Notes under the pieces: generated by a model
The model's input: the letters and a program-made list of their open reading frames with translations, nothing else
What the model was told of the DNA's origin: nothing
Database searches by the model: none
NCBI GenBank assembly: GCA_027605045.1
Contig: JAQFWX010000014.1
Location: 1,113,391-1,177,390, forward strand
Reading direction: 5' to 3'
Source of the DNA: Phallus indusiatus
Lineage: Eukaryota > Basidiomycota > Agaricomycetes > Phallales > Phallaceae
Length of the DNA: 64,000 nt
Made by a program: the position numbers and the translations under genes
Part shown: in pieces, positions 1 to 64,000 of the stretch
Position numbering within the stretch: the first letter of the stretch is position 1
How the letters are laid out: every line of letters begins with the position of its first letter

Positions 1-408
1 AGCTGTGAGAGCTGATTACCAAGTTCACTTAGACGATCCATTTTGAGGTGAAGTGTTTTTGTTTTTGGAAAAAGGGAGAAGAGGAAGGGAAAAATGGGAA
101 GACCAGACTTTGAGCTGGGGAGACAAGCGAAGGTGAATCTAGAGACGGAACGTTATGAGCGGTCTGTCACTCGATGAGCTTTCGGAGTTCAACCGGCTTC
201 GGCCGGGGGTTGCCAGACTTGCATAGAACAGAACAGAATTCAAGCATATTTTATTTTTTTATAAGAAATTACCAAAAGGGTATACAGTTACTCGTACGCA
301 TAGTTATATAAAGAGGGTATCAAAAGAATCATGAACACAATATCACGAACGATGAGCAGTAGATGCTGGCTGAAACTTGCTTTGTGCAGCGTTGCGCTTC
401 ATTTGGGT
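1..408. other. Non-coding stretch at window edge
   Basis: I see no convincing gene here. It is AT-rich DNA downstream of the small minus-strand membrane-protein gene that follows. It may hold that gene's 3' untranslated region. Confidence 0.4.
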
Positions 409-690
409 TTAAAATGTCGAGGCGTGTATGAGCGGAGGGTATTTCGGTAATTGTCGACCGCTCTGCACTTGGTTTGTGTTTAGAGCATCAAGTTGAATCT
501 GAGCAGAGGGTTGCTCAGAAATTGTTGACTCGGCACGTCCAGGTGAAGCTTCCACGTCCACCGGTTTGATACTAGTAGGTTTGAAAAAATCAGCAGTAGG
601 ACAGCGACGACCCCCAAACCCCTTAAACAACCACGTTAGTAGTACGCAAACTGCGGCAACTAGACGTGCAAAAGATCCATGAGAACCCAT
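409..690 (-). CDS. Small single-pass membrane protein, DVEA type (last exon or short gene)
   Basis: A 93-residue frame starts at ATG 690. It has a hydrophobic helix near residues 8-23 (ARLVAAVCVLLTWLF), then a basic GFGGRR stretch and a polar tail with DVEASPG and ISEQPSAQ. A second locus at 6249-6755 has the same layout (helix, basic stretch, DVEARPG, ITEQASA), so I treat the two as paralogues. The frame is open further upstream through a GTG, so this may be the last exon of a larger gene whose ectodomain lies at 858-1181. Function is unknown. I see no enzyme motif. Confidence 0.4.
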   Translation of the reverse strand: MGSHGSFARLVAAVCVLLTWLFKGFGGRRCPTADFFKPTSIKPVDVEASPGRAESTISEQPSAQIQLDALNTNQVQSGRQLPKYPPLIHASTF

Positions 691-857
691 GTCAAAAGAA
701 AAAGAAAAAGAAATTGTCACTCACCACATCCAAAAAGGATGGAGTATCTAGCTATGAGCCCCATTCTAGGTCTCTCAGGTAGGAGAGTCAAATAAAGATA
801 TTAAACTATATGTTAAGAGGCTTCAGATTAAGATAGGATTAGTCTGAAGTGTTTTTG

Positions 858-1181
858 TCAGCACCCAGCACCCAGCAGATGAGGCAAGGGTCCGTAAACG
901 TTAGCAGCTCGTGCTTTATAGATGGTAGAACGAATGCGATGTCGATGCCAACACAAACCTAAGCGAATTTGGGTTGTATCAAAAGCCAGGATAAACGCAT
1001 GACAGGCTTTCGATTCAAATACCAATGGCTGAAATTTCCTGTGTAAGATGAGTGCCAGGTTCCCAAAGTAGAAACGTGAAACAGTATCATCATAGCGACA
1101 ACTCTGCTTCATTTGCTGCATGTGCGGCGCCGTCGCGACTGGCGGTGCAAGAAGACCTGGGTGCAATGAATCGGAAATCAT
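858..1181 (-). pseudogene. Possible ectodomain remnant of a basidiomycete single-pass surface protein
   Basis: Minus-strand reading gives a DDTVSRFYFG stretch, then in another frame WHSSYTGNF, then back in the first frame VYGPLPHL. Basidiomycete single-pass surface proteins often show a D-D-T ... Y-T-G ... V-Y-G pattern in the ectodomain, so I read this as such a domain with frame breaks. It lies upstream of the membrane helix at 409-690 on the same strand and may belong to the same gene. The evidence is pattern-based and weak. Undetected introns could explain the frame changes instead of decay. Confidence 0.25.
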
Positions 1182-2028
1182 GGGCCTCAGGACTCCTGCA
1201 GCGTATGCCCGAACGCGGTTAAATTATAAAAAATTGGCGGTTGGCACCTGTCGGGGTGTCGCTGTGCTTTGTTGTTTTCGAATGAATAAAGTTAGTATGC
1301 GAATGGCGACCAGCTATGCATTACTTCAGCTTCCAGGCCCTTGCAGTCAACGCAAGTCCGAACAAAGCTCTGTTCGATAAATGAGGCCTTCTCCAGGATG
1401 ATGATACAGAATTCTGTTATACTCGAGCCAAAGAGAAACTGAAAGTACGAAAAACTCAGTGAAATCTACTCTTGGATCAAATAAAACCTTATGAAATGGA
1501 TGTGTCATTAGATTTTCTAAAAAGAAGCTGACGATAATTTGGGATTAACAACACATATGCCAATCATTGTGAGAGGAGCTTGAAGAAGATAGCCTGAAAG
1601 AAGCCGAGACGTCAACTTCAAGCGTTACGGTCACGACTCGCCCTCAGGCTCTTAGCCTCTTACCTGACTCTCTTCCTAATGTTCACGATGATTGTTTATC
1701 CTTACACGGTTTCAAGTGAGAATTCACTTCATTTCTGTTTTTAAGTTGCAGAGATTTCAAAAATTCAGACAACAAGGGTGACTTGTTCAAACTGAATGTA
1801 ATGGAGTAACTGGTGGAACATGTTCTTGTCAAGTACGAGCATAATTCTGCACGTAGACACTGGTGTATTCATATCCAACGACACACCTCGCACCCAGTGC
1901 TATGATGTTTCGTGATCGAACCTACGCGAATAGACGTTCTCAGAAAAGTGGATATTATGCTCAAGTTATTAATATATACGTCTGGAAAACTTTTCTCAAA
2001 GTTCTGTGCAGAGTAAGGAAAAAGTCGG
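1182..2028. other. Intergenic stretch, nothing recognised
   Basis: I see no supported gene or structured RNA. It separates the small membrane-protein locus from the 3' end of VPS33. Confidence 0.5.
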
Positions 2029-4602
2029 TCATTGTTTAAATGCATCCATAAGCGTATTTCCATTAATGATACCAGTTGTCGCAACCAAAAACTTCCGTCC
2101 TAAAAAAAGAACAGGAATAGATCAGAAACCCAGAAAAAAAAAAGCACGCGCTCGCATCACAATCCCTACCTTTGGTTTGGCGGCTCATCCAACGAAGAGC
2201 CGCAATCTCGGTATAAGTACATCCACCCAAAAAAAACACAATTGTGGTCATCCCGTCGTTCTTAGCTAAAGATCGTGAATACGAAGCTTGTCCTTCTGTC
2301 ATTGTACTTGTTGAGCATAACAGTACCGTAAAAGAAAACAAAAGGACGGACCTTGAAGGATTACATCTACGGTTTCTCCGGGGAGTAAAGTAGCAACGTC
2401 CTCGAATCCTTTCCAGCTCAGGATCGGATGAGCAGGTGCTCGTATATCCTCTCCTTCGCTTGATCTAGTGACCAGAGGTGCAAGCACACCACCTTTCTGC
2501 GCGATGCATTGAACCAGACGACAGCTTAACGGGGCATAACCAGAGTAAGTATATGATATGTCACGATCTTCCGCACGGTCTGGCTCATCTGACGCCGTAG
2601 CATCAGCCACATTTGCCGGTTGATAATCTTGATCTTCTACGACGAGTCGTAGCTGTTTGCGTAACTGTGTGAAAGGGAATTTGACGTTCTTTTGCGAAGG
2701 AGGTGGCGTATTCAAAAGTGATAATGAAGCGAGGTTGAGTAGTTGTCCAATACGATCATATCCGTACGTTTGTAGTATCTCTCGTTTTAGGTTCTCGAGG
2801 GTCTTGAGTTTGATGCCACCGGCGGTTAAGGATGCTAAACATAGCAAACGCAGAACAACATGCTCTGGTGCCTCTTGAGCCAATAGTTCTTCAATGGCAT
2901 TTAGTTGAGCTGTCACATCATACGATGACAAAAGGTCTAAACACAAGATCAACATTCAGTCTTTTTATAGGGAAGGACACCGACTTTGCTGTATTTCCAA
3001 CGACGAATTGAAGAAGTCCGTTTTGGTCAACGGCATAAGTATCTCAGACAAACCGGTATCTGGCATTCCATCAGAACAAGTTAGCCAAAAGACATAACGC
3101 ACAGACTTACGGACTTTCAGCGCCTGATGTTCCGTTTGTAAACCTCCCAGCTTTCCAACAAACTCTTTCAGCTGAGCAACGGTCTTCGCTTTCAGGCGAC
3201 TCTAACGTGAAAACATATATCTCAAACTCATATTGCGAGACTAAAATAACCTGACAAATACCTTGTAATCTTCGTCTAGCCGTCGCGCAATCTTGCTAAG
3301 CTTTCTCCCAATCTGCGCAAAGTTCAAATCTCTTAATTCAGCTAAAAGCGGATCGGTTGTTGAGCTTAGCAGGTATTTCTTCTTCTTCTCTTTGCTGTCA
3401 CGTTGTATTCCTGTAGTAGGTGCGGCCGTCGATGTTCCAGCGGTTTGGGCAGGGTTTTGGTTAGCAGGAGCGAGGAGAGAAGCTGGGACTTCAACGTTTG
3501 CTGAACGGAGAGAGAGACGAATTTAACAACCGATTAGGTTGGGTATAAAGAGAAACAACTAACCATTCTTGATTTCCATCATTTCGTCGATAAAACCCTC
3601 GTATGTGAGTTGCGTCAGCAACGGAGTTAACAGGTCAACCTGACGGTCTATAATAATCAATCCGTCGATTTTATCAAACGAGGGTACGGAAGAGTTTGGA
3701 AAAGTGGGTTCGGTAGGCGAAATCTTCTGAAATAGTTGACATAGTCGCTATGTTTAGGATATCTTAGTGGATTGATCGAGTCTTTGAAGCCTAATGTAAC
3801 GATACTTACAGCAGCTTTGTCGCCCTTCCCTACTATCCGAGGAATTGAACCGTATAGTCTTTGGAGTTTGAATAACGCTTGAGCAGAATCATATAAAGCC
3901 GTTTCATCACCATCCTATGGAACGCGAGCTTTAGTACGAGAGGACAGATCGAGATGAAAGGAGCTATTTACCACCCATATCTCCTTGAATGCATTTTCAT
4001 ACTCAAGAGATATCACGTCCTCCTCTAGAGTAATAAATTGAAGATCGTAAGATGAAAGTGTGACGTCTCCTAGGACGCCTTCTTCTTCAAGTATCCGCTT
4101 GGCAAGTGTGGACACCCTAGGAATGAGAAGGATCGTATAATTGTGTTTCAGTGGTGGATTGGCTTGAGCGTGTCCTTTAATCTGGTCTCTCAAAGAAGGA
4201 ACGTCAGTAATTCTACCGTTTTGATGTAGACCAAAAGCTTACTAGCGATGATCTTTAACCACTTGACGAGCGGTCGACAGAGGTAGACAATATTCGTTGT
4301 CGAAGAAACAAGTGGTCCCTCTTCCAACCAAAACATTTTGTCTATCCCATGATCCTACGCGTTAACTGTCATGAGAAAACACTTCTACATGCACAAATGG
4401 GCACACATACTTTGAACAACGACACCTCGGCAACAAGACCCAATGGTCCTGCTGTTGAAGGATCCAAGACAAGAGTCTTTGCGCCATTTACGGAATTCAG
4501 AGCATCGACAAGAGAGCGTCGTGATACTTCTTTTAGTAAAGAGGTGTCTAGGTTGTCATTAGAGGTATTGGCCGTAGTAGTTACTGTCCCGGAGGTGGAC
4601 AT
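2029..4602 (-). CDS. VPS33: Vacuolar sorting SM protein Vps33
   Basis: Vps33 is the Sec1/Munc18-family subunit of the HOPS and CORVET tethering complexes and chaperones SNARE pairing at vacuole and endosome. Exons running from 4602 down to 2029 give, in order, an N-terminal LLKEVSRRSLVDAL and KTLVLDPS region, MFWLEEGPLVSSTTNIVYLC, KRILEEEGVLGDV, the DGLIIIDRQVDLLTPLLTQL signature, TYGYDRIGQLL, YSGYAPLSCRLVQ, and VFFLGGCTYTEIAALRW near the C-terminus. A last short intron (about 2103-2175) joins this to RKFLVATTGIINGN and a TGA at 2029. The first in-frame ATG is 4602; an open frame extends upstream only to a TTG. All joins preserve frame, so the gene looks intact. Confidence 0.92.
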
Positions 4603-4788
4603 GAGCACAACACTAGAACCTTTGGTCAGCGGCAAATGAGCCGGAGTTTGCCTCCGGCCCGAGTCTCAGCTCATTTGAGAAGTTTTTTGCTCAAGCTTGA
4701 AGACACTGTTTTGATGTTTTCTGCAAGAATTCATGGAAAAGGTACCTAGTACCCACAAATTTCAAAATGATAGAAACCTATGTAGGTT

Positions 4789-5995
4789 TCACCATATACG
4801 ACTATCATCAGTGTCATCCCAATGGCAGTCAATAAACGGTTGCATGTGTACCGCTAGAATTTGACGTTTTCTGCCATTTATCGTTCCCAAAACCATCTCA
4901 AACCTTTGATACGAACTTCGGACCGTATAGCTCCCAATTTTGGCATTACTAGCAGACATGGCTGGGCCTACGCCGTGACCTGCCGGCGGCATCCTCAAGC
5001 CTTGGTTCGTCCCCAAGACCATTGACTGCGCAATCAAGAAATCTGTCTCTTGTATCAATTCTTCATGTGGTCCTCCTTTTCTTTTGGCAAAAGTGGATTC
5101 ATGTGCCTTTTATGCTGGCACAGCACTGTCACCGATCATATGTTGATACCACATTCGTCTGCTACTGCGTCTCAAGAACTCTACAGTTCACAGCCATACC
5201 AGTGATGTAATGAATCTCTTTCTTTTGCGTGCGTCAATTTGATAAAGGGTATTCCTTTGGAAAATTTAATTTGCCGTTCATTACTAAGTCATTACAGTTA
5301 CCTTGTGCCCTCGTCGTCATTCCGTACATGACTGGAGGAGTACTTGAAAGTTCGTGCAACCGGAGCCGAGAAATCACCTACATCTGTTGTTGTGGAATCT
5401 TTTGATTTACTTGAAGCCTCCAAAAGGTTACCGTATCACCCGTGGCTGCTACCCAGCGCCCCAAACTTCTACGCCAGTCACGCTGTTTCAAACACGAGGC
5501 GTGAAAAGCCAACTGGAATCTCTCCGGCTCAATGGCTACCCCCCGGTAAACCATGGTTATTTTTCTATTTGCTCCTAGTACCATTCATTTGTTTTTGAAA
5601 ACACAACCGGGCAGATCGGACTTGTACACTATCGAAGGTTTGAATGTCAATCACCCCAAGACTCCTTCCTACCACGGCGCATCTTCCAAGCCATCAGCAT
5701 TTCATTCAATTTTCGATCTTGAATGGCCTTGACATATTGGTGAAGAACCTATTAAGACAATGAAAATTCGATGCCAATACCTCCCGACAACTCCAATAGT
5801 GAAGTAAACGGACGCTTGAATCGCCAGTCTAGCTTCGAAAGATCGCGGATTTATCGACGCCCGAAATACGAAACCCACAAACCCGAGCTCATCCTTGTAT
5901 GTGTTCAGCGTGTTCCCGCGGACTTCGGTACCTATTAATATATTTCTTCCCATCCGGGTCGCTGTCTCTCCTCTCTTTCGGTAATCCCGAGTCAT
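4789..5995 (-). pseudogene. TauD/TfdA-type 2-oxoglutarate dioxygenase remnant
   Basis: Minus-strand reading from about 5945 gives IGTEVRG followed at close spacing by KDELG and FVFR, resembling the N-terminal signature of TauD-type sulfonate dioxygenases (GTE-[VI]-RG ... KDEL ... VVFFRDQ) with residues missing. A second piece near 4900-5000 resembles the central region (LRMPPAG ... ASNA ... SSYQRF). A third, GDTVTFW-x3-VNQ near 5420, resembles the C-terminal W-D-N-R block but lies out of order between the other two. I see no intact H-x-D iron site. I infer a decayed, partly rearranged gene abutting the VPS33 promoter. The identification rests mainly on the first block. Confidence 0.38.
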
Positions 5996-6248
5996 CTTTT
6001 TAGGTAACAGCCAGACTCATTGTTCACAAATTGACCAACGCTCGTATAGCCCAAGTAGGTTTTAAAAGGCATAAAAAACAATCGTGTCTATTAGTCGTTT
6101 GTAATCTTACAACAAGAAATAAATAACACGTAACAAAAATATAAGATATATACATCAATAAAGCAGGGTATCTCGCAGAAGTCATGCAAACAAAAAATGT
6201 CAAGAATGCATTAACCTTGGCCACTATTAAACTATTCGACCAAATGAA

Positions 6249-6755
6249 CTATTTGGACCATAATGTTTCTTGTGACAAATGTACGTCAGGTGGCACTGTA
6301 GGTAACGCAGGAGGAAGATAGGAAGAGGTAGCTGGGAAAACACCGGGATCAAGAGAGGATATAATACGGGTTATTGGCAACATTTCCCAAGTCGGAACAC
6401 GATCCATCATAAGGGTTGGAGAATTAGTTTGTGCTTTGAGAGGTTGAGAACAGCACGCCGATGAGAATGATGACGGCAACGGCAACGATAACAATGGCCA
6501 GCAACTTCTAGCTCGTGTGTTGTTGGTAGCACCCCTCCCACCACGGTGAGCAGAGGCTTGTTCGGTGATATAATGTCCTCCAGGTCGAGCTTCCACATCC
6601 AGTCTGTCGCTACGGGTAGGAAAGCAACAATTCTTGCCCTTTCGTGAGACGACCCAGAATCCCGCTACCAGTGCAAGAAAGAGAACTACAGATGCAGATA
6701 AAGGTCGTGGGTGATTCTTTTGCACCCTAACCTGAGGACCAGGTTTAGCACTCAC
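6249..6755 (-). CDS. Small single-pass membrane protein, DVEA type (exon)
   Basis: The frame shows a hydrophobic helix (SASVVLFLALVAGFWVV), a basic RKGK stretch with CC, then LDVEARPGG and ITEQASAH and a proline/serine-rich end. It matches the layout of the locus at 409-690. The frame begins at GTG 6755, and a pyrimidine-rich stretch ending in cag lies just inside it, so an upstream exon is likely and the start is unresolved. The C-terminal half may include an intron read through. Function unknown. Confidence 0.35.
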   Translation of the reverse strand: MSAKPGPQVRVQKNHPRPLSASVVLFLALVAGFWVVSRKGKNCCFPTRSDRLDVEARPGGHYITEQASAHRGGRGATNNTRARSCWPLLSLPLPSSFSSACCSQPLKAQTNSPTLMMDRVPTWEMLPITRIISSLDPGVFPATSSYLPPALPTVPPDVHLSQETLWSK

Positions 6756-8225
6756 TGGGGCATAACACCAAACCCGTGATCATGACCGGTGAAAGACCAG
6801 CTTTGTTTCCAGTCATGGTAGGAGCAAGGCTAGTCGACGACATTGATCCCCGTGGTGGGAGTTTTTTAAGGTGATATGAAGTTGTTAGATAGAGCGTTCT
6901 TGTCAATCAGCAGTGAGCAGAAGAATGAAGAAAGAAAGAAAGAAAAGTCATGGATCCCTCCTTATGTATGTTTCGAAATGACACGGAGCCAGGATTACGG
7001 TCCGAGACTGCGTATGATCAGCATGCAGGCGTATGTAGCAGATGATGAGATAGCGCCGTGACTTTATTAGTATTTTGATTGGTGGCATCACCATGACTCC
7101 TCCTATATCAAAAACGAGAAAATGAAGAGCGAGTTGGAAGCGTCATACGAGAAGTGAGCCTGATTTTGTGGGACATTAGCCTACTTTGCGATTCGCTGAT
7201 TAAGATTGAATCGCTAACGTGTAAAAAGCAGCCGATTGGATGAAATAAACATTGGACATAGCCTTGGCTTGGAAGCCGAAAGATTCATCTTTTCACATTG
7301 TTGTTTCTGCCAGATGAGCCATGGACTCTCTCTTGCCCGGAAAAGAATAAGCCCGTTTTCTCCGATGAAATATTCGATTTCAATTCAAATCTTCCTCCTG
7401 TATACGGTGAATTCCCGCTCCTTGTGCAGCTCCTAATTTTGATAAAGATCTGAGGACCAAGTGGTGTAGACCTAAGAGAGTGTGTGCCCGGAACATGTAC
7501 AGGCCGGATGATTATATTCAGGACCCGAGGACGCCCCACATCTCTGCCGAGGCTTACGGCACGCCTCATTTCACGGCACAAAGAAAGCGAGACGGACACG
7601 CCACTTTCGGCTGTATGTGCCGATGACACTAGTCTCAGCCTTTCCACAAATTAGATTTTTTTTCTGCCTCGTGTATCTGTCATCGCCATCTCTGAGCACA
7701 CTGCCTTCTGGCAAAATATTAGTCCCATGTGCCCACTAGTGGGTATTATGTATAGCATTTGTACGCCAAATCTATTATTGACTGACACAAACTTGTTCCC
7801 CGCAGCGTCTATGACCTGGCTTAATTCCAAGATAGGCTAGTTCAACAATTTTTCCGGACAGGCTCATATCTCGCCTCTAGCTTCATTTACTCGTTTTGGG
7901 AGAAATATTGTTATATAAGACCGGTACAGCCTCGTCTCACCTGCTGGCTAAGAGCTCTCATTGGTACCCGATTAGAAATCCTTTGTCGATGATTCGCACA
8001 CAAGAACACCGCTCATTAGAATACGGAGCTTCGGCGATCCCAGCGCCCAACTTCTCTTAAGTACGATCCGGTTCATCCCTCTTCAAGAAGCCGTTTTCAC
8101 CCATGTCCGCGAATGCCCTTATAAGTTATGTTGTAAATATGTAATATGGTAAGTACACTTCCAGTATAAAATGAATGAGCCAGAGATGCTGATCTATAAG
8201 TAATATAAAAAAATGACAGTTAATT
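6756..8225. other. Intergenic stretch with possible minus-strand exon at 7285-7647
   Basis: Most of this 1.5 kb shows nothing I can support. On the minus strand 7285-7647 is open for 120 codons and includes SPYTGGRFEL, which faintly resembles the Y-T-G part of basidiomycete surface ectodomains, upstream of the helix at 6249-6755. It could be a 5' exon of that gene. The rest probably holds promoter and 3' end of SUR2. Confidence 0.25.
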
Positions 8226-9299
8226 TTAGTTTTTCTTGTGTTTGGCCGCCTTCTTAGCCTCGAATTCTTCGGGCGACATGTACGTTCCAAGTAATCGGTC
8301 CCAGAATACGAATAGAGGCTGAGAAAAGTTCGATTTGAGGCCCAAGCTCTAATAACGCCCACGTATTAGCAGATATTCCCAGAAGAGACAGCAGTCAAAA
8401 TATGAACAAACCTGATGGTGGATTTCGTGGAAAAGTGAGTCATTGTCTGTGAGGAATCGCAGCGGATGCCATGGGAATTGGTACCCGCAGTGGTCTTCGA
8501 TTCCCTTGTATGTGACAATCAAGAAGAAGACTAATGCTTGTCTATCAGACATTCTTGCAGCTGATGATGAGACGATAGCGCTCAGCCCATCCACAATGGC
8601 TCCTTCGAAGGGATGATTGTATTGACTTCCGTAAGCATACGGAACATATTGACGATGGTGGACGGAGTGCAGATGTCTGTATAGGAAGGGGATCTCGTGC
8701 AGAGTTCGATGAACGAAGTATTGATAGGTGTCGAGAACCGCCCTACAGGACGAATTCGGCTCGGTTAGTAACACTTCCCATATCAAGAAGATCTTCAACA
8801 ATACTCACATGCCAATGGCTAATTGACCAAGAGGATACACCCACCAATACATAACATAACCAAGATTAACCCCACTCAATCTCATGAACTCCGCAGCAAA
8901 ATGCGTTCCAAACCAACTTGCAAGCCTGTTCACCCATAACAACTCCATCTCACGCACTTCCATCGCATAGTTCGGAATAACCGGATCTCCATCAACTAAG
9001 CGAACCCACATATATCCGAACGCCGTTTGCAAGACTTGCATCTTCATGACAGTTTCGACGACTTCGCGTTTAGTGGCAAGATTCTTTTTCAAAATTTCGG
9101 CGGATGGTTGGACACGATATTTCTCTAATGAATCCCATCCTGAGATATCCAGCAGGTGGAACGCAAGAGAGACAATCCAATATTCGACGATCGGGGCTAT
9201 AAGGATTAAGATTTGGTCGGGGATATATGGTACAACTGATTCCCTCGTTATATGATACCAAGGAAAGTCGGTGGCGATATGTGTTGAATTCAACGCCAT
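8226..9299 (-). CDS. SUR2: Sphinganine C4-hydroxylase (fatty acid hydroxylase superfamily)
   Basis: An ER membrane di-iron hydroxylase that makes phytosphingosine from sphinganine in ceramide synthesis. There are three exons: 9299-8809, 8742-8413 (boundary about 8412) and 8348-8226. Introns are 66 and about 63 bp, and both joins keep frame. The three histidine boxes are visible: HRTLH, HSVHH and HEIHH. HSVHHRQYVPYAYG-x-QYNHPFEG and EDHCGYQFPW-P match yeast Sur2 closely. N-terminal hydrophobic segments (IPDQILILIAPIVEYWIVSL) fit the ER location. The C-terminus ends in a lysine-rich KKAAKHKKN, which could act as an ER retrieval signal. The ATG at 9299 is chosen because the upstream open frame is low-complexity serine/proline and starts at TTG. 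Confidence 0.9.
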
Positions 9300-9905
9300 A
9301 GTGAGAGGAGACGGGGGAGGGGAATAATACACTGGGGACGAGGTGAGATGGGGCGATGGGTTAAATGGAAAACTGAGTGAGAATCTCACAGGGGTGAAAA
9401 TCAAACTAACCAGCGGCCCTATATGCTTTATTTGTCTCCTTCACCTAATGGAACAACGAACCTGTACCTGCCGCCAGTGCTAAATACATCCGAAGAGTAC
9501 CAACAAGGCTCCAATGAGAGTCAAGAGAAGACTAACAAATTCGGAGCAGACACCAATGTCATTGCAATGCTAATATTAGTTTTGCATATAATTGGTCAGA
9601 TACTGACAAATAACGTGCTGCGTGATTAGGCTCTTTGCCTCTTCTATTTTCAGTCGCCCGCGCACACTTGTTTCGCTTCTCGGATTGTGATCGTCTAGTA
9701 TACGAGTATCCTCGGATCACTCAACCTGGTCCCTAACGCGCAGATGCCAGAACTGGTGATCAAATTGGGAGGCAATATTTGAAAATTACAATTAAAGGCA
9801 ATTCCACATATGCGCGGAAACATTTATAATAAACATTGTAATAAGACTACACGAGAATTAAAAAGAAGAAAAGAGAAGAAGCTAACATATTCCTCTCTTT
9901 CTCTT
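9300..9905. other. Intergenic stretch between SUR2 and the WD40 gene
   Basis: It contains the SUR2 promoter side and the 3' flank of the WD40 gene. A 68-codon plus-strand frame at 9423-9629 has no features of a real gene. Nothing else seen. Confidence 0.5.
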
Positions 9906-12900
9906 TCATGTATTAAAAGTGAAGGCGATCTCTTTGATTTTCAGACGTGCGCTTCGATCTCCGGGCCACTCAATACGGACATGATCAAAGATTGCCGCCG
10001 GCGAAAGATTGACTAATACAGCATGCATGGGGAGGAAAATTACAATCAGGACCGATGACATCGCGCCACAAGATATAGACCTCGTACCTTCCCCAATGTT
10101 AAATGGAACAGATCGATATGGGTCCGACCCGGAATGGCCTTGTCTAGGTGGGGCGCCCGGTGTGAACAGACTGACAAAACTAGATCCTACTTTCCACACT
10201 TTCGCAACTCTTTCCTCTACGGAGACAGTCACTAGCCTTCGCCCGTCCGGAGAAAAGCTGCAAATATCTATCTGTTTCTTATGTCCTTCGAGCACGTATA
10301 AACGAGTCGCTGTCTTCAGATCGTACATGATAACCGCGCCTTCACTTGTTCCAACACATAACCGTTGCGTCGCCATATGGAAATCCGCTGAAGGAAAACT
10401 AAACGAAAGCAATGGGAATCAAAACTGGATGAAAATCAATACGTTAGGTAATATATCAGCACTTCTTACAATTTCACCACTTGGGCCAAGATTTCTGTGG
10501 CGGCGTCAAACACAGCATTTCGCTCCCCAGAGGAAGACGGATCAAGAGATTTGACAACTGCTTCCACAAGCCGAGGAAGGTTGGGGTATAATACCAAAGG
10601 CCTCTGCAGTTACGTGTCCATAATAATTGAGTCATATCTGCCACGTGAATAATGAGAGCCGGTTACTCACTTTCCGAATGAGATATGCCACCAGCTGAAG
10701 GATAGATTTACGCTGCTGTAACGATTTTGGATGCATAATATCTAATAAAAGCGTGGTCATAAACAATGGGGTGTTGCTTGATGCAATTTGCAAAACAGCC
10801 GAGCGCGCTTGGGGTGCGACGTTGCGTTCTCTATCTGCGCTGGTGGCTAAAGCAAACAATGATCGCAACACTTCAACCGCATCAACGTGATTCTGCCATA
10901 TTTGGAAACCGCGTGAACACAGATCAATAACCAATGCTCGATGCGGACAATCTTCGTCGTGCAAATACAATGTGATGGATTTTGCAATGTCCGTCAGGGT
11001 GCTATAATGGTTGGTGGTTCAAAAGAGATCATAGCTTCAATATAAATCACTATTGCGACCGACAAACCTTGTTGATAACACCGAGTATCTTTCTATTGCT
11101 ATATTGCCAGTGATCAGAAGCGCCAATGCCGAATGATTCGATTGCTTCTCGGCATCAGGTTGTAGGCAGGGCACTGAATAACTTAAATAGGCAATTCATA
11201 CTCCACATCAGAGGGCACTCACGTTCGTGCTGCCAAAATTCAGTCCAAATGATGATATCTGAGTCGGGCTGACGAATAACCGTGGACCCAAAAAGCGTCC
11301 TAGCAGCCATTCGTATGTCCTCTGTGTAACCATGAGAAAACGGAGATAGTAACAGTAAAGGAAAGTACTGTTTACGCGAATGATGAAACCAGTACCGGGC
11401 TAAAAACTCCAAACTTGGCGGCTGCCAGGATTGTCCAACAATATCAGAAAGTGCAGCAACATAAAACGTGATAACCTGATTTGCATAAATTTCATACTCT
11501 TAAAACGTGCGTAAGTGGATATAACGAGATATTTGAACTTTGTATCACCTTCGAAATTCGACAATGCCCTAAGTAAGGCAACGAGGGCCATTAGTCTAGA
11601 AGCGGTCATTCTTGGTGATATCTGCCAGATCTCCAAAGAGGGTGCATTGCTTGATATGGATATACAATTCGACCTAACATCCGATCAGGAGCCGAAAACA
11701 TGCATTATGCATAAAAGTTTTACCAGTAGGCACCTATCGTTGTCTTACTTTCAGATATGCCTAATTTTTCTCGGCAAACGCGATCAATTTCTTCGTCGAC
11801 AGGAGTATGGAGAGCGGCTATGAGGGACCTAATATACTTCAAACGAACGGGACTCTTCTTAGGTGGTACATCGCGAAATTCATTCTCGTTTGCAGCGACA
11901 CCTGGTTCTTGTGTTCGAGGGTCTTTGAATTGATACGAAGGGGCGATTGGATATATCAGATCATTCAATGTGTGCAGATCGCATAGCAAAGTGGTGCCTG
12001 ATAGCATGAGATTTTCACGAATTTGTTTTCATGCGGAAAATTCAAATATACACACCAGCATCATTGGATACCCAAGAGTTGGGCAGTGTCGTCAAAGACG
12101 TTGTTGAGAGACCAAACTCTTTCGAAGATACATCACTGAAGAAAAGGTCATTCTCAGCACACCAAAGGATTTTTCGGACATACAACCGAGTCCATCCTCC
12201 TTGGTTGACCAATTCCAACGCCGTGCGAGTGGCCATAGATCTCCAAAACTCTTGAGTTTTCAAATCCCACATTCTCGATCTTCCATCCTCATACATTAGC
12301 AAAATGTTACTTTCTGACAAGCAGATTTCCGTTAAACGGGTTGCAGAGCCTGGAATCGTATATAGCCTGATAAATTAATTGGTTACGAAAGTTCAACAGA
12401 GTACTAATAATCTCACAGTTCGAGGCTGGCTAAATTGATCGCGATAACAGTTCCATCTCCCGATACACACAAAACGCAGTCTTTCAGAGTTTCTGTCCGT
12501 TCATCGTCGATGGAGATGACAGACATTAAAGGCTGCAAGAATACTGTCCAACGCATGGACAATTTCAGTGACCTACAGCCTTGAGCGTCAAATTGTGGGA
12601 GTATGGTAATTTCAAACCAACCTGAGTTTCCAAACTGCGATGCCACCATCATCTAACCCGCCAATAATTACATCCTCGCCGTGCGTTTTGACCAAGTGAA
12701 GGGAAGTGATGTAAGCGTCCAGGCTGGTGCCACTAGAATCAGGAGCACGTGGAAGACCCGTGGACATCAAAGCCGTCAGGGATATTTTTTGAATAGTACC
12801 ATTGCCTAGAGGATGAGACAAAACAACTAACTACGATCTATGTCGTAACTCACTATCTCCAACAGCGAGAAGTTCGCTGTTCAAGGGTAAAGTAGACGTA

Positions 12901-15217
12901 ATGCGATTTGACGTCAGTTCTGACATCTTGCAGTCGGGAGACCAAGCTGTTTTCTGCTTGGAGGGACTATGTTCTATGCGTCTGCTGTTACGTTTCGTCC
13001 TATGAGGTACGAATGGTATGTATCTCAGCGATGTTAATTCTTGAGAGTTATCCGATTCGGTGCACAAAGCGTAGGAAGAAGATAAGACAGTGACCAGAGG
13101 TGATGAACCAGGTAGCTCGGCCGAAGAAACAATCTCCAACTTGAAGTCCTCAGTCCTGTTCCCGAGTCGTTACATAAGTATGGCGAATTGAATAATTTGT
13201 GAGTCTACATACGTATCCCACCACGCTTCGGGCAGATTGAATGCACGGACATGTCGCTAAATTGGATTTGAGACAAACACTTGAAGCAAAAAAAGCGACA
13301 CAGACCTCTCCTTTCAGAAAAATTGTACTGGATGTAACGCGGACAACATCTATTGAGTGACGAGGATTGAGATGGCCTAGGATTTTTGGAGGAGCATCCG
13401 TTGAGGTCCTGAATAGCTACTCGACTAAACCTTTTGGATGCGACATGAACAAAAGAAGGTTTAGCTTACACAGAACTCATGATCGTTCCAGATGCATCCC
13501 CGTATCATTTTCACACTGAAATCCAATATACGTATTCTGTCTTGACCACCTTCTAAGGAAGGCAGATTTCCAATGGTAACCGCCGGGCCTAGCAGAACTC
13601 TACCAGATAGCATCTTAGGCGTGCCTGCTCTTGATTGCGTGCTGTCTTCTTTCAGTTTAAATGAAAGGGGTAAGGGGACTAAGAACGTTGGTGGTGGCGC
13701 TGCAGGTGGTGCTACCAAGCTGGAAGATATGGCTTCTGCGGATGGCTGCAGTGAGTCTGGAGCCGCGATTGTGTATGCCTCGGGGACAATTTCCAAAGTC
13801 CGAGAGTGGAGGGCGTGTGATTCGATGCATAATAAATGAACGAGCGACGCTGTGTATTTGTTAGCACAGATTAATTTGGGTGAAAAATGTGGCGTACTAT
13901 AATCGTCTTTAAAGAGATAAAAATTAGACGAGTCGTTCTCGACCATCCATTCGCCAACTTTGTTCAGCATACCCTCTCGTGACTGCAAATTGGGATGTTG
14001 CAAAGGCATTAGCTGAAGAATTGCAATTCGGCTGTGTGAGCCAGGTTCCTTGTCTGCGCTTATTGAGGTCAAATTAGAAGCCACAGCCATCACCGTAGTC
14101 TGAGATGCAAAATTATGAGAAAGCTTCTCTAAAATTCGAGCGGCTTACTTCGCGATGTTCGATAGCTTGCAATTGAGTCCAGTTCCATACGACAGCATCC
14201 AATTTTACAGAAGACGCAGACGTCATAGATGGGGGAGGCTGAAAGTAGGGTGGTTCATTCAGGTCAATGGAAGCCACGCAGAGACCGGATGCAATGTCAA
14301 TTGCATTAATCGTACTGTTTCAATTTCATGACGTAAATTTTAGGTAGACATAAATTTGCAATTCCTTACCCGTTTTTCAACAATGCCAGCAGTAGACCAC
14401 CAAAAAGATATTTCAAGGAAACCAGTGGATTATCTGGGATGAATAGATGCGGATAGACATGATATTTTAACTTGAGTTGTGGGGGATTATCTGTTTGTAT
14501 CGAAGGAAGTGGCTGGATCGGCGTCTGTGGTGTTTTTATATTGAATGGACCCGGACTGGGAGGCGACGAAATGGAATGCCGTGGCGAACCCGCTCTAGAT
14601 GGAGGCGCGGTGCGGGAATGTGTCCTATAACTAGCTTGGCCGAGATCCGGTAAACGACTTGTGCTAACATGTGCAGGTGACAGTCTTAGATTTTCTAGAA
14701 ACGACTTGTTCTTGGAGGAGGAGGATTTGAGAATCCCTTCAAGTCTGTCCTTTTCCGGTTCAAAATCGACATAGTTTTTAGGCGCCTCTGCGGGTGTTGT
14801 TGATAGACCCGAAACAACTGCTGAGCGTGCGGGCTGTGGAAATGGACCAAGAGAAGGAGTAAGAACACCTTTCGGGAGTCCTTTAGATGACGTAGAACCG
14901 GGCGAGGGTAGCGGAGACGGTGACCCAGATGGCGTAGAGCGACGAGCAGAGGGAGAAGGAGACTGCAGTGCTGACAAGTTTAATGTCTCCGGTTTCTTTT
15001 TCTTCCTTTTTTTATCCCCTTGTCCGTGAAAGATAAAGACAGAGCCATCTGTGCATCCAATCGCTACACCGGGAGGAACGCGTGCATCCCGGGGCTCATT
15101 TTCGCCAAAACCCCAGCTCGTAAGTGCCGAGTGTTCCGAGAGACAGAATGACCTGTCAAGAAAGCCTTGTTGACGTGAGTCGAGAATTAAAGGAATTATG
15201 AGGCTGTCATCCTTCAT
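9906..15217 (-). CDS. WDR7 / rabconnectin-3 beta-like WD40 protein
   Basis: A long multi-exon gene with WD40 blocks at both ends. The N-terminal part has GVAIGCTDGSVFIFHG followed by a lysine run and a serine/proline-rich linker of about 200 residues. Central blocks include EDVIIGGLDDGGIAVWKL, VLCVSGDGTVIAINLASLEL and LLMYEDGRSRMWDLKTQEF. An alpha-helical middle follows, and the C-terminal WD pair is RLCVGTSEGAVIMYDLKT and CSFSPDGRRLVTVS-x-VAKVWKV. WDR7 partners with DMXL proteins to regulate V-ATPase assembly; that role is taken from the family. The frame stays open above 15217 to an ATG at 15334, but that would overlap the well-supported CDC43 start on the other strand, so I start at 15217. 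Exon joins in the middle were not all resolved. Confidence 0.75.
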
Positions 15218-15292
15218 GACTTTACGGGAGAAATCATCATTGCGACCTGCGGATGTCACAACGTCACGTTGGCGGGCGAGCCGTTTGACATC
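15218..15292. promoter_or_regulatory. Very short bidirectional promoter between WD40 gene and CDC43
   Basis: With the chosen starts, the ATG codons of the two divergent genes are separated by only 75 bp, so both 5' untranslated regions and promoters must be very compact or overlap the neighbour's coding sequence. I see no clear TATA element. Confidence 0.4.
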
Positions 15293-16803
15293 ATGTCGAC
15301 GAAAGGCGGACACAACTTCAACAGAAAATCCCATATAAAACACTTTTTACTTTGCCTTTCTGCTATTCCTTACTCAAAAGTGGTTTTAGATACTTCTCGG
15401 TATGATGCATGGACAACGTGCGCCTACGTAGGCTACTGATTTTGATTCTTTCAGTTTAGCGATTGCCTATTATTGTCTTTCTGGACTCGACCTTTTAGGA
15501 GAATTAGACGGTGAAAATCGGAATATATCGGATAGTGATAAAATAGCTTGGAGAGAGTGGATATGGAATCAAGCGACTAGTAAGCATGGTCGTTTACGTT
15601 TGGTGCCGTTTTGACGAAACTCAGCAAGTAGACCTCTTTTTGGCTTCAGAAGCGGGACATCAGTACCTGGGGTAACATTTAGCTCGACATTCTCATTCCC
15701 TGATTGATTCAAGCAAAGTCCGGGCAGGCTATCGACGAAAAATACGATCCACCGAATTTGGTTATGACGTACACCGCGTTGCTTTCTCTTAGCATTCTGC
15801 GGGACGACTTCTCAAGATTAGATCGTCAAGGAGTCATCTCATTTATATCCTCTACTCAGGGCCCTGATGGAAGGTAAGTCGCGAGTATCGTGGATTAATG
15901 CATCTTAGCCCATCCTACTTATAGTTTTTCCGCGTTCCCCAGCGGAACAGTGGACTCTGAGAGAGATATCCGGTTCACCTTTTGTGCTTTCGTTATTTCA
16001 TCGATGTTAAATGATTGGTCTGGAATCAATATACATTCCGCCGTGAATTATATCACGCGATGCAGGGTACGATCTCCATTTACCTATATGGAGCTTACGG
16101 CCTTACAAATACCGTGTCAAGACATACGAAGGCGGGTATGGAGAGTCCCCTGATCGTGAAGCTCAAGGTCATTTGTTTATCGTAATCGCAGAATCCGCCT
16201 AATATTTCTCATTGCAGGCGGTCCCACATACTGCGCTTTGGCGTCTCTCCAATTGCTAGCTCAAAAGGACCAGAAAGACATAAATGGCTATCTCACAGCA
16301 AAGGAAATCCGTCATACTGTTAGCTGGCTCGTCCAAAAGCAAAAAAGCGGCTTTCAAGGACGTACCGAGAAAGCTCCGGATGCCTGTTATTGTTTTTGGT
16401 GTGGTGCTTCGCTCAAAGTACGCAAAACATTTCTTCTTTTTGAACCCTACTTCATCTCACCGAATACAGATTTTGCAGGGCGATAGCTTGGTAAATGCCG
16501 ATTCAAATACAGAGTTTATCTCTGCATGTCAATACAAATACGGCGGAATTGGGAAGGCACCCGAAGAACCTTCAGGTGGGAATCATCATTATGCGATATT
16601 CCCTTTATGCTTACACATAAACTGATTCAGATCCGTATCATACATACCTCGCACTTGCGTCACTATCTCTATATCGCCCCTCTGTATTATGGCTGAGTTT
16701 GACGGAGTCCTCTTGGGACCTATATCAACTAGACCCCCTCCTGATTTTACGGACAAATTCTGCAATATGGGCTAGACAGATGATACCCAAAATTCAGCTG
16801 TGA
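15293..16803 (+). CDS. CDC43: Geranylgeranyltransferase type I beta subunit
   Basis: This subunit prenylates CaaX proteins such as Rho/Cdc42 GTPases with the alpha subunit Ram2. Exon 1 (15293-15399) reads MSTKGGHNFNRKSHIKHFLL and ends VVLDTSR. Exon 2 from 15455 continues LAIAYYCLSGLDLLG. Prenyltransferase repeats follow: FGFRSGTSVPG, GPDGSFSAFPSG, YEGGYG-x-SPDREAQGGPTYC, SGFQGRTEKAPDACYCFWCG and YKYGGIGKAPEEPSDPYHTY. The zinc ligands are visible as D and C in PDACYCFWCG and H in DPYHTYLALASL. About seven exons, the last from about 16631, ending at TGA 16801-16803. The farnesyltransferase subunit RAM1 is the main alternative, but FGFRSGTSVPG and overall layout favour CDC43. Confidence 0.9.
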
Positions 16804-18016
16804 AGTCATGTAACCATATATATAGCTTTGTACTATAAAGGTCTTTTGGGGGGTTGTGACGTCGCTGACCTTCTCAATCGAGCAATCCCCTCGGTGCGCC
16901 TCACGCTACAAACCATCAAGCCCTATATACTCCAGAGATTTCGCGCTCCAAGTTATCAAGCACAAGCCGGACTACTTGCAACACGCAGCTGTTTCTTATA
17001 CCTTCGCTTACGGTAATCAGCATATGTATTTAACATCAAACACTACAATAAGCCACACCTAAAGCTTTAATATCCGGCCAGTCCAATATAGTATAAACGC
17101 GCATGAACCCGAACCAGACTCAATTGGAATCAATCGAGTTACTAGTACACGTGATGATTTTAAACGGACTAACAGATTTAGATATGGAATACTCGCCTCC
17201 GCGAGGGTCTGTCCTTCGTAAAAGCGTCCTTACTAGAGCGGGAGTAGAGACCTGGTATAATACAGTACGTCTGTTTTTATGAACCGTTGGTCGTTGCCAT
17301 TGGTCCGGGGCCAGTTGGTATTAAGGGGCTGCTTAAAGGCGACGCAAGAGTTTGCCTGTTTTAACCGTGGCGGAAAGGTTATGAGCGTATGACTGAACGC
17401 TTTGGGAATCGTAAATCGAACTCGAGGGGTATCATCTTTAGATCTTGATGTTGAGACAGACTTCGAATTAAGTGGGTGATAACTAAGACCATAACGGAGT
17501 CCTGAAATAACGATTGCTTTCAGTGACAACTGGCAACTGCTAGTTACTTCAACCATCCCGGGTGCCGATGTGGGTTGGCTCGGTTGAGTTTGCCTGATCT
17601 AATCAGCTCGCTGTCGGTGCTAGGTACTCTCGTGCAAGTGCCATCGATTCCATTCCTCGTCCAAAAGGCTTAGTTGGCATTAACATTGGCGGGACCCCCT
17701 TTTTATGGCGCGTTGTTCCGCAGATCCAACTCGGAAGGGTGAAGATTCAACTTGAAAACGTTCTAGTACTGGTTGTCAGTCTCGAGACGGGTTGTAATGA
17801 TCAATCCACATATCCCAGAAAGCTTGTTAAGGGGAAAACAGGAGGTGATGGTTTACTTGTTAAAAGAGACTGACACAAGGGAATGTACTTAAAAATTCGT
17901 CAAGTCTATTTGCCGAAATGCCGATTCCACTCCTTACGTAAATCGCTTGCATGTGAAATACCACTCGTAAACCTCAAAGCCACTTACCGACTCGTTTTTG
18001 TCTTTCATCTTTCAGG
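16804..18016. other. 1.2 kb gene-poor stretch, locally GC-richer
   Basis: It separates CDC43 from MSP1. Small frames at 16828-17062 show no family features. 17160-17900 is richer in G and C than its surroundings and lacks long frames, so an unrecognised non-coding RNA is possible. I tried to match U1, U2, U4, U5, U6, U3, SRP and RNase P signature motifs by eye and found none. Confidence 0.35.
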
Positions 18017-19405
18017 ATGTCTTCTCCAAGGACTAAGAAAATAGTTCTTGATAGTGCGTTTTTCTTCACTGTTGTCTGAGATTCTGCTAATTTATTGATA
18101 GTTGCCATCCTCCTTGTAACACAAGTACGTGCGCAACCCTTTTCAGTTGAGAAGTTGTCTAATCATTTTGTAGGCAGCAATGTATTACACAATCTCAGTA
18201 AGATTATACAGCGTATTTTGTTTAGTGCTGACCTTGCTGCAGTGGGTTTTAGAAAGCTACGGTCCCTCGGACAACGAGAAGAAAAAAGCCAAGACTAAAA
18301 GCGTTCAAATGCTGAAACGTCTAGGTCGAGATAAACTTGAATTGACAGAATACGAACGTATGTTTTACAAAGTTCACCGCTCATGTATATTATGTCAATC
18401 AAGTTGCATCGTAGAGATTATTGCCGCAGAAGTCATACACCCAGACGACATCAACGTCCGCTTTTCGGGTCCGTGTTTTCTTAGCTTCTTTGCAGGAAAA
18501 CAATCTCAAAGTTTCATTCAATATAGACATTGGCGGCCTAGAACCTATCATATCATCTCTTCAAGAGTCGGTCATCTACCCGCTAGTGTGCCCGTCGTTA
18601 TTCAAATCTTCATCCAACCTCCTAGCAGCTCCAAAAGGAGTACTCCTATATGGACCGCCGGGTTGCGGAAAGACGATGCTCGCAAAAGCACTAGCGAAAG
18701 AATCGGGCGCGACTTTCATCAACATCGCCATGTCTGTTCTATCCAACAAGTGGTACGGTGAATCAAATAAACTTGTAGCCGGTTTGTTTGGTCTGGCTAG
18801 GAAGATGCAACCGAGTATTATCTTCATAGACGAGATAGATTCTTTTCTGCGAGAGCGAAGTAGAGGTGATCATGAAGTTACGGCGATGATGAAGGCTGAG
18901 TTCATGACGTACGTGTCCGCTCTGCACTCTCGGGAATATCTTTCTCATGATTCTTGTTGCATAGATTATGGGATGGTCTATTATCGGGTGGAGATAGCAT
19001 CCTCGTTTTAGGCGCAACAAATCGACCAAACGACATCGATTCGGCCATATTGCGGCGGATGCCTAAGCGCTTCGCGGTGTCCTTACCAGACGCAGCCCAG
19101 CGGCGGAAGATTCTAGAACTCGTAAGCAAGAATTGTATATCAATCTTTTGGGACAAATATTTAGATTGCCGCAGACTTTGAAAGACACAAAACTCTCTCC
19201 GAACTTCCAACTGGACGCGCTTGCGCATTCCACCGTTTCGTACTCGGGATCCGATCTCAAGGAACTATGTCGAAATGCGGCAATGGTACCTGTCAGAGAA
19301 TACATGCGAAAACACAAAGATGATATCAAGACTTTAGCTATCGATAAAAGAGAGGTGAGACGAGCCTTGCTCGACTCTTTAGACCCGATTGATCTGTTTT
19401 TGTAG
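18017..19405 (+). CDS. MSP1: Mitochondrial outer-membrane AAA ATPase Msp1/ATAD1
   Basis: Msp1 extracts mislocalised tail-anchored proteins from the mitochondrial outer membrane. ATG 18017 opens [12 protein letters not shown]. Three small exons then build an N-terminal helix [19 protein letters not shown], followed by [16 protein letters not shown]. The AAA domain shows [20 protein letters not shown], Walker A GPPGCGKT, pore-loop region NKWYGES, Walker B IIFIDEID, and [20 protein letters not shown] with sensor and arginine-finger residues. The end is [13 protein letters not shown] and TAG at 19405. Introns at about 18054, 18125, 18206, 18360, 18909 and 19122 keep frame. The gene looks intact. 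Confidence 0.92.
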
Positions 19406-19789
19406 GACTATCCCATCCGCCCACTAATATTAGAGGACTTCTTAATACACGACAATTCGCCGCACACTCCTGACTTGATACTACAAGATGTTCGAAGATC
19501 AGAATCCGATTTCAGCGCACCAGATCCAGCCTGATTTGTCTAGTGATTTGAGCTGTGTGTTCTCGTTGTAAAAAGTACCTCATCTGACTAATTTAAAGAT
19601 CAACGACATCATGTATAGAAATAAATAAGCAATCTATTAATACATTTTCTCGTGCTTTATTTCACATGCAGGATAATTATAGCGCTCAAGTTCTCGCTGT
19701 CCTCACGGTGGTCGTTGCTTACTACACCGTCGCGGTCCGAAGTTAGAGTTTCTTATCGTCGCTCGTTTGAACGGGTTGTCCACGTCGAA

Positions 19790-20918
19790 ATGGCTTCAAA
19801 CAATCTGCAGCCCGAGGCGCTATTCTCAGCGCAAGGTAAATGCCGCAGCTGATTCGGGAGATATAGAGATAAGATACTCATACCTCCTTACTAAGGTTTA
19901 GTGGCTGTCGTAACGGGCGGTGGAACGGGTATTGGTTTGATGATTGCCAGTGCCTTAGAGAATAACGGTGCCAAGGTCTACATTATTGGGCGAAGGTAGG
20001 TGTATTTGCACACAACCCTGCAATGTCTATAATAGTTTCAACTTCAGAAAAGATGTCCTAGACAAAGCCGCTCAGTCCCATGCAGTAGGTCTGACTTACT
20101 TGGTATCCTGTCGCTCATTGAGAAGTCATGATAGAAACACGGGAACATCATTCCATTGGAAGGTGACGTCACTTCAAGAGAATCGGTATCGTCCATAGTC
20201 GCTACTATCGAGGCGCAGACCGGATACATTAATCTGCTGGTCAATAACAGCGGCATCACTGGCCCCCACGTCGCTTGGCCTTCAGAGAATGCAGACATCA
20301 AAGAAGTCCAGAAATCTTTATGGGATCTCCCGTGGGACGAATTTCAGCGAACTTTTGAAGTCAACACCACCTCTTTGTTCTATTGCACTGTTGCATTTCT
20401 CGATCTACTGAGCAAGGGAAATCAACATGGAATCCCAGGCGTCACGAGCCAAGTAATCAATATTGCCTCTATTTCAGCCTTTAGGAGAGAAGATCGACCT
20501 TTCTCAGTTTCTTATAATTTGAGTAAACAAGGCGCCGTTCAGCTTACGAAAATATTGTCCGCTATGCTGATTGAATACGATATTCGTGTCAATGCCATGT
20601 GTCCTGGAATTCATCCTTCGGGTATGTAAATATAAAGTTATAAATTAACTTCTTAAGCTAACCTTAAGGCACTCATCAATTAGAAATGGCGGCTGCTCAT
20701 CCGCTTGTCCTTCCTCCATCAGTCGTGCCCATGAAACGACAAGGAACCGCGGAAGAGATGGTAAGCAACTCTTGTTTGCGATACATTGTTATTAGAGCTG
20801 ACTGCGATCACAGGCTGGTCTTGCGTTATATATGGCCTCTCGTACTGGGGCATATCTAGCGGGAAGTATAATGGTTACGGATGGTGGAAGAATCTTTGCA
20901 TTCCCTGCGACATACTAA
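19790..20918 (+). CDS. Short-chain dehydrogenase/reductase (classical SDR)
   Basis: A cytosolic-type NAD(P)-dependent oxidoreductase with unknown substrate. The start MASNNLQPEALFSAQ is followed by the cofactor loop VVTGGGTGIGL, the NNSG motif (LLVNNSGITGPH), INIASISAF with the catalytic serine, the active-site Y-N-L-S-K (catalytic Y and K), and a C-terminal SIMVTDGGRIFAFPATY typical of classical SDRs. Introns at about 19836, 19996, 20086, 20624 and 20762 keep frame. NNSG instead of the usual NNAG is a known variation. It has no evident pathway partner among its neighbours apart from possible co-location with the P450s. Confidence 0.88.
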
Positions 20919-22144
20919 TAGGCGACACTGAATTAACTTCATCAGTTGTATATCGGTTCTCACAATGTTATGATCAAATTGCTGCTCACATAGAAGCATA
21001 CCGGTCCCATTCATTGACCGCAAGGCAATGATGTTGGATCACCGACATTGTGATTGTATAAATGCTCGATAATTTAAACCGATTTCAACGCTAATCTTCT
21101 ACTCAAATAGTTTCTTTGATCTGTTTAAGTCATTCGACTTCGCTTACGATACAACCCTAAGGCGGGCAAATGGGCAAGACAGGACTTGGAGTGATATCCT
21201 GCGTTATCCAGGTTTATGTAAAGGAGATCGGATGATCAGCGTTAAGTCGAACGACCTTTACAAATATCAGCACTTTACCTGGCTTTGGTGAGTACATTTT
21301 TGATATAATCACGACAAATATATTATATGCGCACTACTTTCACAATTTGCAATTGACGTCTGATACATCGCCATTAGAGCCTGTCCGATTCATTTCCTTC
21401 AGGTGATAATAGTAAGGATATTCTTTCTCCGTAGTCCGTTTGATATCGTCGTGTTAATATAACTCGTTTCAAGATTAATTACAGCCATGCCGTGGAGATT
21501 GCCACATATCTGTGGACCCTGAAATTTGAAAGCTGCCGCGTTGCCTTCTATAAAATCCATATGTATACGTAGATCATTCAGTTGAGTCGTGGATTTTTCG
21601 GATTCACCCTGAAATTGAAATTAAATGATGAACGAGATGGAAGAACTTCCACGAGGAATGCCAGTTGCCAGGAATGAAAGGTAAAAGGACGTCCGCACGT
21701 GGAACGTCGGCGACTTGACGGGCTTGACACAATTCACAACAGCCCTGGGCCTGGTTTGAGCCTCGTTCACGTCTTATATTCACTATAAATGACGGAATGG
21801 CAATTTAAACGATATGGACTTCTAGCTCCGGTATTCTGTTCTAGAAACACAATTCATCGCGTCGCCATTTAGGCGCCCTTTGGCACCGGCATCAGCTGGT
21901 AATTTGCCGGCTAAACATTTACGTACTTGGTTTTTTCATCCACGTTTCTGAAGGCGCACGTACTTATTTCTTTTCGCGTAATCTATCTTTTGACCTCACT
22001 AATCTAATGTAGCACGTAAATTTCTAATGTTGATAAAGACGTGGCACTACAGATCAACTCATTAATATTTAATAATGGGCGAGGTTTGAACGTTTTGAAC
22101 CTCCGTGGTTACCCTCAATAACATACCGCTCTAACTACTCTGCC
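20919..22144. other. 1.2 kb intergenic stretch, nothing recognised
   Basis: AT-rich DNA with no open frame that looks coding. The right end must hold the promoter of the first P450 gene. Confidence 0.45.
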
Positions 22145-24320
22145 ATGGCAAAACTTGAGGTTACTATTACTTGTGTTCTTCTCTCGTGCATCCTTTATCG
22201 GTATTGCTTTCATACAAAGGTTCCTAAAGGTGCGTTTTTCTTCCTCAGGACGCTTTCAGTCAAGGGCGTGCCCTAATTAGTTTAGGTCTCAAACTCCCAC
22301 CGGGCCCCCCGCGTCGCTTTTTGATTGGGAACTTGACAGATATCCCTTTGGAAAAAGAATGGAAAACGTTCAATTTGTGGGCTAAAACTTATGGTGAAAA
22401 CATTTTCTCCATATCTTTTCCTCTAGTGCTTATGATTATTACAGGCGAACTTGTCTACCTAAACATCCTTGGAAAATCCCTTTTGCTCGTCAACTCGTAT
22501 GAACTTACATCCGAGTTATTCGAGACTCGTGGCGCTCTGTACTCAGAGCGGTTTCAATCTACAATGCTATGCGATTTGTATGACATTAGATCACGTAGCC
22601 CAAGTCTATATTCTGATCTCACACAGGGGAGGGTTTGACTGGAGCCTTGCTCTGAGACAACCTGATGAGATCTGGAAGCAACATCGGACGATTCTTCAAC
22701 GCCTGCTTCACAAATCATCTTTAGTACAATATCACGTCACACTGGAGAACTGTTCAAAGTACGACATTTTTCTTCATACACCTATATACGCCTAGTTTGA
22801 TATGCGTTTAGGACCTTCATGTCTCTTCTCTTCCGTAGACCTGCACACTTTTTTGATCATTCGAGACATATACTTGGTGCAATGATAATGGAAGTACGAT
22901 CAGGTCATTTTTCCTCGAGGTTTAAATCTTTAACTTTGACAGGTCACCTACGGAATACAAGTGCAATTAGAGAACGATCCTTATGTCATGAATGCTGAAA
23001 AGGCTCTACAACTGTTTGGAGATGTATCCAAACCCGGGGCTTATCTCGTTGACATTTTGCCATTCTGTTTGTCATCTCTTAATTTCTAGCGCCGATAAAT
23101 ATATTAACAAGCTATACATAATTAGTAAAATACATTCCAGAATGGTTTCCTGGCACAGCGTTCAAACAAAAGGCAAAGTCAATGAAGGCATATTTTAGTT
23201 CTGCCAGGGATAAGCCATTCGCTGCTGTTAAGGCGAAGATGGTTTGTAATCTCTCTTCACTTTAAGCAATTATCCTAATATGATTCTTTTGGTATGCCAT
23301 AGAAAGATGGCGTTGCGTCTCCTTCCATAATGTCGAACCTCTTGCAGGAGATGTCGTTGAGTGACCCAGCTACTAGTAATACGAATCAGAACAGAAACGA
23401 CAACGATGAAGATGCTATCAAAGCGGTCTCAGCTGTCATTTATCTCGCAGGAATCGATACGGTGAATATTAAACTGTCGCCCCCTAACGCAATGACCCAT
23501 CACGTTAACCACATGTTTCAGACTGAAGCAGCCATACAAATTTTCTTTATGGCTATGGTTTTATACCCAGATATTCAAAAGAAGGCACAGGCAGAATTGA
23601 ATCAAGTCGTCGATTCGAGCTCCTTTCCGACCTTCAAAGATCGAGCTCATCTTCCTTATGTGAATGCGCTTTGCAAAGAAATTCTGAGATGGCACTCCGT
23701 CACCCCGATAGGCTTTCCCCACATGCTCAAGCAAGACGACGTTATTGGTGAATATTTCGTGCCTAAGGGCACGTTGGTCATGGGAAATGTCTGGTATGTT
23801 GCATTTGCACTGTCAGCTTGACTCTGCCAGTGTTTTTCTTCAATAATCACATTTTCTTCAAGGTCTTTGTCTCATTCCGAGTCACTCTTCGGCCCTAACG
23901 TCGATGCTTTTGATCCTGGAAGGTTTCTCAGAAAGGGCATAAAAGATCCCGAAATGGCTTTCGGATACGGGAGAAGGTATTTTCGTGTCGCGGGACACTT
24001 CTGATAATTCTCGCGTTCACTCTAAGCTCACATCATCGTAGGGTCTGCCCTGGACGTAGTCTTGCCGATAACATGCTATTTATCATCGTTGCCTCAGTAT
24101 TATATACTTTCAATATCACCCCAAGTCCGACAAGTATTCCGAGTCCAGAAGACTTCTTTCCGGGGGTAATCTCGTAAGCATACAAAGCATAGAAAATCTG
24201 TGAGGGTTGCTTACATGGGTTTCAAATAGACGAGCTAAACCGTTTTTGTGTAATATCACGCCAAGATCGTCCGCGATAACGACGCTTTTAGAACAATTAT
24301 CAAATCTATCAGATATTTAA
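22145..24320 (+). CDS. Cytochrome P450 monooxygenase, copy A (OrdA-like)
   Basis: A membrane-anchored haem monooxygenase of about 480 residues; substrate unknown. ATG 22145 opens an N-terminal anchor MAKLEVTITCVLLSCILY. PPGPPRRFLIGNLTDIP, the I-helix motif AGIDTT (formed across an intron), the K-helix EILR and the haem loop FGYGRRVCPGR (also formed across an intron) are all present. More than ten short introns, and every join keeps frame, so the gene looks functional. The usual PERF motif reads PGRF here, unlike copy B. It resembles O-methylsterigmatocystin-oxidoreductase-like P450s that are abundant in mushrooms. It is the first of a tandem pair with the gene at 25228. Confidence 0.9.
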
Positions 24321-24690
24321 ATAACTCATATATTTGCACGCGCCTTTTCTTGAGAATAAAGCACAGTATTTTCCGAAATTAAAACCAGTAAAGCCGGTTT
24401 GATTCAGAGTTATTGTATGATTTACGTGAAGTCGTCGGATTGGTGGAAAAGTAGTACCGTATTGGTCGGGTTTGCTATCATCCATTCTGGACGTGAGTAT
24501 ATTACCGCCTCATATAAAACTGAATTGTTAATGGACGGAGTGTCAGTTTTACTTGAGAAGACCCTCTTGTATACACATGGAAGATGGAACCTGAAGCGCA
24601 TGGGCCACCAAACTTGCTTGGAAGTACTAAAATATTGGGATACGCGCCTGCAGCGACGTAAAACTCCAGCACTGAAGAGACTCATGCTAT
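24321..24690. repeat. 3' flank duplicated with the P450 genes
   Basis: 24390-24680 matches 27450-27670 with many substitutions (shared blocks include ttattgtatgattta and gtttgctatcatccat). The tandem duplication that made the two P450 genes therefore included about 300 bp of downstream DNA. A 120-codon plus-strand frame here (24399-24761) is not kept in the second copy and is probably not a gene. Confidence 0.6.
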
Positions 24691-25130
24691 GCCTAACTTT
24701 TCAGGAATCACTCAACAAAAACGATTGTAACGAACATTCACGGGGCCTTTATCAGTGGTGACAACCACAACGAGTCCTAATACGAGCAGGTTTGTTTCAT
24801 CAGATCTTATCAGATCTGTTATGAGTTTCATAGACGTCGAGTTCTTATGAGCTGCTAGTCATTCATCCTTACCTTGAAGTCCCACTGTTGTACGACAATA
24901 CTTACGACCTTCCTCTTGAAAACGTGGCTCCCGATGATCAGACGTCCATCGTGAACAATCAGCACCGACACCAGCAACTTGAACTTCTTTGAATTTGAAC
25001 TTCTTTGAATTCAGGCTATTAATAGCACTGGCAGAACTATTCATACCCTTGGGCCTGTTACCTCAACCATTTCCCTTCATCCTGTCGACAAATACGTTTA
25101 TCTTCCCTAATACAGCCCAGTTCCTTTTAG
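24690..25130 (+). pseudogene. Broken SLGLI-family gene between the P450 copies
   Basis: Homologous to the last two exons of the SLGLI genes at 32217, 46255 and 60150. The acceptor region and the ELP start (gagttcttatgagctgc), the aspartate/asparagine-rich stretch, and the region coding for P-V-I-S-T-I-P-L-P are recognisable but carry stops and frameshifts. An in-place direct duplication of about 15 bp (tgaacttctttgaat, twice at about 24983-25012) lies inside it. The terminal SLGLI codons are lost. It shows that the family once extended left of the main repeat region. Confidence 0.65.
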
Positions 25131-25227
25131 CTGTCACGAGCAGCGAGCTAATCTTTATCAGACACGGGCGCTTTCGAGTATCGTGGACATTTGAAGCTCC
25201 GGCGTGGTGACCCTGGACTTGAGCAAC

Positions 25228-27362
25228 ATGACAAAGCTTGCGGCTACTCTTATTTGTGCTCTTTTCTCGTGCATTCAAATTGTTTACCGGTATTGCTTTC
25301 ACATAAAGGTCCCTAAAGGTGCGTTTTCTCTTCTCAAGAACAAGCTCTAATTAGTTTAGGTCTTAAACTCCCGCCGGGCCCCCCGCGTCGCTTTTTGATT
25401 GGGAACTTGACAGATATCCCTCTGGACAAAGAATGGAAGACATTTCATTTGTGGGCCAAAACTTATGGTGAAACCTATTTCTTCAGATCTTTGTCTATGA
25501 TATGGTGCTTATCTCATTATACCTGCAGGCGACCTTGTATACCTCAACGTCCTTGGAAAATCCCTTTTGTTCGTCAACTCGTATGAACTTACATCTGAGT
25601 TATTCGAGACTCGTGGCGCTATATACTCAGATCGGTTCAAGTCTACTATGATATGCGATCTGTATGGCGCATCACGTAGCCCAAGTCTATATTCTGATCT
25701 TACATAGGGGAGGGTTTGACTGGAGTGTTGCTCTGATGCAACCTGATGAAATCTGGAAGCAACATCGGACGATTCTTCAACGGCACCTCAACAAATTATC
25801 CCTAGTACAACACCAAGCCACGTTGGAGAACTGTTCAAAGTACTGCATGTTTTTTTTTTCATATATCTACACGCACCTGGTTCTCATATTATGGTTTTAG
25901 GACCTTTATGTCTCTTCTCTTTCGTAGACCTGAGCAATTTTTTGATCATGCGAGACATATCCTTGGTGCTATGTTAATGGAAGTACGATCGAGTAATTTC
26001 TTCTCAAGGTTTCAATCTTCAACTTCGACAGGTCATCTATGGCATACAGATCCAACTCGAGAACGATCCTTACGTCGTGAATGTTGAAAAGGCTCTGCAC
26101 CTTTTTGGGGAGGTATCCAAACCCGGGGCGTATATTGTTGACAGCCTGCCATTCCGTTTGTCCCCTTTAATGTCCGGATCTGACAAACATGATCATAAGC
26201 TGTTCGTATTTAGTGAAATACATTCCAGAATGGTTTCCTGGCACGGCGTTCAAACAAAAGGCGAAGTTAATGAAGTCATATTTCAACTCTGTCAGGGATA
26301 AGCCATTCGCTGCCGTCAAGGCAAATATGGTTCGTAATCCATCCTCGCTTTACACAAATAATTTTGATATGTCACAGAGTGTTGGCGCGGCGTCTCCTTC
26401 CATATTATCAGACTTCTTACAGGAGATGCCGATCGGTAGCCCAGATAATGGGAACCAAAAGATAAGGGATAACGCTGAGGATACGATCAAATCAGTCACA
26501 GCTATGATTTATATCGGGGGAATTGATACGGTGAATATTGAATTGTTGCTCCTAACGCAATGCCAACACATTAGTTAATCACATGTTTCAGACTGATGTG
26601 GCCATACAGATCCTCTTTATGGCTATGGTGTTATACCCAGACGTTCAAAAGATAGCTCAAGCAGAATTGGATCGAGTTGTTGATTCAAGCTCCTTTCCGA
26701 CCTTCAAGGATCGGGCTAATCTTCCTTATGTAAATGCACTTTGCAAAGAAATTCTGAGATGGCGCTCCGTAAACCCGATAGGCTTTCCCCACATGCTCAA
26801 GCAAGACGATGTTATTGGTGAATATTTCGTGCCTAAGGGAACGCTGGTCATGGGAAACTTCTGGTACACTTACTTTGTAAAGACTCTGCTTTATTTCAAT
26901 AACATCATCTCTAAAAGGCCTTTGTCTCGTTCTGAGTCACTATTCGGCCCTAACGTCGATGTTTTTGATCCTGAAAGGTTTCTCAGAAAAGGCATAAAAG
27001 ATCCCGAAATCGCTTTCGGATACGGGAGAAGGTATTTTCGCATCTCTGATAATTTCTTCTTCTTCTCAAATTCACATCGTCATAGGATCTGTCCGGGGCG
27101 TAATCTTGCAGATAACATGTTGTTCATCATCGTTGCCTCAGTGCTGTATACTTTCAATATCACGCCGAACCCGACATGTGTTCCGAGTCCAGATGACTTC
27201 TTTCCGGGAATAGTCTCGTAAGCATAAAAAATATACGGAATTTGTAAGGTTTACTCATATAGTTTCAACAGACGAGCTAAGCCGTTTTTGTGTAATATCA
27301 CGCCAAGATCACCCGCGATAACTTCACTTTTGGAACAATTATCAAATCTATCAAATATTTGA
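25228..27362 (+). CDS. Cytochrome P450 monooxygenase, copy B (OrdA-like)
   Basis: Close paralogue of the gene at 22145, with the same exon structure. MTKLAATLICALFSC starts the membrane anchor. PPGPPRRFLIGNLTDIP, GGIDTT in the I-helix, EILR in the K-helix, DPERF and the haem loop FGYGRRICPGR are all seen, with intron joins at the same places. Copy B keeps PERF where copy A has PGRF. The region after KANM differs most between copies (SVGAASPSILSDF versus KDGVASPSIMSNL). The end LSNLSNI and TGA is at 27360-27362. Every join keeps frame, so it looks intact. Substrate is unknown. Confidence 0.9.
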
Positions 27363-28439
27363 ATAACTAGTCTATCTGTACGCGTCTTTATTTTCTAGTG
27401 TGTAATGACAAGCTAATGAGAATCAGGCACATTGTTCTCTGGAATTAACTACTGGAAACCAGTAACGTCGGTTTGGGTTATTGTATGATTTATGTAAAGT
27501 AGTCGGATTGACGGGAATACTGTATTGGTTGAGTTTGCTATCATCCATCTTGAACGTGGATATATTACGGAGCCTAAAGCGCATCCGCCAAAGTTTGGAA
27601 GTACTAATATGGAGAACGCGCTGTCAGAGATGTACAAGACCGGCACTGCAGTGCACCTGATTCACATAAAGTAACCTTGAAATATTATAAGGCGGCGTGT
27701 AGGAAACATAGGAATATTCGAGTTTGGATATGTTGGGTTGAAACGCGAAAACTTTATTGCATTATTAACAGACACTTTTACTCGGTAATGTTTTTGCACG
27801 TCCTGGCTGTCTTACATTTAGCAATGGCTCTTCCTACCTGTAACTCCAATAAGTATCGGCTTTCGGGAATAAATAAGATGAATGTAAATATGATACCCAT
27901 TTTATTTGGAAAAAAATTGTAATCAACATATGAACATATGATTGAGTATTGTGAAAAACTTGAAGGCCGGTAATTACACAATTAGTCTTGCAGCCGTCAG
28001 GGCACAGGAGGATTTTGATGCCAAAGGTCGAGATACCACGAATAAGGAAATTCCACATGTAATCCTTTACTCTACTCTACGTCCTAGATTACTATCTTGA
28101 GGCTGAGCCGCCACCAGACAGACCTCGAAGTTCGGATTGGGTAGGCGATATGGACGACGACGACAGAGTCATGGGACCGCCTTCCGTTTCATCACTGTAG
28201 TAAAATCTTCGCATAGAACTTCAGTAGCAACGGCTAACCAGTACTGGAGTTGGCAAGGTTTGGATTTAATTTGGATAATGGAGTGGAGTTTGGAGTCTAG
28301 GGTCAATTTCTAGCGCTTAAAGCGTTGGTTTTTCGGACGCTCACTCTATTCAAGGTCCGCCGCCAATCACCCTTTCACGCGTTCACCTTGCCTTTCACAT
28401 GCACACAGATATCGTTTATGAAGTATTTTGTTTAAAGGG
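27363..28439. other. Flank after P450 copy B, then unrecognised DNA
   Basis: 27450-27670 is the second copy of the P450 downstream repeat. 27670-28440 contains only short frames without recognisable features. Confidence 0.45.
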
Positions 28440-28589
28440 AATTATGAACGACTTCACACCTAAGGTACACCTTTTCTAGAAAATTTACTTAAACAAAATA
28501 CCGATTTAGAGGCATATCCAGCTTTCCGCAAACTTTCTGAACTTCTTTCAACCTTTCCGGCGAGCCGCTACACTACTCATGATATTCTT

Positions 28590-29790
28590 GACGATGTCGA
28601 GCTCTTTGACCATCCATCCGACAGTCTACACAACGATACGGCTTCCCGTTTTCCGCCAAATATCCACAGCTTGGGTCTTCGCATTCATACTCAATCAGGA
28701 CCTGCTGTGGAAGAGTAATTGCCTCTTGGGGTGCAAGGTCTCGACTCTTTATCGTCGATCAATGCTTGTTCCCTCTTAGAGCGAACTCCAATGTAACGCT
28801 ACAGGCTTCTGGTTCCTTTGAGAATGGAGCCACAGCGGGATGCGCATATGCTCTACTGTTCCTGTCGCACGGGACTCGAAAGAGACATTCACAAAGTCTT
28901 CTCCCAATCTGTTTGTGGAGACCGGGAAATGATTTTAAATCTTCTTCCTCGTTTCATTTTTTCGAGGGAGTTTTGCCGGTGGAAACGGTGGTGGATTTCC
29001 CTTTACAGGGAGGAAACCGGAGTCATGGTTCGCAATCGGGTCGCATACCTGGTGTTTTTGTTGAATCGTGTTTGCAGTTGTGAACCGGGCCCGGGTCGAT
29101 ATCAACACCCCGATTGTTCGCAACCCCAGGACTAGATCCCTGTTCCAATGGTTGATCCTTGTCGCCTATGAATTTTATATCAGTAACGTGCACGAAACAA
29201 GCGAAACATTTGTCTTGCGGAACATGGGTGCTTGAAGCACATTTCCTAGATATTTGGTGGCCAACCCCTGGGTATTTACATCCATTCTACGCGGTACCCA
29301 TAGGAGCCCCAATTCAAAATCGAATACAATACAACACGCGTGAATACACCAGTTGTATAGAAATCAAGATCACACGTACGTTCTGAGCAGGAGGTGGGGG
29401 CCGAAGGCTAGATTGGACACAAGTCCGGATGTATACGACTCATCTTCGGCAGTTCTTTGGGCTGGAAAATTATAGGCGATGTGGCCTATTATTTGGAGAG
29501 AAAGTAGAGTTGGACGTCGGGAGTCGGAAAGGAGGGACGCGGGGGTAAGGTGGTTTATCGTACAGCACAATCCCCACGTATTATACATGAATATAGAGAT
29601 ACAGAGGGGGCCAGCTTTCTCGGCAATAGACGTTATGTGCTTGATAAAAGATGTGTCCACACCATAGTAGACCAAATAGCAGGGCAACCCCTTGCATCCA
29701 TGTTGAAAGGTGTCCCGCTTTCGAATCACTCCGGCAAATGATGAACTGACGTCTTCATGTACCTTGATAGGTTCATATGTTTTCATGTCT
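28590..29790 (-). pseudogene. Decayed repeat X, copy 1
   Basis: Two blocks, about 28.6-29.15 kb and 29.37-29.79 kb, match 43.9-44.4 and 44.55-44.92 kb. On the minus strand one part reads MYNTWGLCCT and another reads a cysteine-bearing YRCVDC stretch, but stops interrupt the frame that is open in copy 2. I do not recognise the parent gene. A small cysteine cluster (C-x4-C-x13-C-x2-C) at 28.6 kb could be a zinc-binding remnant. Confidence 0.35.
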
Positions 29791-29867
29791 ACGTCTAATC
29801 TTTCGTCAATAGGAATGCAAAATACCTAAGAGTTCGCAATAAAACATCCAATCAAATCTCGCCATGA

Positions 29868-30581
29868 TGTCGCAAAAATCCAAACCAGTTTATAAACTAA
29901 ATCAAGTTTATTTATTCAATAGGTCGTTTATTTTGTATTTATAATTCAATATCTCACAACGTACAGAAATTATTTTTCTCCCCTGTGCCTTCATTTTTAA
30001 TTTTTCTCACCAATGAGTGTGCTGCGACTTCGCCTGAGTTGTGATCGGGTAAAAACCATTCACCGGCTAATCGTTAAGCGTCTCATACAGCAAAAAAAGG
30101 AGGATGGTCTGTGCGCATGCTCAGGCTCCCATATATACTCGAGACTTTGTTGCATTCGCGTCGCGCACACTTAGTAGTTTAGTATTCTAATAGTAGTTCT
30201 AATTGTGGTTCTAATAGTGGTTCTGATAGTGGTTCTAATGGTAGTCTAATAGTAGTCTAATAGCAAACTTAGTAGTTAGCGGTGTAGTAATTTTTAGTAT
30301 ATTAATAGTTGTATTATTTCGTAGTGCCAGTGTAGACTATGTATGTACATATAAATACTCAATATAATGTTTTAATGACTACTCTAACTTGTGATTTGAC
30401 ATTAAGAAAAACAATCAAATTGTTATAAAAAAGGACTCGAGAAAAAAAATCTGCTCATTTGATTTATAAACTCAACCTGACAAATTTTTATTGCCTTGAA
30501 AAGTTTATAAATAGTTTATAAACCACCTTGGCGCCTTTCGATTTATAATTGATTATAAATCCCATTTCTGTTTTTGCGACA
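29868..30581. mobile_element. Non-autonomous TIR DNA transposon, 714 bp
   Basis: The element starts tgtcgcaaaaa and ends tttttgcgaca, an exact 11-bp terminal inverted repeat with weaker similarity continuing inside. Palindromic gtttataaac motifs lie just inside both ends. It has no coding capacity and contains an internal 12-bp-type minisatellite. It sits inside repeat unit 1 where unit 2 has no corresponding DNA (around 44.9 kb). The bases next to each end share only ga, so the target-site duplication is short or eroded. Confidence 0.7.
30181..30265. repeat. Minisatellite inside the TIR element
   Basis: About seven imperfect copies of an 11-12 bp unit (ttctaatagtgg and variants) in a row. 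It lies wholly inside the TIR element at 29868-30581. Confidence 0.75.
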
Positions 30582-30639
30582 GAACCTTTTGAAAACAAAA
30601 GATACCTACCAAAGAGCCAAATGTTATGATCCATCTGGA

Positions 30640-30960
30640 TTGCATTTTATTATGGTACCGGTCGTCTATCTGGCAGTGATCTTTGACATAGGATATATCG
30701 TCGACGGTGCGTTTGACACCTGAGGCGGAAGGTATTATTTGTTTGGCTTCGCGTTTTCCGAGTGCTCATAGCCTCATACCTTCATACCTCAGATCTCAGA
30801 TCTCAGAACTGGGGTTGTGCCGAACAACTTAGAAAGGATTAAACGTTTAATCGGACTGATCTTAGTGGGGGTATAGCGAAGTCCAGAGCCAGGGGGAAGG
30901 GTAATTAAAGGAATGAGGTACTACGGTATGATGGGAAATGATACGCTCAACAGCCCCGGT
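30640..30960. repeat. Unit spacer element shared by three units
   Basis: 30640-30960 resembles 44890-45110 and 59570-59720. All three show a ttccgagtgct/ttccgagcact block, a cctcag-(t/a)-aactgggttg-like block and a tatagcgaagtccag-like block. It lies upstream of each plus-strand SLGLI gene. No coding frame is shared, so I read it as non-coding spacer DNA. Confidence 0.6.
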
Positions 30961-31319
30961 CCCGTGTCAGAGTCATGTCAACCTGTGACGTATTCTGCAA
31001 AGTTATTCATATTATTTTTTTCATTATTTACTTCAATATAATAATAATGAAATAAATTTTATTCGACCGTGATAATAAACTGTCTAGAGCTGACTTATTG
31101 CCTAAAATGGGCAGCCGAAGAAGCCTCGTACAACTGTATATGGTGTCGACCCTTTGCCGGCCCGCGCGAATATCAGTACTAGTTTTGGGTCATCGTGATT
31201 CGTGAATATTTTCGTGTGTGATGCGGAGTTCCCCAACAGGCTATGACCATATATGCGCAATATTCAGTTATTTTTTTTATTTATTCTCGTTTCAGAAGTA
31301 TTATTATTACTGTAATTAG

Positions 31320-31640
31320 CTAGAACAATGGTTGGACAGGGATTTCTCTCTGGACAGCCTTTAGTATTAAAAGTCCGGGACACCCATTTCTTAGGTCCAT
31401 GGACAAGCTCTCTCTGGTATAAATACCGAGTAGTTTTACACTTCAATACAGTTTATTTTCCCCCTTTATTCTTCACATCAGAGCCTTTATTACTATCACT
31501 GAGATTATATTTACATTTCCTATCTAAGTTCCTCACAGAGTTTCTTCCTTCTTCCTGCTTAGAGCTGCTCCCGGCTCCCCTCAGTGGGCGCCGGCGCCGG
31601 CGCGTTTTGGTTTGCTCCCCAGATAGAATCTAGGTAAGAA
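31320..31640. mobile_element. LTR-like fragment (possible Copia solo-LTR)
   Basis: This stretch has a TATA box (tataaataccgag near 31418), then a pyrimidine-rich leader containing cttcacatcagagcc, an arrangement like the promoter and R-U5 region of fungal Copia LTRs. It is absent from the corresponding position of units 2 and 3. I could not fix TG...CA ends or a target-site duplication, and no gag-pol coding is nearby. Confidence 0.35.
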
Positions 31641-32100
31641 GCACTAGAAGTTGTGTTACCTACAGAAGAAAAGAAGATCTTTGTGATGAAAAGGCAGATA
31701 CGCGCCGCGTCTGAGGCAAATCTGACAAAACGATGCCGGATTGGTAGGTCTGACGGGCAAACAAGTATCTCATTGGCTCTCATTGTCTGGACTCGGAGTA
31801 GATATCAACAGCAAGCATCAGCGAAGCATGCCACGATTTATTAATTTGAGTGATGAACAATCTTTTTCCAGCTGCTGCCACCGGAATAATGGGAAAAAGA
31901 GTAGAAAATAAAACTCAATGCCCAGGACTGCCGGGAGAAAGTGACGATTGACTGGTGACTTATCAACAGTAAAATGATTAAGATTTACTTTTTTAGGAAA
32001 ACACACACACACGCCACACACAACACCATACCTACTATATTCAGAAAAATACTTTTCATAAAAATTACTTTCTCAAAAAAAATCTGTGTCCGCACGTCTA

Positions 32101-32216
32101 CACGCCACGATAAAAACTCATTGACCATTTTCAATTCTTATTACACCAAAGCTTCACCGGATATCTCGCCTACCCTAGATTATATTTTCTATCATCAACA
32201 ACTTGAGGCGTGCTAG
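32101..32216 (+). promoter_or_regulatory. Conserved upstream region of plus-strand SLGLI gene 1
   Basis: The 115 bp before the start match the same position at 60034-60149 and, less well, 46136-46254. The most constant part is ataaaa-(a/g)-ctca followed by ttgacc-(a/g)-ttttcaat and a caaagcttcacc block. The ataaaa element could serve as a TATA box about 100 bp upstream of the ATG. Confidence 0.45.
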
Positions 32217-33232
32217 ATGACCCCTACATCTATCGACCACGGTAGGTGACGTCATGTCAGGAAGACACTGAAGCTGACTTGCGGCGGTCAGAGGCATCCA
32301 ATCCGAAGTCTCTTCTAGCAAGTATAGGCTGCCGCGCTTTTCACGGCATTTCCCCCATCTTAGGATGTGCTGTTAATCTTACAGCTCTCGCCACCCCTAC
32401 TCTGGCAGTCAGTGTCACTTATTTTTCCTTACATTTTTCTCATCGCAGTCTTCGCTCACGTTGTCATTTATCAGACGACGTTTACTCCGAGCGGACCGGC
32501 TGTGGCACAGTGCGATGGTGTATGTCTAGGTTTAATCGTTATCGCTGCACTAGGTGAGGACCTTACGAGCTATTTTTTTCCTCATTCACGAAGCATTTCA
32601 GCGATATACATCGGTCTTTTACTTCTTTTAACCTTGACCTGCAGAAGGATCCGGGGCAGGTGGATTAGCAACTACAGTCACCGACGCACCAATTCCTCAG
32701 CGGTGGCAACCGGCATAACGAGCCTCAATACCAGGAGGTAAGTCTCAATCTTATTTCTCCTGAGATCTTTCCAGTAAGAAGTTTTCCTAGATCACAGACG
32801 TCGGGTTCTTATGAGCTGCCAGTCATTGCTCCTCACCCTGAAGACACTCCCCTACCATCATGCAACATCACTAGCACTCACGACCTCCCTTTCGTCGGTG
32901 TGGCTCCCGATGATCAAACGTCTATTGTAACCGTCACGAACTCCAGCCTTGAATCGGTATCAACATCAGTAACTTCTCTGAACTCAATCAGCACTGGTGA
33001 ATTGTCCATACCTCCTGCGCCTGTTATCTCGACTATTCCACTCCCTCCTTCGGATGACGAATACGATAACCTTCCACAATACAGCCCAATTCGTTACAAT
33101 TACGAAAATCATACCATCATACAGCCCTGGAGTGCACCGGTTGTTGTAGCACAAAGCAATGAGAACGAAATTGGCGATAGATTGAATTTAAACATTGAAC
33201 CGACTGGAAGCTTGGGATTGATTTTGTGGTGA
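32217..33232 (+). CDS. SLGLI-family single-pass membrane protein, plus copy 1
   Basis: Five exons (32217-32241, 32292-32413, 32475-32553, 32602-32737, 32791-33232) give 267 residues, all joins in frame. The short N-terminal part has TTFTPSGPAVAQCDGVC, the membrane-proximal cysteine pair. The helix (GLIVIAALAIYIGLLLLLTL) is split by an intron, then basic CRRIRGRW and SHRRTNSSAV. The tail starts SGSYELPVIAPHPEDT, is rich in serine and threonine, has PPAPVISTIPLPPSDDEYD, and ends TGSLGLILW. I do not recognise a described family. Six intact copies and one broken copy lie in this window. There is no obvious signal peptide, so the helix may act as signal anchor. Function unknown; surface sensing is inference. 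Confidence 0.75.
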
Positions 33233-34500
33233 TGCGGCAGGAGCGTCATTTTGCTTTCCAAATATCAAGGTCACACGTTCACGTGGAAAATGTGAATTTG
33301 GGATAGCAAGAATACTTAAGTTGTGGAATTTGATATGAACAGAAATGCCGTCAGGGCGAGATTGTAGTCGTGCATGTAGGCATGGAAGCCAGAAATTTCG
33401 TAACAAGTCGTGATAAATTTAAATATTAGATCAGTAAACAGTTGATTATATATTTATTCCCATACCTATACCATCGAAGACGAAGGCTGCGCCATAAGAC
33501 AAGCAAGATGATGAACTCGAGCAGTAAAAGGCTTTGTTTGCTATCATCGACGAAACGAATTTGGGGTTTGTAGGCATACCCGTCTTGCCGCGGTGCATCC
33601 GTCTATTGGGGATATGAATTGTCTTGAAGTCAGTAATTTGTAAAGCCCAAAAGATGTAAACAAGATGGATGCTTATTGGATGGCGTTGGATCGGGATATC
33701 GTGCTATCAACATCGCAAGGACGACAAAGTAGATTCTCAGTAGATATGGACGATGGCTTGTTGAAGCGGAATAGTCATCGAGCTCCATTTAGACGTTCTA
33801 GCCTCACCGGGTTGAGTCTGAGTGCTAGCTGTATATGTTGAGCGATGGCTGACCCGGAGAAAAACGTTACATAAACGTTAACGTTAAGGCCTTAAGCGCT
33901 TAAGCTTTAAGGTTCTACTACCAGCGCGCCCACAAAAGTCCAGTCAGTCACAGCGTGTTGTCACTCTCCTGACCACGTGTCGACCAGTTTCATCCTGCCC
34001 AGTGCCCACTCCAAAACTCTTTTCGCGCTATCTCTGTGGCAAAGTGGAGTACATTCATCGCATCAAAAGGCGTTCGAAATTACTGTAGAAAAGAGCTTAA
34101 GCAATCACGCTACACATCAAACGGTTGGTTCTAGTATCCAGTATATCAGAAATATTTTGACGGAATTTTCCCTCCAAATTAGTTGGATTGTCAGAGGTAT
34201 GTGTTTCAAACAAACGAAATTCTGTGGCCCACAGCATGAGTCAAGCATCAAGCAACTTTCATGATGTTATTGTCCTCGATGTGGTCTACTCGGCCTAATC
34301 CATCTATTGTGACAACCTTCGGTAAACGGATAAGCAAAGACTGGCCTGCCTAACGAGAAGACCGAAAGCAGTGCATGATACGGAAGGGCCACGCGACGTT
34401 ATAAAGACCTGGGATGGTGTAGCATCTCCGTCTGTATCAACGACACGCTTATCGTAACCTTCACTCTCCAATTTTTTTCTGTTATAACAACTCAATTCTC
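33233..34500. repeat. Unit spacer after SLGLI plus copy 1
   Basis: No gene is supported. 33300-33990 resembles 47340-48080 and 61200-61930 (shared blocks around cgttctagc-x-caccggg and gcgcccacaa). One pseudo-frame, 33977-34264, is not conserved. Confidence 0.55.
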
Positions 34501-34513
34501 ACATATCATGCCA

Positions 34514-35235
34514 CCAAAAAAAGAACCAAGATACTGAAACGCGAAACGGCCTAGACCCATATGGACAGCGGCGGCTGATGTTTTGACTGTAAGCAACATC
34601 ACAGTCAGTAAGTCCAAACGATGATCGATGACCCCTAGTAAAATCAGCAGAATTTTAGACTTTCTTTGAAAAATTTCATCTGATTGGTAAGCCTTCGTTT
34701 TTTTTTAAATTAAATATACTCAATATCAATTTCTCATGAGTTGCTGTCAGAAGGCCGGACTTGTCCTCGGAAGAAAATGCTCAATGGGTCTGGTCAGAAG
34801 CTGTGTCATCGGCGCGTCAGAAGAAAGTAGTGTGAACGCGCACAAATATTACCGTCATTCTTTGGGCTGTCGATCCCGTCGGAGCACTGAGATACAGTAC
34901 TTATGTTCGTTCTCAGGATAAAAAGATATGAACCCAGCTTATGATTGACTCTTCGGCCAAGGACCCGGAAGTTGTTTCGTACTAGTTGGAAGGAGATCGT
35001 TTACGCACGATGGGGTAGCACAGACTTTATTTGATTGTCAAGACACGGATTCTTTATTGTGGCTGTACTCCAAATTTATGAAGAAGCTTTCAGTGCTATG
35101 ACGTCACACAGCTTTGGGTGTAAGTTTGGCACGCCAGCGTCCCCAGAGCATCCCGATGTTGGCGTCTCCGGAGATACTGAGCGGGTCTACAGCGTTCAGC
35201 TGATTGGTACCGGTCCGATTCCACTTACTTAGTGA
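34514..35235 (+). pseudogene. NLR-type (NACHT ATPase) remnant, copy 1
   Basis: Begins atgccaccaaaaaaagaacc, matching the MPPKRK start of the copy at 62123, followed by the same acag-cg-cgg-tgatg-tttgac block. Later parts (34.8-35.06 kb) match 54.2-54.4 kb and 62.6-62.8 kb, including a conserved tggagatcgtt-acgcacgatgg-gtagcac-like block. The frame is interrupted repeatedly, and the Walker B region visible in the other two copies is not readable here. Identification as NLR-type depends on those copies. Confidence 0.4.
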
Positions 35236-35459
35236 GATGACATCGATTGCACTTTGGAACTAAGGACCCCAGTAACATAAAATCTCATGAAATTCACTAG
35301 TAGTGTGCATGAGAAAATGTATCATGTTCTCAGCCAAGTAATATAGAGCAAATCAATTTAATTGCTTTATATAGAGTTCGCAATCTGAAATTCTGAATGC
35401 CCATATTTTCCAGTAACAACATCTTACTAATTTGACATCATGATGAAGGGGTATCAACA

Positions 35460-36760
35460 TTATTTGAATATCAGTCCCAAGCTTCCATTTGCTTCAAGGC
35501 TGAAATCCGAGTCGCTTGAATGATCGCTATTCACTGGTTGGTTGACCGAACAGCATTGATGTAGGTTATCATTCTCCGAATCAGAGCTGGAATCGCATCG
35601 GAGAATATGATCGTTGGTGCTGAGAGGAGGCAGCGGGATAGTTGAGATTAAAGGTGTAGGAGGCACGGGGGACTCATTGTCGTTGCGAATGATTGTGTTC
35701 GGAGATGTTACCTCAGAGTTGGCGTCTTCCGGCGTGATGCTGAACTCTCTTGTGGGTGTCACGTCAGACGATTCATGGTCTATTTCAGAACTAGGGTTAG
35801 CCACGTTAGCGGAAGCATCCGAATCGTTCAAAGAGTATGGTGGAAGATGATTTCCAGGGTAAGGAGGCAGAGGTGGAAGTTCAATAGACGTTGTCGAGAC
35901 TCGTGATCTGAGAACGACTTGAGGATATGTAGTTAGAGATTAGAGCAAAAATTACCTTCCGGGCTCAAGCCGTGTTGGTGTAGCTACCACTGGGGGGTTG
36001 GTTCGCCGCTGGCCTCCGTAGTAATTTGCAATCCACTGATCCATTCTTCTTCTACAGCCGGGGCCTACGCAGAGGAAAAGGCAGAAGGAAAGGCAGAATA
36101 CCACTTGTTCAACGAACGTCGGTTAATGAATAATGAAGAGTGCCTGTCGGTGCTCTCACCTATTGCAGCAACAACAGCTCCGGCGACGCATACACTTTCG
36201 CAGGTGACGAGTGTCGCACCTTTTGAAATTGTGGTCCCTTGATAGGTGTTTCTACGAGAAATTCCATGTGGATTGGAAGAGGAAAAGAACGTCAAGTTTC
36301 CGCTGGCATTGAATGTATTAGGGACGGTAAAACCAGGAACCTGAGACCGCGTCTGGGTGGTAGATGTGGGACCTCCGGTATCAACCATGACGAGACCCTG
36401 AAGGGCCAATGGACTTTCCTGGGGATTTTCGGGAGTTGACTGTCCTGAAATCCAAGCTAATTCAACTTCGATGTTTCTCCAGCTTGCAATCACATACCGA
36501 TGTGGCTTAGTACAGAGAATCCATGAATATAGTTTCCTGCGCGATCTTGTGGGATTGGTGACATTTATGTGGAAGGTATCGAGCTTGAGTTTCAGTATCT
36601 GGGAGGAATGCCTGAAGAACACGAGTTGCATTATGATTCTTATACCCATCAGTAAATCAGTAAATGTGAAGTAGGTATTCCCGCCGGCGTCATATCGTAG
36701 CATATCGTTCTTGATGCAATAACTCCTTGTGACATCATCTATTATTATAGCCCAATGCAA
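35460..36760 (-). CDS. SLGLI-family membrane protein, minus copy 1
   Basis: Resolved exons: 36160 upstream, 36103-35956 and 35907-35460, with frame kept. The ectodomain includes HWAIIIDDVT, ASWRNIEVELAW, VDTGGPTSTTQTRS, NTFNASGNLTFF and YQGTTISKGATLVTCESVC. The helix AVVAAI-VVFCLSFCLFLCV is split by an intron, followed by CRRRMDQW and GGQRRTNPPVV. The tail starts STTSIELPPLPPYPG, has PPTPLISTIPLPPLS, and ends NGSLGLIFK. It is clearly the same family as the plus copies, but with a longer ectodomain and an acidic, serine-rich tail. The start is unresolved: the frame opens upstream of 36760 with no ATG, so another exon or a lost start is likely. Confidence 0.65.
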
Positions 36761-39700
36761 TTTTACAGAAAGTGCCCCCCGAGGGCTGTTTTATCGGTGA
36801 CTGGCTGTGAGCTTGCGTTAAAAAGGCTATGCGTACGTTTCATTTTTGATAGAAGGCGTGATCGAACGGGTAAGAATATCAAAGGTCCGACTCGGATGGC
36901 CTTTGGCACGAACACGAGCGCCAAGAGACGAACAGAAATATACCTTAGCTCTGCGTAGTGGCGTCCACGGTCGGTAAGCGCTATAACTTGAACTAAATAT
37001 GACTTGGGTATTGGGCCCTTGTGGCTGGACAGATTTAGATACTACAAAATCTAACCTGAACTGGCTCTAGATTTCATAAAATGATAACTGAGAATACATA
37101 ATTAGCAGCTTAGCATGTTGATGAAAAATACTGAGATGAAATAGTGAGATATGAGAACAGAGTGTTGGGCGTTGATTGATGTCATATTGATGAGCTTTGG
37201 AACTGAAAGTAACCAGCGCATGTTGGCCGCGTGAACAAAAAAGAGATTCGCTCAGTGCTGTCAATGATGGTTGTCTGCGAAAAAGATTGCTCCCGTTCAA
37301 GATTTAGCCAAAATGAGTCCTAAAGCTTAAAGCCTACTGTATCTTGCTTACATAGATAAGTGCGAACCCGATAAAGTGTGATCCAGAATGAATGCACTAA
37401 TGAGGAAAGGCTGTACCATATTTGATATACGGGGTGCGCATGTTGGTCCGCAAACGGTATTGGTGCGTCATCGATATGGGCGAATGGTCGAACTTTGACT
37501 TGCTTTCCTAACGCTTAGAATGTATAAAAGTGACAGGGAAAATATTTTTACGACTTGGTTTAACTTAGTGCTGAATAAACCCATATGAAGATCTCATCAA
37601 CGGCATCGACTGCTATGAGACCATCAAAATAAAAGTGTCAACAAACTGTTAAGAAGGGAATTGGGAAATTTGGACCAAGTTATAACTAAGATGACTCGGA
37701 CAGTAAACGGAAACTTACAGGATAGCTAAGCTGGCATGGGGCTCTCTTTTCAGTCCTCTCACAAGATCTTCCACCCGCCGGCAACAGCGCTTCCTGTTCA
37801 TCACTGTCAGATCGACGTGGGAACCAAGGTAGATAACCAGCGTTCATTTCAGCCTCTCTTCAAAATCAATCAAATTATGGACAGCCGCCGCGAAACCAGA
37901 TTATTGATGCACATTGATCCAGTAAATTTAGACCTAATAATGACATTGATAGAAAGCGGAATAAAGTGTGTAAAAATAATCTAAATCAGGGGCACACCTG
38001 GTCTCTCAGAAAACCTATACTGTCACTGAGTGGCTCAAACGCCAGATAATCTCGTTCAGAGTGTAAATAGGAAGCTCAGGACTGCTCGAACCGGTGGACC
38101 CAGTGAACTGCAGCACGATACCAGAAGGTGAAAGCGACATTACCATCAACATCGGTATGTGTGCCCCGTTTTCTCGATAAAGAGAGTGGGGTGGAAAAGC
38201 TGTGTGTCAATCTTTAGAATGTGTATCTTCCACGAGAGTAATTAGCAGAGGGTTTGCTCTGCTATTTATCGACATTGATTACATACGTTTAATGTTCGTA
38301 AAAGCTCCAAATATCCGAATACGACCGGGCCAATCAAAACCAGTCAGAATATAGGTAGGCAATCTCTCTCTGGAAGTAGTCTTTCCCAAAATTGAATATG
38401 CCGTTTCATCTCCATGATAATCTGTCCGATACTATTCCGATCAATATAGCTTCGACGTCAGTAAAACGTTTTGTACGCCCAAAGCTCAAGTGCGCCTGTT
38501 TTGACAGAAGAAAGTAGATTTTCCGACTATGAATGTGCCGTTGGTCGCTGGAGTGTACTGACCGCCAGTTTTATGAAACAATGCCGGCATATCTAAGCTG
38601 TAAAGAAAGTTTATCAGCATGCCATTAAGTGTTTTGTAAAGGTTGGGAATATCACACAATCTTTGCCGTAGTTAGAACTTGGGGATATCTACTCTTCTCT
38701 AGTGCAAAAGATAAGATTGATCAACTATCACTGATGAGGTAGCGTTACCTATATTTCTCCGAGGCAAAATAAATAACTCTCAATCCTTCTTTAGCCCGAC
38801 GTAAACTATTAGTATCTTGGAGTTGACTGTTGAGCGCTAGCCAGTTAGCCACCGGTGAACGTGGTACACCGTACCGCCAGACAGGCTTCGAGAAGTTGAG
38901 TAGGTGAACGGCCATAAATAAATCACTGCATCCACCGCACTTGAGCTTGAAGCTCGAAGCATCGCAAGTGCTGGTGTGGGTAGAGTTCAAATTTCGGACC
39001 ATCAAATTCACTGATGGGAGTCGGGGATTAGTCATTTTTAGCGCCCCGTGTCATGACTGCCCTCGACAGCAACGCGCACAACTGTTTTTTTGGCCAATGA
39101 CGCTCCATCGACGATACCGTTGCAGTGCACACTGCTATTAGATCTGCAATCAACGAGTTTTCTGCTACTTGGGATCACCCGACTACCTTTCATCACCCTA
39201 TTGGCAACTAATAGTCGGCGGTGTTCTCAGCTGCAGGCCTAGGCGTCATGGGACGAGCAGTGAAATCCTCCAACACTTTCAGCCTGTTGTGGTTTGGTAT
39301 CGATTACAATTACGGAAGAAAATATGTGAAAGCTCATCACCCGAACAAGCAGACGATTTGGCGGACCCGGCGTCGCTTTCTTTAGGATTTTCTTGTGCTG
39401 GGCGGTCACAGAAACTCAGTGGCGGCTTGGTGGCAGGAGTGTATATAAATTAGAGGCCTGGAGCAAGCATGTGATAGTTCAACGCTTCACCGTTCACGCT
39501 TAATAGCCATGAGTTCTCAGCTTGCTGGTTGCCCCGATCGTGCTTCGACAAAAGCGGCGACTAAGCTGCGTGTCTGTATCAATCCAGTCAAATTTCCACT
39601 CTATTCTTGTCAGAGTCGAAGGTGAATTAACTCGGTCGGTCCCAATTCCAGAACGTTCAGCGGACTAACAGGATTTCGCCTGACTGAGACTCTCGGTATG

Positions 39701-40559
39701 CTTCTCGCTGAGCTTCTCATAATAACTTGTTCGCACTACGCCCACTACGCGCCTGGCAAGCGACTCAAGCGCATCCGTTAATGACGCCACGCGACGATAC
39801 CACCGAGAAAAGTCCCTATACATCGGGCCATGGGCCATGGCCTCTGGGACTCATTGATTCACACACACACAGATACACTTCTTCGCAAATGAGTTTATCC
39901 ATATCCCTAATGATTTTCACAGAGCATCAATTATCATTGGATTGTTGCTAGGTCAACCGTTCGCGACTGCCAGGCAAAAGATGTTAAAAGGCTGGACTCA
40001 TAACATACGCCCCTTCGTTGGACGCCAATTCAAAGATTTTTTCATCATCTATCTGGAATAGGTTGTTTTGGAACATGTTATGAGAACGAATTCTATCAAA
40101 TGACAATACAGTTCTTATTTTAAGTGCGACGGTCAGCCAAACCTAATCGGTTCGCGGTGTTCGTTTTTAGATGTTTCCTGCTCCGAGACATAATACATTG
40201 TGCCAACGCTTTTTCCTACATTAAAGACTCCAAAGAAGAAAATAATAACATTGGCGTATACATGAAATTAAGCACAAACATGAACAGAATTAGGTTCCGA
40301 GACATTGATTGATGATAAAAAGAAGTGAGGAACTGATCCTGCTCAGCTCTACATTTGTTGGCTTTATCTAGATCGTACAACCCGTGCATTATTGGTTTAT
40401 ACCTTGGTACATGGCATCTCACCGCGTAATCCCGAGTTTTTAGGATTTCCTTATATGGTGTTGTCGTTCATATTATTCATAACAATTTAGTCGCAAGGAC
40501 GGCGGCGTGCAACAGGTTTTCATGAGACTTAGTTCAGAAACCATCGAAAGCCCATAGAA
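36761..40559. repeat. Long non-coding spacer of unit 1
   Basis: Several stretches match 56.2-58.3 kb in the same order: 37.55-37.85 with 56.6-56.9, 38.5-38.9 with 57.05-57.45, and 39.03-39.65 with 57.55-58.15. No frame is kept between the two copies. It may contain ancient gene remnants beyond recognition, for example 39169-39453. Confidence 0.55.
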
Positions 40560-40800
40560 CACATGGCTTACAAGGAGAATCCAGGTACCATCTCGTGCAG
40601 CAGCATAGTTACCCTCAAGAGCGGAGACGACAAAAACAAACGAGGGCAATATTAACCATCTTCCCCAATTTCACATAAGTCGGTAAAGCCAGGGGCTGAA
40701 CACGGATCTAACCCGAGCCAGGAGATCTTTTCAGCTCATTCATTTTTACACGACAAACTTGGATTATTGCTACCACAGTGCAGGTAACGGCCGAGGAAAA
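40560..40800 (-). pseudogene. DUF6533-like membrane protein remnant
   Basis: Minus-strand reading gives hydrophobic stretches such as VICVFFVFSSAVTCTVVAII and, in another frame, FVFVVSALEGNYA. The same sequence recurs at 58830-59100, where SGMVIITLAIFAVSALEG is readable. It looks like one or two transmembrane exons of a seven-helix protein, interrupted by stops. Confidence 0.4.
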
Positions 40801-41821
40801 AACAAAGAAGACGCAGATGACCTCAGCCGGCCCTATCATTCCCAAGAGATGATATTTGAATTTAACAACCAGAATCTAGTTTAGTGGGAATCATCTATCA
40901 CGACCTCAGGACTAAGTGAAGAAACCTCAAAGCGCAAGTTATTTCCTTGACGTGAGTTGAAGGTAAATGCTGAACTTTCTTTGACAGATAATTTGATAAT
41001 TGAATAGCTCATTACTGAGGCTTTTTCGGCTCAAAGTACCTGCCTTCTTTTCTAATGATGTGTATGGGCTCAAAGTCAAATTTTAAAACTCAAGAAGCTG
41101 CAACGCTTATTGATACCAATTTCGGATGAACGGGATGGAAATTGGCGGATAAATCGACGATCGTGCCATATGTATTGAAGATCTAGTGAGGAATTGCCCA
41201 CGCTGCCACCAGTGAGTTAAGCGTGTAACCGCCGTTGACATAATTCTGACAGTTTCATATGTATACCCACCAGATGAACAGAGGCGAGTTCTCAGTTTTT
41301 TTCGAACTGGTTATATGAAGAAGTTGATGGACCGCCAGGACCTTCACTACGATCATCATAATAATCGGCCATCATGAAACCCTATAATTGTGAGTGCTTT
41401 CGAATTTGGGAAAGGTGCTACAGAGCTACTGACCTAATTAGACAGAACATTGTGAGTAATTGGACAGCGTTGCATACGGGTCTGTTCAAGCAAGTAATAT
41501 AGCCAAACTTCCCACTACCAAAACCTTAAACACCGTTCGCAAAATTACAGGACGGACCCAGCCAGGTGTTAAACTTTTAAGAGCTTCATTAGCCGATTCG
41601 GATTTTCGATTGTCAAGGCACTGGGGTTTTTATTCATACGATGATTGATGAAGACGACTCTTTCGGAAGTATGGCTTAGGCTGCAGTAACTTAATCGCTA
41701 TTTAACGCACCAAATTGACAGCCATTCATCTTATACTTGACCTCAAACACCCAAGCTCCTGAGTTCATCTTACCTTCAGTCGTTTAACAACCCGCCCCCG
41801 TCTCCAAAAAAGATCAACAAT
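40801..41821. other. Spacer before DUF6533 gene, nothing recognised
   Basis: Only short frames without features. The right part probably carries the promoter of the gene at 41822. Confidence 0.4.
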
Positions 41822-43557
41822 ATGGATAATGCTACCTCTATCAACGTATTCGCATCAGAAAAGTCAATTCAAGATGCATATCTAAAGTGGGTTCTATCTC
41901 ATTGCTCAAGCTTTCGATGGTTGTCTTACAGCAAGATGCTAGTTATGCCTACATGCTTGTTTCTGTCAGCGTGTTCGGTGCGTTATCTCACATCCAATTG
42001 CTAATTGAATAGTTCAATAGAAGTGACACTTCATCGACAGCACTCCTTCTTTATACTACGGTGTTGAATATATCACGAGAAGTGATGTACATATGGTTAT
42101 CGCCCAAACCATTCAGTATTCCGACTCTACTTTACGCTTTCACGAGATACGGAATGTTAATCAGTCAAGGTGCTGCCGTTTGGTTGAGTTTTATTGCGCC
42201 AGTAAGTCAATCTATCTTGAGATATATAAACAACACTGACGAAATCTTTTCAGGGAGAAAGGTAAGATATCCATGGCCACGAAAAATGGGAAGCTAACGA
42301 AGGAGAAAGTTTGTGCACTAACCTGGGCAACATCGAAAATGCTACGCTCCTTTTTACATATATTGGTTCCCAGGGTTCGTGTCGAGTATATACAGTGGTT
42401 TGTAACGCTTCTATATTCATCATTAGTAGGCATATTAGTTATTCGCACGTACACGTTGTGTCAAGGGAACAAGGTTATAGCTGGGGTTTTAGCCTTATTT
42501 TTCATGGGAGGGTTTGTTACCAACCTTTATGGTAAGTATCGCCGATGATACACTCATGAATAATTGCGACTTAATTTCTTTTATGGCTTAGGCTACATAT
42601 TGAATAGTGGATGCTCTACAAGGTCGGTAATAAATTTCAAATCATGCCAGTTTGATATCTAATCCTCGAATATCCTCAGCTTCAGTCGTAGGTCTGAAAG
42701 AAGCATACACACGATAATATGTTAAATGCTGTGATATGATCTAGCCAGAGGTCTCATAATGCCTTCTGTCTCTAATATTTGCGTTCTTTCAACGGAATCA
42801 CTTGTATTTTGGGTTTGCCTGTGGAAGATTTGGGGTACATGGAAGTTAAAGGGCGAAACTGGCATTCGAAGAAACAATGACCTTGTTTCGATGATGCTCA
42901 GACAGGGTAGGCTTAAATCATATGCTTAGTGAATTTATCTTTTATAGGGAAATGCAGTTCTGTCGCAGTTTTGGTACGTTTAAACTGTTACGTACATTTA
43001 ATTCGTCAGAACGCTCATTTTCACCTTCCGACAAAGCTTCGTGGTTGTTTTCACCAACGCTCTTACAATCGTTGATCTAGTAAATCCAAACTCAACTCCG
43101 ATCACTGCTAATTTTCTGAATTTATTCTCTTTCTCAGATCAGATTGAAAACCGTACGTACAATCTGTGTTGAACCAAGTGTGGTTCTACTGATCCAATTT
43201 AAATTGAAATTAAATATCATGTTAGGATGCAATAGGTATCTCGGGAAATTTTCAACACGGGTATGGTCCATCCTTCTCGTCCTTGACCATGACGTTCATC
43301 TTTGTGTTATATAAAGCTTTTCGACGATTTTGATCACCAATTTTACTTTGGATCTTCGTCAACGAAATTCGGCAGTCATTGAAACTACGAATGTAACGCT
43401 ACCGACCATTCAATTTCGAAGCTTGGTGGAATATGTACATCGATCTATTACCGTAGAAATGGGCGATCATGAAAACGTCAGCGGGATGATAGACGACAAT
43501 CTCGGTGTGCCGGAAGGATTTTCGGACGCTGAAGTTGGACGCGGAGAATTGGCCTAA
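41822..43557 (+). CDS. DUF6533-type seven-helix membrane protein, copy 1
   Basis: A basidiomycete-specific family of GPCR-like integral membrane proteins of unknown function. The start is MDNATSINVFASEKSIQDAY. The family's signature region reads STALLLYTTVLNISREVMYIW, then PTLLYAFTRYGMLI. Further helices appear in LVIRTYTLCQGNKVIAGVLA and LIFTFRQSFVVVFTNALTIV. The last helix runs into STILITNFTLDLRQRNS, matching the usual end of the seventh helix. The cytosolic tail (VTLPTIQFRSLVEYVHRSIT) is shared with copy 2 at 49401-51145. Most of about seven introns were placed by eye. I see no obvious break, but not every join was checked. Confidence 0.7.
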
Positions 43558-43837
43558 GGTGATCGCACTCACTTTCGGGATGCATGGCTAGTCAGTTTAG
43601 TATCCAAAATTTGATCAATCTTAAAAAGTATATATTTATACCGTCAAGGTACCAATGTCGGACATGCGGCAAGACTGGTCTGACCAACGTTATAATTCCA
43701 AGCCTGAGAAAGTAAAGGAATGATTCGGATAGAAACATGGGTTTGTAATACAAACACTCGATAATCTCGTAATATTGAAAACGTTGTATTAATTATTCGG
43801 AAGCTTGAGATGTATTTTATTTTGTGCGACAGCTTTG
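43558..43837. other. Short spacer between repeat units 1 and 2
   Basis: No feature seen. Boundary region where the order of unit elements starts again. Confidence 0.4.
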
Positions 43838-44925
43838 TCAAACTTGAAAAGCGGAGGTGAATGAAAAAAAAAACTGACTTACAATACTTACAAACTCCGA
43901 CCTTATATCGGCACGCACGTCACACGCATCACACTTGCGACATGAAACTTGTGGATGTCGAGCTTTTTGACTATCCACCCGGTAGTCAACGTAACGATAC
44001 GGCTTTCTATTTTCCTCCGAATATCCACAACTCGGGTTTTGCTTGTTCCCTCTTAGAGGGAACTCCGATGCGACGCTGGAGGTTTCTGGTTCCTTTGGAA
44101 ATGGAACTACAGCGGGATGCTCTACTGTTCCGGTCGCACGGGTCTTAAAGTCTTCTCGCAATTCGTTTGTAGAGACCAGGCACTCATTTAACTCTTCTTC
44201 CTCGTTTTCCACTTTCTTGGGGGAGTTTTGCCGGTGGGAACAGTGGTGGATTTTTCCTTTACAGAGGTGGGAACTGGAGTCATGGTTCGCGAGTACCTGG
44301 TGTTTTTGTTGAGTCGTGTTTTGCAATGGCGAACCTATCAACACCCTGATTGTTCTTAACCCCAGAACTAGATCCCTGCTCCGATAATTGATCCATGTCA
44401 GCGATGAATGTTATATCAGTAACGTGCACGAAACAAGCGAAATACGCGTCTTACGGAACATAGGCCCTTGGGGCACATTTCCTACATTTTCGGTGGTCAT
44501 CCCCTGGGGATTCATATCTACGTCTATTCTACGAGGTCCCCATACGAATCCTAATTCAAAATCGAATATGGGCGGTGGTAGTTCGTTCTAAAAATACGTG
44601 TCAATACACCCATACGCATGATCTGAGCAGAAGATGGCGGGGGCTGGATTGGGTGCAAGTCCGGGTGGAGGTGTGAATCATCTTCTACAGCAGTGCTTTG
44701 GGTTGGGAAGTGATAGGTGATGTGGCACATTATTTGGAGAGTAAGACTGTAGAGCTGGATCACGAGGGTTGGGTGGGCTTGTCGTACAGCATAATCCCCA
44801 CGTATTATACATGCAGAGAAGGCAACTTCCTCGGTGATGAACGTAATGTGTTGAAAAAAAAAAACGCTTACGACAAGATGATATGCATTCATTTGGATTG
44901 TATTTCATTACGGTGTCGATCATCT
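43838..44925 (-). pseudogene. Repeat X, copy 2 (168-codon open frame, origin unknown)
   Basis: The minus strand is open over 43838-44344 and includes NELREDFKTRATGTVEHPAV and SCGYSEENRKPYRYVDYRVD; the frame begins at TTG. A second block at 44551-44925 reads MYNTWGLCCT, as in copy 1. An alternative reading starts at an ATG near 44396 (MDQLSEQGSSSGV) and would need an intron. Copy 1 keeps neither frame, which argues for a decayed gene. No domain recognised. Confidence 0.3.
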
Positions 44926-46254
44926 AACCTTTAACATATGATACACCGTCAATGTCTGATACAGGCGATGTCCGTGTCTTCCGAGCACTCATGCTCTCAG
45001 GCCTCAGAACTGGGCTGGTGCTGAACAAAGCAAAAACTATAAACGTTAAATGGAACTGGTCTTAAGTAGTCAGGGTATAGCGAAGTCCAGAGTTGGGAAG
45101 AAAGGGGAGTATCGGTGAAAAAGGATGCAGTTGGACGGTCAAGCGCGTCACGCTTCCGAGTCACTCAATGCACACCTTCACCGCATCCAGCGGTCTGAGA
45201 CCCCTATACTTGCCCCAAATGTGCCACGAGATGCAAAACTGCTATTCATCTCCTCCTACACTGCCCCGCATACCGAGACACCGAAGGAATGATGCGTAAA
45301 ACCTTGCCTTTCTACCTCTGCAATCTGCGCGGACTATTGAGCGACGAAAGGTGCTTCTCGGCCCTTTGGGCCTACGGTATCGCTTACCTCGACGGGACGG
45401 GACGACTAACTCAACAGTATGGCTTTCTCACTGCAGGAACAGCGCCGGCGCCCAGAAACGAGACAGGGCAGCAGAAACGAAGAAACGAGACAGCACAGAA
45501 AAAGCTTATTCGAAGGACTTGTCACAACCCAATCACGGGAAAAGATGCATAGTTTGACATGTATGTCTGACATGAGGTAACCCGATGGACAATCAAATTG
45601 ATCCAAAAAAGAAACCGGAGTTGAGCCAATAACATTAATCGTAGTATAACCGTGTTTTATCGCGTTACCATCTATTTTATGGCACCTCATCCGACCTCAT
45701 CGCATTCTATGCGGAACAAGATCATGGACTCTCAGCTCGAATCTTGGTTATGATTGGTTAATCTGGACGCCATATGTCAGAATGATACAAGCTACACTTG
45801 CTGCAATTCTGTTAGAGAATTTAGGTAAAACAGTGCATTGCAAAGCATAAAAATTTTCTGAGCCAAAAAGGAATAGAAAGGGACGACATGTCAGAAAAGG
45901 GTTACATTTTTTCACGGGAGCGCGATGATGGTGAGAAAAATTAGCGTTATATGTATAACAGATCCTATGAGACTTTGGTTGACTTCTTACTTCCGTCTTA
46001 CTTCCGGCTCGGCTTCGACTTCCTAAGCGAATGAGAGATGTCCTGCGTCTTTTCTCTAATCAATTTTTTTTTCTCCCTCGCGCGCGAGTCAAAATGATTT
46101 TTATGAATTTCCTTGTTTCTTGCCTAACCTTCTTCACGCCATCATAAAAGCTCAATGGTCATTTTCGAATTTTTTATTACGCCGCCAGAGCTCCTCAATA
46201 TTTTGCTTCTCGCAACAGCATTACTTTCTATTTCCAACAATTGAAGCCTGCTAG
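44926..46254. repeat. Spacer upstream of SLGLI plus copy 2
   Basis: 44890-45110 matches 30.7-30.95 and 59.57-59.72 kb. 45.1-46.1 kb contains short frames without recognisable features. 46136-46254 is the diverged copy of the promoter region described at 32101. Confidence 0.5.
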
Positions 46255-47244
46255 ATGACTACGTCTACGGACTACGGTGGGTGACGACATCTCAAGAAAA
46301 CGTTAAAGCCGCTGACATGCGACCAGAGGTATCCAATCCGAAATCTTCTCCAGCAAGTATTGGCGCTGTTTACGGCATTTCCCCTATCTCGAGATCTGCT
46401 CTTGCCACTCCTACTGTGGCGGTCAATGTCAGTGTACATACCCCTCCTTACACTTCTTTCATCTCAGTCCTCGCTCATGTTATTGTCTTTATCAGACGAC
46501 GTCGAGTCCGATTGATCCAGCTGTCGTATGCGATGGTGTATGCGTAGGTGGAATCATTTTTGCTGCAGTAGGTGAGAGCCTTAACAAGCAATGAGTATCT
46601 CTCTATTCACCGAGCAATTCCCAAACACACTTACTTGGCAGTGATATGCATCGTACTTTTACTTTCTTTGGGCTTCACTTGTAGGGGCCGTGACAGGTGG
46701 TCTAGAAATTACGGTCAGCGAAGAACCAATTCCTCAGCGGTGGTAACCGTAACAAGTCTCAGCCCCAACAGGTTGGTTTCATCTTATTTTCTAGATCTTT
46801 TCTGTTATGAGTTTCCCTAGATCACAGGCGTCAAGTTCTCATGAGCTGCCAGCCGTTCCTCCTCACCTTGAAGACACCCTCCCACCGTCATACGACAACG
46901 TTCGCGACCTTCCTTCCGACAATGTGACTGGCGATCAATTGTCTACTGTGACGCTCACAAACTCCAGCTTGGAATTGGAACTAACATCAGTAACGTCTCT
47001 GAATTCAATCGGCTCCGGTGAACTGTCCATACCTCCTGCGCCTGTTATTTCGACCATTCCACTCCCTCCTATTGACGAATACAGTTATCATCCTCAATAC
47101 AATACAATTCCTTTCAATTACGAAAATCATATCGGCATACACCCCTGGTCTGCGCCGGTTGATGCACAAAGCCATGAGAACGAGGACGATAGCTTGAATT
47201 CAAACACGGAACCGACTGGAAGCTTGGGATTGATCTTGGGATGA
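46255..47244 (+). CDS. SLGLI-family single-pass membrane protein, plus copy 2
   Basis: Five exons (46255-46276, 46327-46427, 46496-46571, 46642-46771, 46821-47244) give 250 residues with frame kept. Features: VVCDGVCVGGIIFAAV continuing across the intron as VICIVLLLSLGFTCRGRDRW, then YGQRRTNSSAV, SSSHELPAVPPHLEDT, a Ser/Thr stretch, PPAPVISTIPLPP, and the end TGSLGLILG. It is the most diverged plus copy (for example NYENHIGIHPWSAP versus NYENHTIIQPWSAP in copy 1), yet every motif and intron is kept. This argues that the protein is under selection. Function unknown. Confidence 0.75.
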
Positions 47245-48116
47245 TGCGGCAGAAGGGTCGTTTTGCTTTACAGCGGAAAGAAGATTAAACAAGGTCACGT
47301 GGGAATCGCGAGTTTGGGATAGCAATATATTTATGTTATGGAACTTGATGAGAACAGAAAAGGGGAGATCGTAGTGCGTGTATGTAAGCACACCTGGAAG
47401 CCAGAATTTTTTGTAAGCTTCGTGAAAGCTTCGTGATAAACTTAAATATTATGTTAGCAAGTAAATACAGGTGATCATATATTTATACTCATACCTATAC
47501 CGTCGTTGATGGTATCTGCACCATAAGGCAAGACATGTGGATGTGACCAGCAGATGACTATCGATTAAGGCTCACACAGCAATGAACGATGTTCTGTTGT
47601 TATTGACAAAAGAATTCAAAATCTATACATAGCTATACCCGTCTTGCCGCAACCTATTGGGGGTCAGTCCTAGTAGAGAAAAAGGTGTAGAAGCTTTTAC
47701 AATGAGAACCAATTAATCATTGGTCAAACCCAGAAGATGGATGCTTAACGGATAACGCTGAGTCTAGGTATGACTCTCGGATACCCGACTTGCTATCAAC
47801 ACCGCAAGGACGGCAAATGTAAGTTGTCAGGTATGGCCGATGGCTTGTTGAAGTGAAACAGTCATCGAGATCCGTATAGACGTTCTAGCTGCACCGGGCT
47901 GAGTCTTAGTGTACTAATGCTGTGTGTACAGGTTGAGATGAAAGCGAAGGTTCTATCAACGCGCCCACAAGAGTTCACGCGGTCACCGTGACACCATGAT
48001 GTCACTCTCCTGACATTCTCTCCCATCCACGCGTCGACTGGTCTCAGTGAAAGTTTCCACGCGTGCCATTTTCGTGAAGCCGGGACCTTGCAAAATGCCA
48101 TATGTAATTGATTTTA
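47245..48116. repeat. Unit spacer after SLGLI plus copy 2
   Basis: Matches the spacers after plus copies 1 and 3. The similarity runs to about 48080, that is to within 40 bp of the RPC9 start codon, so the RPC9 promoter lies in or next to repeat-derived DNA. Confidence 0.55.
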
Positions 48117-48793
48117 ATGGAGGTAAGTATCTTGTTTGTGAACTAAACTTCATTTTCTGTCTCTGAGGAACAAAATTTCTCACATAAACCAGGTTGTAAA
48201 TCCCCGTGCGCATCTGCTATCAAACTTTGAAATCCTGGCCTTACTCCGTGAACTCGAGCAAGAACAGTTAGCTGAAATCAGAGCGGCTCTCTCCTTCCAA
48301 AAAGAAAAGGAAACAGCGCTTCAGCAACAAAACGGCAATATTAATAGCAAGGATGATGACCCGGAGTTCAGTACATTTGTATCTCATCAGCCCCCCATAC
48401 CCGAAGTTTGTAAAAACTTGCGAACTGTGGAATTTGAGGTATGTTATTCCATTTGAATACTATTTGATCAAGGTGTATTTATTTTTTGTTCCCTTGGCTT
48501 TGTCGCCAGGCTATTGCACATCTTACGGCTCCTTTCCAGCCCACCACGCCCAAGTGCGAGCGGCATCACCTCGCTCACCAGAAGCTTACGAAAATACGGC
48601 CTTACCAAAGCTGAAAAACTTCAGATTGTAAATATTGCTTCTACTCAGGCAGTGGAACTGTATGTTGTATGCGATACCTTCCTCATTCATTGTAAATACG
48701 TTTTCTCGGTTTGACCTGCTCCCTTAATAGATAGTGGAAGAACGCGAAGAACGACTAAATCACACCGTGGACGAAATATTAGAAACTCTTTGA
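48117..48793 (+). CDS. RPC9: RNA polymerase III subunit RPC9/C17, with apparent frameshift
   Basis: This subunit (Rpb4-like) forms the Pol III stalk with RPC8 and is needed for initiation. Exon 1 (48117-48122) codes ME. Exon 2 (48193-48438) codes VVNPRAHLLSNFEILALLRE to CKNLRTVEFE. Exon 3 from 48510 starts AIAHL in frame, but the conserved continuation SSPPRPSAS and KYGLTKAEKLQIVN lies one base out of frame, so translation as written stops 36 codons later. The last part VELYIVEEREERL ends ETL with TGA at 48791-48793. One inserted base near 48525 would explain it. I could not find alternative splice sites that repair the frame. It is either an assembly error or a pseudogene. Confidence 0.82.
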
Positions 48794-48877
48794 CAGAAAC
48801 ATTCGGGGGCCAGATTATGTACACATTTGAATAACATGGATATTTCTCTTTCTCTCTGACATGTGTCGTTCTTAAAG

Positions 48878-49056
48878 ATGGGGATGAAGAAATTTTACTC
48901 GATGTTGAATATCCCGAGCACAGTCAAGCAGAGCCTGAACAAGACTTGGCGGAGGAGGAAGAGGAACAGATGGCGTGGAATCATGACGACGATGGGTTTG
49001 TGGATGATGGAGGCGGATTGGAGGGCGATTTAGAAGCTGGGGATGAAGCCGACTAG
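48878..49056 (+). other. Acidic open segment after RPC9
   Basis: After a cttaaag acceptor-like site the plus strand reads DGDEEILLDVEYPE, then a run of glutamates and DDDGFVDDGG, ending GDEAD with a stop at 49054-49056. The composition looks like an acidic C-terminal tail. It may be a 3' exon of RPC9 that is no longer joined, because the RPC9 frame stops at 48793, or the remnant of another gene's end. No ATG exists in this frame. Confidence 0.35.
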
Positions 49057-49400
49057 GATGAGTGCACGTTGGCGCAGAACCCACTGAAGTTTAACGACTT
49101 GCATCAATTTCAGAACCCTTTGCTTATACCGGACTTAATTCATGCACATATCACCACACCAATATGAAAGGGCCGGAAACGCGCAGTATCCTTTATACTT
49201 TAATGAATCCAAATTTTAGTCGAGAGGAGGATAGAAAACATTATTTCCGTGTCTAAAGTGCTACAATACCTCGCTGTGATCAATAACTTCGCCCAGGGGG
49301 TGACAGTCGCGCACATAGGCTAAAAGAATGTATTTGCTCGAAGTTTGTTGACAGAATGACAAATATTGGCTGTCCAGCATGCCAAAGGTAAGCGCAATTA

Positions 49401-51145
49401 CTATACTAAAATCGACCCAGTTTCCGAACATTCAGCTTCGACCTCGGGAAGATCGTTATCACCTCCTTCGAGGACCATCACATCGACGTTTTCATAATCG
49501 CTCATTTCCACCATAATGGATTGATGTATATAATCCGCCATGCTCTCAAATGAAATGGTCGGTAATGTTATACTTGAAGCTTGAATTACTGCCATGTTTC
49601 GCTGACGAAGTTCCAAAGTGAAACCGGAAATTAAAATGGCGGATAAACTTGATCAGACAGTGAGCGTAATGACCTCGGGACGGTAAAGGCAAACCACACC
49701 TAGTCTCTAAACTGCCTAAAATAGCGACTACAACCTATATGAATCTGAGTTAGAAACTGCATCGGCATATGTGTCATTCTGAACAGAGCGCATTTACGAT
49801 ATTACACTTGGTCTACCAAAAAAAAATAATCAAGCTCCAGAAAACATGATCAGAAAAGTTGTCTTAGATCTCACCAGGTCAAGTATTAGAAGAGCACTGT
49901 CCAAAATAACTATAGCGCTTTCTAAATATCAGAGATTGGTAGAAGAATTAACTCTTGTTTGAACCTACCCAAACCGTGATACAGCTTTAATTACCTATCA
50001 GAAGCAGTTTTGTTAGGGACATAATCAAAGCCTACTTTGTTTGAGTAATACTGAAACAATGCCATTATGATTTCTGATTCCAATTTCACCCTTCGACTTC
50101 CATGTACCCCAAACCTTCCATAAACTAACAAAAAAGACAAGTATGTCTATTGAAAGATAGAGAATATTTGAGATTGTGCCTGTCAGGAGAGAAACGGCTG
50201 AATTATATCACGATCCTTAGAATTATCATTACGATTCAGAGGTACACTTCTAAACCTACGTGAAATGCTATAGAACCATTTTAAGATCAAATCATAGTTT
50301 AACATAGCCTGAAACTTATCACAAACCCGATTTGACCGTTAACGCAGACATTAGTCCCTACCATGCCTACAACAAAAGTCAAATATGCTACGTTTCCCAT
50401 TGTACTGATAATTTTTACCATAAAGGCGGGTGATAAGCCCTCCCATGAGGAAAAAGGTTAAGATTCCAAATATGACTTTGTTCTCCCCAGATAATGCGTA
50501 CACTCGAATGATCAATATACCTAATAATTATGCGTGTATTTAAAACCATTCCTAAAATGCGTAAAACATGTTTTACACTCACATACGGCACCAATAGTCG
50601 TCGCAGATATTGCAACACTTTCTAGGATATTCAGGAGATTACAAAAGCTTTCTCTCCTTTTGAGTTTCCCATTTTTTTGTGGTAACGATGTCTTACCTCG
50701 CCTGCATCAATAAGCACTTGTGTAGATTATCTGAAAACGGCTCAAAATTGTTCGGCTTACTGGCAAAAAAAACACCCAAAGGACAATTCCTTGACTGACT
50801 AACACTCCATACCTCGTAAAAGCGTAAAGTAGAGTTAGAATGCTGAAGGGTTTGGATGATAGCCACATATACATTGCTTCTCGTGACATATCTAGCACCG
50901 TATTATAGAGAGCAAGTGCTAAGATATTACTTTTGTCATTGAACTAGCGTATCAGATAGTATAAAATAACGCACTGAAGCTACTGGCACAGACGAGACTG
51001 AAAACGTATCTAGTATATGATTATCAGATGAACACCTAATATTCGAGATAATAACCCACCCTAAATACAGTTCTTGGATTAGTTGTGAAGGGACCGCACT
51101 ACCAGTAGTGGAGGTGGCATTGATAGCACTGTTGTTATGATTCAT
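49401..51145 (-). CDS. DUF6533-type seven-helix membrane protein, copy 2
   Basis: Paralogue of the gene at 41822, in opposite orientation. ATG 51145 opens MNHNNSAINATSTTG. The signature reads ALALYNTVLDMSREAMYMWL, then LTLLYAFTRYGVLVSQG. Another helix exon reads LIIRVYALSGENKVIFGILT followed by FFLMGGLITRLYG. The last exon reads ILISGFTLELRQRNMAVIQ and a tail with VTLPTI-like SITLPTISFE and MADYIHQSIMVEMSDYENV, closely matching copy 1. Introns sit at matching places. No break was seen in the exons examined. The long upstream frame to 51472 is probably not translated. Confidence 0.68.
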
Positions 51146-52368
51146 TTTCAGAATGATGGGTCGGAGTGCGAACACAATTATGAATGAGGGTAAAATGGAA
51201 CCAGTAACTTGAGAGGCAAACAGGAAGGGTGATGCGTTAAATAGTAATTGGAGTAAGCCTTGAAAGCTGCTGAGTATTCTAATCATCATTTTCATTTGAT
51301 CACATGACAAGGCTGTGAAAGACTTTCTCCCTTGATTGAACTTATCTCGCTTTAGCCTTTGTGCCTTTGTATAGCGGCCGCGGATCAGTGATCTGGGTTC
51401 GGCTCTGAAGCACATTCCCCCATCATGAAACCTCCGGGGCGCTCTGGAAGTTTCAAGATGGATGTGCTTCAAAGCCGACAGGTCATTGATTACAAAGTTT
51501 CAGCGGCTGCATAAAAATTGAGCTATAGGTTTGATTTAATCGAAGTATACTGTGGTCTTTACGATAGATGATCACGGTAGTTATAGCAAAATGCAGTGCC
51601 TGACCCAGACGATTCAACATCAACATTCCCTTCCAATTAATTTTATACACGGAAAAATCTTATCAGCGTATGAAACTATAGCAATGGTGGGATATATATG
51701 TGTACAATCACGATAAACGAAGGTGCACATATCGGGTCGGATAGTTCAAGTAAAAGCGCTTTTCCAAGTTTGTAAAATTGATGGGACTTTTAGACAACTT
51801 AAACGATATCAGCTGATCTGAGTTGTGTTTTGCATGAGCATCGTGGGATTCAGGGGAAGTGATGTGATTGTATTTACTTACTATTTCAATTTATTTTGTC
51901 AAAGTCGTATCTTTGCGCCCAGCCCTAGAAGCTATGCATTTTCTTTGTTTTTTTTTACTGTTTGCCGGTCAGTTGGTTGTTAAAGTTCGTTTCTCAAAAG
52001 TGATCTGGTTGCCTTCCTTGTGTTCAATTTTCTACCGTCAACCACTTTCCAATGGTGGATCGACTGTTCTCAGTTTTCGTTACCAGGATGATGTAAAACG
52101 TTACCTATGTTTTGTTTCATCTTGTCAGCTCTTGTAAATAATTGGGTGCACAGAATGTTACCTGAAATTTTTGGAAGCCGATGGGTGCTTTTACGATGGT
52201 TTCGGGATTGATTCTCAGGAGATAACTGAAAATTGATGGAACTGAGAAGCTACTGCGCACCGCGGCCGTTTTTAGCATTGAAAGTTTATTAATGTTCATT
52301 CATCAGTCAGGATTGCGCCACTGCGTGAATGGGACAGCCTATACAAAATAAAGAAGGTCCGCGTAAGA
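51146..52368. other. Spacer upstream of DUF6533 copy 2
   Basis: No supported gene. The left end holds that gene's promoter. A plus-strand frame at 51868-52137 is hydrophobic but has no family features. Confidence 0.4.
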
Positions 52369-52946
52369 CTAACTTCCCGTCTCACCTTGACCACTAACTA
52401 GCATTCCGAGATCGGATTCTGTTCTTGGTGCTAGCCGACAAACGTCGTCGTTACGCTTCGACAAACACCTTTTGGGTTCAATGATGCGGTTGAATGGATC
52501 CGCTGTAATGATGAAAGTATTTGAGAAACATTCGATAAGTAATTCCTGCGCCGAGTGACATCTGGATAGGGGTGCTTTGGCATCTATCATGATTCAAATG
52601 GATGTTGTTCCAAAAAAGACTCCCAGCTGTTCCCTGTAGATAAAACATCATCGATTCATTCCGTCATCTGTGCCAAAGTCTTGACGATGACACCCTTCCC
52701 GTGTGTCCGGTCACGCTGAACTTTCGAGCTGAGATCTCTCACCTCTGAGGATAAACTATCATCGAGAAGCTTGCTGATGGACTTGCGAGATGGACAGCCT
52801 TTAATCGGCGGACAGTGTCGTTTTGATTTTAGTGAACCTGAACATGCCAGGTGTGAAATTTCGGCTGAACCAATCCTTTTCTGATCATAATATAAGTGTG
52901 TTGAGTAACATATGTGGATTGTTAAAATCCGCCGTTCGACAACCAT
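52323..52946 (-). other. Unidentified minus-strand coding-like segments
   Basis: Two open stretches, 52946-52656 (CPPIKGCPSRKSISKLLDD, then VQRDRTHGKGVIVKTLAQ) and 52590-52369, are separated by stops. The second starts at ATG 52590 (MIDAKAPLSRCHSAQELLIE) and with a short intron would end near 52323, giving about 78 residues. Composition is coding-like, but I recognise nothing and see no second copy in the window. It could be a small gene or a remnant. Confidence 0.25.
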
Positions 52947-53480
52947 TTCCTCTGACTTGTGATGAAAGTTCGCTGTAGATGAGGACGGCTAATACGCTTT
53001 GCGACCTCATTGTTTTCGTATCATGATCTTATCTGCTCTGAGTACGGGGTCCCAAAGACACCTTATTGTCATTCATCGGTGTACCACGATCGCTTCCTTT
53101 TCTTTTCTTGCAGTGCGCAGGTGCTAATATTGCATTTCATCATAATACGTGTGTAGCTTATGACATTGAATTTGGGTGAGAGAGAGAGAGAGAATGTCTA
53201 ATTGAGATATCCGAGGTCTTTATTCCATCTGTTTTTGAATTAGAAATGACACTGACATCTGAACATTATTGGTCGCACGGTCCTCCGATTTTAATTGGGG
53301 TGAAGGCAACAGACCGTAGACGTCACTCGTTTCAGGATCACGAACGCGTATGAGCTTTAATTATCAGCATGACCGTAATTTGGGATATCCCACCATGTAA
53401 GGCTGACAGAACTGAAGACGACACACTGTATCACTGAAAGGGGCCGAACACGGGGGACTGTCGCACTTGACACATGGAAA
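52947..53480. other. Spacer with a GA microsatellite
   Basis: No gene seen. A short gagaga run lies at about 53177-53192. Confidence 0.4.
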
Positions 53481-53499
53481 GTTTTCCGGACCATAAAAT

Positions 53500-54640
53500 A
53501 AAAGCCAACAATGACAGCGACGGTTGATGTTCTGGCTGAAAGTAACGTAGGCGTGAACGATGCGGGATTCCCAAGATCAGTTTTCGACCGTCGACGTGCC
53601 CAGAACAATCAAATGGCCGGACGTATCACTGAATTCCAAACCAACCTTCGCTCAGCAGAATAAATTATAATGGTAATAAACTTGGGCAGCATCGTGGAGG
53701 TTCGAGATTAAACGGCTAATCCGATTTTTCGCTTTACTAAATTTATCAGGTTCTGACCTCTTGAAAGTTGACACCAACAACGAATATCGTCAACAGCCTG
53801 AGCCATAGCAGTATTGTACCCTTCGCAATATATGAGACAAGGCCAGCAAGGGAATTACGGAGAGTATAACAGAGGAGGGGGGTAAAGGTCGAAGGGACAA
53901 ATGGCAATTTTGTTTGAGTGCCATGTTTGATAAATCAAAATTCGTATCAAAGTCCTATACATAAATAATACTCACTCTTGTCGAATTGACGCTTCTTGCG
54001 AATTGAGCAGGGAGGAAATGTTTGAAAGCGTTATTGGATCCAGTCTTCCCCTTTCGTCTGTCCCTTGATTAAACCGGAGCCCAGGAATCGAATAAGTAAT
54101 AAAAGAGACATCAAATGTACCGTTGGTGGTCGCTGCAACTTGAAACAATGTTTAAGACCGACAAACATGCCATGGATGGCAAATTCGCAATCATTGATCC
54201 TCGTCGATATCGATCATCGACTGATATTGATGGTTTGGACGAAAGTGGGAGAGATCACGCCTACATATTATGATCATACTTTGAGCTATCGATCTATTCG
54301 GAACAAGATACACAACTTATGTTCGTCCGCAGAGTCAAAGAGTTGAAATGAAGATCGTCTAAGCACGATGGAGTGGCATAAATTTTATTTGATTGTCAAG
54401 AATACGAACTATGATGAGCCATGCACAAAAGACGATACTACTCAGTGCACTGCTACATATCCGATCTTTGGACCATCATTGCTATGAGATTAACACAGCT
54501 TTGGATTCAACTTTTGGCACTCGGCGATGGGCGTCCCCGATCCAGGGGTTTAATCTGGGTCAAAGCGTCAATATAATGGATGACCCGAACGTTCCAGCGT
54601 ATACATATATGACTAGTTATTTTTAACTTCACAAATCTCA
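53500..54640 (+). pseudogene. NLR-type (NACHT ATPase) remnant, copy 2
   Basis: Left part (53500-53630) matches 62190-62320 closely (shared gtgcccacgacaatcaaatgg-like and actgaattccaaaccaacc blocks). Around 54215-54245 the plus strand reads DIDGLDESGRD, which fits the Walker B consensus of NACHT/STAND ATPases (four hydrophobics, D-[GA]-L-D-E). Downstream blocks match 62.6-62.9 kb. Stops and frameshifts break the frame, no Walker A is visible, and the repeat domain is missing. Confidence 0.5.
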
Positions 54641-54810
54641 ATTTTGCATTGCGTGAGAAGATGTACCCTGATGTGCCAAGTAGTATTATTTATAGCGCAA
54701 ATCAATTTAGCTGAACAAATACTTTGTATTGAGAGTTCGTAACTCGAATGCTTATAGCCAAGTAGCAATAACATCTTATTATTAATCTAATCTGACAGAA
54801 AGGATCAACA

Positions 54811-56160
54811 TCATTCGAATATCAGTCCCAAGCTTCCAATTGTTTCAATGTTGAAATTTGAGTTGTAGTCCCCACTTGAATTATCGTTGTTCACAGGTTG
54901 GTCGGCTAAAAAGCCTTGATGTATGCCGTGATCACTCGCTGAATCGGAGCTGGAGTCGTGTTGGGGAATATGATTGTTGCTGCTGAGAAGAGGAAGCGGG
55001 ATGGTCGGAATTAAAGGTGTAGGAGGCACGGGAAATTCGTTGTCATTGCCAACAGATGTTACCTCGGAGTTTGTGTCTTCCGGTGCGATGCTGAACTCTG
55101 TTGCAGATACCGCGTCGGACGATTCATTGTCTGTTTCAGAACTAGCGTTGGCATCGTTGATAGAAGCATCTGAGTCGAACAAAGAGTATGGTGGGAGATG
55201 ATTTCCAGGGTAAGGAGCCTGAGGGAGAGGTGGAAGTTCGATAGACGCTGTTGAGACTCGTGATCTAAAAACGACTTGAGGATATGGAATTTAATATCAG
55301 AGCGAAAAGTACCTTTCGGGATCAAGCCGTGTTGGTGTATTTATCACTGAAGGGTTGGTTCGCCGTTGGCCTCCGTAGTAATTTTTAATCCACCGATTCA
55401 TATTTCTTCTGCCTAGGCAGAGAAAAAGGCCGAAGGAAAGACAGAATACCACTTGTTCAACGAACGTCGGTTAATGAACATAAAGAGTGGCTGTCGGTGC
55501 TCTCACCTATTGCAGCAACAACAGCTCCGGCGACGCATACACCTTTGCATATGAACAATGTCGTACCATTGGGAATTGTCGTCCCCTGATAGTTGTTTCT
55601 ATAAACGATAATATGAAGGTTGGAAGGGGGAAAGAAATTAAAGCTTCCGTTGGCGTTGGATAAGTTGGGGGTAGTAGAGCCAGAAACCTGAGATTGTGTC
55701 CGAGTGGCAAAGGATGTAGGACCTCCGGCATCAATCATGATGTCGAGACTCTGAAGGATCAATGGACTTTTCTGGGGATATTCCAAGTTGAATTGTCCTG
55801 CATCCAATTTGATTCAACTTCAATGTCTCCCCAGCTTGACATCACACATACCGATGTAGCTTGATACAGAAGATCCACGTGTAGAGTTTCCTGCGTGACC
55901 TTGTGAGACCGGCGACATTTACGTAGAATATATAGAACTTGAGTTTCAGTATCCGGGAGGAGTGTGTCTGAAGTGCCGATATTTTAAACTTGAAAGAGTT
56001 GTGACTCTTATACACATCGAATGTAGGACTAATCTCGATCTACCCAACTACCCACCCATCGAATGTCAATATTCTAAATTGGGACATACCTCAACATGAT
56101 GTGTGCCCTGATATAATCGGATGATTCGGTATCCACAAATTTATCATCTATTTTTATACG
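54811..56160 (-). CDS. SLGLI-family membrane protein, minus copy 2
   Basis: Exons 55264-54811 (tail) and about 55460-55313 (helix and basic part) are clear and in frame. Upstream, 55807-about 55507 codes the ectodomain end (DAGGPTSFATRTQSQ, NANGSFNFFPPSN, YQGTTIPNGTTLFICKGVC). Near 56150 HWRIKIDDKFVDTESSDYIR matches the N-terminal block of minus copy 1. The helix reads AVVAAI-VVFCLSFGLFLCL, followed by GRRNMNRW and GGQRRTNPSVI. The tail has PPTPLIPTIPLPLLS and ends IGSLGLIFE. Part of the ectodomain between 55.82 and 56.08 kb shows stops in the matching frame, so the N-terminal half may be damaged or differently spliced. Confidence 0.58.
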
Positions 56161-58814
56161 CCAATGGATAAAAGGCAAATATTTTAAAAATCACCAAGTT
56201 TTGTCCGTGGCTGTGCGTACGCGATCTTCGAAAAGACAAACAATGTCAATACCTGACTAGCGCCAAGAGATAAACTATCCAATCTGAACTGGCGCTAGAC
56301 TTCATGGGCGGGATAATAACTGTGAAAACAGCTATTTCAACTAATTTTTTAGAACAAGGAAATGTACTTTATTAAATAAAAGATGAATGCTGTTGCTGCT
56401 GAAGTTGATGGTGGGGTCTGGAATCCAATCATAGGGACGTGAGACCTAAATGAATGGAAGATCTGGTATGGAAAAGCTGTGCGATAATTGATATACGGCG
56501 TTTAAAAACGGTATTGGTGCACCATCGACATTGGCGGATCGGGAATCGTGACTTGGCACTTAAACGTTATAACGTTACGGAGGTGGCACGACAGATAATG
56601 TTACGGGTTAGTTTGTCTTAATGCTGAATGGCCCATATGAAGATTTGATCAACGGCATCGACTGTGATGAGATCATCAATAAAAATGTCGAACAAACTAT
56701 TACAAAGGAGACTTACAGATTCCAGAATAGGCAAGCCGGCAGCTCCTTTCGATGCTTCGCTCACGGATACATACAGTACCCACCAAGCCCTTGATTCCCT
56801 CTCAAAGATCTTCTATCCACCGGTGACAATGCTTCCTGTTTGTCGATGCAACATCAGAGTGGGAATCATCAACTTGAAGACAGATACCTCGCATTCTTGC
56901 ATTTCAATACTCTAGGCTCGCTTTGCAATCAACCTATCTGTACAGCGCATAGTGACAACCGGAATGAATTCAACACACGTGAATTCAACACACCAGAGGG
57001 TTTGATCTGCTGCACATGACATTAATTAACACACCCAAAAAAAACTAATGAGGTAGGTTCTGTCTGTTTGTGCCGTTTGGCCGCTGTTGAGCTGGGAGCG
57101 TAATTGGCCAGTTTTATAAAGCAACTGCGTAGATATGAATCAAGACTGGTCCATTTTGATTGTGGAAAAAAGGTTAATCAGCCATTACCCTTAGGTATTT
57201 TGAAAAGGCTGGAATCGTACAATCTCCGTTCTGAACCCGGGAATATCTAACACAAAGGATAAAATAGATCAATCAAGATATACTGATGCGATAAGGTTAC
57301 CTATGTTTACCCAAAGCAAAATAAACAACGTCACATCTTTATTTGGGTCGACGTAACTATTGGTACCTTGATGTTGAGTCATTGCCAGACAGGCCCCGTC
57401 GTCCGAGCTGAGCAGGTGATACGGAGAACCAAAATGGAATCCCGGCAACTACGAGAGTTGTCTTTGGTTCCTTCGTTGTAATACTTAATAAGATTTTGAC
57501 AGAACCTCACGGGCACCGAGGCTAGTGCCAGTCTACACTCTGGGTTATGGGTGTTTACATAGTCGGAAAGTCATTTTTGGCGCCCAGTGCCGGCCAGTGA
57601 TTGCGCGTCCAGCTGTTTTTGACCAAGGAAATCCACTGCTCTCAATTCGGCGACCAGCAAGCTTGGGATTTCATCCAACCATATTTCAGTACGAATTATA
57701 ATTCGTTACTAGAAACTATTCAAGTATTTTTAGGGGTCAGAAGTTAGAACGAGTGTACACCACTGAAAAGTCAGGGCGATCTGGCCATCCGGTGTCATTT
57801 ATTTCATTTTTTTAGGCTTTTCTTTTGTTAATGGTTGGTCAAAAGACCTCAATGGCAGCTCAATAGCAGCAGCTAAGAGCTTAGAGACTTGGAGCATCCC
57901 ATCGTGTAATGGTTCAGCTTTAACGTTCGCGTTCAATGATCATGACTCCGATTACTCATTTTGGCTCTCCTAGCTCGTTGCGTCTTACACCGATCATGCC
58001 TCGAAACCAGCACCGACAAAGATGCGCATCTGAATCACTCCAGTCAGATTCTCGCTTTATTTGTGTCAGAGTCGGTGAAGGATCGGCTCGGTTGGCCAGA
58101 TCTACTACTAGTAGGACGTTCACCGTACCAATGATTTATCATTTCGCCCTGACTGCGACTCTTCACGTGCTTTTCGCTAATCGTTAATGAGCTTCCTATT
58201 TTCCAAAAAGGATTACCCTCTATCACAGGTGCCGGTGATCGACGCGGGAAAGCAAGGGGCTGATGTAGATACTACTGCTTGATGATTACTGCTACTAGGC
58301 CAACCATTGTGACCGTCGGAAGCTGGGCTCATGATATACACGCATTTTAGGCACCAATAAAGATTTTTCCCATCTCCTTCCCGAAATAGACCATAGAGAA
58401 AGATTTATTGGCCGACGGCTTATCCTTGATTTAGGTGCAACAGTCCATAGATGCCAAAATGATTCGCTGTGTTACTGTCTAGCCTATATTCCCCGTCCAG
58501 ACCGAGACATAGTATATCAACGGTTTTTTGTACGCTGGTAATACAGACCTTGAAAGCTCAAAAAGTATAACAATGACGTCTATCAGTGAGTACATATACG
58601 CGAAAATAGAATAAGTTTTTGAGACACTCCATAGCGATAAAAGAGAAGTATTTTAGAACAAGGAATTGGTCTTACTTGGCTCTAATTTGTGCGTTTTGTC
58701 TAGATTATCACATCTTGGTACATGTTATCTCACTGCGTAATCCCAGGTTGATGTGCTCTTGCACGAGACTGTCTTATTAGCATGTTGCGGTAAGTTCTCA
58801 TTTGACTCAAACTA
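56161..58814. repeat. Long non-coding spacer of unit 2
   Basis: Second copy of the spacer at 36.8-40.5 kb, shorter and diverged. No frame is kept. Minor short frames, such as 57936-58187, correspond to non-open sequence in unit 1. Confidence 0.5.
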
Positions 58815-59102
58815 TTATCTCATGAGAATAAGTTCAGAGACCATCAAAAGAGCAGAACACGGCTTCCAAAGAATTTGGGAATCATCTCGTACACCAGCGT
58901 AGTTACCCTCAAGAGCGGAGACAGCAAAAATGGCGAGGGTAATAATAACCATCCCGCTCACCTTTGAAAGTATGTAAAGCCGGGGAACTGAGCACGGATA
59001 TAATCGGAGGCCAGAGGTCTTTTCGACCATATTCCACATGATGGATACATATGTAGCTATCGACGGTGCAGGAAACAGCCAAAAAAAACTACACAACGGC
59101 AA
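58815..59102 (-). pseudogene. DUF6533-like membrane protein remnant
   Basis: Minus-strand frame with helices ATYVSIMWNM and SGMVIITLAIFAVSALEG and then PCSALLMVSELILM. It corresponds to 40560-40800 in unit 1. I read it as one or two transmembrane exons of a lost seven-helix gene. Confidence 0.45.
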
Positions 59103-59129
59103 TGCAGATCATCTCAGGCCCTACGCTTT

Positions 59130-59400
59130 AATAATGGGAAGCTCACCCAGGAAGATAGATTGTGCAGTGACCTGGGCAACATACAAAATGCTCCACTCCT
59201 TTATATTATATTGGTTCTCAAGGTTAGTGTTAAATATATACCGTGATTTCGAACGCCATATTTACGATCAATAAGTATATTAATTTTTCGCGTGTACACG
59301 TTGTGTCAAGGGAACGAGGTTACAGCGCCCTGGGGCTAGCTGGGGCTTAGCCTTATTTTTCGTGGGAGGGCTTATCACAAACCTTTTGGTAAGATCGGTA
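59130..59400 (+). pseudogene. DUF6533 gene remnant (matches 42270-42540)
   Basis: The sequence from gggaagct through the tgcactaacctgggcaac-like block to cgtgggaggg matches the second and third helix region of the gene at 41822, but with stops and a duplicated ctggggcta stretch at about 59327-59345. The rest of the gene is gone, so unit 2 has lost its right-hand DUF6533 gene. Confidence 0.55.
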
Positions 59401-59500
59401 AGGATCGTTATTACGAGCATTTTTGGTAAGGAAGATAATGATCGTTATTACGAGCATTTTTGGTAAGGAAGCTAATGATCGTTAGGAAGCTAAGGATCGT
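59388..59500. repeat. Short tandem repeat of about 38 bp at the unit 2/3 junction
   Basis: Two near-identical copies of a unit containing gatcgttattacgagcattt, followed by shorter partial copies of taaggatcgt. It lies exactly where unit 2 ends and unit 3 begins. Confidence 0.75.
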
Positions 59501-60033
59501 TGATGCACTTATGGAAATATTGACATGCCAATTGAATAGCCACGCGCGTCAACTATATTGGACACAGGCAAAAGGTATTGTTTATTTGTGTTCGCATTTT
59601 CCGAGTGCTTATGTCCTCAGACCTAAGAACCGGGTTCGCGTTGAACAAAGAAGCGAATTGGACTATTGGATAGCGAGGTCCAGCCAGTGGCAGAGGGAGC
59701 AGGTATGTATGATGCGCTGATTCCAGAACAAGCCGCGGGTCCGGTGCCAGATCCATTATTTCGCAGAACAAAGGCTTCTGGGAAATTATTGAGATTTGTT
59801 TTTGAACGGAAAAAGGTCCAATAGAACACTTTGTGGGCTCGGTAATGGTGAGAACAACCGGTGGTAGATCAAATTCTCTTGATATATTTTTTTTAAAAAA
59901 AGAAGCACAGATCTAGAAGCACATTTTTTCATCAGGTCTATTCTGCTATTCTGCCTACTTCCACCAATGAGACTGCTCAAAGGCTAAAAAAGCTATGCTC
60001 CGTTTTTGTATCAGGAACATGCAACTGACTTCA

Positions 60034-60149
60034 CGCCAAGATAAAAACTCATTGACCGTTTTCAATCCCTATTCCACAAAGCTTCACCGAATATCTCGCC
60101 TGTCCTCTTCCAACATACATTCTATTTGCAACAACCTGATACCTGCTAG
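60034..60149 (+). promoter_or_regulatory. Conserved upstream region of plus-strand SLGLI gene 3
   Basis: Matches 32101-32216 almost throughout, including acgcca-x-gataaaaactca and the caaagcttcacc block. Confidence 0.45.
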
Positions 60150-61159
60150 ATGACACCTACAGCTATCGACCGCGGTAGGTGACGTCATGTCAGGAAGACA
60201 TCAAAGCTGACATGCGTCGGGCTTCAGAGGCATCCAATGCGAGGTCTAATCCAGCAAGCGTAGGCGCTGTTCACAGCATTTACCCTATCTCGGGATCTGC
60301 TGTTAATCTTACAGCTCTCGCCACCCCTACTTTGGCAATCAGTGTCAGTACACTTATTTTTCTCTCATCGCAGTATTCGCTCACGTTGTCATTTATTGGC
60401 AGACGACGTTTAGTCCGAGCGGGTCGGCTGTGGCACAGTGCGACGGTGTATGCCTAGGTATCGTTGTTGCTACACTAGGTGAGGACCTTGACGAGCAATG
60501 AGTATTTCTCCATTCATGAAGCATTTCTTAACAGCAATATGTATTGGACTTTTACTTTCTTTAGCCTTGACCTACAGAAGGAACCAGGGAAGGTGGTTTA
60601 TAAAATACAGTCACCGACACAACAATTCCTCAGCGGTGGCAACCGGTGTAACAAGCCTCAATACCAGGAGGTTAGCTTCAGTCTTGTTTCTTCTAAGATC
60701 TCTCTGGTTATGAGTTTTCCTAGATCACAGACGTCAGGTTCTTATGAGCTGCCAGTCATTGCTCCTCACCCTGAAGACACTCCCCTACCGTCATGCAACA
60801 TCACTCACGACCTTTCTTTCGTCAATGCGACTCCCGATGATCAGACGTCTATCGTTACCTTTACGAACTCCAGCCTTGAATCAGTATCAACCTTAGTAAC
60901 TTCTCTGAACTTAACCAGCACTGGTGAACTGTTCATACCTCCTGCGCCTGTTATCTCGACCATTCCACTCCCTCCTTCGGATGACGAATACGATAATCTT
61001 CCGCAATACAACCCAATTCCTTACAATTATGAAAATCATACCAGCATACAGCCCTGGAGTGCACCGGTTGTTGTAGCACGAAGCAATGAGAACGAAATTG
61101 ACGATAGATTGAATTCAAACATTGAAGCGACTGGAAGCTTGGGACTGAGTTTGTGGTGA
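60150..61159 (+). CDS. SLGLI-family single-pass membrane protein, plus copy 3
   Basis: Five exons (60150-60174, 60228-60343, 60403-60478, 60535-60670, 60724-61159) give 262 residues, frame kept. Features: TTFSPSGSAVAQCDGVC, the split helix GIVVATLAICIGLLLSLALT, YRRNQGRW, SHRHNNSSAV (a change from R-R-T-N), SGSYELPVIAPHPEDT, PPAPVISTIPLPPSDDEYD, and the end TGSLGLSLW (S in place of the usual I). It is the closest relative of plus copy 1. Function unknown. Confidence 0.75.
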
Positions 61160-62109
61160 TGTGGCAGGAGCGTTGTTTTGCTTTACAAAGAAGATCAAGG
61201 ACACTCGTTCACGTGGAAATTGCTAATTTAGGATAGCAAGAATATTTAAGTTATGGAATTTGATATGAACAGAAACGCCATCAGGGCGAGATTGTAGTCG
61301 TGCATGTAGGCATGGAAGCCAGAATTTTTTGTAACAAGCTTCGTGATAAATTTATATATTTAGGTCAGTAAGTAAATACAGCTGATCACATATCTATTCT
61401 CATACCTATATCATCGACGATGGAGTCCGCACCATAAGACAAGCAAGTTGATGAACTCGAGCAGTAAAAGGCTTTGTTCTGCTATCATCGACGAGACGAA
61501 TTCGGGATTTGTAGGCATACCCGTCTTGCCGCGGTGCATCCGTCTATTGGGGATATGAAATGTCTTAGGGCCAGTAATTTGCCAAGCCCAAAAGATGCAA
61601 ACAAGATGGATGCTAAATGGATGGCGTTGGATCGGGATATCGTGTTATCAACATCGCAAGGACGACAAATGTGGATTCTCAGTAGATATGGACGATGGCC
61701 TGTTGAAGCGGAGTAGTCCTCGAACTCTATCTAGACGTTCTAGCCGCACCGGGCTGAGTCTGTGTGCTGCGAGCCTGCGATGGCTGAGAAGAAAGTCAAA
61801 GTTCTACCAACGCGCCCACAAGAGTCCAGTCCAGTCGGTCACGGTGACCAGCGTGGTGTCACTTTCCTCCTGACGTTCACGTGTCCACTGTCGACCCCGG
61901 ACCGATCTCATCCTCCCAAAAATCTCTTTACGCTATCTCCCATACGAGGCAGAGTACAGCCATTGTATTGAAAAACGTTTGAAATTGCTATGTTAAAGAG
62001 CTGAAGCAATTACGCTACACGCCAAATTGTTGCCTGGACGTCTTCAGTTTGTGTATAAACGACACACTTACTCTCCACTTTCATTAACCATGCTCTCATA
62101 ACAACTCAC
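61160..62109. repeat. Unit spacer after SLGLI plus copy 3
   Basis: Matches 33240-34000 closely (including agacaagcaag-tgatgaactcgagcagt-like blocks) and 47250-48080. No conserved frame. Confidence 0.55.
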
Positions 62110-63060
62110 CTCTTCACATATTATGCCTCCAAAACGGAAAATAGACTCATACGCTGAAGCTTCGGGTCAAACGAAACGGGCTAGGCCGATAGTGACAGCG
62201 ACGGTTGATGACCGATAGTAACATAAAACCAAACGATACGTAACACCCAAAATCAGCTTTCGACGTGCCCACGACAATCAAATGGCCGGACGTATCACTG
62301 AATTCCAAACCAACCTCCTGGGGGTTCGAGAGTCGAGACCAAACGGGCAATTCCATTTTTCGCTTTAACGTTCGTTGGGAAATATTCATATTTGAATTCT
62401 CAACGGATTCAATTTAGCATGCAAGGCTTGGAAAAATCATGACAACATGACGTTGTCGACGAGTTCCTGCCTGGTCAAACCCTAATCACCGGACCTATCA
62501 CCACTATTCGCTCATTTCAAATAAAACCGATCATTGTTGTCGATGCTTTGGACGAAAGCAACAACCGCGCGGTCATTTGGAGATACTACTTTGATGGTGC
62601 CTTTAAATCTGACTAATCATTGTACAGTACTTCTTCAGGCGAAAAGATATAGAACCTATGTTTGTCCGCAGTATGATCAAAAATACAGCCTATTTTATAA
62701 TCAAGTCCTCCAGGACCCAATTGTTCTGTTGGAATGGAGATCGTTTCCTGACGAAACACGGACGAGACCGAGGTTACGATGGAGTGGCACGGATTTTACT
62801 GAGAGCATCAATTCTGTATCTTATTGGTTGCATTGACTAAGAGAAGCTGCCAGTGGGCAAAACCGACACTACTCACTCTGCTACACAGGATCCGGACTTT
62901 GAACTTTCATTATATATGTAGCATTTTTCCTTGGGTCAGCATCTGTGACTGCGCTGTGTTCTATCAATATGTCAATGCAGCTATGAGCTCCACTGTTGGC
63001 ACTTGGCACTAAATATTCGCAATGAGCGTCCCCGATCTAGGGGTTGTAATACGATGGGTG
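62110..63060 (+). pseudogene. NLR-type (NACHT ATPase) remnant, copy 3
   Basis: Best preserved copy. It starts atg at 62123 with MPPKRKIDSYAEASGQTKRA, a basic N-terminus of the kind seen in mushroom NLRs, then a stop after VTATVDDR. Around 62480-62600 it reads GPITTIRSFQIKPIIVVDA followed by LDESNN, a good Walker B. The next stop follows within 20 codons. Later blocks match copies 1 and 2. Walker A and repeat domains are absent. Confidence 0.55.
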
Positions 63061-63427
63061 ACGTATGTATGAAACAGTTCTTTTTACGAATCTCGTGTTC
63101 GCATTGGTGCAGTGTGCATGACAGGCCAAAGCGAAGCATTAATCGCGTGATTCGATTTAATATTATACTAGTATATATAAAGTTACAATGAGCATACATA
63201 TTTTCTGGAGTTAAACAAAGTGTAGTAGCATTTGTGGTTAGTTGGAGAATCACTTGTGGTGATCAAAATTATAACATATTGCGTAAACATATAATTCGTA
63301 AATCGTTGATGCTCTCGAGGGGAAATACTATTACGCACGTCCCGATTTGAAGCAGTGTGGGATTCATGGCGAATGGGCATATATCACACTAATCTGACGT
63401 GGAGAGGGGATCAACATCATTCAAACA
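63061..63427. other. Spacer between NLR remnant 3 and SLGLI minus copy 3
   Basis: No gene recognised. It is the counterpart of 35.24-35.46 and 54.64-54.81 kb. Confidence 0.4.
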
Positions 63428-64000
63428 TCAATCAAACATCAATCCTAAGCCTCCAATTGCTTCAAAGTCAAAATTTGGGTTGTAGATCTCGCTTAAATTA
63501 TTATCCACCCGTTGGTTGACTGAAAAGCTTTGATGTATACTATCATCACTATCATCATTCTTTGAGTCGGAGCTGGAGTCATCATGTTGGAGGATATGAT
63601 CGTTGCTGCTGAGAGAAGGAAGCGGGATAGTTGAGATTGAAGGTGTAGGAGGCACGGGAAATTCATTATCACTGCCGATGGTTGTGTTTGCTGACGTTAC
63701 CTCGGAGTTGTTGTCTTCCGGCGCGATACTGCACTCTGTTGAGGATGTCGCGTCGGATGAGCCATCGTATGATTCAGAACTAGTGTTGGCAACGTTAACA
63801 GAAGCATCTGAGCCGTTCAAAGAGTATGGTGGGAGATGATTTCCAGGATAAGGTGGAAGAGGTGGAAGTTCGATAGACGTTGTTGAGACTCGTGATCTAA
63901 AACCGACTTAAAGGATATGAAATTTAATATCAGAGCGAAAAGTACCTTCTGGAATTAGGCTGTATTGGTGTAACTACCACTACGGAAGGGTTGGTTCGTC
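63428..64000 (-). CDS. SLGLI-family membrane protein, minus copy 3 (cut by window end)
   Basis: The tail exon (about 63894-63428) is complete: STTSIELPPLPPYPGNHLPP, then a serine/aspartate-rich acidic stretch, PPTPSISTIPLPSLSSNDHI, and the end IGGLGLMFD. After an intron (about 63895-63944) the R-R-T-N exon begins and runs off the window. The end is the most diverged of the family (GGLGLMFD versus GSLGLIFK), but the reading frame is intact. Confidence 0.65.

Follow-up and report, generated by a model that had tools for sequence, protein, structure and literature searches.

In yeast Rcr1 and Rcr2, basic residues follow the membrane helix, as they do in the fungal family reported here. Both are short transmembrane proteins (PF12273) that carry cytoplasmic PY motifs (PPSY, VPEY) and bind Rsp5, the VPEY of Rcr1 being a binding motif, according to the excerpts of PMC5578492 on which we draw. 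The same excerpts describe Drosophila Comm and vertebrate PRRG as short transmembrane proteins with LPxY and PPxY in the tail; Comm and two PRRG proteins have no signal sequence, and Comm shows low conservation outside its motifs. Shisa-like proteins (Shisa, CYYR1, WBP1, and VOPP1) are single-pass adaptors with outside cysteines and a proline-rich, PY-bearing tail (excerpts of PMC5578492 and PMC10531659), most having six cysteines in the pattern C*C*CC*CC (PMC5578492, excerpts). Such short transmembrane proteins with PPxY or LPxY (Rcr1, Comm, PRRG, and Shisa) affect the surface levels of other membrane proteins (PMC5578492, excerpts). Yeast Ear1/Ssh4, Tre1/2, and Bsd2 are membrane-bound Rsp5 adaptors with PY motifs, Ear1 and Ssh4 carrying SPRY domains, and the WW domains of Rsp5 recognize PPXY or LPXY (PMC2810449, excerpts).

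The window analyzed here, a stretch of 64,000 nucleotides, is part of one haplotype of a two-haplotype assembly from a fungus that probably belongs to the mushroom group. The window holds six members of the family, A to F, all given as spliced models, and one relic:

32217-33232, plus strand: copy A, short class, 267 aa; exons 32217-32241, 32292-32413, 32475-32553, 32602-32737, 32791-33232
35460-36564, minus strand: copy B, long class, 315 aa, convergent partner of A; exons 36498-36564, 36160-36444, 35956-36103, 35460-35907
46255-47244, plus strand: copy C, short class, 250 aa, introns predicted; exons 46255-46276, 46327-46427, 46496-46571, 46642-46771, 46821-47244
54811-55918, minus strand: copy D, long class, 316 aa, convergent partner of C; exons 55852-55918, 55507-55797, 55313-55451, 54811-55264
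60150-61159, plus strand: copy E, short class, 262 aa, introns predicted; exons 60150-60174, 60228-60343, 60403-60478, 60535-60670, 60724-61159
63428-64553, minus strand: copy F, long class, 320 aa, convergent partner of E; tail exon 63428-63896
24828-25013, plus strand: relic, a tail exon of the short class, 65 aa aligned at 57% identity, two TGA and one TAG, E 4.8e-5

The original prediction had placed six genes here, its plus-strand coordinates marking start codons and its minus-strand ones stop ends, and all six splice to complete frames (250-320 aa); the broken copy that it put at 24690 on the plus strand does exist, with three stops, at the position of the relic. F extends 553 bases beyond the window, only the end of its helix exon (63946-64096) lying inside, and we took the outer part from the assembly. 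The introns of A are also predicted, no matching record having been found in the protein collection, and an initial splice choice for C and E, with poor donors, was superseded by a choice of sites that also suits A and a further copy, L026. Translation of the exons gave six complete proteins, that of D agreeing letter for letter with public protein record P0001, whose 316 aa come from a contig of 1740 bases; record P0002 is likewise letter-identical to a spliced long copy at C45:1209459, 32 kb beyond the window.

A 21-residue stretch with a mean Kyte-Doolittle value of 2.44-3.05 is present in all 14 models that include the helix; the 20 positions ahead of it hold 0-2 basic residues, the 25 behind it 5-9. 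From this hydropathy and charge we predict an outside N-terminus, which bears the membrane-proximal C-x-x-V-C, one membrane helix, a basic stop, and a disordered tail inside; the earlier view of a multicopy family is borne out, its members being predicted single-pass membrane proteins. An in-frame stop codon immediately precedes the ATG in all six window genes, so that, barring an intron end at this point, no signal peptide lies ahead of it. In the structure model there is a helix at residues 109-146, with pLDDT averaging 74-83 only over residues 111-130 and 41 overall, and the structure-based search that had been proposed gave nothing useful: its 34 matches, all with E above 4, are meaningless at that confidence.

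Most of the motifs first proposed for the family recur with exceptions. The membrane-proximal C-[ED]-x-V-C is found in four of the six window proteins and is better written C-x-x-V-C, since D and F carry C-K-G-V-C; R-R-T-N holds in five (R-H-N-N in E), as does the core P-P-x-P-x-I-S-T-I-P-L-P (I-P-T in D), and all six tails start with E-L-P. The C-terminus S-L-G-L-I, present in four (SLGLS in E, GLGLM in F), is conserved rather than fixed. Plus and minus copies do share their intron positions, a phase-1 intron in the helix and a phase-2 intron in the tail (6/6), and the position that splits the helix is equal in all classes, plus or minus one residue. The three plus copies have one extra predicted phase-0 intron, for which another model, L019, has no need; the first intron of L026 is only 31 bases in the model and doubtful. 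The most widespread tail element, P-x-x-P-x-I-x-T-x-x-L-P, does not belong to the PY motifs, which counts against a purely PY-based role. Weighed by eye, PxIxIT calcineurin docking, a clathrin box, and a PDZ C-terminus did not fit the conserved tail peptides.

Eight members scanned against Pfam-A gave no family match (best E 0.073), nor did NCBIfam (best E 0.026), and PDB sequences gave no match at E<=5. The RCR profile was absent in all eight at E<=5 in Pfam-A, and its search over the whole assembly, in which no positive control rang, was empty. The family differs from Rcr1/Rcr2 in its mostly two LPPY at fixed pitch, its C-x-x-V-C, and its large paired arrays. Like Comm and the two PRRG proteins it is without a signal sequence, but it has no Gla domain, other Pfam match, or solved relative, and it is fungal, with a shared core and an SLGLI-like end that the excerpts of PMC5578492 do not mention. 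Whereas most Shisa-like proteins have six cysteines, the family has one C-x-x-V-C and no signal peptide; none of the six window proteins has the six-cysteine ectodomain after a signal peptide, and their ectodomains have two cysteines in common. The eight members show no SPRY domain in Pfam-A. Fungal wall sensors (WSC, Mid2) combine a signal peptide with a WSC or S/T-rich mucin ectodomain; the same eight have no WSC or related Pfam match, the window genes show no signal peptide, and the ectodomain measures 55-118 aa in 14 models. A Kre9/KNH-like Ig-fold ectodomain, a by-eye idea for copy B, was rejected once its splice sites had been worked out, the N-terminal exon reading MSPIPQ... with no Pfam match.

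In the protein collection, two records are identical to this genome's own copies and one is a diverged relative; of 7994 scored candidates, none was a homolog of the short, plus-strand class at E<=1, under a length filter that excludes lone tail exons. Among open-access papers, no title or abstract start described the family. The statement that it matches no described family holds for Pfam, NCBIfam, and PDB, and the word "new" needs qualifying to that scope.

The original prediction overlooked the PY motifs and also how many copies there are, that they form three classes, and that they stand in convergent pairs. One haplotype has, within 180 kb, 22 or more copies or pieces, in a long, a short, and a third class, and the array contains seven convergent pairs in which a long and a short copy stand tail-to-tail; two isolated founder-like loci have the same intron phases. 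With the B tail as query, the two haplotypes of the assembly together gave 35 places (E 2.8e-91 to 8.7e-4), which together with the identity of P0001 to spliced D argues that the family is not a chance product. The pair A/B belongs to a duplicated unit:

32097..37575, no strand assigned: A and B as a convergent pair, including the DNA between them, a near-continuous blastn match to the pair C45:1200636/1203371 (pieces 32098-34377, 34541-35183, 35228-35294, 35309-36776, 37100-37244, 37401-37575)

Among the parts tested, clear purifying selection acts on the long-class tail only. Its dN/dS is 0.36, with none of 200 neutral simulations as low, compared with 0.64 for the long ectodomain (21/200 as low; neutral mean 0.72) and 0.65 for the long helix region (20/200), all from five of the nine long copies. 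In the short class, judged from four of its nine copies, the tail is only weakly constrained (0.62; 11/200 as low), its differences being equal across the three codon positions (130/125/130), and the ectodomain stands at 0.79 against a neutral mean of 0.87. The arrays might be read as a set of paralogs, most of them in decay, from a single useful ancestor, in which the founders and a handful of long copies do work and the remainder is neutrally drifting duplication debris; the weak constraint on the short class would suit this, as would the stops of the relic at 24828, the early ends in P0002 and in a long copy at 1313970, and the out-of-frame C1 allele of P0002's gene. We nonetheless consider this rather unlikely given the selection on the long tail, the complete frames and splice sites of all six window copies, and the existence of spliced records for two long copies.

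The selected long tail mostly carries a tandem motif, seen in B as follows:

35835..35870, minus strand: PY tandem in B, LPPYPGNHLPPY, with LPPY at protein positions 180 and 188, eight residues apart

Nineteen [LP]PxY occur in 15 proteins, compared with a shuffle mean of 1.3 and a maximum of 6 in 2000 shuffles, a count that overstates the significance because related copies are not independent. Thirteen of the 15 have [LP]PxY and 14 have [LPV]PxY (P0003 is without helix), and the motifs sit behind the single helix, in the predicted cytosolic tail. The eight-residue pitch recurs in four of five long models (D retains the second motif only), as well as in founder L030 and in L022, whose first motif is VPPY; L027 has VPPY only, and founder L048 is devoid of PY motifs in the fetched part, which stops short of the stop codon and so lacks the C-terminus. 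L022 and L027 entered these counts without a worked-out first exon; dropped beforehand were L020, L006_C1, and L030_C45 (the splice sites tried did not yield a full frame) and L012 and L026_C1 (unsolved). The tree omitted L_21, T_05, and the relic. In the short class, H or R replaces the first PY tyrosine in nine of nine non-relic copies, and only part of the class has kept or gained another PY motif; PY binding therefore cannot be the whole family's role.

The same genome encodes an Rsp5-type ligase: three WW domains lie at C89:114739-115308 and a HECT domain next to them at C89:113297-114419. This gene and the PY-motif excess are features of the functional class of PY-motif Rsp5 adaptors, to which the family may belong. 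We tentatively propose, with a probability a little under one half (about 0.48), that its members are lineage-restricted transmembrane adaptors that recruit this ligase through their PY motifs; they would work like Rcr1 or Comm without being RCR members by the Pfam-A test made. The tandem LPPY of the long tail would likely bind the WW domains, the long-class adaptor would bring the ligase to partner membrane proteins as cargo, and the family may thereby decide the removal of particular membrane proteins. The copies beyond the two recorded are presumably expressed as well, and the short class, without the first PY tyrosine, could be a weaker or competing partner.

Proline-rich tails may also serve SH3 or other domains. 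A tail scaffold read by these instead of by WW domains could account for the proline-rich core, like P-P-T-P-L-I-P-T-I-P-L-P, that is common to all classes, L048 included, but would leave aside PY motifs that far exceed chance and stand mostly at the eight-residue pitch; we regard it as very improbable. Also improbable, to a lesser degree, is an elaboration of the adaptor reading in which each convergent pair is a control unit: the long member would recruit the ligase through its tandem PY motifs, the short partner, which has a related helix and no first PY tyrosine, would pair with it or compete for cargo as an anti-adaptor, and matched adaptor/anti-adaptor pairs of this kind would have undergone a lineage-specific expansion to give the arrays.

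Fungal genomes contain many orphan single-pass proteins without a functional handle, and transmembrane ubiquitin adaptors are known mainly from yeast and animals. This family supplies such a handle in its tail, which is under constraint and bears a tandem PY motif, its drifting ectodomain, and its long and short paralogs in convergent pairs, and a paralog without the first PY motif adjoins many members as a natural control. If the tail binds the Rsp5-type ligase, transmembrane ubiquitin adaptors would here have undergone a lineage-specific expansion.

The many clustered copies, and an N-terminus that is predicted to lie outside and that in 13 of 14 models has between one and four N-glycosylation sites, would also fit cell-surface receptors whose outside part binds a ligand or a neighboring cell (in allorecognition, mating, or wall sensing) while the tail signals. 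Against such a role, which we think unlikely, the ectodomain is neither clearly constrained nor under diversifying selection in either class, it has no signal peptide and no known domain in Pfam-A or PDB, and a mating-locus link was rejected, the STE3 matches lying on contigs C153, C120, and C61, elsewhere than the array. The alleles fall on both sides. L007, the C1 counterpart of F, yielded no helix exon, and three of seven compared allele pairs have divergent tails (L026/L049 108/141, 77%; founder L030/L047, 79%; T_16/L022, 87%), a strong divergence that the adaptor role does not need. The other four pairs are close: A 253/267, with its frame complete on the other haplotype too, B 314/315, a single amino acid apart, D 313/316, and L004 317/320.

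The six genes of the original prediction all yield complete proteins after splicing (6/6 spliced models), and the family to which they belong is real and undescribed in the literature and databases searchable here; mushrooms commonly have orphan families restricted to single lineages. Judged by its sequences, the family most likely works like PY-motif transmembrane adaptors, with a tail that would recruit an Rsp5-type ubiquitin ligase. The long-class copies B, D, and F (minus strand) consist of four exons (intron phases 1,1,2), and the short-class copies A, C, and E (plus strand) of five (phases 1,0,1,2); all six window copies have an in-frame stop codon immediately 5' of the ATG, and their proteins start MSP, MPP, MTP, or MTT. 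The intron in the helix is in phase 1 in 12/12 models; in 10/12 it falls after the tenth residue when counting starts at the second cysteine (one residue fewer in E, one more in F). L022, a third-class copy elsewhere in the assembly, is consistent with this.

Searching 5.8 billion proteins with eight family members as queries, we retrieved two records letter-identical to spliced models: P0001 (316 aa; contig of 1740 bases) to that of D, and P0002 (301 aa; contig of 1122 bases) to that of the copy at C45:1209459, on the contig of the window. Because unspliced genomic DNA cannot yield either in one frame, we take both as spliced transcripts, though splice-aware prediction could also give them; as far as they show, the family is at least partly expressed. 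The C45 allele of P0002's gene is intact, and its allele on contig C1 (C1:2211684-2215073) goes out of frame within the ectodomain exon. A third record, P0003, retains VPPY, LPPY, PPTPLIRTVPLP, and GSLGLIF; it is 44% identical to L022 and at best 55% identical to any place found in the assembly, and therefore probably comes from a related species. No short-class record was found (E<=1, among 7994 candidates scored), so the short-class introns are predictions.

All helix-containing models (14/14) show a single strong hydrophobic stretch, preceded by few basic residues and followed by many, and the tail is thus predicted to face inside; AlphaFold2, run on three sequences, gave fair confidence at mid-helix only. 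Columns invariant among eight aligned members (L048, a founder-like locus, left out) include both cysteines, R and W after the helix, E and P of E-L-P, and P-x-x-P-x-I-x-T-x-x-L-P. Nei-Gojobori dN/dS ratios were compared with neutral simulations at the observed transition share. In five long copies the ratio was 0.64 for the ectodomain (neutral mean 0.72; as low in 21/200 simulations), 0.65 for the helix region (0.78; 20/200), and 0.36 for the tail (0.73; 0/200), so that of these three regions the tail alone lay outside the simulations. No region of four short copies was clearly outside the neutral range (ectodomain 0.79, 73/200; helix region 0.61, 23/200; tail 0.62, 11/200). Two third-class tails gave 0.49 (9/300), and neither the founder alleles (0.56, 65/300) nor one third-class allele pair (0.64, 131/300) differed from neutral. 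Among the regions tested, selection thus maintains the tail of the long class.

The tails carry 19 [LP]PxY motifs in 15 proteins, compared to 1.3 in shuffled tails, a significance overstated by the non-independence of related copies. Rsp5 WW domains recognise PPXY or LPXY (PMC2810449), and Rcr1 employs VPEY and PPSY (PMC5578492). The same genome has a 3xWW-HECT gene on contig C89. The motifs are spaced eight residues apart in B, F, L004, L006, L030, and L022 (first motif VPPY), as in the tandems of long copies 12, 13, and 15, and nine apart in P0003. Distant L030 and P0003 retain PY motifs; L027 has VPPY only, and the fetched part of L048 has none. At the position of the first PY tyrosine, the non-relic short copies have H (8/9) or R (1/9), and the relic, a broken short-class tail exon at 24828-25013, reads HPYLE. 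In the membership tests made here, the array family differed from both the RCR and the Shisa-like families. The family gains interest from the pairing of its genes in arrays and from having its PY motif in tandem.

The window corresponds to C45:1113391-1177390. The assembly (67.2 Mb, 206 contigs) seems to derive from a dikaryon or diploid with both haplotypes represented, because many family places on C45 recur on C1 in reversed order. STE3-type receptors gave several matches above the curated cut-off, on three contigs; together with the shortness of the introns, these point to a basidiomycete. Two isolated founder-like loci share the array's contigs:

C1:2955977/C45:384125, isolated locus
C1:2630961/C45:773672, isolated locus

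Founder-like loci have phases 1,1,2 where modelled (L030 and L048); L048 is without the first of the two cysteines. The C45 array spans 1138218 to 1317050 and holds at least 22 copies or pieces, a lower bound compiled from assembly searches: short copies number ten with the relic, long ones nine, and third-class ones three. Neighbours converge at 8/21 junctions, seven joining short and long (A/B, C/D, E/F, 26/4, 13/23, 12/20, and 21/91) and the eighth joining a third-class copy to a long one. In the left half the plus strand carries the short copies and the minus strand the long ones, with strands swapped in the right. By blastn, A/B and the pair at 1200636/1203371 align in near-continuous pieces, intergenic DNA included, which argues that such a pair is the unit of duplication. 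A tree of 19 tails (L_21, T_05, and the relic left out) separates the three classes and groups copies by half within classes, which suggests that the pair predates the split into halves: support is 100/100 for left-half long, 99/98 for right-half short, and a lower 91/87 for left-half short copies, and right-half long copies form no resolved group.

Four of seven allele pairs compared are close (253/267, 314/315, 313/316, and 317/320 aa identical), the alleles of B, D, and L004 differing by 1 to 3 amino acids. Tails diverge in the other three (77%, 79%, and 87% identity), among them C1:2955977/C45:384125 (79%) and C45:1200636/C1:2221910 (77%), which adjoins a haplotype difference and is possibly no simple allele pair. 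Such divergence would fit a recognition family, and we rate the adaptor reading slightly lower for it. The C1 counterpart of F (C45:1176818-1177943; 63428-64553), at C1:2223578, keeps the tail exon, with no C-x-x-V-C/helix exon found upstream of it, and F lies 23 kb from the next pair on C45 compared to about 1.3 kb on C1; F thus appears intact on one haplotype only.

Short A (33185-33225) and long D (54818-54858) share 85% identity over 41 bases that encode the SLGLI end, with no further match between these copies listed by blastn. A 154-base inverted repeat (42039-42192/50767-50920; 79% complementary), its arms 8.6 kb apart and flanking copy C, is perhaps two mobile-element copies. The relic sits between tandem repeats at 22590-24221 and 25671-27265 (80-89% identity in aligned pieces), the second of which contains an open frame matching cytochrome P450 in Pfam (26556-27221).
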